Below are positions 1 through 64,000 of a DNA stretch of 64,000 bases, piece after piece (positions within the stretch are counted from its first letter, which is position 1; the number at the start of each line of letters is the position of its first letter). The DNA comes from Ianthella basta (taxonomy: Eukaryota; Porifera; Demospongiae; Verongiida; Ianthellidae). Where the stretch lies: assembly GCA_964019415.1 (NCBI GenBank), contig OZ025884.1:5563233-5627232 (forward strand), written 5' to 3'. Position numbers and translations under genes: made by a program. The notes beneath the pieces are model-generated. The model was given only the letters and a program-made list of their open reading frames with translations. It was not told the origin of the DNA and ran no database searches.

Positions 1-377
1 GTGGACAGATGGACACACTGGATGAGTTACGGCATACCACATACGCATGTGGTCATTTGCCTGTGGTCAGTAGCAAAATGGACTTTACACACACAGAAAT
101 TTATACATCTATTCCTCCATGTACATACAGTACATGTACAGTATAACTAATACATAATTATACTGTACTGCATATACATCAAGTATTGTATGCAAGTACA
201 TGCACTTATGTACATCACATACACACACATGCACATGCATGCATACATTGCATGGACTTACAATGTACATGCATGAATATAATACACAACATACACTGTA
301 CAAACACATGTGCATGTACACCACATGAAAGCACACACGCACGCTCCCACCCACCCACACCCACCCACCCACACGTG

Positions 378-388
378 CACGCACGCAT

Positions 389-454
<66 letters not shown>

Positions 455-466
455 ACACACACACAC
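378..466. repeat. (CA)n microsatellite abutting a CDK7 exon
   Basis: A near-pure CA tract whose last GT (on the minus strand) serves as the splice donor of the CDK7 exon ending at 467. The donor is therefore embedded in a GTGTGT run. Confidence 0.9.
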
Positions 467-1762
<1,296 letters not shown>

Positions 1763-1937
1763 CACTGAGCAGTGCCTGCGTAAACATTAATACAGTCTCA
1801 TGAGGTAAGTATAATGCGTATAAACTTTGTAACATATCGTAGAAAAAGACTAATTAGTTGAAGTTATACTTGTTAGGTATTTAGTATAATTTCTAAGTTG
1901 AGCGTATACAGCGGGTGAGCTCGGGTGAGCTGGACAC
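1763..1937. promoter_or_regulatory. Divergent promoter between CDK7-like and metaxin genes
   Basis: Only 175 bases separate the two start codons, which face away from each other, so both genes must take transcription signals from this interval or from their first exons and introns. No TATA box is visible. A bidirectional promoter is inferred from spacing and orientation alone. Confidence 0.6.
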
Positions 1938-4963
<3,026 letters not shown>

Positions 4964-5581
4964 ATGTACACACCATGTCTGTACCATGCAATCTATGCAT
5001 TGATTGTTGCATTCTTCTGTGAATCCTAAGGTAGTTCCTGGGGGGGGGGGGGTCCTTCACTTTCACCAGTCAGAGTTAAATGCAAATATCACCACTGATC
5101 TCTTGATTTCTGTATTTTTGGCCGCATGCATGCATGCTGTGTGTGCGCATGCCTCTACAGAGCATTAATGCTAATTGCATGCAATTAATTTGATGAGTGC
5201 AGCACCCAAAATCTGCTCAGTTCAATTGCAAGGTATACATTTTAGTGTGGAATTGAGTTTAGGCACTGGAAATTAATGTTCCATGGAGTTATGACGGAAT
5301 GGCAACAGCTGTATAGTTTATAAGAGTTTTTATGGATTATTGGTGGAAAGCGGAAATGTACAGTTGCTGTACGTGTTGCATGTTGCAAGAGATCTATTAG
5401 TTCCTCGATCCCATTAGGTCCTATCAAGTTTATGCCATGCAGACTCATGCACACGCACCCTTGACAACAACAACAAACAGTATATACGTACCAGCAGCAG
5501 AATACAATATTCACATGCATTGACCTACAAAACACAAAAATTCAATAAGTATAACACTGAGCTATTCCATGTTTTGAGATG
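4964..5581. other. Intergenic, metaxin 3' flank
   Basis: It contains a G run at 5041-5052 and AT-rich sequence. It separates convergent genes (metaxin plus, fucosyltransferase-like minus). No gene or repeat family was recognised. Confidence 0.6.
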
Positions 5582-6997
5582 TCATTTGCAAGTCACTGAA
5601 TGAAGGACAATGCCTTCAGGGAGATTGAGCAATGTGGATGGGGAACATATTGAATACACTTCCCTTAAGCTGGTGCTCTGCAAGGCGCTAGTAAGAATGC
5701 AGTTTTGATAATTGCCACCACCGATTACAACCAGCACTTCTGCGTCTGCCAGTGCTGCATTCTCCACCAAAGGAGCTATGACACTACCTTCCAGCTGCAC
5801 TTCCTCAACACTGTAGTCAACTGGGTCTAAGTGAACTGGTCTCAACCCTGTGCCATTCACTATACTCTCTACTAGCTGTTCGCCATTGCTTTGGCACTCT
5901 TGGTCACAGGTTTTGCTGCCAAATGGACCAAGATCTGTCACAAACAACATGTTGTCTACGTGGTACATATTTACAATCTTCTTCAAAGTTTCCACTATTT
6001 TTGGACCACAACACTCAACTTTGCTGGAATATTTCACTGTTAGCCACTCAGTCCGAAAGTGAATGGATACTTTTGTGCCTGCACCACTACGGTGAGATGA
6101 TGCAAACCTTGTAGCAAGGTCCTTTAGAAAGGGTGACAGGAATTCTGTGGAGACAAGCGAACGATTCACTACTGCCCTTCCACACTCACCAGCAAGATGA
6201 GTTTCTGGAATGAATCGATTTCGAAAGGTTCCTGGACACTTTGCTTCAATGGGGTTTACATCACCAGTGCTGTCAGTTTCAAGCATTCTGCAAGACGTTC
6301 CCCACCATACAGTAAAGATGTAAGAATACACCTGGCTAGTCTCCTGCAGTCCTGCTGCCTTGAGAAACTGTCCAACAGTCATGGGTTTCAGCTTGTTAAA
6401 GCAGATGACTTGACGCACTGTAAACTTGTTCTCTTTACTTGACAGCTTATTCAGTGACTGCTCAATACTCCTGGCATAATTTCCCAGCTCCTTCTTACAT
6501 TGGCACACACCTTGCTTCTGCAAGCATGGTAGTATATCTCTTGCACTCCGCTTTCGTTGCCCAAGTGTACTGTCAGGGCTAGGGTTGTTCACTGGGTAGA
6601 GTAGAACGATATCCCTTGTTGACATGTGTAAAAAGTCACTGAAGGAGGCTATGTCATTGATGCGATAGCATTCTCTAGCAATGGCATTGAAGTCAAGTAC
6701 TGTGCTCAAAGGGTGGCCATGTTGGTGAAGTCCATAGAGCCTCGTGCCTGCGATGAAAGGCTCTACCAACTGCGAACCGTGTTTCTTGAAGAGATGAGAC
6801 AACTGAAGGGCGTTCCTAACCCCGCTAGTCAGTTGCTCCTGGTAGCGAAGAGCCATCACGTAGGAGCGGGTCTCGCTGCCACCGTCACTTGCCACAAAGA
6901 GAGCGGGAAGGTCACGTCTCGGGTGGTGTAAGATGAGGATGCTTGCAATGGTCGCACAAGAGAGGCAGGTGATGAGAACAATACAGCGGTGTTTCAT
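5582..6997 (-). CDS. Fucosyltransferase-like type II membrane protein, copy A (intronless)
   Basis: A single open frame with no intron. The start at 6997 (MKHRC) gives 471 residues and matches the paralogue at 8337-9782. An upstream in-frame ATG at 7093 would add a second hydrophobic stretch, and the most upstream ATG at 7171 lies next to a fold-back insertion, so it is unlikely. A hydrophobic segment at about residues 5-23 followed by a long lumenal part suggests a Golgi type II anchor. The stretch RNALQLSHLFKKHG with EPFIAGTRLYGL, then VSIHFRTEWL, then a C-terminal IAPLVENAALADAEVLVVIGGG-type block, resemble the donor-site order of GT-B O-fucosyltransferases (HxR motif and late nucleotide-sugar motif). 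There are many cysteines, as in secreted domains. The fucosyltransferase assignment is inference from motif order. Membrane topology is directly visible. It could be another lumenal GT-B family. Confidence 0.55.
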   Translation of the reverse strand: MKHRCIVLITCLSCATIASILILHHPRRDLPALFVASDGGSETRSYVMALRYQEQLTSGVRNALQLSHLFKKHGSQLVEPFIAGTRLYGLHQHGHPLSTVLDFNAIARECYRINDIASFSDFLHMSTRDIVLLYPVNNPSPDSTLGQRKRSARDILPCLQKQGVCQCKKELGNYARSIEQSLNKLSSKENKFTVRQVICFNKLKPMTVGQFLKAAGLQETSQVYSYIFTVWWGTSCRMLETDSTGDVNPIEAKCPGTFRNRFIPETHLAGECGRAVVNRSLVSTEFLSPFLKDLATRFASSHRSGAGTKVSIHFRTEWLTVKYSSKVECCGPKIVETLKKIVNMYHVDNMLFVTDLGPFGSKTCDQECQSNGEQLVESIVNGTGLRPVHLDPVDYSVEEVQLEGSVIAPLVENAALADAEVLVVIGGGNYQNCILTSALQSTSLREVYSICSPSTLLNLPEGIVLHSVTCK

Positions 6998-7107
6998 TCT
7001 CGACTGACCCGTCTCCCTCCAGCAAGTGATCACAAGAGAAACAAAGAGTCCTATAGCAACGGAATAGCCTCCATTTTTGTATGATGACGCCATCGGCCAA
7101 TTAACAG

Positions 7108-7168
7108 CGCAGCCGTGATGGCATGGCACGCCATCAGTTGCAAAATTATATGGCGTGCCATACAGCCG
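7108..7168. mobile_element. Small fold-back MITE upstream of copy A
   Basis: Two 12-base perfect arms, ATGGCACGCCAT and ATGGCGTGCCAT, enclose a short AT-rich loop. The direct repeat CAGCCG occurs immediately outside on both sides and looks like a target-site duplication. The same flank in the gutted middle copy (about 8190-8280) lacks this element but carries a different one. Confidence 0.6.
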
Positions 7169-7256
7169 CATGCATTACGTATTACCTAGTCAGATATAGA
7201 GACTCACAATAAATTATGTAATTCCATGTCATATATACAGGCATTTCAGAGCTAAC

Positions 7257-8190
7257 TGCAGGTTGTATTTGAATGAAGGACAATGCCTTCAGGGAGATTG
7301 AGCAATGTGGATGGGGAGCATACTGAGTACACGTCCCTTAAACTGCTGCTCTGCAAGGTACTGGTAAGAATGCTGTTTTGAAACTTGCCACCACTGATTA
7401 AAACCAGCGCTTCTGCATCTGTCAGTGCTGCATTCTCCACCAAAGGAGCTATGACACTACCTTCCATCTGCACTTCCTCAACACTGTAGTCAACCGGGTC
7501 AAAGTGAACTGGTCTCAACCCTGTGCCATTCACTGTACTCTCTACTAGCTGTTTGCCATTGCTATGGCACTCTTGGCTGGGGACAAACGTTCTTTATGAT
7601 AAATGATGATGAACAGGATAGCAATGGCATTTCATATAGAAACTGTGTGTGTCCTCAGGTGTGCATAATTATATAGCTGTATAGCTATGTGCTACAGTCT
7701 TGGAACATGATGCAGGAGGAATTTCTAGACCTGGAAGCTAGCTATTTCAAGAATTGTGTCACCCTGCTTAAAGGGAACAAAGTTTTCAGGGTAGGACAAA
7801 TATTTTCAGAAAATTCTGGTCCGGGGAACCAATATTTTCTATGAAAAATTGGTCCTAGGACCATTTTTTCAGGACCAATTTTCCAGTGACAGGTCAGAGG
7901 AGAAGGGAATAAGTTCTGCCATATGTTTTGTACTCCAAAGTGTTTCGCGGCAGTCCAGCAGCAGGGCCCAGCACCGTACGTGTAGTCAGCCGCCATTTTC
8001 TGGGGCGTGACTTATCTCCTCAACAATTACACTTACAAAATGCAAAAATATTCCAAAAAAATTACAGTTTGCGCCAATTTTGGGGATTTTGCAAAAATAT
8101 TATCCTGCAAAAATTTCCTGCTATACACTACAGCAACTGAGTGGCCTCCATTTATGCATTATAACATCATTGGCCAATTAACAGCGCAGT
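7257..8190 (-). pseudogene. Gutted third copy of the fucosyltransferase-like gene
   Basis: 7257-7576 aligns base for base with the last 105 or so codons of copies A and B, including the stop region and the shared 3' flank. 8122-8190 aligns with the 5' end of copy A (7048-7117, around the upstream ATG and the CCAATTAACAGCGCAG flank). The central roughly 1.1 kb that should join them is replaced by unrelated AT-rich sequence. The gene is a host duplicate, so this is an ordinary dead copy. The 3' remnant has an open frame of 93 codons starting at 7533 but lacks the anchor and the HFRTEW motif. Confidence 0.8.
7577..8121. other. Replacement sequence inside the gutted copy
   Basis: AT-rich sequence unrelated to either intact copy. 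It contains a 14-base perfect palindrome TGGTCCTAGGACCA with neighbouring GGACCAATTTT repeats near 7850-7890. No coding signal was seen. It probably derives from one or more inserted non-autonomous elements. Confidence 0.5.
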
Positions 8191-8198
8191 AGCATGCC

Positions 8199-8269
8199 CC
8201 TAGATAGACTAGTCTCGTACCCAACCCTGTCCACCAGCTGCCATGGTGGGGTACGAGACTACCCCTAGA
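8199..8269. mobile_element. TAGTCTC-type fold-back MITE with 8-bp flanking repeat
   Basis: Inverted arms TAGTCTCGTACCC and GGGTACGAGACTA surround a loop of about 26 bases. CCCCTAGA occurs directly outside on both sides, consistent with the 8-bp target-site duplication of hAT-like elements. Related TAGTCTC termini recur at 28608-28764 and 58303-58376. Confidence 0.65.
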
Positions 8270-8336
8270 CAGTAATAAGTTTGGTGACTCACAATTATTC
8301 ATGCAATTCCATGTCATATATACAGGCATTTCAGAG

Positions 8337-9782
8337 CTAACTGCAGGTTCTATTTGAATGAAGGACAATGCCTTCAGGGAGATCGAGCAATGTGGATGGG
8401 GAGCACACTGAGTACACTTCCCTTAAGCTGTCACTTTGCAGTGCACTTGTCAGAATGCTGCTTTGAAACTTGCCACCACCGATTAAAACCAGCACTTCTG
8501 CATCTGCCAGTGCTGCATTCTCCACCAGTGGAGCTATGACACTACCTTCCAGCTGCACTTCCTCAACACTGTAGTCAACTGGGTCAAAGTGAACTGGTCT
8601 CAACCCTGTGCCATCTACTATACTCTCTACTAGCTGTTCGCCATTGCTTTGGCACTCTTGGTCACAGGTTTTACTTCCAAGTGGACCAAGATCCGTCATG
8701 AACAACACATTATCCACATGATACATTTTCACAATCTTCTTCAAAGTTTCCACTATTTTTGGACCACAACACTCAACTTTGCTGGAAGATCTCATTGTTA
8801 GCCACTCAGTTCGAAAGTGAATGGATACTTTTGTGCCTGCACCACTACGGTGAGATGATGCAAATTTTGCAGCTAGCTCCTTTAGAAAGGGTGACAGGAA
8901 TTTTGTGGAGATGAACGAGTGATCCACTGCTGCCTTTCCACATACACCAGGAAGATGCATTTCGGGAATAAAACGGGTTCTAAATGTTCCTGGACACCTT
9001 GCTTTTATGGTGTAGTTGGCATCACCGTCACTGGGGTTGTTAGCTTGTGCCATGCCACAAGACGTTCCCCACCATACAGTAAAGATGTAAGAATACACCT
9101 GGTTAGTCTCCTGCAGTCCTGCTGCCTTGAGAAACTGTTCAACAGTCATGGGTTTCAGCTTGTTAAAGCAGATGACTTGACGCACTGTAAATGTGTGTTC
9201 CGCATGTGTTAGATACATGTTCAGTGACTGCTCAATGCTCCTAGCATAATCTCCTAGTTCCTTGTTGCATTGGCACACACCTTGCTCCAGCAAGCACGGT
9301 AGTATATCTCTAGCACTCCGCTTTTGTTGCCCATGACTAGCACTGAGCATACTGTCAGGGTTAGGGTTGCTCACTGGGTAGAGTAGAATGATATCCCTTG
9401 TTGACTTGTGTAAAAAGTCACTGAAGGAGGCTATATCGCTGGTATGCAAATGGAAGCATTCTCTAGCAATGGCATTGAAGTCAAGTACTGTGCTCAAAGG
9501 GTGGCCATGAAGTCCATAGAGCCTCGTACCTGCGATGAAAGGCTCTAGCAACTGCGAACCGTGTTTCTTGAAGAGATGAGACAACTGAAGGGCGTTCCTA
9601 ATCCCGCTAGTCAGTTGCTCCTGGTAGCGAAGGGCCATCACGTAGGAGCGGGTCTCGCTGCCACCGTCACTTGCCACATAGAGAGCGGGAAGGAAGCGGG
9701 AAGTTGGACGCTGAAAGATGAGAACGCCAGTGAAGGCGGCACAAGAGAGGCATACAAGCAATACTGAACAGCGATACTTCAT
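8337..9782 (-). CDS. Fucosyltransferase-like type II membrane protein, copy B (intronless)
   Basis: A 481-residue open frame from MKYRC at 9782, or 486 from an ATG five codons upstream. It is a clear tandem paralogue of the gene at 5582-6997: the same N-terminal anchor, RNALQLSHLFKKHG, the basic RKRSARDILPC-like stretch, CPGTF, VSIHFRTEWL, and the same C-terminal block ending shortly after LPEGIVLHSN. Differences are spread over the length and keep the frame open, so both copies appear to be under selection. Like copy A it has no intron, unlike every other host gene here. That suggests either a retroposed ancestor or a naturally single-exon family. The enzyme assignment is inference from motif order. 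Confidence 0.55.
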   Translation of the reverse strand: MKYRCSVLLVCLSCAAFTGVLIFQRPTSRFLPALYVASDGGSETRSYVMALRYQEQLTSGIRNALQLSHLFKKHGSQLLEPFIAGTRLYGLHGHPLSTVLDFNAIARECFHLHTSDIASFSDFLHKSTRDIILLYPVSNPNPDSMLSASHGQQKRSARDILPCLLEQGVCQCNKELGDYARSIEQSLNMYLTHAEHTFTVRQVICFNKLKPMTVEQFLKAAGLQETNQVYSYIFTVWWGTSCGMAQANNPSDGDANYTIKARCPGTFRTRFIPEMHLPGVCGKAAVDHSFISTKFLSPFLKELAAKFASSHRSGAGTKVSIHFRTEWLTMRSSSKVECCGPKIVETLKKIVKMYHVDNVLFMTDLGPLGSKTCDQECQSNGEQLVESIVDGTGLRPVHFDPVDYSVEEVQLEGSVIAPLVENAALADAEVLVLIGGGKFQSSILTSALQSDSLREVYSVCSPSTLLDLPEGIVLHSNRTCS

Positions 9783-9902
9783 TCTTGACTGGCGCATCAG
9801 CTACCCCCCACACTCTTCTGTTGTTGTTGTATAACACTTCACGGATCAACCGGAATTAACGGACAACGCCTGTAGGCGTTTATTGCCTAATATAAATGCC
9901 AG

Positions 9903-9929
9903 CCCTAACCCTAACCCTAACCCTAACCT
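9903..9929 (+). repeat. Interstitial telomere-like (CCCTAA)4
   Basis: Four tandem CCCTAA units plus a partial one, continued at 10695-10706 on the far side of the nested element. They are inside a transposon, so they do not mark a chromosome end. Confidence 0.85.
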
Positions 9930-10694
9930 CAGGGGGGGTCGGACAAGGTCCTGGGATTGCGCAATACCAACACCTCAATAATTGCATTCCTGACATTCCA
10001 ATCGCGTCTCCATATGTTAGCTGACTGTGCTCCAAGGCCGAATGTGCATACCCTGAGCCATGGCAGGGCCTTAGCTTGTACTGCATTCGCGCCCCTGGTA
10101 TGAGCCGTACGTACGTAGCCAAGGAGCCATACGGTGGATTGGGCTTAATTGTCTGACCGCTTTCACGATTTAGTTTTGCAAGTTATCGCAGCGTTTCTTG
10201 AGGATTGCCAGCACGCTCAAGCCATTTCTAGCATCCCTGCTATCAAATGTGACAAATCGTGTACAGAACTAAGACGATTGCAAGGACGTGGCTGCCGATT
10301 GCACTCCCATTGCAGAAGCAGTCAACCTATCAGTCTTGCAGTCCTGAAGTGATCAATGAGGACTCGCTACCAGCTTCTAAGGAGTCACTTCCACAGGAGC
10401 ACTTGCTCAGTACTCCAGATTAGGCTCCATCTGCCTCGTAGCCAGCATCAGCGAACACTCGTACACCGGTGTTGGAAAATGCTCGCAAAACCTACCTAGA
10501 TGCTGGGGAAGGGCGGGGAAGGGTCCATTTTCTGATAGCCCTTGTCCAATTGTGTGCTCAGAAGCAAAGAAACAAGCGATGCGACGTGTTTCTCGAAATA
10601 TGTCTGCTCTTAGCTAGTATAGGTAAAATACACAGTAAAGAGCAGCCGCGTCGGCCATTTTGCGGACACACGTGACCTTGACCGACCCCCCCTG
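9930..10694. mobile_element. hAT-like non-autonomous element nested in CCCTAA repeats
   Basis: The ends are CAGGGGGGGTCGGACAAGG and its near-perfect inverse CCTTGACCGACCCCCCCTG. The 9-base sequence CCCTAACCT abuts both sides exactly, so a target-site duplication of 8-9 bp fits hAT. The interior has only short open frames without recognisable transposase motifs. The flanking duplicated word is part of a CCCTAA array, so some of the match could pre-exist. Confidence 0.7.
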
Positions 10695-10756
10695 CCCTAA
10701 CCTAACGTGCGCTAAGCGACCCGGGCGAATGTATGTCCGTTTATTCCGGTTGAACC

Positions 10757-11274
10757 TACTTCACACCGCCATTGTAAACAACGCTAATGCGTGTCTGGTA
10801 AGCTGAGAGTAACCATGCCGCGTGGTGCCCCGGGCCGTACGGAGGGCTGTGGAGGCGCAACGCACCCCAAGCCAGCGATGCATGGAATGCATAGATCGTA
10901 GCCAGGAGCTAGTAGAATTACTACACACGTACTACATGGTCATAGCGAGTCATGATAGATGAGCAAACGAAACGTCCATGCGTCATAACCATCTGTTATC
11001 CCCGTGAGTAGCAGGCGTATCGATCAGCCGTATACGCAGATGATCTTACCCAGCACATAGTCTATAGCGCCACAGTCCCAACCAGCCCGGTACTTTATAC
11101 AAATACTAGCCCGGTGTATTCAGAAAGAGAAGAAAAATTAATGTTAAATAAAATGATAATACATGCCCCATCTGTATTTGAAAATGACGTTACAATCCCC
11201 GCCCCCACAGAATACAGTAATAGCATTCAGTATGGTGAAATACATGGACATGAATTGACAGATACAATACAATG
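10757..11274. other. Intergenic, no gene seen
   Basis: A moderately GC-rich patch near 10800-10870 followed by AT-rich sequence. This is the 3' flank of the GATAD2-like gene. A 30-codon open frame from 10815 has no recognisable features. Confidence 0.5.
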
Positions 11275-12726
11275 CTATTGAGAATCAATGACAACGATAC
11301 AGCTGTTTGGGTCCGCCGATGGTAGGACTTCGTGTTGGGGAGGCCGCTTGACGCATTTTGGAGTGATTGGCTTGCGATGACGTACTCTTTCTGTGTTCCC
11401 CTTGATCGTGGGAGATGAAGAGCTATCATCAGAGATCTCAATGATATCTTTCACTGGTGAGCTGTTGCTACTGGGCCTAGCATCTGGGGACATGTGAGCC
11501 CTAACTTTTATCTTCTCCAGCATTTTGTCCAAAGTTCTCTCAGTGCTCCCAGTGTGTTTTAACTTCCTTCTTGGTGTCATGCGTGGGACCTTGGCAGGAG
11601 GGGATGCTATGTCCATCGCTGGCGGCTTGGTCTTGCCTCGAATGTCTCTCTTCTTCTTCCACTCGGCCCTCTGATGCAAGTCAGAGTGAGACTCTTTGGA
11701 GGAAGGGGTTGCTGGTATTGGCTTGGTCACCGTGTGTCTGCCTGGTGCCTGCACTGAGGCTACCAGTGGTTGGACGTGCTGCTGCTGAGGAGGAAGGCTT
11801 GTGTTACTACTTGTAACGGAGGAAGACTGGATAACAGACTGCGCAATGGCAGAGGGCTTCTCAACTTTGAACGATTGAAACTGGTATGGAGTTGCTGCAG
11901 TGGCACTCACTGGTTGGTAAAGGTTGCTGACAGAGCGCTGAACCTGGCCACGAATATCATCTTCAAACTTCCGATCCAAATCGGAGAACTCCCGGTTTAC
12001 CATACTGCTTAACTCCTTGAGCTGACCGGAAATCTTGTCTCTGTGAACAGACTTCAAATTGGCAAAGTCACACATTTCACAGAGAAGGTAAGTGCTATCG
12101 CTCTTCTTGCGTACCTGCCACGCTGGTGCGTAGTCTGACCCACACTGCTGGCACACCGGTTTTGGTGCCGTGCTGGGCCGGCGTTTTGGTTCCCGAGTCT
12201 TAAAAGTGGGGTCCAGACTGCTGCATACCGCTTCAAGACCAACACCCCCGAGAAACATTGTATCTGAGACAGGAATCACTGGCCAAACTTGCCGATATGT
12301 CTTTGGGTATGGGACACTACCGAGCTTGCGTTCCAACTGTCGGCGAAGAATTTTCCTTGCTGCTAAATGACGCTGTATGAGTTCTTTTGACGGTTTCACT
12401 TTAATGTTACTTAGTTCAGACGGCTTAGTGTGGTTTTCATCACCTGCAGAGTTACAGCTGCCCACTTTCTTGGTTTCATGCGGCGTGTCGGGTTGGATCT
12501 TCACCGCCTCTGTTACCTGTCTATTAAGAACAGCTGGTTGAAGGAGTGCGGGCTGGAACAGAGGTATTGACCCTGAACTGGTTGTGGACATGACTAGGGT
12601 GTTTGTGACCTGAGCAGGAGAGGGGAAATGTAAGACAAGGAACGTTCTGACGATGCAACCAATCAGCAACGTACAATACACAGAAATAGCTATTATCTAC
12701 ATCTGAGGAGACACTGCCAAACAAAT

Positions 12727-12818
<92 letters not shown>

Positions 12819-13164
12819 GTAAATTAGATTTCAGAATGGTTGACCAAATTGTATGACTTTACTATTAGTGTTGCTGCCTGTCCACGTCACACCTATTGTC
12901 CAGTATTGTTAGTTGCTACGACGTCACACCACTTACCATTTACCTTCAGGACAACCATTTTGAAATTGTATGTACACCTTTTTTCATTTATTCTTACACA
13001 CAACAATCATAGCACAAACACTGAGCCAAATATTTGCTCCTTACCTTCTCCATTGATATTATTTTAGGCCTGATGGTTGGTTGAGTGGAGCTGCCATTGA
13101 AGGTCATCGGCTTGCCTGGGCTAGTCTTCACTGGGATCAGCGAGTACGACGTCGGCTTAGCCAT
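11275..13164 (-). CDS. GATAD2/p66-like NuRD subunit
   Basis: Two coding exons, 13164-13045 and 12609-11275, join in frame (phase 0) to 484 residues. The start is in a GCCATGG context just after an acceptor, so a 5' untranslated exon lies upstream. Around residues 100-165 is the conserved p66 CR1-like stretch with LIQRHLAARKILRRQLERK, a predicted helix known in p66 proteins to pair with MBD2/3 in the NuRD complex. A GATA-type zinc finger follows: CQQCG, 17 residues, CEMC, then a basic helix. The tail is Ser/Pro-rich with acidic SDDSSSS. The order CR1 then GATA finger is diagnostic of p66-alpha/beta. It acts in the nucleus in chromatin remodelling and deacetylation. The intron between the exons holds a (CA)n tract. 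The tail has no recognised domain. Confidence 0.85.
12727..12815. repeat. (CA)n microsatellite in the GATAD2-like intron
   Basis: About 85 bases of near-pure CA in the intron between the two coding exons. Confidence 0.9.
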
Positions 13165-13189
13165 GGCCTGAATAGGTGTGAAGGGCATT

Positions 13190-16100
13190 GGTTAGTTGAA
13201 AAACTTGCTACAAGATAATCAACTGTCAAATTACCTAGTTCACAACTGAAAAGTGAGGCAAGCAATCATGTTACTGAAGCAGCCACACGTTTGTACAGCG
13301 TGTTGGTGAAAAAGTTACCATACTAAGGGTACACATATGGATGTGGTACGGGTACGAAAGTGGACGTAATTGATGCTACGTGTAGTGTGGATAATGGTTG
13401 AGCTACAGGCGTAGTAAAGCTACGTACAGGCTGTAGTATGGGGTGCGACAGAAGTGCTAACTGTTCATGCATTCCTGACGTAAAGCGAGCCTCAAATGGT
13501 CTGCAAAAGAGAGTCCCTGTTTCTTCATATTGTCGGATAAACTTTGTGATGCTGACTGTAAGGGCTCTGTGTCCTTCTTCAGTCCACCAGCGGGCAATTT
13601 CTGAGTAGCTATTCCCCACACCTCAGTAGTAGAAAGCTCTCCGCTTGTCCTAATCTGAAACACAATCATAGCTGACTCCATAGATCAGGTGACAGAAACC
13701 AGGAAACAAGCGCAACGCAGGTAAGAATAACACTTGCAACAATGCCAGGAACAAATTCAGAGAGCTAGCCAATCACTTTTTCTCCTTTGTGACAAGGATC
13801 AAAGGGCTAAGTAATCGTTTCTGTAATCGACACCTTCGAACTGTAGTAATTCCTTATGGGCGTGCGTTTCTACTTCGGGTTACATACGGGTGTACGTACA
13901 ACTACATACAGGTCGTGTTACGGGCATGCGTACGCCTGTAGCCGGTAACATTTTCTTCAGCGTACCATATATAGCCTACCACATAAAACTACCAATGCCA
14001 CACAATGCAAATTGTAGTATTCATGATCATGTCATGGTGAGGACAAAATGGCCGCTTACCCTAACCAAGCCAACATGTTCATTACACATCTACACCCACA
14101 CACAACACCATGCCCACCTCCCCACAAACAACACACACTCCTGCCATATCTTTAGCAAACCACACAACACATGTCATATTAGTCAACATTGTATCCAATT
14201 CGTTCATCATCACACCCTAAACCCTGCCAAAAAAGCAAACATTACAACAATTCGAAACAGAAGCCTTTCAAGCAACCACCTATGTTCCTTTGTTCCTAAT
14301 CACTCTTCCATACAGATGACAGGAATTTCCCCTTCTTCCCAGAGATATGGTACACATGGCAAACCACAAAGATCACATGGGCCAGTGATATCACATGACA
14401 TCACTCATGTGATCTCAAGTGGGCGGGCCAAGTTTACTAAATAAGGAAGCGTTATTTATGGATCAGGCCCATAACCTACTAATTGATATGCTGTTGCCAT
14501 GGCAGCACAACCACAGCTATTGTCAGTGGTGACACATGGCAGAGCCACCACCCGGTAGACTGCACTATGCACACACGCACGCGTGTTGCATCACACATCT
14601 ACCATGGATGGAACTACTATCCCACAACATCCAGTGGTCCATTGCCGGGCTCTCCGTTGAGGAAACTACCAACACCCACTCCACAGAGTGAGCACCATTC
14701 ACCGCACTCACCCGCACCGTGTACAATGCCACAATCACTTGTCCGCAGGTGTGTTGGTACATCTGTCCCATTACATGCATCCATGCTTTGTGGGCTTGTA
14801 ACACAGTACTTCATTGTACTATTCACATATAGCATAACCCGTGTATACACACCATCAACCTCACATACAAACAGTGTGTGAGTTTGCAGTGATTTTTGCT
14901 TATTGTCAGATGCTGTGGTGCAGGCTATACAGGGACTTACACTGTGCTGAGTGAGACTCGCACAGGACGATTCTTTGGATGGCACAGCTATTCAAATGCC
15001 TGTTATGCATTATTTTATACAAATTTGTACATTAGGGTACACATACGTACATACACATACGTACACAATTGCACACATCTACACATGCCAACACATGCCA
15101 ACACACACACACACACACACGCGCGCACACACACGCACGCATGCACGCACGCACACACACCTCACTTCACCTGCTATAACAGAAATCAATACAGGTTCCA
15201 GGATCACACACACTCAATACCTACGTACATTCACCACCCAACATCCCCCACACACACTCCACACATACAAAACGCAATCACAAACATACATGAACATATA
15301 CACAAAGACACACATACACACAAAACTGTGCCAACTGCATACACCAACGCATTACATTAAAAAATACATACAACTCACTCAAACTTCACAAGAATAACCA
15401 GCATAGAGGCAAAGCAGCAAATCCAGCAGCTCACCTAGAGACAGCGGCAAATTCTCAGCTCCGTTCACCTCGACAAAATCTCAGGGGAGCACGCTACTCC
15501 TGATTTTCCCGCCACTTGTACGCAGAAAGTTATGTCACTTCGAACAGTCGGGTGTAGAGACCTGTACGGACAGTGACAAGGCGCGAAAAACGTTAAATAC
15601 ATGCAAAACTAGCAGTAACTGACCATCTCAAGTCCGTTACCAAACTGAAGCACATCTACATCATTTATTTCCTTCGCTTACACCAAAGCCCCCAAGAAAA
15701 GCAACTTTAGATGCCATTCGGTTGATCTTGTGGTTTTTCAGCCATTTTCCTACATTTTGCGACACAGCCTCCTGTCCACTGTCAGTGTATACCCCAAAAG
15801 GCCAAACAGGCCCTTCTTTATGTACATAAAAGGCAGTTAATCCGCTCCTTGTCCCTTACCTACCTAGACTTGTCTTCTTCTATATACCACAATTCCTGTG
15901 CCTCCCTTGTATTATCAACTCCACCCACAACATGTTGTGTGTTGATGGCAGGGGTGGGAATTACTCCCATCATTTATATGGCTTTTATTCAGTTCCTGTG
16001 TAATACAATGAGTGACCAATCAGAATTGAGAATGACTTATGTGTCACATGGCTTCCTTATAAGGACTTTACACTTAAATTCAATATGCTTAACCACACCC

Positions 16101-16595
16101 ACTGATGTACTGCATCTTTGTGATGCTATTACATACGCCAAAGAAAAGGCGTCATATGTACACATAAAAATGACAGAACAGTGTATTGACATAGCATATT
16201 AGGCAGCCATTTTAAAATTAATGTTATTCATAGCACAATTGAAGCCATAAAAGAGGCTTGAACAGGGTGCCTGGGTGTGATACATTGGACATTGAGTGAG
16301 GTGATGGTACAACATGATGGGATGCATAAGGTAACCGAGTAACACATGTCACCTGGTACAGACAGTTGAAACATGCGTGGCTAATTACAAAAATAATGTA
16401 AATGGTGATTTTCCAGGAACTAACATGATAGCGCCAAAGAGAACACAAATGAAGACTGAGTGTCATTATTCATAAGACATGCAATATTCTGTACACATAC
16501 ATGGATGTGAGTGCTCTGACTACCATATCTGGTCATGTGCATTACACACTCTCAAAGTGCTCATGTATATTGGGTACGATTTGTCATTCGCAGTT
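13190..16595. other. Long stretch without a supported gene
   Basis: Contains the Tc1-like relic (13440-13680), GTA/TAC-rich sequence near 13320-13450 and 13860-13960 that may be its decayed ends, and CA-rich low-complexity DNA at 15030-15380. On the minus strand a candidate 5' untranslated exon of the GATAD2-like gene ends near 15450 with CTAG followed by GTGAGCT. Open frames at 13890-14444 and 14483-14881 have no recognisable domain and biased composition, so they are not called. Confidence 0.5.
13440..13680 (-). mobile_element. Tc1-like transposase N-terminal fragment
   Basis: In one minus-strand frame the translation reads SYSEIARWW, TEEGHRALTVS and FIRQYEETGTL. This is the helix-turn-helix pattern (SxxEIAxxL...VSxFIxxYxETGS) of Tc1/mariner-type transposases. 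No DDE catalytic part follows. It is a short relic upstream of the GATAD2-like gene. Confidence 0.5.
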
Positions 16596-25717
<9,122 letters not shown>

Positions 25718-26109
25718 CACCCTAGGTCGCCTGGAGGGTGAAGCAAGTGGCTGTAGCTACATCTCAATACATTGTGCTTATGCTAGTCTGAGACTAGCAC
25801 GTTACTACACGGTACAACCACACCACATGGTAGACTGTGTAGTATATGGATAAGTCCTAGCGAGAGGACACTCGGGCGAGCACAGACCAGCGCACTGACC
25901 CACAAACTACTTTAAACATAGGACAAAATGCCCACTCCAAACGGGGCTCCGGCAAAGTGCCGAACGAATAAAGATTAGAGATTACAACCCTGTTCATTGT
26001 GGTGACTCACTGCGGTTCTTCCACCTGTTTCAGTTCGGTATGGGGTTCACCCTTCCGATGACCCAGCCACAGGTTTAGCCCTCATTCTAAGGTCACGCCC
26101 ACTAGAAAA
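25718..26109. promoter_or_regulatory. Divergent MAU2/frataxin promoter
   Basis: The two start codons point away from each other 392 bases apart. The 19-base perfect palindrome TGCTAGTCTGAGACTAGCA sits near 25782, possibly a minimal relic of the TAGTCTC MITE family. No TATA box is seen. Shared promoter function is inferred from spacing. Confidence 0.55.
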
Positions 26110-29100
26110 ATGGCCGCCGTGAGTTGGTTGTTCCGTGCTGCACTTTCCTACTCCATGAAGTGCAGAATGACGAGGAGTGTATTAGGGATACATCTGTCAA
26201 ATTCTAGCATAGGAAGGCGTTCTGTAGCTTGCCCCACATGTGCACTCTCCTGCGTCGGTATTCCTACCATTGGAGCGAGGAAGCATCCGTTGACCGTCCC
26301 ATCGGCAGATCTGGGTCGGCTGCTACACGACGATAAGAATGCGATCACGTGAGCTTATTCTGTGTGTGTGTGTGTGCGTGCGAGCATGGCTGTGCGACAT
26401 TCTAGTGCAGCAACTACTGAATCGCGAGTACTGCTCTGTTTCTGGCTGAGTGTTGCTCTGTGTTCAAATTTGAGGTAGTCCATGTACCTACCAGTCCTTT
26501 AAAGTCTTTTCAGAGTAGAGCTAAGTAGGTTACAGTGGAGGTCTACATGGTACCAGGATTGGGGGACTCTTTTTGACCAACCTCTCTAGTATTGTAATAG
26601 CCTTTCAATGTTTGTAGCAGTAAGCTTCACACTAATACTGTAGAGGCTCATGGATGAATGGGTAAGACTTATTCGAGCAAATCATGCTACGGAAAGCTGC
26701 AAGTTCAGGAGTCTCAACCGAAAGGGTCTTTGTTGGCTGAATGAGTCAGGTGCCGAAGACCATAGAGGTCGAAATGGCCTGAACTTGCACCCTTCTGTTC
26801 CGTGATTTACTCTAAGAAGTCTTCCCTGTTCAGCTCTTAGACACTCATCAATCAATCAATCTGTACGAACACATCCCCAAAACTGGGGATTGTTCTTACA
26901 GTAAGAATGCTAATATTGCTATGAGGGTCTCAAAGTATAGTTCATGATAAGTACTTTTATGGCATGGTTCTATAATCAGACTTTAGAAATCGTATTATTC
27001 TGGGTCTTCCTCTGGGTCTCCTTCCCTCCACCTGCGCTCTCATCACCTTTTCGACTATACTGCTCTGGTTCTCCAACACTCTGCCTTTCCATCCTTCTCT
27101 CCTCCTCTTCACCTGTGCCACCACTGCTTCCTGCTTCAATTATTTCCTTATCTCTTCATTTCTTACACAATCTAATCTGGTCACTCCTACCACTCCCCTC
27201 AAAACTTTTATTTCCATTGCCTGCACTCTTGATTTATCTCTCTCCTTCACAACCCATGCCTCACAACCATACACTAAGGTAGGTACCACAACCGCATTAT
27301 ACACTCTCAACTTGGCCTCTTTACTAAGCTCTTTGTTCCCAAGAACTGGTTCTCTCAATGCCCCTACTGTTGTAGCTGCCATGCCAATCCTCCGCTCCAG
27401 TTCGCTCTCCATCCTGCCATTCTCACTCAGCCTCATCCCTAGATACACCGGCTCTGCTGGCTGCCGTTGCCACTTGCTGCCTGTTGTTTAGCGCTACGTT
27501 GGGATTCATGTCCTGATTGACAACCTGCCAGGGAGATTGGCTTTCGGCTTTGCCTGGAGATGAGGAGAGTGGGGACTGATTACTTTAGAATAGGGGCATG
27601 GAATGTTTGATCTTTGAGGCACAAAGAATTGGAGTTGACAGAAGAAATGAAGAAATATCGGTTAGAGGTACTGGGTCTGAGCGAAACACAGCTTTTAGAC
27701 TAGTTTGCAAAATGCAGAGGCGGGGGAACATGACACGGTTTAGGGGGGGGAGGGGGGGACTATTAGTTAGTCAGGCCTATAACCACTGTTCTCTATCTAG
27801 ATTGTTGGGGGGATTCATCCCCTCAGCCCTATAGATTCTGCTGCCTATTAAATGTAGGCTGAAGCCAGAACCTGCAACAGTAAATTCCCCAGGTAAGGTT
27901 TGTGCAGTACATTTTGTCTTTCTTCTCTGTTGGCTCAGTGTGTTGGATGACCTACAGTACCACAAGCTAGCAGATGAGACCCTTGAAGAACTGGGGCAGT
28001 TCATTGAAGACCTCGGTGACACAGGGCTGTGCCCTTCTGACTATGATGTCTCACTGGCTGTGAGCTTATGCATATTTCGTGCAGGTATAGCAGTGCGCAT
28101 GCAGGGTATATGTATGTATGCATGTCTGTGCCTTCTCATTGTTGCTTGTGTGTTCTGTTGTGAGTTCGAGTCCTGATTGTACCCAGCCATTTTCTTTCGA
28201 CTGTGTGTGGCTGTCAACGCATTATCTCTGACCTCTCATGGTGTCCAATGGCTCAGAGCCCAAGTACTACATGAATACTACATTGAGGCATTCTTACTCG
28301 ATGGCCAACTGGGTTCTTTGCACCTGCTCCTGCTGTAAAGATCCCCGACTGTGATGTCTTTATTGGTACTGGGCCAGTCAAGTGGTGGTCAGCATGGCTA
28401 AGGCTGCAGTAAACCCATAGAGGGCTCAATAATGGTGTTTGCATAAGTAGCCTCGTGCCCATTTTCTTTTCCAGAGGACTAGAAACAGCAGAAGAGGTTC
28501 GGGAGTCAGATTACACAAGTGGAGCAAGTGAAACTTTGCCAACTACTAGCGATTCCTTGAGTAGTTGGAGTATACGTAGGTATAGCTAGGTGAAGCTACC
28601 ACAATGGGTAGTCTCCCTTCCAGACCCTATATCATGGAGAAATAGGGTCTGGTGACTTTCGCCACATACTCATGGCATGTTGGAATGCAATTATAGTGTG
28701 ACGTCATGACACCACTGTATGTGATTGCAGAATAGGGGAAATAGGGGCTGCCGTGCGAGACTACACAATGGCATGCGTGATTCTACTGAGTGAGCACTTT
28801 TTGCATTTTTACAAGTTAATATATGCTGAGACTCAAAACCTTTGTAGGATTTTAACCCCCAAAGCCCCATAGCACTTATGTAAGTCCTTGTATCCGCAGT
28901 GTTGCTTATTGTTGTGCAATCCCAGATTACAATTGTGCAATGCCCAATAGCATGGAGAATGGGATGTGTTCACGAGCTAATGTGTTATGCTGCCGATAGA
29001 TTCTGCAATAGTTTACAACGTACTACTATCAATAATTGTTATTATATGCAGTGGAAAGAGACAAGTGTGTATAAACTGTGAGTGTGAGCTGTGCTACACC

Positions 29101-30304
29101 AATGGCATGCATCCCATGAATGAGGTCGAGAGAGTTGTTGTGAAGCCATCACGTGCATATGACATAGAAGGACAATTTAGTGAGACATATTGACTTCAAG
29201 GGTCTTCCTTAGTCACAACACTTCAGTTTGTGAATGACGAAGACCCTTGAGATCTAAACATCTCACTAATTTGCCCTTCTTTGCTACGTGAGAGCTCAAT
29301 AGCAAACCCATTTCTGTTTAATGCTGTAGCATGTGCCTCTACCAGATCAGTGGCATAATAATCTTCCAGTGCATGTCCTCCTGATGTAGTATGAGAGTAT
29401 TGTGTGTCAGCAAGTGCACATGACAGTTGATTAAGCTATCCCCAAATGCCAGGGCACGCTGATGCTGTGGATGCTGTTCATTTGTCGATTGTCAGATTTG
29501 TTGACGCTAACGAACCATATTACAGCTTCTTTTAATAACAATTCACTATTAAAGATCGAAATAGCTTATTTTTGCTGATGTGTTGAGTTGCTGATGTGAT
29601 ATGCTTCATTGATGAATCATCTTCACTAGCCGAATATGTTGTGTGTGTGCTGCCTATCATATGTGTTGTTGATGGTGCCTCTCTCTTTGCTGAAAAGAAT
29701 GGTGTCCTCACGATTAATGTTGGAGGAGAACTTGGCACTTATGTCATCAACAAGCAGAGTCCTAACAAGCAGATATGGCTGTCATCTCCAAAGAGGTGAG
29801 GGGAACTGTAAGTTACAGATATATAGTTTACGTTGATGTGGTAGTCACTGAAGGCCAAGTGGCAGACAGATCCAACCACTGCCAAACAGTATGGATGGTC
29901 CCTGTACACAATACGTATAGCTACACTCTGGCACCCACACCATATTCTGTACCGAGTGTATTTATCAGTTTTATGTGTAGAAAGGAATTTCACTACTACT
30001 TTTGTACACAGCTATTGTTAGTCAAGGTCTTCCTGGTCTATGTATTTTTTGGCAGCAGCTGTTGCTGTTGGCCATATATGGTATTGTATTTACACTGTGC
30101 ATGTATGAGAGGATGTCTCGTTCTGTACTTTGCAGTGGTCCAAAGCGGTATGATGTGATCAAGGGACGATGGAGGTACTCTCATGATGGCAGTGCACTGC
30201 ACGACTTGCTCAGCAGCGAATTTTCAGAACTCCTAGATAGCACAGTTGACCTGTCTGACTTAACGTATTCTCACATTATCAATGATGGTGAATCATGGTC
30301 CTAG
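26110..30304 (+). CDS. FXN: Frataxin, complete four-exon gene
   Basis: Exons 26110-26348, 27939-28059, 29698-29795 and 30136-30304 join in frame to 208 residues (human 210). The N-terminus is rich in Arg/Ser without acids for the first 65 residues, a typical mitochondrial targeting sequence. The mature domain starts with an acidic helix ([18 protein letters not shown]), continues with [15 protein letters not shown], then [19 protein letters not shown] and LSSP, the most conserved frataxin block, and ends with [19 protein letters not shown]. Frataxin acts in the matrix as allosteric activator of the NFS1-ISD11-ISCU iron-sulfur cluster assembly complex. Intron 1 contains a LINE insertion absent from the duplicated copy at 42030-44275. 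Intron 2 holds a MITE at 28608-28764. The gene is the left part of the tandem unit that also carries receptor 1. Confidence 0.95.
26843..27688 (-). mobile_element. 5'-inverted LINE fragment in frataxin intron 1
   Basis: On the minus strand 27450-26957 encodes the end of a non-LTR reverse transcriptase region ([19 protein letters not shown], a typical block) and a basic RRPRGRPR tail, followed near 26845 by a short (GATT)n tail. On the plus strand 27570-27688 encodes the endonuclease start ([25 protein letters not shown]). The two parts are in opposite orientation, as twin priming produces. CAGCTCTTAGAC at 26831 and CAGCTTTTAGAC at 27689 flank the element as a 12-bp target-site duplication. 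The paralogous unit has a single CAGCTTTTAGAC at 42773, the empty site. Both coding parts are fragmentary. Confidence 0.85.
28608..28764. mobile_element. TAGTCTC-type MITE in frataxin intron 2
   Basis: Termini GTAGTCTC and GAGACTAC are inverted, and ACAATGG is found directly outside both ends. Just inside the left end is an 11-base internal hairpin CCAGACCCTAT/ATAGGGTCTGG. It is about 157 bp with no coding capacity and probably hAT-like. Confidence 0.7.
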
Positions 30305-30757
30305 CAATGGCGACAGCTCGGCTAGCTCCAATGAAAGATTCAGAATTTTTGTATGTGTTGTTTGCTGTGCCTCACCTGGTGTTTGTCCAACGCACTTTGC
30401 CCTCATGGTTAAATAGCATGCATGACAACAACTCCATACAGTATGTATGTGCATATGTAGGCTCATGATTATGGCCTGGGACGGGCTCTAGATCTGGCCA
30501 TCACGTTAGGGCAGAGGGGATTATTGATCCATGCATGCATGCCTGGAGACATCATAATGAGGACGAAGCCATTACATTATCCCACTTGCTTATTACGCCT
30601 GACTGCATCGCTAGCATTTGGTGTAAACAGCTCTACGAGCGCGTTCGTAAGCTGGATTAGTATGGCTTCGCTTGTTTGCAAGGTTGCGCGGTATATAAAG
30701 AACTAGCAGCTGCTGGTGGAGAGAATATACTTCGATCTGCAGCTAAACGTATCCGAG
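30305..30757 (+). promoter_or_regulatory. Receptor 1 promoter region with TATA box
   Basis: The interval between frataxin's stop and the receptor start. A TATATAAAG box lies at 30692-30700, 66 bases before the ATG. The same box at nearly the same distance (45186-45194, 68 bases) precedes receptor 2, so it is conserved between copies. The transcription start is expected about 30 bases downstream. Confidence 0.7.
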
Positions 30758-33700
30758 ATGTCCAAGTGCAGAAGAGCCGTGCTGTTTCTTATGTTAGTCT
30801 CTCTCTCCTCCCTCGTCGCCGCCTCGGAGTGCGGCAGTGACGAGAGGGTGGTCCTCCCGATCGGACTGTTCTCCAGCAGCGACGTGCTACGGACGTCCGA
30901 CGCTATCCCCGCTGCAGAACTAGCCATTCAGCAGATCAACGAAGACAGGAGATACCTTCCAGGGTACTGTCTTAAAGGAGTGGTCTATGACAGCAATGTA
31001 AGCAGCTATATGGCAATTCATGGCGCAATGGGTTTAGCCTATTATTGCTGTGCACAGCTAGTTGGATTCCGCTAAGCTATGTTACAGTATACTTGCATGG
31101 TTTAGTTCGTATTGCATGATAAATATCTAAAGAGCTTGATGCTTATGTTGATGGCCCATGTGCAAATTTCTTTCTAACACTGCAGTGCACAACTGACAAC
31201 GCAATTGATGACACCTTCAAGCACATTCTAAAAACCACTTCTGTTAAGCAGGAGTTGAATGGAACAGTGGCTCCTCCACTTATTATCATTGGAGGAGGCT
31301 GCCCAGAAAAGACAGAAACAATTGCTAAACTGTGCAAATTTCTGCATGCACTTGAGGCAAGTTAATTTCTCAACTGATTTGGCACTTAATTCTGTTTGCG
31401 CAATGTAGGCCAGTACATGCAGCATAGCATGCACTGACAAATGATAGCAAGCAGGTGCATTAATATAATGTACCTACCAATGTAAAGTGCATGGTAAGAT
31501 ATCATGCATGGTCAATAGTTTAGGCCATGCAATGTTGCATTAAAATTTTGCTCTTTTGCTATGCTGAGAATGTTCCGACTTGCACATAATATAATACATT
31601 ATAGCTACATGCATGTCCAGGTCTCCTATAGAACTGGGGAATTAATGTGGAGGAGTGTTCTGGGCCCTCTTCTTACCATACATGTGCATGCATTAATTCT
31701 TCTCTTCTCTGTTTTGCATGCAGTCCTTTGTCACAGTCTAGAATGCAAGTGCTAGACTGAGTGGTATCCTTCAATGTCTGTCCATGCAGATTGACTACAG
31801 TTTGTCAGAGTACACAGATAATGAGGATGCCTATCACATGATGCCATTGCTGACGTATACCAAATTTGCTCTTCACAACTTCATTGAATGGACTGGCGTG
31901 AAGCACTTCACTGAGTTCATAGAGGACTTGCCTGAATTCCATGGGTACCCACTGGGGAGACTGCCACATTTGGTATATACTTACATATTATCTTCCAGTA
32001 TTCCAAGTTCTGCATCTTGGCCAAATTACTGCTCAATAGGCCTACATACATGCCATCTCTAGCTGTTTAAATTTGTAAAATGATTGGCACAAATTCACTT
32101 GCATGAATATCAATTCTTGAATTGCCTCTGAACTCTGACCTCAATTATGCTGCACTATGTCATATTGAAGTTCAAACATGAGTTGTGATTTAATGATCAT
32201 GATGTTGACATTCTCTTTGCAAGCCAAGTCAAAATAGGCATTCCTGTTTAATTAATATTACCTCCATGTTTGGTCATAATGAGGAGGTATTTCCTCCCCC
32301 CCCCCCCCCCCCCCCCGTTGAGAATATACAACTGGAGACAATAATGAGAAGGTAGCTATCCCTTCCTCCCCACCTTCTGGTTGGGACAATACAGCTAAGT
32401 CAAGAGCAAGACTTTATTGCCTTTTGACAGTCTGTTGAGGCAACAATTACACTTGATATTGCAGCAATAATTCTAATAATTGTAGAGTAAAGTATTTTAT
32501 ATTCGTTGCCCATATTTTCAATTTCAGGACAGTGATGACACATGGAAGAGGCTTCTACTGTGTGATGTGAACAAGTGTCATGCAAGTGGAATTGAAAAAC
32601 ATTTGGTAAGCCACCTTTATAGGTTCGTGAGGCAGTGTTAGTGTTGGTGTACTGGTGGAGTGTACTACTACTGTGTGTGAGTGTACGTGTAGCATGTATC
32701 ATTAAGTATACAACTGTGCTGTGCCTAATTTGCATGTGCACAGCAAGGAAAAAGAGAATCAATTGCTTTGTCGTTCTATTCTATTTGCAGATGAATGCTT
32801 CCAAGACAGTGCTAGCACTTGAAGGGCATGCTGAGATTCTTCAGGACACTGCCTGCCAGGTACAACCAATGCGTGTGCTGTTCTATAATAAGGTTCTCAG
32901 GAGCTAAGGCATACATTCTGTAATTGATGTAAAGATGTATCTATGTATATAAGCTGCTTGGATTTGAACAGAGGCCAGGTTTCATTTAGAAGCTAGGTGT
33001 CACTGGAGCACTTTAATAGAGGTCAAGGTTCAAACCGAGGCTGCATGGCTTTGAATTGACGCCATGTATAAAATTCACACATTGGTAAAGGCAAATTGAT
33101 CTTGAACAAATGAATCTCCTGCACATGTGTCCTGGGGTAACTAGTTTAATGCAGTTCTACCTTGTTAGTAGTCCTGTGTCTGGCTGCCCTCAAGGGGTAG
33201 TGTTGTTGAGGTGCAGGTGTCCATTAGAAGCCATGGATGCACACGTGGGTAATCTTGGTTCATTACACCAATCATGGCTTCCAGTTTACATTGTACAATT
33301 AGTGCATTTGTCTGCTGGGCTTTGAGCAGAAGCCGAGAGCCATAATTGGACAATTGTGACTGAACTCTGAATAGAGAAAAGGCTTGAGTGACAGCTAGAG
33401 TGTTTGGGGGGTAGGAAGAGCTTTCCCTTGCCTCCAGCAGTAGATAGAACCTTGACAAGGTAGCTACGTATAAGTTACTAACCTCTCTGTACATCAAATG
33501 AAATTCCCATGCATATGTCAGTGTACATGTATTAATGACAATACCTCTCATTGTACAGGCTGTAAAACATGGTGCAGTGTACCCGCATAAGATGTGGTTC
33601 ATCTATGGGTTGGAGGGTGGAGAGTGGTGGGAGTGGGACGGTGTGAAAACCAACACCAACTGCAGTAAGGAGGACATGAAGCGCTTCCTGCACAAGGCCA

Positions 33701-36700
33701 TTACTGTGGTGCCCAACTTTGATGGAGAAATGCAAAGAAGACAGCCGAATGGGGAGGAGGTGTGTAGCTATGTAGATTCATCTGTGTGTGCATGCATGGT
33801 GTGTAAATGTGCACACAAGTGTGTGCAAAATGTATCTCTTGCCATGGCAACCACACACTTAATTTCCATATCACTAAAGAGCCCAGGGCTAGCGAGATGA
33901 AATGACAGCAGGTTGGGTGTGTTGGATGCGTTTCAAAAACTCACACGCTTCTTTGTGCACTTTCTTCCAGTCCTCAAAAATCTTATTGCTTTAGTGGAAG
34001 ATGAAGATAATCAACTGTTTCAAAGCCATCAAATCTTTCCAGCAAGCTGCTGCAAGCAGTCTTTCAGTCATTGCGCACTACACATTACAAGGAAGCTATC
34101 TCATTTGAAATGAGAATCTGCCTGAAATCTCCATACTCAAGCAGAAAAGACTGCAATGTGAAGGAACTGTCACCAATGTGATTCCCTAGACAGCTAATTA
34201 TATAATCCTGCCAAAAGAGTGCTTATGGAGCCATGGCAATGGGAGATATAACAGTCATAGTCCTTTCAGTGTGTGATATGCCACATACACAGCACTGGCC
34301 TTCAGGCCTTGTGCTGTGTATGCATCATTACATGTACTAAGAGGACTTTAACTTTACATAATTTAGAACTGCTCTGTGTAGTAGTATGCTGATCAGTCCT
34401 TGCATTTGTATATACATATATGTATATGGAATGAAAATATGTAATTATTATTTACCTAAATACTTTATGATAATCATATATTTTGCATGCTATTAGCTAG
34501 TGGTTGCTAAGGAGGACATGACTTCAAATACTGCATACCATACCCCAAATCCACAGCAGTGTCATGCATCTATTATTAATAAAACTTGCCTCCCTTTTGT
34601 GCATGCATCCAATCAATTTCCTTCAGTTTGCTGAAGCCTACAAGAATCTTCAGAACATCACCAGAAGACACATCCATGTTCATGAGCCACTGATCTATGA
34701 CTCTGTCTTGGTAGCAGCTCTGGCAATGCATGTATCCCTGCCAACGCTGGGGTTTGATGGATTTAATTACACAATGAAGCATGATAATATTGAAAGAGTA
34801 ATTCAGCGCGATTTGCAAAGATATCGCTTCCCTGGACTTACAGTGAGCTGTACATGCACTCCATGCATGGAGTATATGTATGCACATATAATATGTGTTC
34901 ACTTAAAGTTTCTGTCTGTTTTGAAGGGGAGAATTCAATTCTACCAGCAGATTCATCGTTTCAGGGCAGTTGACCGCTTTCTGGCTCTTCAATACAATCT
35001 CCTTCCAGGTAGTGGTCAGACATGGACTAATCCTTGCACACAATAATATAATCCCATTCTGATGCACATGTCCAATGTAGTCCTTTACTTCTACATACAG
35101 GTGGTGAGTTAAGACTAGTCCCTGTTGCCAACATCACCCTCAATTTTCCAAACTTCACTGCTGATATTGACTTTATGGGAGGTCAAACAATGGAGTCAGT
35201 GTTTCCTGGTTAGTCAGTCTTCACTCCCCTCCAGTATATATGTCTCTTGAATTAAGAAGATATTTAGCTTAATTCCCAATTGAGGCTTTGTGGAGTAGAC
35301 TTTGTAGGCTTGTGGGCAACTACTGTATAATATGTATGTACGTGGCTATGTATATGCAGCAATGCATATCAGATTCACTTCAGATCAAACAGATATGCCA
35401 TGCATGCCACCTTTGCAATTCCATTCATGTACATTATTGTATAGCCTAAATAGGGTTGAACCGTGGCATGCCCACTCATGACTCATTGCTACCTCTGCAG
35501 AGGGAGTGCCTGAGCCACCAAAGACCATCATCCTAGTTATCTCTTGGATAGCTAGTGGTGTCATCATGGCTCTTGCCATCCTGGGAGTGGTCTTTGCACT
35601 TGTGTGTATGATGCTGACCTGTGTCCTGTGGAACAGAAGGTAACAGCACAGAGTGTGTTGCTACATTCAACATTAAGATGTATGACAATGGGGTGTTGCA
35701 TATATAATACCTTAGCAGCAAGCAGTATTAGTGATTATGCCATAAGTTACTAGTATATACGTATGTGTACTGTCAATGATTCCATTTTGAGGTATACAAA
35801 TTTATCATAGACTATACTGCTTTATACCCTCTCACCCTCGTTGTCACTGTCCATCTTGTGTGCTTGTTAGTCTCCCACATTTAAACTAGGATGTTTATAG
35901 TGTGTGCATTCCCTTTATCATTCAAGCAAGTACATCTCCCCTCTCTCATCCCTCTTTACTGAACACGTTGCTTTTAGTAAACAGCACTGTCACCTCCCCT
36001 CCATTTCTCCCTCATCCATTACAGGGAGATGAAACTGACCAGCCCACGGCTAAACTTGGTCATTGCACTGGGTGCAATAGTGTGGTACGTATCTTCAGTA
36101 GTTAAGGCCATACCAACTGAGGACCTAACTACTGCTACTGTGCTCTGTGAGGTGAGGAGACTAAACATAACAGAAGGTTACAGTACAATGGGACTGTGCT
36201 ATTGAAGGAACTCTCATGTAAATGGATCCATGGACATCATGCATCTGTGACGTTGACAGCAGCTGTGCAAATTGTGGTTTGAATGGTGGTGGACATGCCT
36301 TTCAGCTGTTTCATTTGACCTGTACTAAGTCAGTGTTTACACTGCTGACAGTTAAACTGGGAATTCAGAGCAGCTGCATGGAAATGTCCCCAACTGTTTA
36401 GGTTTATTAAGCAGACTTTGGCAGATGGTCTACATTTGACTCAATTGACATGCACAGTGCATGTACACATCACCTCTAGGTGCACGGGTAGGCACACACT
36501 CCATGTACTAGTAGAATAATGAGACACATTATAACTATGCATAGTAAAATAATTATGCTGCTATTTTCCTTAATTGTTCCTGTTCTGTTTGTTTGGATCA
36601 CACAATGCAGGTTTGGCGGTGGGGCTGGAACATTGGTGCTACTTTGTTCTTTGTGCCTCTACTGCTGAAAAACTGGAGGGTGTATTATATCTTCCACAAC

Positions 36701-39700
36701 CCAACCAAACATAAGATTGTGAGCATATCACTCCACATTGCTAGAACCACACTCTGTTCCTCTTACACTGTACATCACCTCCTACTTTCTTTCCTGTCAT
36801 CTTCACAGGCAGTAACTGATTGGAAATTGATTTTGGTTCTGGTTGGGTTCATCCTCTTTGACATTGTTCTCCTGACTGTATTCACTGCTGTGCCTCAGAC
36901 GAGACTCAATGCTCAGTTCAACTATGTAAGTACAGGGCTGCAAAAGGCTTGAATAGCTTGGTGTAGCTAGGTGTGCAGCTGAGTGTTGATGATCTTTGGC
37001 ACACGCCTAATGAATGTTTATTGCTTCCAGACTTTCCCTTTAGTTAATACATTAGTTAATTCGACTGTTATTGTGCTAATGGTAAGTTTGTTTGTGATAG
37101 TTAATATAATGTAATGCATTGCTTATGTCGCCATATCCACCTGCACAAACACATAACCATGCACAATGCATACATTAGCACATATACATACATTTACAGC
37201 ACAACATGTGCACACGTCACCCTGGCCCATACTTGCTAGGCAATTTCTGGTTGCCATCAATAGGGCTCCGGCCCCCCAGCCTCCTGAGACACTTCAGTGT
37301 AGAAGGCTGGTAGGTGTAATATCCAGTGGTTAGCCCCTGTTCAACCTAGCCCAGCCTGTCTGTTGTAGTGGCCTACTGCAGTGAACCAACCTCGTAATGC
37401 ATATTGTTGCGTTCACAGGCACCGTAAGCGTACAAAGTGGACAGTTGCTCAAGTCAATGATTAGGCAAGGCAGGACTGGCAAATGCAGTACAAAGATCTT
37501 ATTTATAGGCTTCTGTGGAGAATGTTCTAGAGCATACAGATCAAGTCATGTCAGTCAAATCATGTCATAGGTGTCTAGAAAGTTTGGCATCATCTCTTGT
37601 CAATAGTGCTCACAACAATATGTACATGACATACATAGCTGTACATAATGGTGAAATGTTCTTTGTATATATCATGTAATTATACATAATTATGGTATAC
37701 ACGCATAATAATGATCTTACCTTTTGACATGTATATTTACCGTATACATATATACATATGCAAGTGTTCTTTGCTGCACTGTATGTATGTGTACATAGTG
37801 ACGTGGTAGAGGTTCATGCCATGCATGGCATTGAACAAAACTAATGGTTTTGTTGTTGAGCAATCATGTAGCAACAGGGTCAAATTAGTGGGATGTTGCA
37901 AACTTTCAGGTTTTTATCAGTCATAGATCCCGTTGCCATAGTAACGAGCCTCTAAATGATGGTTCTAAATCTCTGAGAAGCATTCCAATTGCTTAGCGCG
38001 TGATTCTAAATCCCATAATTGTACGTTGCGCGCAGAGCGCGGGGGTTTATAAATTCCATATAACCATCTGCGGGAACTCCGCGGGGGCAATGATCATCGT
38101 AGTATATGACGTCATTCATGCGTACGCCGTCAAGAAGAGAGAGGAAGGTGAAATGATTGGGCAAGCGAACGGATTTGGATCTATATTACTTAAATGGCGA
38201 CCAATTGGTGTCTCTACGAGATTTAGACCACTCAGCACTCGGGCGCTTCGTGCCCTCGAGCTTCGTGCTCTAAATCGAGGAGACACCTCTTGGTCGCCAT
38301 TTAACTATTACATAAAACTATTCTGTGACTGATGAAGATCCTCAAAGTTGAAACATCTCACGAATTTGCCATACTTTGTTACATGACTGCTCAACACCAA
38401 ACCTTTTTGTGCTCATAGTGCCTGCAAGCTGTACGCACTATATCTTGCTGCATTTTGATAACATTCTCACCTTCACCTTGCAGTCTGCCCCCTTTGAGAA
38501 GTACATTGACTGCATGACTGGTCACTCCTACATCTCCCTCATTATCCTGGCCTGCTACAAACTGGTGCTGGCCATCATTGGCAGTGTGCTTGCTGTGCAG
38601 AACAGGAAGATCAACATACCGGAGCTGAGGGAGGCCAAGCTGGTCGGACTGGCCACATACGCCTTCCTCTTTGCTATCGCAGTCACTGTGGCATCCATCT
38701 TTGCAGTGCAGGATACACGTGTGCGAGCAATTGTAGTCTCTGTGGAGGGACTGTGCATTGTGACATTTCTTCTTGCTATCCTGTTTGTGCCAAAGGTGAG
38801 CATGCAGCACACAAGCATCTCCACTCAACTGCTACGGCTCTAACATCGATCTGTTCTGCAGAATTAATGAATGGATAAATGAAAAATACTGGAATGTGGC
38901 ATTACGCTGATTCTTTTATTGGAGTATTTGTCTTTGCTCTTGTATTCTCCATTGCTGCTCTGCATGCAATTCCACACTCCTATAGTTTTATGGAGCCTTC
39001 AGGACAGCTGCAGGGAAGGAAGAAGGCAAGGAGGCCTCCACAACAATCACTGATCTGTCCATTAAGGATGGCTTGGATGGCCTACAGAAGTGTACTCTTG
39101 CTGCAATGCAGAGTGAGATTGATGCCCTGAAGGAAGAACTGAAAAAGCAAGGCAAGGTAGGCAATTTGCTGCTGGTGTTACTGTTTTAGCTTAATAACCT
39201 GCTGGCTAATGGGGGGGGGGGGCAAGACCATTTTGTTTGCTCCGACACCTATCCCATACACATAGTCAACTCTTCATACTCACTGTGCAATTATACATAT
39301 GAACATGTGTTCTCTGATATTGTACTGTATATAGGTGCACAAATAATGCTATATGTGCTGTATTGAGTGACTTTTGAGAGTGGATCAAAATATAGCCATT
39401 CCGTAATTTCCATAGAGAATGCTAAGGTGCCAAAATGAACACCACATGCAGGGTGCCAATTGCAAGAGCACTAGCAAGAAGCACAATTAACTCCAACACA
39501 TTTCTGCACGATGAAAAGCAGTGTGCTCTAAAGGTCATGAATAATTTGAAAATTCGTCTTCATGTCTGCTATAGTACTAGTGTGGCTAGTTTTGTAAGAT
39601 ATATCTTAGCTTGTTCTCCATCGTTTGCCTCTGACAGGCAACAATGAGTACTCTAAGACTGGCAGTTGGAGTGTACTCTGTGCTAGTCCCTTTTGCTTCT

Positions 39701-40833
39701 CTTGATTCATCTGTCATTGTTGAACTGTTTAATAATCTGTGCATTAAAGGGCGCAACAACCATGCAGCAATGGCCTGTTCTTTCCTGTAGTGAGAGACCC
39801 AAAATGCTACTCAGACATATTCTGTTTAAGACTCAGTGTGAACATTTGATCCACTGCTGCTAGAGACAGTCACTTTACCTTCCTTGTTGCTTGTCCAGAA
39901 TGAGTGGCAAGCTTGAATGAATCAGCCAATTGGTTTGCACTAAGCACAATTGGGAAGGTTAAACAGCCAATCAGATCACAGGAATGACAAATGTACATGA
40001 AACTGTCTAGCAGGCAGCCTGTGAATGCACTCTGCATCAATTACATCAGGGTATAGAAGTGCTTTGGTTGATTTGTATGGCATTAGTGTGGGGATCTTGT
40101 TGCATGATAAGATACACGCATGCAGCTGTGCCTTGTGCTTCATTAGCAACTCAATCTAACATCTCATGTCCCATATCATGCAAAGCACTCCTAGCCTACC
40201 CCTTAAATTTAGGCTACAAGTTTTAATGACAAATGAATGTAGTGGTTTGAAAAGTCCAGGTTTTGGTGAGTACCAATATAGTGACTTTCAAGTTTTATCA
40301 CCTAAAATGTTTTCACCTGTACAAAAACACTGTGGGTGCAGTTTTAGTGTTGTTTGCACTAGCCGCCAAATTCACTAAATTTACCTGTTAATATTAGTAT
40401 ATAGCCTTAAGGTATTTTAAGAAGCATTATACAAAGTCCTTTGCATATGTGCTGACATGCACCAGTGCAGGAAGTATTGAACACAGGCAACTACAAGATC
40501 CTTCATGAGCTGCACAAGCATATATACGGACAAATCCTAGTTGCTTGTGCACAGTGTTCAGTTGATCACCTCCTGTTGCACCAGTATATACTTGAAAACT
40601 GGTAACATGACAATTTCTTTCTTTCTCTTCTTTCTATTTAGCCATCACAGAATATTCCTTCAGATGCCTCTGCGACCAACCCGTGTGTTATCTTGACTGA
40701 TTATCAGATGAAACCGACGGCTGATGACAGTGTACATGGATACGGTAATTTCGAATACCTCCCAGAGGGCTACATCACTAGTGGAGCAGTCGCTTGGGAA
40801 GATGGTGAACAGGACCCCAATTCTGCCTTTTAA
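30758..40833 (+). CDS. GABA-B-like class C G-protein-coupled receptor, copy 1
   Basis: Sixteen exons join in frame to 837 residues: 30758-30997, 31186-31356, 31790-31972, 32528-32605, 32791-32859, 33559-33759, 34627-34842, 34927-35008, 35101-35208, 35501-35639, 36025-36151, 36611-36718, 36809-36925, 38484-38795, 38986-39156, 40642-40833. Residues 1-22 are a signal peptide (start MSKC, matching the paralogues). Residues about 24-430 form the Venus-flytrap ligand domain (PIGLFSSSDVLRT, AAELAIQQIN, IIIGGGCPEKT). Seven membrane spans follow from exon 10 to exon 14. SPRLNLVIALG after TM1 and FVPKLY-like wording after TM7 are class C hallmarks. Exon 15 carries a short coiled-coil (LAAMQSEIDALKEELKKQ), as in GABA-B subunits, and the tail is short and acidic. 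The ligand is unknown: the binding region is diverged from vertebrate GABA-B. Intron 2 begins with GC instead of GT. Confidence 0.9.
31354..31360 (+). other. GC-AG splice donor of receptor 1 intron 2
   Basis: Exon 2 ends GAG and the intron starts GCAAGT. Copy 2 has the same GCAAGT at 45847. Copy 3 has a GT donor (GTAGCT at 56282). The reading frame across the exon is conserved in all three, so the donor assignment is firm. Confidence 0.85.
38190..38304. mobile_element. Fold-back element in receptor 1 intron 13
   Basis: Arms of about 34 bases beginning TTAAATGGCGACCAATTGGTG return inverted as CACCTCTTGGTCGCCATTTAA with a few mismatches around a GC-richer loop. TATTAC occurs just outside both ends. 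Receptor 2's much shorter intron 13 (51186-51951) shows no counterpart. Confidence 0.65.
38329..38362 (+). other. CTGATGA...GAAAC repeat end, hammerhead-core-like
   Basis: CTGATGA at 38329 is followed after 14 bases by GAAAC at 38350 and then ATCTCACGAATTTGCC. A related word with the same downstream ATCTCACTAATTTGCC occurs at 29240-29275. The stem between the two blocks is weak here. Confidence 0.35.
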
Positions 40834-42019
40834 GCACGCAGAAGAAAGTGTGAACTTGGAAGAAAAGGAGGGAGGGAGAGTGTGATATTTCAACTGTTCC
40901 TGCACACATTAATTGATATTACCACACTTCACACACCAGTTTTAGGCCCCATAAAAATTTTCAAGTGTGCAAACAACACATATAAACTATAGTGAGGTGT
41001 AGACATAAGCTGAGTGTGTTTCAGAAATGCTTTCCTGCACTATGGATCAGTTTGCTGCAGTGTTGCTTCCTTTACTGCTCTTTGTATCCACTGCACATAC
41101 ACCTTTTTGAGTGCTGGCAATTATGATTGATTCATTGCACAATTGTCATGGATTACATCATTGCTCATATTATGTGTGTGGCGTTAATTCATTCATCGCT
41201 AATGATGCAATATTTAATTGATCTGAGTGTGGTAGCATATAAAGTGTGCAGATGCTATGGTCAGCTTCCCGGACCCATAGAGCCCACATATCATATTGGC
41301 TAAAATCTCCTGAACAACGGAAAAGCACACACCCAGTTAATGTTGCTGTGTCTGTAAGCAATAATGTAGCTAGTTAGCATGGATCAGAATTCTTACATAC
41401 ATACCTCAGGTTGGAACATTGTCTCCCACTGTGGTGCAGATGTGATTCAGAGAATAGCTACTGTATATAAACTCCTCAAGAGAAGCATTGTGTTGCATGC
41501 AGTAATCCAATATTGTGAGATGCCTTCCAACATTGTGGGTCTTTGTCTACCAAAAATATATGTATGCTTCCAATTAGTAATATACCCTGCAATTGGATTA
41601 CATCAACATACATCTGAGTAAGTTTGAGTCAGCTAGCTGATTGCCATTCCAGAGAAAGAAGCTGGCTCAGAAGTTGTTAAGTAAATGGATTTGTATGTTA
41701 CATAAGAGAAGGCTAAGGGGTGGGGAAGCTACATACAATTTGGTATGAAAAGATCAAAGAACTATTACCTTTGTCAATATATGCAGTGTTTCTGTGTGTG
41801 TTTGTAGCTAAGTATAACTAGCTATCTAGCTAGCTACATAGCTATGTGAAGTGTTCATAAAGTGATGTTTGCATGCGGTCGCAAACTAACTATAATATCA
41901 TAGCAGGGAATGTACCATGATTAGATAGCTATGTGAGTTAGCTATGAAAGTTTCTGGGGAAGCTTTCCAGGCACCCAATATAGCTAGCTAGTGTAAGCAG
42001 GTGTAAGGAGGTATGTATG
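40834..42019. other. 3' flank of receptor 1
   Basis: No gene seen. The 3' untranslated region shares TTTTAGGCCCCATAAAA with receptor 2 (54531-54547). CATAAA is a minor polyadenylation variant and may be the signal. The rest is AT-rich with many TAGCTAGC words and aligns with 54426-55560. Confidence 0.5.
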
Positions 42020-42095
42020 GCCGTTGCTGACTTGCCACTCAGTGGATCTGGGTCGGCTGGTATATGACGATAAGAATGCGGTCACATGAGCATAC

Positions 42096-42295
<200 letters not shown>

Positions 42296-43746
42296 GGTGT
42301 TTGGCATTCTAGTGCAGTACTGTGTACTTAAAATGCTGCATAGGCTACAACAACAATTAGCGAGTCATAAGGACTGCTCTACTGCATGCAATGTTCAAAT
42401 TTGAAGTAGTCCATGTACCTACCTGTCCTTTATAGTCTTTTCAGAGTAGAGCTAAGTAGGTTACAGTGGAGGTCTATATGGTACCAGGTTTGGGGGATTC
42501 TTTTTGACCAACCTCTAGTATTGTAATAGCCTTTCAATGTTTGTAGCAGTAAACTTCACACTAATACGGTAGAGGCTCATTGTTGCATCATGGATGAATG
42601 GGTAAGACTTATTCAAGCGAATCATGCTACAGAAAGCCACAAGACTCAACTGTGAGGGTCTTTGTTGGCTGAATGAGTCAGGTGACGAAGACCATTGAGG
42701 TCGAAATGGCCTGAACTTGCACCCTTTTGTTGCATGATTTTCTCAAAGAAGTCTTCTCTGTTCAGCTTTTAGACTAGTTTGCAAAATGTGGACTAAAGCC
42801 TGCAACAGTACGTTACCCAGGTAAGTCCAAGTATATCCTGTACCTGCCGTACATTTTGTCTTTCTTCTCTGTTGGCTCAGTGTGTTGGATGAGCTACAGT
42901 ACCGCAAGCTAGCAGATGAGACTCTTGAAGAACTGGGGCAGTTCTTTGAAGACCTCGGTGACACAGGGCTGTGCCCTTCTGACTACAATGTCTCACTGGC
43001 TGTGAGCTTATGCATATTTCGTGCAGGTATAGCAGTGCGCATGCAGGGTATATGTATGTATGTGTGTCTGTGCCTTCTCATTGTAGTATGTGTGTTCTGT
43101 TGTGAGTTTGAGTCGTGATTGTATCCAGCTGTTTTGCTTTGACTGTGTGTGGGGACGGTCAATACCATTCTCTGACTTCTCATGGTGTCCAAATCTTGTT
43201 GTCCCCAATGGCTCTAAGCCCAAGTAGTATTAGTCTAGCATGCTAGACCCTCTTCAACCAGGTGCTTGGGAGGGGTAGGTGGTTGATGCTAGACCCTCTC
43301 CGCTGCATTCATTATCTAAACACCCCAAGCAGAGATGGTATAGCATGCTAGGCTACAGTATCACATAGATAGTGCATCGAGGCATTATTACTTGGTGGCC
43401 AACCGAGCTGTTTGTGCCTAACCTCGCTATGCAAGACTATGCATCTGCTGCAACTGTAAGGATGGGTGGTTAGCATGACTAAGGTTGCAAACAAACCCAT
43501 AAAGTGCTCAACAATGGTGTTTGCCTCATGTCTAGTTACCGTTCTTAGGGCTTGTTGCTATTGTTAATGTAGATAATCAGTAGAGTGCAGCTAATTTAGT
43601 AGAGTGTAGCTAATTAGTTTTTGATTTGTAGCTTTCTTTTATCACTGTATGTAATGTGTGCCTGCCTTTTCTTTATCTCCTGTGTTCAGTTCTACCTCAC
43701 GTGACTTCCTTTATTCAAACACTCCCGCTTTTGTGAATGTTATTAC

Positions 43747-43800
43747 CACTGATGAAGGCAGCTGTTAGCACTGCCGAAATGTTTGATCTATCTCATTTGC
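43747..43800 (+). other. Hammerhead-core-like motif
   Basis: CTGATGA (43749-43755), a GGCAG/CTGCC stem (43757-43775), then GAAA (43776-43779) and TGTTTGATC. This is the order of the CUGANGA, stem II and GAAA core of hammerhead ribozymes, which are known from Penelope-like and retrozyme elements. Stem I and III partners are not evident, so activity is unproven. Confidence 0.4.
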
Positions 43801-43912
43801 TTAGCTAGTAATTTCAACAGAATCATGACTCTACCTAGCCACTCAGGCCTTTATCGAGAATGGGATGTATACATGAAGCTAATGTGTTGTGCTCAATTGC
43901 TGCCAATAGAAG

Positions 43913-44141
<229 letters not shown>

Positions 44142-44630
44142 CTCATTTGTGTTGTTTGCTGAATGGTGTGTTCATGGTGTCCTCATGATTAATGTTGGAG
44201 GAGAACTTGGCACTTATGTCATCAACAAGCAGAGTCCTAACAAGCAGATATGGCTGTCATCTCCAAAGAGGTGAGGGGAACTGTAAGTCACAGATATATA
44301 GTTTACGTTGATGTGGTAGTCACTGAAGGCCAAGGGGCAGACAGATCCAACCACTGCCAAACAGTATGGATGGTCCCTGTACACAATAGGTATAGCTACA
44401 CTCTTTCACCCACACCACATTCTGTACTGAGTGTATTTAGAATTTTTAGAATTTTCAAAATTGCATATGTTGTTTGCTATGCCCTAATGGTTAAATAGCG
44501 TGACAGCAACTCCATACAGTGTGTGTGTAGGATTTTTAGACAGTCAGTTGGAGCTGTTGTACGAGCTCTGGCTCAGACTGCTGGACTTTGGGATTGACCA
44601 TGAATTGTGATCTGGGACAGACCTTACGTA

Positions 44631-44987
44631 GGTCTGGCCATCCCATTTAGGCAGGGGGGATTATTGATGATTCATGGAAACATCATAATGAGGGTGAAGC
44701 CGTTCAGCTCTCGTATACTTGTTCACGACGACTGCGTAATTAGGGTTACTCCAATTAGCTATAGCTAATTACGCAGTCGTCGTGAACAAGTATACGAGAG
44801 CTGAACGGCTTCACCCTCAACGGCTTCGCCCTGAAGAAGACCAGAGCATCTGGTCGAAACGTCGACAAGGTTTTCAACCCTGTTGTGAAGCTGGTATTAG
44901 AGAACCAACCCTTTCTGGCTTCACCCTCATTATGATGTTTCCATGAATCATCAATAATCCCCCCTGCCCAAATGGGATGGCCAGACC
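44631..44987. repeat. Inverted duplication (fold-back) upstream of receptor 2
   Basis: The left arm 44631-44743 returns inverted in two pieces, 44765-44819 (55 bases perfectly complementary to 44689-44743) and 44917-44987 (complementary to 44631-44701). The left arm's outer part also exists at 30490-30580 in unit 1 in the same orientation, so the right arm is the newer, inverted copy. Confidence 0.9.
44820..44916 (+). mobile_element. Small insertion with hammerhead-like core and 13-bp flanking repeat
   Basis: A 97-base sequence splits the right arm of the fold-back. GGCTTCACCCTCA stands on both sides (44807-44819 and 44917-44929), as a target-site duplication. Inside are CTGAAGA (44831-44837), a perfect GACCAG/CTGGTC stem and GAAACGTC (44856-44863), the core order of a hammerhead ribozyme with palindromic ACGT. 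Confidence 0.6.
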
Positions 44988-45185
44988 TACTTCTTATTCT
45001 TATTTCATCATAGAGGCAGTGTGCATGTGTGCCTGTAATCTATTAAATCGTGTCTCAGGCAGTGCGCATGTGTGCCTTTGTAATAATAAAAACATTTCGA
45101 TTTAAAAAAGTAAACCCCACTACTGCTCATTTTAGCGGTGCACATGATTAGTATGGTTTCACTTTGTTTGTGCCAGTTTGTGCAA

Positions 45186-45194
45186 TATATAAAG
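45186..45194 (+). promoter_or_regulatory. TATA box of receptor 2
   Basis: TATATAAAG, 68 bases before the ATG at 45254, matching the box before receptor 1. The sequences around it differ, so the box looks conserved by selection. Confidence 0.7.
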
Positions 45195-45253
45195 CAGCCA
45201 GCTATAGCAGGCAGCAGGAGTGTACCGAACAAGTGCGGCTAACTAAACCTGAG

Positions 45254-48200
45254 ATGTCTAACTGTGGAGGAGTCGTGATCTTTATTCTGATCGTCTCTCT
45301 CTTCTCCATCGTCGCCGCCTCGGAGTGCGGCAGCGACGGGAGGGTGGTCCTCCCGATCGGACTGTTCTCCAGCAGCGACGTGCTACGGACGTCCAGCGCT
45401 ATCCCCGCGGCAGAGCTAGCCATTCAGCAAATCAACGAAGACAGAAGATACCTTCCAGGGTACTGTCTTAAAGGAGTGGTCTATGACAGCAATGTAAGCA
45501 GTAAGCTGCATGGCATACTGGTTCTAACCTATTGGTGCTCTACATGCATATATAGCCAGTTGGATCCGCTAAGCTAAGTTATGTTGCAGTTGAGTTCGTA
45601 CGTGATTGATATCGAATGAGCTTGATCCTTGCTTATGCTTATGGCTTAAGTGCAAATTTCCTTCTAACACTGCAGTGCACAACTGACAACGCAATTGATG
45701 ACACCTTCAAGCACATCCTAGAAACCACATCCTCTGAGCAGGAGTTGAATGGAACAGTGGCTCCTCCACTTATTATCATTGGAGGAGGCTGCCCAGAAAA
45801 GACAGAAGCAATTGCAAAACTGTGCACATTTTTGCATGCACTTGAGGCAAGTTAATTTCTCAACTGATTTGGCACTTCTGTTCCCGCAATGCAGGCCATG
45901 CAGTACAGCATATATAGCATGCACTGACAAATGATAGCAAGCAGGTGCATTGTACCTTCCAATTGCAAAGTGCATGGCAAGATATCATGCATGGTCAATA
46001 GTTTAGGCCATTCAATGTTGCATTAAAATTTTGCTCTTTTTCTATGTTGAGAATGTTAGCTACACGCATGTTCAGGTCCCCAATAGAAACAGGGGGATGT
46101 GGAGGAGTGTTCTGGGCTGCTATCTTCCCACGCATGTGTATGCATTCTTCTCTTTGTTTTGTATCCAGTCTTTTTGTCACAGTCTAGAATAGCTACATAG
46201 TAATGCAAGTGCCTGTATCCTTCAATGTCTGTCCATTTGTATGCAGTCCTTTGTCACAGTCTAGAATGCAAGTGCTAGACTGAGTGGTATCCTTCAATGT
46301 CTGTCCATGCAGATTGACTACAGTTTGTCAGAGTACACAGATAATGAGGATGCCTATCACATGATGCCATTGCTGTCATATACCAAATTTGCTCTTCACA
46401 ACTTCATTGAATGGACTGGCGTGAAGCACTTCACTGAGTTCATAGAGGACTTGCCTGAATTCCATGGGTACCCACTGTGGAGACTGCCACATTTGGTAAG
46501 TTCTTTAACTGCACAGTACTTACATACTATCTTCCAGTATTCCAAAATCTGCATCTTGACCAAGTTAATTCTTCATGGGCCTTCATTCATACCATCTACA
46601 GCTTTTAAATTTGTAAAATGATTGGCACAGCATGAATATATCAATTATTGAATCACAACCTGTGCACGATCACCTCTGAACATACTCTGGCCTCACTTGA
46701 TATTGATAACATAAGCAGTTGATCCTATAAGTGGAGCTGCTTGCTTACTGCACTGTGGCATGTCAAAGTTCAAAGATGAGTTGTGATCTGAGGACCATGG
46801 TATTGACATTCTCGTAATTTAAACAACCAAAATGAAAATAGTTCTTCTTACTTCCATATGTGGTCATATTGAGAAGGTAGCTATCCCTTCCTTTCCACCT
46901 TCTGGTTGGGACAATACAGCTAAGTCAAGAGCTGGACTTTATCGCCTTTTTGACAAGTTGAAGTCTGTTGAGCAACAATTACACTTGATATTGCAGCAAT
47001 AATTATTACTATTGTGAAGTAAAATACTTTATACTCATTGCCCATATTTTCAATTTCAGGACAGTGATGACACATGGAAGAGGCTTCTACTGTGTGATGT
47101 GAACAAGTGTCGTGCAAGTGGAATTGAAACACATTTGGTAAGCCAACTTCATAGGCCATGAGGCAGTGTTAGTGTTACTGTACTGGTGGATGTGTACATA
47201 ATATGTAGCATGTATCATTGCATATACAACTGTGCTGTGCTTAATTTGCATGTGCACAGCAAGGAAAAAGAGACAGTGGAATTGCTTTGCTGTTCTATTC
47301 TTTTTGCAGATGAATGCTTCCAAGACAGTGCTAGCACTTGAAGGGCATGCTGAGATTCTCCAGGACACGGCCTGCCAGGTACAACCAATGCATGTGCTGT
47401 TCTATAATGAGGTTCACGAGCTAAGGCATAATAATGCATTCTGTAATGTATGCATGTATAAGCTGCTTGAATTTGAACAGAAGCCAGGTCTCATTTAAAA
47501 GCTAGGTGTCACTGGAGCAATTAATTAGAGGTCAAGGCTCAACAGAGGCTGGCTTCACAGTGATGCTCACACATTCAGGTCATAGGTAAAAGTAAATTGG
47601 TCTTGAGCAGAGAATATGTAGCAGAGTCCGTCTATACACCACTCCTGCTATCTGGGGTGACTGGTTACTATAGCTTTACCTTGTTATTGATCCTGTGTCT
47701 GGCTGCCCTCAAGGGCAGTGTTATTGAGGCGTAGGTGTCCATTAGAAGCCATCCATGGATGCACAAATGGGTAATGTTTGTTACAACAATCAAGGCTCAG
47801 TGCACACTGTACAATTAATGCATTAGTCTGCTATGAAGCTGGGCTTGAACAGAAGCCAAGGGATCAGTGGAGCCATAATTGGACAATAGAGGCTGAGTTT
47901 TGAATAGAGAACAGGCTTGAATAACACGAACCTACACATTGGCTCTCTTCAGTGGTTGAAGTGTGAGCTAAAGGCTCAACTCGACTGCAGCATTACCCTG
48001 TGCAGCATTACCCTGTGCTGACCACTTGGACAATGGTGTCCACGAAAATTATACCACTTCTTCCTTCAGCTGAAGACTATAGTGTGCAGAGTAGAGCAAG
48101 GAAGCAGCTGTGAAGGAGACAGCTGACTACACAGATCAGCAACCTGAGGTATAGGGGTGGCAGGCATGCATGCGGAATAAGTGTATCAAAAGCCTAATTT

Positions 48201-51200
48201 CGGACACAGCATGAGTTAGACGACAGACTCACTATGGCAGAAGGCAACAGCTTTGATACTTCAAATTGCAAGGTGATCTGTAATCATGTCCCCCAATGAA
48301 CATTTTGGCATTTAGACCCTCTGACGTTAATTCTGATGCAATCTGACGGTAAAGATCACATTACCACCATGTTTATACGCAATTGGCAAACATTTTGGGA
48401 GGGAGCTTGAGTTTGTGCAGGGAAGCTTCCCACCACCTCTGACAGTAGACTGAACCCTGACTAAGCATCAGCCTTGCTGCACCTCAAACAAAATTCCCAT
48501 GCATATGTCAGTGTGTTAATGACAATACCTCTCATTGTACAGGCTGTAAAAAATGGTGCTGTGTATCCGCATAAGATGTGGTTCATCTATGGTTTGGAGG
48601 GTGGAGAGTGGTGGGAGTGGGACGGTGTGACAACCAACACCAACTGCAGTAAGGAGGACATGAAGCGCTTCCTGCACAAGGCCATTACTGTGGTTCCCAA
48701 CTTTGATGGAGAAATGCAAAGAAGACAGCCGAATGGGGAGGAGGTGTGTATGTATGTAGATTCATCTGTGTGTGCATGCATTGGAGATGATTTTTAACCC
48801 TTGGCGCATGCGCCGTAAGGTTACAGTAGTTGGGTGTGTGCGGAAATGTAGTAACAAATCGTATAATTACATGATTTTCAACTGCCCTGTAGTAGTGGCG
48901 ATCAGCCCTTGCACTGGCATAATTATACATGTCATATATAATTATTGTGGAATATATATTATGTAATGACTTCCTTACAATTGTTTATTATGCATGCTAA
49001 TAGCTATAGTAGTATGGAGGACATTAGTTTGAAGCACCGCATGCAGTTCCCAACAGCAGTGGTGTCCCTTGAGCAAGACTTGCCTTCCTTGTGTACTCAA
49101 TCACTTAACTTCCTTCAGTTTGCTGAAGCCTATAAGAATCTTCAGAACATCACCAGAAGACACATCCATGTTCATGAACCACTGATCTATGACTCTGTCT
49201 TGGTAGCAGCTCTGGCAATGCATGTATCCCTGCCAACACTGAGGTTATTTGGATTGAATTACACGGTGAATCATGAATTTATTGAAAGACTAATTCAGCA
49301 CAACTTGCAAAGATACTACTTCACTGGACTTACAGTGAGCTGTACATGCACTCCATGCATTCCATAGAGTGTATACACATGCAGTGCATAGACATGAATA
49401 AGAATGTGCTGTGCTATGTTAACAGTGGCATGTGACTCTGATATATGTTTTTTCTGTTTTGAAGGGGAGAATTGAATTCTATCAGCAGATTAACTTTTTC
49501 AGAGTAGTTGACCGCTTTCTGGCTCTTCAATACAATCTCCTTCCAGGTAGTGACAAAGCATGCAGTACCAGACCTTGCATCGAGAATACGTCTCATTCTG
49601 ATGTACATGTACAATGTATTGTACATGCCGTCATGTACATATATGCATGCACATATATACAGGTGGTGAGTTAAGACTAGTCCCTGTTGCCAACATCACC
49701 CTAAAGTTTCCAAACTTCACTGCTGATATTGACTTTATGGGAGGCAACACAATGGAGTCAGTGTTTCCTGGTTAGCCCCCACGCACTCCTCCCATGCCTC
49801 TTAAATGAAGTGAGGCTTTGTGCATGGAGTTATAAGTTAAACCTTAAAGTTTGTAGATTTTTGTGGGCAACTACTGCAGTATGTGGCTATGAATATTCAA
49901 GAGCAGCCACCATTGTTATCACATTCATGTATATACATTTTCATCCGCAGTAGCACCAAGCCATAGCATGCACACTCACTCATTGCTATATACCTCTGCA
50001 GAGGGAGTGCCTGAGCCACCAAAGACCATCATCCTAGTTGTCTCTTGGATAGCTAGTGGTGTCATCATGGCTCTTGCCACCCTGGGAGTGGTCTTTGCTC
50101 TTGTGTGTATGGTGCTGACCCGTGTCTTGTGGAACAGGAGGTAACAGCACTGTGTGTGTTGCTACAGTGTGATGTAGTGTGTGAAGATGGTGATCAAAGT
50201 GTTGCTTGCAGCATGTGCATATAGCATACATGAATACTTAGTCTAGCAATGCTCAACATGTTGCTTCCAGCAACAACTGTCAAAATCCCCTCTATTTCTC
50301 CCTCGCCCATTATAGGGAGATGAAACTGACCAGCCCACGGCTAAACTTGGTCATTGCGCTGGGTGCAATAGTGTGGTACATATCTTCAGTAGTGAAGGCC
50401 ATACCAACTGAGGACCTAACTACTGCCACTGTACTCTGTGAGGTAAACAGACTAAATGCAACAGTGAAATGGGATTACAATAATATTTAAGGGAGCTGCA
50501 ATGTAAATGAATGGACATCATCTGTGATGGTGATATTGCAAGGAATCTCTCATTGTAGCAGCACTGTGCATATTGTGGTTTAAATAGTTGTGGTCATGTA
50601 TTTAAGATTGCATGTGTTGGCAGTACATGGCGAAGCAGCTGGGAGTATCCCCATGTTGAGACAACTGCACGCTGTACTGTACATTATATGGTTTACCTGG
50701 CAGACTTATAGTAATGGTTACATTTGACTCATGCACATAGACATTGCCAGTAAGTACATGGGTAGGCATACACTCCATGTACTATACAAATGAATGGACA
50801 CATTATAACTATTGTACGATGAAATCTGCTGCTATATTCTGTTAATTGGTCCTCTTCTGGCATGTTTTGTTTGCACACTGCAGGTTTGGCGCTGGGGCTG
50901 GAACATTGGGGCCACTTTGTTCTTTGTGCCTCTACTGCTGAAGAACTGGAGGGTGTACTACATCTTTCACAACCCAACCAAACAAAATATTGTGAGCATC
51001 ACTCAACATTGATAGAACCATGTTTCTCTTACATCAACTCTCATTCTTCTTTCGTCTCATCTTCACAGGCCATAACTGACTGGAAATTGTTGTTGGTTTT
51101 GGTTGGGTTCATCCTCTTTGACGTTGTTCTCCTGACCATCTTCACTGCTGTGCCTCAGACAAGACTCAATGCTCAGTTCAACTATGTAAGCATATGTGAG

Positions 51201-54200
51201 GGCTGTTAAAGGGTTAATGAGTGTAGCTGCGGGGGTGAGTTCAAGGCCTTTGGTACGTGACTTGATGAATGTTTATTGTTTCCACACATAATTGTTGAAC
51301 CTTGCTTAATGTATGGATTGCTATTGTGTAAGTGTAAGCTTTCAATGTTTTGCATAGTGTATAATTGCTTTTACGTTTGTTGCAACTTCCACCAGCATAA
51401 ACACATACTCACAATGTATAATTTATACTGTACTAGCACACACATTTTAACAGCACAAACATGCCTACATATGTCACCATACATGGCATGTCCTGATTGG
51501 ACGATGCAATCATGTGATCGCAAAACATGGCCACCGTGGCCGAGCATGTATGCTTCAAAACAAGCAGTCTATGAGACACTCTGCGTCCCTTAGGTTGAAA
51601 GACCTAGGTGCGTTTCGCTCTTTTGCAGAAGTTTGCTGTTATTCGCTCATGAGAAGGAGCTGTTCTGGCTTCCCGCATGTGGGTATTTTGTCAGCCGGCA
51701 ACGCAAGGCGGAGTGAGCGTGGCTGAAGGCCATGCCTGCTCGTATATTATATGCAATGCCATACATTGATATCAAATATATAGTCAGTTTCACATCATGG
51801 TATGAACTCTTCTCGTGTATTATATATGCACAGTCATGCAATATCACACAGTCTACCTCTGGCTGCATGTTCTTTGTTGTCTGAGTATGTGGTGTATGCA
51901 TATTTGTGTACTTGCCACACATTGCTAAACCTCTCACCTTATAATTTGCAGTCTGCCCCGTTTGAGAAGTACATTGACTGCATGGCGGGCCACTCCTACA
52001 TCTCCCTCATTATCCTGGCCTGCTACAAACTGGTGCTGGCCATCATTGGCAGTGTGCTTGCTGTGCAGAACAGGAAGATCAACATACCGGAGCTGAGGGA
52101 GGCCAAGCTGGTCGGACTGGCCACATACGCCTTCCTCTTTGCTATCGCAGTCACTGTGGCATCCATCTTTGCAGTGCAGGATACACGTGTGCGAGCGATT
52201 GTAGTCTCTGTGGAGGGACTGTGCATTGTGACATTTCTTCTTGCTATCCTGTTTGTGCCAAAGGTGAGCATACACAAACATCTTCACTCGACTGTGATAG
52301 CTCCAATACTGATCTACTCTATGGAATTGAATGATTATAATATGAAAACAATTGGAATGTGCATCACATTGGCATTCGTCATTTGGTATTGCACTCTCCA
52401 TTTCTGCTCTGCATGCAATTCCACACTCGTATAGTTTTATGGAGCCTGCAGGACAGCTGCAGGGAAGGAAGAAGGCAAGGAGGCCTCCACAACAATCACT
52501 GATCTGTCCATTAAGAATGGCTTGGATGGCCTACAGAAGTGTACTCTTGCTGCAATGCAGAGTGAGATTGATGCTTTGAAGGAAGAACTGAAAAAGCAAG
52601 GCAAGGTAGGCAATTTGCTGCATGCATTATTGTGCTACCACAGGCCCGTAGCACTAAGATAAAAACCAGTCAGGCAATAGCTGACGTGATGCAAACTAGG
52701 AGGGTCTGGGGGCATGCCCTCCCAGGAAAATGTTTTGAAACCTAGATGTTCTGTGAGTACTTTTGGAGCAATTCTAGGCCCATCAACACTCCAATGAGTA
52801 TGATGAAATGTAACATAGACCAACAGACACTTATAGCAGGAAAGGCAATCAAGTGTCATGAAACAGGTAATACAATGCATTGAAAGAAGAAGATAGTGCA
52901 TTAAAAATTGAAATCTAGTGGTTTGTTGGCTGTCACTCCAACGCTAGACAGCACAAATCTCTCCTTCCCTCCACTAGAAGACACGATCAATGCAATTTTG
53001 CACGGCGATCGATTAACACACCATTTGATTGCGTTGGAAAACGTCAAAAACATCATGCGTACATCCATAAAATGGCTGCCGTAGTATCTGGCTATTCCTT
53101 GTTCAAACTAAGTCCTGCAATACTGCAACAAGACCAATCTGCTTTTAGAACACTGTTTAACCTTAGGCCAGTACCCCCCCCCCCCCCAATTTGAAAGTGC
53201 GTTTAAAATGCATATCTTCAATATTTAGAATTTTGTTCCAGCAGCAAAAACCGGTCCGGCCATGGCCGGACCGGCCGGACTGGGTGCTACGGCCCTGTAC
53301 CATACCAGCTGGCTAATGGCATTGGCAGTCTGTACATTTTGAATTGAAAGCTGCTGCCTTGAACACTTATACTACTAATGCTACTGTTGTGCATGTGGTA
53401 TTGGTGGTGTTCATATTGAAGCCAAAGTGGCTTAAACAGAATGTCTTCACAGACTGAGTGTGAACACCCTTGTTAATGAGTGCATGCATACGAAGTGATA
53501 TGAGCGAGCATAGGATGAGGGTTGTACAGTGTATGTCATTAATGGTTTCTGTGGACACCATTGCACCTGAAGACATCCCAAGCACACAAAGGCAATTCTT
53601 CATGCACACTGGTCATATACACAAACATGTTTTTCTCTGATACTGCATATAGATGCTCAATGCTATATGTGCTTCATGTATAGAGTTATTAATGTTAGTG
53701 GATTGAAAATAATTTGAGTACTTTATACTGCATAATCCCAAAGCATGCATTGTGGTTGTTCTTTAACTTCCATAAAGAATGCTAGGGTGCCATGAAGTAT
53801 AGTAGGGTGTCAATGCAAAAAGAACTTTAGCAAGAAACACCAACACCTTTCTGCATGGTGAAAAGCAGTGTGTATAAGTTAAGCAGTTATTGAAATGTAC
53901 ACAGTTCATCTTTGTATTTGCCATCATTTAGCTAGTTCTGTAAGCAGGAGCCCTGCCTGTTCTCCATCATTTGCCGTTGAAAGCTTGCAATGAGTGCTTT
54001 AATAATAGCAGATGAGGTGTACTCTTTGCTAGTCTTCTTCTGCTTCATCCGACGTTACTGAATAGTTTGTAATTCTTGTGTTTTAGGCCACAACAACCAG
54101 CAGTGGCTTGCTCTATCTTCTGTCGAAATCCTGTTTGTTTGCCCTGTGTTCACCTGATCACCTCCTGCTGTACCAGTGTCTGAAAGTTTGTAACATGACA

Positions 54201-54425
54201 TTTTCCCTACCTATTGATTCTATTTAGCCATCACAGTATATTACTTCTGATGTCACTGTGACCAACCAAAGTGTTGTCTTGTCTGATTATCAGATGAAAC
54301 CGACAGCAGGTAGCAGTGCATGTGGATACGGCAATTTTGAATACCTCCCAGAGGGCTACAGCACTGGTGGAGCAGTCACTTGGGGAGCTTGTGAACAGGA
54401 CCCCATGGCCAACTCTGCCTTTTAA
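45254..54425 (+). CDS. GABA-B-like class C G-protein-coupled receptor, copy 2
   Basis: Sixteen exons with the same phases as copy 1 give 839 residues: 45254-45493, 45676-45846, 46313-46495, 47060-47137, 47310-47378, 48543-48743, 49119-49334, 49465-49546, 49663-49770, 50002-50140, 50316-50442, 50884-50991, 51069-51185, 51952-52263, 52435-52605, 54228-54425. It has a signal peptide, Venus-flytrap domain, seven spans (SPRLNLVIALG, FVPK) and a coiled-coil before a short tail. Every exon frame is open and all splice sites are present, so it appears functional. Exons 1-6 are close to copy 1, but exon 7 (LRLFGLNYTV, ERLIQHNLQRYY) and intron 7 are nearly those of copy 3. Intron 2 uses a GC donor. Intron 15 contains a hAT-like insertion. 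Ligand and coupling are unknown. Confidence 0.9.
52641..53297. mobile_element. hAT-like non-autonomous element in receptor 2 intron 15
   Basis: The ends CAGGCCCGTAGCAC and GTGCTACGGCCCTG are inverted. TACCA lies directly outside both. The flanks ATTGTGCTACCA and CCAGCTGGCTAATGG join in receptor 1 (39178-39210) without the element. The interior includes GGTCTGGGGGCATGCCCTCC, a word frequent in non-autonomous hAT relatives. No transposase was seen. Confidence 0.75.
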
Positions 54426-55770
54426 GCACACAGAGGAAAGCATGAACTTGGAAGGGAAGGAGGGAGGGAGAGTGTGATATTTTAACTGCTCATACACACA
54501 TTAATTGATAACGTCACTCCTCACACACCAGTTTTAGGCCCCATAAAATAGTGTCTCAAGTGTGCATACAATACACAATGAACTATAGTGAGAGCTAGTA
54601 GACATAAGCTGAGTGTGTTTAAGCAATGCTCTCCTGCTCTAGGAATCAGTTTGCTGCAGTGTGGCTTCCTTTACTGCTTACTGTATCTGCTTCATGCTTT
54701 TAAGCGCTGGCAACTGTGATTAATTACTTGCAGTTTAGTCAATGTAAGATTGTCATAGATTGCATCATTTCAGACACTCTGTGTGGTGTTAATTAATTCA
54801 TCACCATGCAATGATACAACATTTGGTAGATCGGTGTGCTGATAATCATGAAGCATGTAAAGTGAGCAGATGCTAGGCAGCTCTTCTGGACAATAGGGTA
54901 TACATTTCACATGGACTAAGCAGCTAATGCATGATGGAAAAGTGTAGCTACATGCATGCAGTTGCTGCATTGTACACATTTTTGTAGAACCTGGTGTAGA
55001 TAGTAGATCAGCATTCTTATACATAAACCTCAAACTGGAGCATTGTCTCTCACTGTCATGCAAACCTGATGCAGATTTACCTGGCTACACTATTCAAGGC
55101 AAGCACTGTGTTGCGTGCGGTACTTCAATATTCAATGATGAGGTGCCTGCCAACATATAGTGGGTCTATGGCTACCTGTTGTGCATGCAAATAGCTAGCT
55201 AGTCTTGCTATTTGATGACAACATCTGGGTACGTTTTTTGAGGTATTTACCAACCCAGAGAAAGAGGCTAGTAGATATAAATGGACAGTATTCGCCTGTT
55301 AGGAGAAAGGGTGGGGCAGCTCGCTAGCTAACTACAACTGGACATGAAAGGATCCAAGCACTAGCTAGCTATGTCACAACACTAGCTATTGCTGTGCATG
55401 TGTTTGAACATGGCTAGCTGGCTATGTGCGCGAGGCATTTATAGAAAGGGGTTTGTGGATATGCGGGTGGTGAGCTAGTTAGCTAGTAGGGAATTCAGCA
55501 AGATTATCTAGCTAGCTAGCTAGCTATGACTAACTCCCCGAGGAAACTTTCCAGGTACCACGTTCTCGCCTCAGAGTATGGCAGCAGTGAGCTATGTGTG
55601 TTTATGCCCCGGTAACTAAGCTGGGACGGTCTAGTCATAGACACTGTGACTCTACCCAACGCAAGTACGGTTGAAAAAGTAGTCGGCCATGTTGTAGGCG
55701 TATGCGGACACTCACGTGAGAGTGGCCCATACTTAATATAACTAAACCAACATTGGACAAACACTGGAAG
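54426..55770. other. Intergenic between receptors 2 and 3
   Basis: To about 55560 it aligns with the 3' flank of receptor 1. After that comes the promoter side of receptor 3. An E-box palindrome TCACGTGA lies near 55710. No TATATAAAG is present, unlike the other two copies. No gene was seen. Confidence 0.6.
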
Positions 55771-58700
55771 ATGATCAACACGGGAGTTATGTTCTGTATT
55801 CTGTTAGTCTCTCTGAGTCTCTCCTCCCTAGTCGCTGCCTCGGAGTGCGGCAATGACGGGAGGGTGGTCCTCCCGATCGGACTGTTCTCCAGCAACGACG
55901 TGCTACGGACGTCCAGCGCTATCCCCGCCGCAGAACTAGCCATTCAGCAGATCAACGAAGACAGCAACATCCTCCCGGAGTACTGTCTTAAGGGAGTGGT
56001 TTACGACAGCAATGTAAGTCAGAAGCCATAATGAGTGCAAGACAGGTCTGATAAACTGTTGCTTAGCTATCGTAGCTAACCTCATTGTTATTACCCGTAC
56101 TGTAATCTCTTGTACTCTACAGTGTACAGTCGACAACGCAATTGAGGACACATTCAACTACCTTCTTACTCCGCTCCAGTCGAATGGGACAGTGGCTCCC
56201 CCACTCGTGATCATTGGAGGCGGCTGCCCGGAAAAGACAGAAACAATTGCGAAGTTGTCCAAATTCCTACGTGCACTTGAGGTAGCTACAGTGGCACGCT
56301 ATTTTTCTTCGGTAGCATGTCTATGACCTTAGCAGTGGCAAGTTCTAGCATAGCACAGTACACTTTCAACATGTGCTACATATCTTTATTGCTCTTAAAG
56401 TTTAAGAGGTTCATTAGCTATGCACATATCAATGGTTGTCCCCACTCCCCTCTCCTTGGACGACCCCAGGTAGCTGTAACCCCATGCAGGGGTTGGGCAT
56501 TGGTTTCCCCTGCAGGAATCCTGATGTGCTGTTAGAATGGTGTTCCTCACCTATTGAGGTGGGGATTCGCACCAAAGTTGCGCCCAAGGGGTTGGGGAAA
56601 GAGCGCAGCAAAGTGACAATTCTTACCTGGGGCATCCTGAGGTGGGGAAAGTGGAGACAACGATTGATAGCTAAGGTGCATAATCGACAGTGCAAAGAGG
56701 TAGCAACAGTAGGCCAGCTGCTAAGATGCTTGACAGTGGCAGACTGCACACATGCCAGTGTTAATACTATCACACTCAGCCATGCACCAATGGGATATAC
56801 AGAATAGAGACAAGTGGAAAGTAAGGTTGCCCCCTCCCCCCACACACATGCATGCAAACTAATCTTGCACCGATGCAGCCCCACATTGCAGAAAGTGGAT
56901 GTAGGTTGGGAATACAACACCACAGGTTTATCTTGGTCTTTATGAGTCAGAATACCAGGACCTAGGGAGGACCAAGTGTAGTGCTTGCCTGTGATGGTGT
57001 TGTGATGATAGTCAATGCATGGTTCTGTGCTTTTCCCTCTTCTCAATTCTTTGCCTCTTCCAATAAGGCATGACATTGTGGCAATTCCTGAATAGAAAGT
57101 ATGCATAGACCAATCACATTCAACATTGCGTGGAACTGTTATTTTTTCATTCAGATTGATTACAGCTTGTCACGGTTTGATGAGAATGAGGATGCCTATC
57201 ATGTGATGCCATTGCTGTCATATTCCACTATTGCTGTTAGCAATTTCTTGGAATGGGTTGGAGTGGAACACTTCACTGCATTTCGAGAAAATATTATAGA
57301 ATTCCATGAAACTCCACTTCTGAAGCTGTCACATCTGGTAAGCACTTTAAACAATCATACTCCAGTATATTACAGCATGCAAGCCTGTATTAGTTGAACG
57401 CACACACTGCTATACACATCTCCTCCCTTTCTGGTTAGCGGAGACACCATTTAGAAGTAAAGCAGTTAAATTATAAAGAAATTGTTTACAATAAGCTGAT
57501 TCTTCTATTTCATGTTTCAGGATAGTGATGACACACTGCAGGTGTTCTTGTTGTGTGATGTGAACCAGTGCATAGAGCCAGGAAGTCGAATACATATGGT
57601 AAATAATAATGTGGGCTAAAATAAATGGTTACAATGATATTGTTCATGTATGCACATGGCAATGGTGGCCTGAGACATGAGTGGTACTTTACTGACTCTG
57701 CATGCTCTTCATAGATGAATTCTTCCAGGACAGTGTTCTATCTTGAGGGACATGCTGAAATTCTGAGGGACACTGCATGTCAGGTACAACCAGTGATTGG
57801 GCATGCTGTGCTTTGAAGTTTAAATGCCTTAATGGGCTTACACACTTACAGTATCTTAGTTCTATATCAGCTAGCTGAGTTTATGTTGCAATGTGCTGTC
57901 TGCCTTGCATGCATGGGTGGCAGATACTTGTGGGACTTTATAGCTGTTTCTTTGATGCATATCTTTAAAGCTAATGTTCATTATATTGCCTGCATGGTGG
58001 TGCTTATCCTTCTGTTGTACAGGCTATTCAGCTTGGTGCTGTGTACCCACAGAAGATGTGGATCATCTATGGGATGGAAGGTGGAGAGTGGTGGGAGTGG
58101 GATGGTGTGGATTCTACAGTCAATTGCAGTAAGGAGGATGTGAAGCGCTTCCTGGACAAGGCCATTACTGTGGTGCCCAACTTTGATGGAGAAATGTCAA
58201 GAGGACGGCCTAATGGGGAGGAGGTGTGCAATGCGCCCTGTGTGTATCTATACTATATGACGGTGTATGTATCCCACGCTAATTTGCATGTATATTACAC
58301 AATTGTGTAGTCTTGTGTAGCCAACCACCATTTTCATTGATTCCACCAGCAAAATGGCAGTTGGTTGCGTGAGACTAACATTTGTGCATGTATTATATTT
58401 TACATTAATGTGTTTAAAGCCTGTGCTTAGAGTATTCAGTTTTTCATAGTTGTGAATGTTTTAATTATGTCACAGTGGCTATAAGTAGCATACACTAAAT
58501 GCACTAAAGTGAGCTTTTTTTACTCAACACTGGCATACGTACTTTTAGTAGGTCTGTGTATGACTTTATTATGCCTGTGATGTATTAGTGGTAAGGGGGA
58601 ATGTGCTCAAAAATACAATACCCCAAACCCTTGGCAATGTGATATCCCTTGAGCAAGACTTGCCTCCCTTTTCTGTGCCCAATCAATTTCCTTCAGTTTG

Positions 58701-59769
58701 TTGAAGCCTACAACAATCTTCAGAACATCACCAGAAGACACATCCATGTTCATGAGCCGTTGATTTATGACTCTGTCTTGGTAGCTGCTACCGCGATGCA
58801 TGTATCCCTGCCAACACTGAGGTTATTTGGATTGAATTACACGGTGAATGACGATTTTATTGAAAGACTAATTCAGCACAACTTGCAAAGATATTACTAC
58901 ACTGGACTTACAGTGAGCTGTACCTGCATTCCATAGAGTGTATACACATGCAACACATAGTGATAAACATGAATAAGAATGTGTTGTGCTATGTTAACAT
59001 GTGACTACTTTTTAATGTTTGGTCTGTTTCAAAGGGGAGGATTCAATTCCACGAGCAGATTAACCTTTTCAGAGCAGTTGACCGCTTTCTGGCTCTTCAA
59101 TACAATCTTCTTCCAGGTACTGACCATGTGCATACACTACCAGGCCAGAAATTGTGTAGAAGACAGGTCTTGTTCTGATGCATTTGCACTATGTATTGTC
59201 TTGTGCATGCATGCACATACAGGTGGTGAGATAAGACTGGTCCCTGTTGCCAACATCACCCTCAATCTGTCAGAATTCACTGCCAATATTGACTTTATGG
59301 AAGGCCACACAATGGAGTCTGTGTTTCCCGGTTAGTTCCCCCACTCTGCGCCATGCCTACAAATGGCTTGGGTGTCTGTTGTAAGGCTGACCTTTTTGTC
59401 ATTGTGGGAATCCTTTGCAGATGTATGAGTTGGTAGCTGTAAGGCCATATATATATATGATTGCTGGCAACCACAAGTGTAATGTATACTTGCAATTCTA
59501 TTGCAGCCGTGCATGTCTTCTTGCATGCACATATGTGTATTCTTGCTTGTGTTGAGCCATAGCATACACACATGTACGTACATCATGCATTACTACCTCT
59601 GTAGATGGAGTGCCTGAGCCACCAAAGACCATCATTCTAGTTGTCTCTTGGATAGCTAGTGGTGTCATCATGGCTCTTGCCACCCTGGGAGTGGTCTTTG
59701 CTCTTGTGTGTATGGTGCTGACCTGTGTCTTGTGGAAGAGGAGGTAACACCACTGTGTGTGTGTGTGCG

Positions 59770-59839
<70 letters not shown>

Positions 59840-59874
59840 CATGTGCATGCCCATGTGTGTGCGTGCGTGCGTGC

Positions 59875-59970
<96 letters not shown>

Positions 59971-62900
59971 AATAACACTGTGCATGTCTGCTAGCTGTAA
60001 CATTTGTCTATACAAACATTTGGACCAACAATTGGGCCATTTGCCAGACCAGTATATAGCTGTATACAGTTTCACAGCCCTGATTGCTTTCATGCATGGA
60101 CAGTGAAACTGGTTTAGGGTTTGGACACAATTAGTATAAAGTAATTTAGCAAAACAGTAAATTAACCCAGTTTCATTTGTTCACCCACACTTATCAGTTT
60201 ACAGTAGTGCTGCATATATCAGTGTACCCTGTACATGTATAGTATGCTGTGCCATGTGTACTCGCATATGCCATGCCAGATTTCAGTTTTGACCGTATGT
60301 GGGACCTGCCCCTATGGTTTACATAATATAGAACCCTTTGGTTTCAACACAGTCCTAAAATTCCATGTCATGGTGTTGGGTGTACCTAATTGTCTCAGTT
60401 TTATTCATGATGTGATAATTATATTCATAGTCAACTAGAAGTGGCTAATTGCAAAATGGATGCCGTGGAGGTTCACAAGTCATTATCAGCATGCAGCTTG
60501 AGGTAGCACACCAGCGTACATAGCTTAGGATTTGCTGTTCCAATGAAGCAAAGAAACAATTGTCCTGTGAAATCTTATAATGGAGCTAGGCCAATATTTT
60601 GTTCGCACTAATCTCCAAAACCGACCTGAGGATTCCCAGCGAATGCAGTCTGAATGCTGAAGCGCTATCTGGAGGGTGTCCTTGGCAGGGTTTTCCTTTG
60701 AAAGCTTGCAAAATGAAGGTTTTGCACCGACTCGTCATATGTTAACATGGGACGCCATCTTTGTTTTATGGAGGAAAGCGAAGTAGATTACAAAATTTGA
60801 AGCAACTGCTGCAGTGCAAATTTGCCAAACATTAAAGGCAACACCGGACTAACCAAGAAATCAAGACATTTGGGGATGATGAGAGCTCTTAGGAACCGGC
60901 AACAACTGTCAGAACTCCAAGACCATCACTCAAACTTCAATCACAAGAGTCAGCTCCAGGTGAGAATCCAAGAGCCAGCTCATGGGGAGTCAGCTCAAGA
61001 GAACAATCAGGAATCAGTTAAAAAGGACCATCAGTCAGTTCTGTTTAATTTGGAGAGCGATACAAGACGCTTGACTTTGCAGAAGGTGATTCATGGTGGA
61101 AAAAGAGACACATGCTCACTCCGGAGTCACCACCAGGAGTCAGCTGAAGGGAACAACAAGGAATCAGCTCAAGGGAAGAACCACGCAAAGGAACAGCCAA
61201 GAAGTCAGCTGCATGCAACTCTATAGCTAACTACAACTATACAACGCCTGTACATCTATCACTCAGTAGCCATTACTTGGTAGCTGAGTTCAGAAGTGCT
61301 TTGCATCAGAAGCACTGGCATTGCAAGCACCTGCGTCGGGCGCCGGAGCAGAGGAGAGTGCCGAAGGTGCCCTTCTCTGCTAGTGATGTGTCAATTGATG
61401 AAGTGGCTAGAATTGAGGAGGAACCAGTGCTACTAGCACAAGCCATTTCTGGTATTCGTTTACAGAACTACGTCTTATTCAAACATTGTTTAACCAATTG
61501 ATGTAGTGCCCATTGATGTGCTGGCTGCAATGGGCAAATTCTACATAAATTCATGATACTGGAAAACAGTTCTTGCACTTCCTCATGAAAATGCAAACAT
61601 GTATGTCAACATAAAATGTGTGTGTGTTAAGGGAGCAGGCTGAACTCACAAACTGTAAGGAAACAAGCATATTAATGTGAGCACCGGTGCAACTGTACTT
61701 CAATAAAACAAAGGTAGAGTAGATGATTGTGTGAATACTGCAGATTGATAATAAAACCATTTTGGTAACACAGTTTTGTGCAGGTCAGTATTATGATTAC
61801 TGCTTCACTGTGTGAGTGATACAGGACTGTAGTGAGCAGCTTTAGGACAATCATGCTCGTTACCTCACCTTGCCATGTGCCCTTTGCCAATTCCCAATAG
61901 AGAGATGAAACTGACCAGTCCACGGCTAAACTTGGTCATTGCGCTGGGTGCAATAGTGTGGTACATTTCTACAGTAGTGAAGATCATACCAACTGAGGAC
62001 CTTACTACTGCCACTGTGCTCTGTGAGGTGAGGTGTCACACTGAGATAACTATAGCAGCTGCATGGTCATGCAATGTGTGGCTAATTTCTTCAGCTGTCA
62101 CAGTGGTAGTGTTACTGCTGCAGCCACTGGCTAGCAGCTGTTTTACTGCATGCAACATATGCAAATTCAATGCTGCCATGCGTTGACAGTTCACTGAGAA
62201 GCAGCTGGAAATCTGCATATTAGGACAGTTGCATGTTATTTTCATTTATGTATGCAGATATATGCAGATTGTGTTTAATACACATTAAAGATTTATAAAT
62301 AATGCATATATACACTTATAGTGTATCCATTAGTAATATGCTTATATATGCCGCACTCTTATGTAAGTGTTTCGTTATAGCTACAGTGTATCTAAAGTAA
62401 ATTTGTTCTCACTATGACCTGTTTGGATCACATGTTGTAGGTTTGGCGCTGGGGCTGGAACATTGGGGCCACTTTGTTCTTTGTGCCTCTACTGCTGAAG
62501 AACTGGAGGGTGTACTACATCTTCCACAACCCAACCAAACAAAAGATTGTGAGCCTCACTCCACATTGATAGGACCGCGTTCACCGTCTTACATCACCTC
62601 CCATTCTTTCTGACTGTCACAGGCCATAACTGACTGGAAACTGTTGTTGGTTCTGGTTGGTTTCATCCTCTTCGACATTGTTCTCCTGACTGTCTTCACT
62701 GCTGTGCCTCAGACAAGACTCAATGCTCAGTTCAACTATGTAAGTATAATGAGGGCTATGATGATAGCCTGAGTGGCTAGGAAGACTCATCTTAAGGAAT
62801 TCCACGGAAATGCTAGCCAAATCACAAAAATAAATCAGGTTGCTGTAACGTCTGATTAAATTTTTGTGATTTGGCTAGCCTTTTCGTGGAATTCCTTAAG

Positions 62901-64000
62901 ATGAGGACTGTCAAGGGGTTAAATCAGTATAACTAGGTATTGCATGTACATGCACTCGACATGCACACACACCTTACACTGTAACAGCTATTTACTGTCG
63001 GTCTGTGCATGTACGTACTGCAAACTTAGCATTGTATACTGCAGCTGTATACCATGTTATACATTGTACACCAGATTGAGAATCTGTATGTCCTTCTCAC
63101 TCTTGTGTGCAGTCTGCCCCGTTTGAGAAGTACATTGACTGCATGACGGGTCACTCCTACATCTCCCTCATTATCCTGGCCTGCTACAAACTGGTGCTGG
63201 CCATCATTGGCAGTGTGCTTGCTGTGCAGAACAGGAAGGTCAACATACCGGAGCTGAGGGAGGCCAAGCTGGTCGGACTGGCCACATACGCCTTCCTCTT
63301 TGCTATCGCAGTCACTGTGGCATCCATCTTTGCAGTGCAGGATACACGTGTGCGAGCGATTGTGGTCTCTGCAGAGGGACTGTGCATTGTGACATTTCTT
63401 CTTGCTATTCTCTTTGTGCCAAAGGTGCGTACACGGGTACATCCCCTCTCTGCATGCACGCTATCAAATAGCTGTGACATCTACGCAACTTAATTATAAT
63501 TGGATAAGATTCTCTCTGTATAGTTCGACTCATCAACAACTCTGTCTTCAGTTTTTAGCTGATTAATGTGAAATGCAGAAACATTGCTGCGCACTGCATA
63601 GAGAGTATGTGGATGACGAGAGTTTCCGTTCTCTCCTAATAGGTACATTGGCTTTCTCTACATTCTTAGTTTCAAACTATTTTTCTACATCTAAGACTTA
63701 TGGTACAAGCAAAATAGCTAAAGATATTCCTATGTTATTCCTAGTTAATGCAGCTTAGTATTGTCACTGCATGGTCACACAACCGTGGGTGTGGTTATCA
63801 AGTAATGACACTGTTGTCTGTGCTATCGTGGCACATTTCACTACAATAGCCAGTGCTTACTTGCTAGTTTTCCTTTGCTGTGATAGGTGCACACACTGAC
63901 CATGTAACAGAGTACTTTATACTGCTCATATTCTCTCCCTTTGTGGTCTGCACATAATTCCACACTCTTTTAGTTGTACCGAGTCTTCAGGACAGCTGCA
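55771..64000 (+). CDS. GABA-B-like class C G-protein-coupled receptor, copy 3 (cut by right edge)
   Basis: Fifteen exons are visible with the same phases as copies 1 and 2: 55771-56013, 56123-56281, 57155-57337, 57521-57598, 57715-57783, 58023-58223, 58697-58912, 59035-59116, 59223-59330, 59605-59743, 61901-62027, 62441-62548, 62623-62739, 63113-63424 and from 63974 (LYRVFRTAA). Exon 16 and the rest of exon 15 lie outside. Signal peptide, Venus-flytrap domain and seven spans are all present. Exons 1-5 differ clearly from the other copies (exon 2 is four codons shorter), whereas the membrane exons, especially exon 14, are almost identical to them. Intron 2 starts with GT. Intron 10 has grown to 2.2 kb and intron 2 to 0.9 kb by unrelated insertions. 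Confidence 0.9.
56400..57100. other. Unassigned insertion in receptor 3 intron 2
   Basis: A GC-richer block absent from the same intron of copies 1 and 2. Both strands have medium-length open frames but no recognised motif. It is probably a transposon piece and remains unassigned. Confidence 0.4.
58303..58376. mobile_element. TAGTCTC-type hairpin MITE in receptor 3 intron 6
   Basis: TGTAGTCTTGTGTAGCCAAC and the inverse GTTGGTTGCGTGAGACTAAC enclose CCATTTT/AAAATGG arms and a small loop. Arms are about 28 bases with a few mismatches. Confidence 0.6.
59755..59968. repeat. Long (GT)n microsatellite in receptor 3 intron 10
   Basis: About 210 bases of GT repeat with a GTGCATGC-like interruption near 59835-59855. 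It begins 11 bases after the donor. Confidence 0.95.
59969..61900. other. Unassigned sequence in receptor 3 intron 10
   Basis: The same intron is under 400 bases in copies 1 and 2. It contains a 134-codon open frame (60822-61226) rich in Q, S, N, E and K, in which QESAEGNN/KESAQGKN-like words recur, and a 74-codon frame (61277-61501). No known domain was recognised. It may be an inserted element or a small nested gene. Confidence 0.35.
62783..62906. mobile_element. Fold-back MITE in receptor 3 intron 13
   Basis: Arms start CTCATCTTAAGGAATTCCAC and return inverted as GTGGAATTCCTTAAGATGAG. Further paired blocks, GCTAGCCAAATCACAAAAA and its inverse, make about 50-base arms around a short loop. 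Absent from the same intron of the other copies. Confidence 0.8.

Follow-up and report, generated by a model that had tools for sequence, protein, structure and literature searches.

Duplicated (unprocessed) pseudogenes are an ordinary category of gene remnant. Among the systems closest to the one described here, metabotropic GABA receptors are expanded and tandemly clustered in the freshwater sponge Ephydatia muelleri (PMC7385117), and tandem duplications in a population sample of Drosophila yakuba are reported to shuffle exons and give rise to expressed chimeric or new gene structures (PMC5460883). In the demosponge Ianthella basta we find an array of five GABA-B-like class C GPCR genes, the first two of which lie in tandem units that each begin with frataxin sequence: a working gene in one unit, and in the other what looks, from its sequence, like a decayed and apparently dead remnant. 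Literature searches on frataxin duplication or pseudogenes, sponge frataxin and GPCR gene conversion, judged by title or abstract opening, returned no report of this locus.

The window, by which we mean the whole stretch of 64,000 nucleotides that we analyzed, is part of a 7.08-Mb contig in a genome of 209 Mb and 96 contigs. Self-alignment revealed, far above chance, a direct tandem repeat in which unit 1 (about 26291-41975) consists of frataxin and receptor R1, and unit 2 (about 42028-55559) of a frataxin remnant and receptor R2 (Table 1). Position 42028, where unit 2 starts, corresponds to 26291 within frataxin exon 1, and its end at about 55559 corresponds to 41975. The repeat is collinear and extends through a common 3' flank, bearing out the tandem duplication proposed in the first-pass annotation of this DNA. 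Elsewhere in the window, two tandem long open reading frames of 530 and 487 aa lie on the minus strand at 5582-9800; their DNA is 86% identical over about 1.4 kb, a partial third copy sits between them, and neither has a Pfam match.

Table 1. Features of the frataxin-receptor locus, in window coordinates.
Feature	Position	Strand	Description
Frataxin, functional	26110-30304; exons 26110-26348, 27939-28059, 29698-29795, 30136-30304	+	Spliced model
Receptor R1	30758-40833	+	16 exons, 837 aa, GABA-B-like class C GPCR
Unit 1 3' flank	41502-41980	+	Resembles unit 2 3' flank, 55120 to about 55565
Junction piece	41986-42024	+	Matches 25258-25294, about 1 kb upstream of where exon 1 similarity starts
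Exon 1 remnant	42028-42085	+	3' part only; 12/57 bases changed
Exon 2'	42881-43001	+	Open, both splice sites intact, 6/121 bases changed
(GT)n tract, long	43910-44141	+	Just 5' of exon 3'
Exon 3'	44173-44270	+	Open, donor intact, acceptor AG lost
Palindromic repeat	44600-45010	.	Adjoins missing exon 4; a dispersed repeat forms its core (about 44824-44917)
Receptor R2	45254-54425	+	16 exons, 839 aa, no internal stop
Unit 2 3' flank	54426-55565	+	Duplicated unit ends at about 55559
Receptor R3	55771-65488 (window ends at 64000)	+	846 aa, no internal stop
Receptor R4	67874-76428 (beyond window)		
Receptor R5	79768-90339 (beyond window)		

The unit 1 frataxin model comprises four exons joined by canonical splice sites and encodes 208 aa. 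Its product matches PF01491 over nearly the full domain (positions 2-105 of 107; E=1.1e-34) with 119.2 bits, above the curated cut-off of 21.3. The best five of the 120 matches listed, to Halichondria panicea, a JGI protein, Halisarca dujardinii and two E. muelleri models, show 62-69% identity across 55-72% of the query. Two frataxin models of E. muelleri, Em0009g399a and Em0009g401a, bear near-neighbor numbers and show a single difference over 129 common residues; that species may have a tandem duplication too, or the annotation may have been split. Within intron 1 of the I. basta gene, a stretch at about 26850-27690 has no counterpart in unit 2, and a minus-strand open reading frame at 27140-27487 resembles, by eye, part of a reverse transcriptase of the non-LTR type.

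The unit 2 copy was described in the first-pass annotation as having no start codon, a lost donor at exon 1, a deleted exon 4 and exons 2 and 3 that are still open, and all of these features are present in the sequence. No start codon remains, and the exon 1 donor has changed from GT to AT (42086-42087). The lost acceptor of exon 3 is a further lesion, absent from that description. Exon 4 was not found either in 44271-45253 (alignment score 12.5, shuffled mean 12.1) or in 44271-55600 (15.0, shuffled 16.3), against 169 for the positive control; downstream of 44275, where an exon 4 would have contradicted the described loss, scores thus stay at shuffled background. The part of unit 1 that holds exon 4 (29974-30394) is represented in unit 2 by 28 bases (44449-44476). 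Insertion of the nearby palindromic repeat may be linked to the loss of exon 4; the repeat's core recurs elsewhere in the genome, for the most part at 95-100% identity (67 matches listed, with 40 of 497 candidates scored).

A PF01491 search of the whole 209-Mb genome gave three matches, all at this locus, in exons 3, 3' and 4. The remnant is therefore the sole second frataxin match found by that search. Exon 1 and exon 2 went undetected in the functional gene itself, and a fragment consisting of just these two could escape the search elsewhere. Unit 2 lacks the complete coding domain, with start codon and full set of splice sites, that would make it a second PF01491 gene, and we caution that domain matches alone would miscount frataxin as two-copy. 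What it does have are the marks of a duplicated pseudogene: retained introns, a parent nearby, disabling lesions and no protein-level constraint, the last judged on eight changes only. Self-comparisons revealed no frataxin pieces upstream of R3, R4 or R5.

The sequence at the junction of the two units bears on where the copied segment began. A short piece separates the common 3' flank, which ends at about 41980, from the remnant of exon 1. It directly precedes the remnant, in the original order and strand, and its alignment to 37 bp of source, 39 columns long, contains mismatches and one gap of 2 bases. Its score of 24 compares with a maximum of 16 in 1,000 shuffles and with 9 for an alternative match to the R2 flank; in a comparison with 25 other same-sized stretches, it scored 23.5 against a best of 14.5. 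A tile scan on both strands (1,266 scores), excluding tiles with the piece or with 25258-25294, peaked at 16 and 15. The 16-base core of the piece occurs exactly twice in 209 Mb, at these two places, and a reversed control pattern once. The source falls in an apparent intron of the divergent gene that neighbors frataxin on its upstream side, tentatively MAU2-like, with a weak match to PF10345 (cohesin loading factor family) below cut-off. A search of 41000-42300 for the first part of exon 1 yielded nothing above shuffled background. Because sequence from 25258-25294 directly precedes the exon 1 remnant, the copied segment probably extended upstream by 1 kb or more, with the start of the frataxin copy lost later, and the breakpoint probably did not lie inside frataxin exon 1, where the first-pass annotation had placed it.

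In its gene model, the receptor of unit 2 is intact in 16 exons, as had been claimed for it. The simple receptor pair envisaged with that claim holds for the R1/R2 tandem and falls short of the array, which, read from 80 kb beyond the window end, comprises five receptors (R3-R5 in addition) over about 60 kb. All five models have 16 exons at matching positions, encode 818-846 aa and contain no internal stop. Their donors are GT, except for GC at exon 2 of R1 and R2, and their acceptors AG throughout; the R3 start and the end of R4 exon 10 were set by hand, and for exon 8 the in-phase frame was chosen and the other dropped. R1, R2 and R5 each have a TATA-like box 66-71 bases upstream of the start codon; for R3 and R4, the 120 bases upstream showed none. 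Ratios of dN/dS are 0.32-0.42 in all ten receptor pairs. Between exons 11 and 12 of R5 (85492-88363), a 1.28-kb inverted repeat with arms 99.4% identical looks like a recent fold-back insertion, and downstream of the receptors, at about 120364-144000 in window numbering, lies another tandem array of about eight similar segments.

The 7tm_3 domain (PF00003) places the five receptors among class C GPCRs: it is matched at E=1.8e-36 in R1 and E=4.2e-37 in R2, and above cut-off in exon 14 of R3, R4 and R5. R1 (E=2.1e-13) and R2 also match PF01094. Receptors of GABA-B type join a Venus flytrap domain to the seven-transmembrane domain without the cysteine-rich domain of glutamate receptors, and at an E of 0.01 R1 and R2 match no family other than PF01094 and PF00003. 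Among 20 PDB sequences matched by R2, GABA-B subunits occupy the first 15 places. Domain content in R1 and R2 and similarity in R2 suggest a GABA-B-like identity, presumably that of R3-R5 as well, with GABA binding and GB1-GB2 pairing as putative properties. Among the 7996 candidates sharing most words with R2 (residues 330-800), one relative emerged, Em0013g425a, at 26% identity. The genome holds 89 PF00003 matches at E ≤0.001, many of them clustered on other contigs (C9 and C5, and also C3, C11 and C13). For twenty matches on C9 and C5, the 7tm_3 domain lies complete or nearly complete within a single frame, with a stop in one case, and because of this the genes look intronless there.

The receptor copies are mosaics whose nearest relative switches along the gene. 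Introns E7-E8 and E8-E9 differ by a K of only 0.01-0.02 between R1 and R4, against 0.34 and 0.32 between R1 and R2 (0.20 and 0.17 under stricter blocks, at 46 and 35 sites). Similarly, R1 and R5 match at 92% over 36294-36931, with a K of 0.03 in intron 11, and R3 and R4 have K values of 0.04 and 0.09 in introns 14 and 15. A permutation test on identical runs gave p below 0.005 in six of ten receptor pairs; uneven constraint can inflate this test, and the intron tracts are the stronger evidence. From such near-identical tracts, which run across introns of non-sister copies, we infer that gene conversion produced the mosaicism.

The first-pass annotation held the duplication to be fairly young on the grounds that exons 2 and 3 of the copy read open. 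Openness does not date the event: in simulations, 76% of copies stayed open with 7 substitutions, the number seen, and 35% with 30, and the two exons are likely open by chance. Noncoding divergence is large. It amounts to 155/1065 = 0.146 over whole introns in the frataxin part (0.116, 0.216 and 0.077 in introns 1-3) and to 780/3395 = 0.230 over introns and 3' flank in the receptor part (segments 0.106-0.356), a significant difference between the two parts (Fisher p=1.8e-9), although such figures depend on method (the R1/R2 3' flank has K 0.335 and p 0.228). Neither part shows the low divergence of a recent duplication. If sponges are assumed to accumulate 2-5e-9 substitutions per site and year, the duplication would be tens of millions of years old, and a young age is not supported.

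Exons 2' and 3' differ from their counterparts at 7 of 216 bases, which is below the 15.7 expected from whole frataxin introns (P=0.0097) and close to the 7.8 expected from the closest flanks for a copy drifting on one branch. BLAST-picked frataxin flanks differ at 56 of 774; both counts exclude the exon 1 remnant and the DNA before R1 and R2 (36/103), and with the exon 1 remnant included the exons differ at 19 of 273. Since the low divergence runs on into intron 3 (10/178), re-copying of this tract off the working gene is a likelier cause than selection. Purifying selection on exons 2'-3' was considered on account of their low divergence relative to the wider introns but found no support: their changes are six nonsynonymous and two synonymous, a neutral ratio (6.1 to 1.9 expected without selection), in a count that takes in the first codon of exon 3, beside the ruined acceptor. 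At one site the copy has Asn where all five relatives (four named sponges and the JGI protein) have Asp; at another it keeps the Phe of all five where the working gene has Ile. Of the two nearly identical E. muelleri models, this comparison includes Em0009g399a and omits Em0009g401a.

Taken together, these data suggest a history that, as a whole, we consider quite probable. The GABA-B-like class C GPCR array would have grown by unequal duplication, and one event would have copied a segment reaching from inside the MAU2-like neighbor (at or before 25258) through frataxin and R1 to about 1.1 kb past R1 (about 41980, equivalent to 55565), placing it in tandem. R2 would have retained all its exons and promoter-proximal DNA, while the frataxin copy, being redundant, would have been free to decay. 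A deletion of about 1 kb (about 25295-26287) would have removed DNA upstream of frataxin, probably with the shared promoter in it, together with three quarters of exon 1, counted from its 5' end; a separate loss of about 0.4 kb would have taken exon 4. The donor of exon 1 was lost as well, as was the acceptor of exon 3, and the remnant is presumably untranscribed. Afterwards the five receptors would have swapped tracts through gene conversion or unequal crossing-over. Against this history we count the lower noncoding divergence of the frataxin part; the parts of the unit may differ in age, or the frataxin part may have been partly re-copied.

That the 1-kb deletion explains the junction is likely in its own right. 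We give distinctly less credence to a breakpoint that truly lay in frataxin exon 1, with the 37-bp piece copied in by template switching during repair and the frataxin copy never whole. Duplication junctions are known to carry short templated inserts, frataxin similarity does start at 26291 = 42028, and a templated insertion would look much like this piece, which is short and carries mismatches and a gap. However, for a piece that abuts the remnant in the same strand and order, a plain deletion needs no extra steps, and unit 2 is also without exon 4 (about 0.4 kb) and about 0.85 kb of intron 1, although the intron difference could instead reflect an insertion in unit 1. The difference in divergence between frataxin and receptor parts, along with 96% identity between the units over 29699-29973, would also fit R1 and R2 as old duplicates, with the frataxin segment and the receptor 5' part copied before R2 at a later time by conversion or break-induced copying. 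This is improbable, as frataxin intron 2 is on par with the receptor introns in divergence and a single event explains why the common right flank stops exactly at the start of the junction.

The proposed history also treats the remnant as dead. Exon 2' retains both acceptor and donor, and the changes in exons 2'-3' number under half of the neutral expectation from whole introns, as might be the case if exon 2' and the DNA upstream of R2 were used in a noncoding or chimeric transcript. Yet the exon 3 acceptor is gone, the exon 1 remnant is unconserved, the closest-flank yardstick leaves nothing unusual to explain, the ratio of changes is neutral, and the extension of low divergence into intron 3 suggests conversion rather than selection; a living remnant is accordingly a very slight prospect. 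Splicing of exon 2' into an R2 transcript or a regulatory RNA is just as improbable; if it did occur, the expression of one array receptor would be tied to a piece of an iron-sulfur gene. The least credible reading is that unit 2 is an assembly artefact or false haplotype duplication, which we think extremely unlikely given a noncoding divergence of 15-23% between the units, more than would be expected of a false haplotype duplication, together with many length differences and three further diverged receptor copies.

The history of deletion and decay makes this locus a worked example of how a sponge receptor family may grow: a unit is copied along with its neighbors, the receptor survives while the bystander gene decays, and sequence continues to pass between the copies. 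As a marker of a single event in the array, the frataxin stub could be of use in working out the order of duplications across relatives. In principle the stub is the same as any ordinary duplicated pseudogene, with introns kept, a tandem position, losses of start and splice sites and neutral changes, and what sets it apart is a junction piece that lets the likely original breakpoint be shifted by 1 kb. As in the E. muelleri clusters (PMC7385117), GABA-type class C GPCR genes occur here in a cluster; the clusters there are large, whereas the I. basta array is small, with five 16-exon genes and a trapped piece of an unrelated neighbor gene. A duplicated gene accompanied by a bystander fragment is an event of a known, ordinary kind, and in D. 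yakuba, too, part of a gene may be caught at one end of a tandem duplication (PMC5460883); unlike the expressed structures described there, the captured part in I. basta is a broken, presumably untranscribed remnant.
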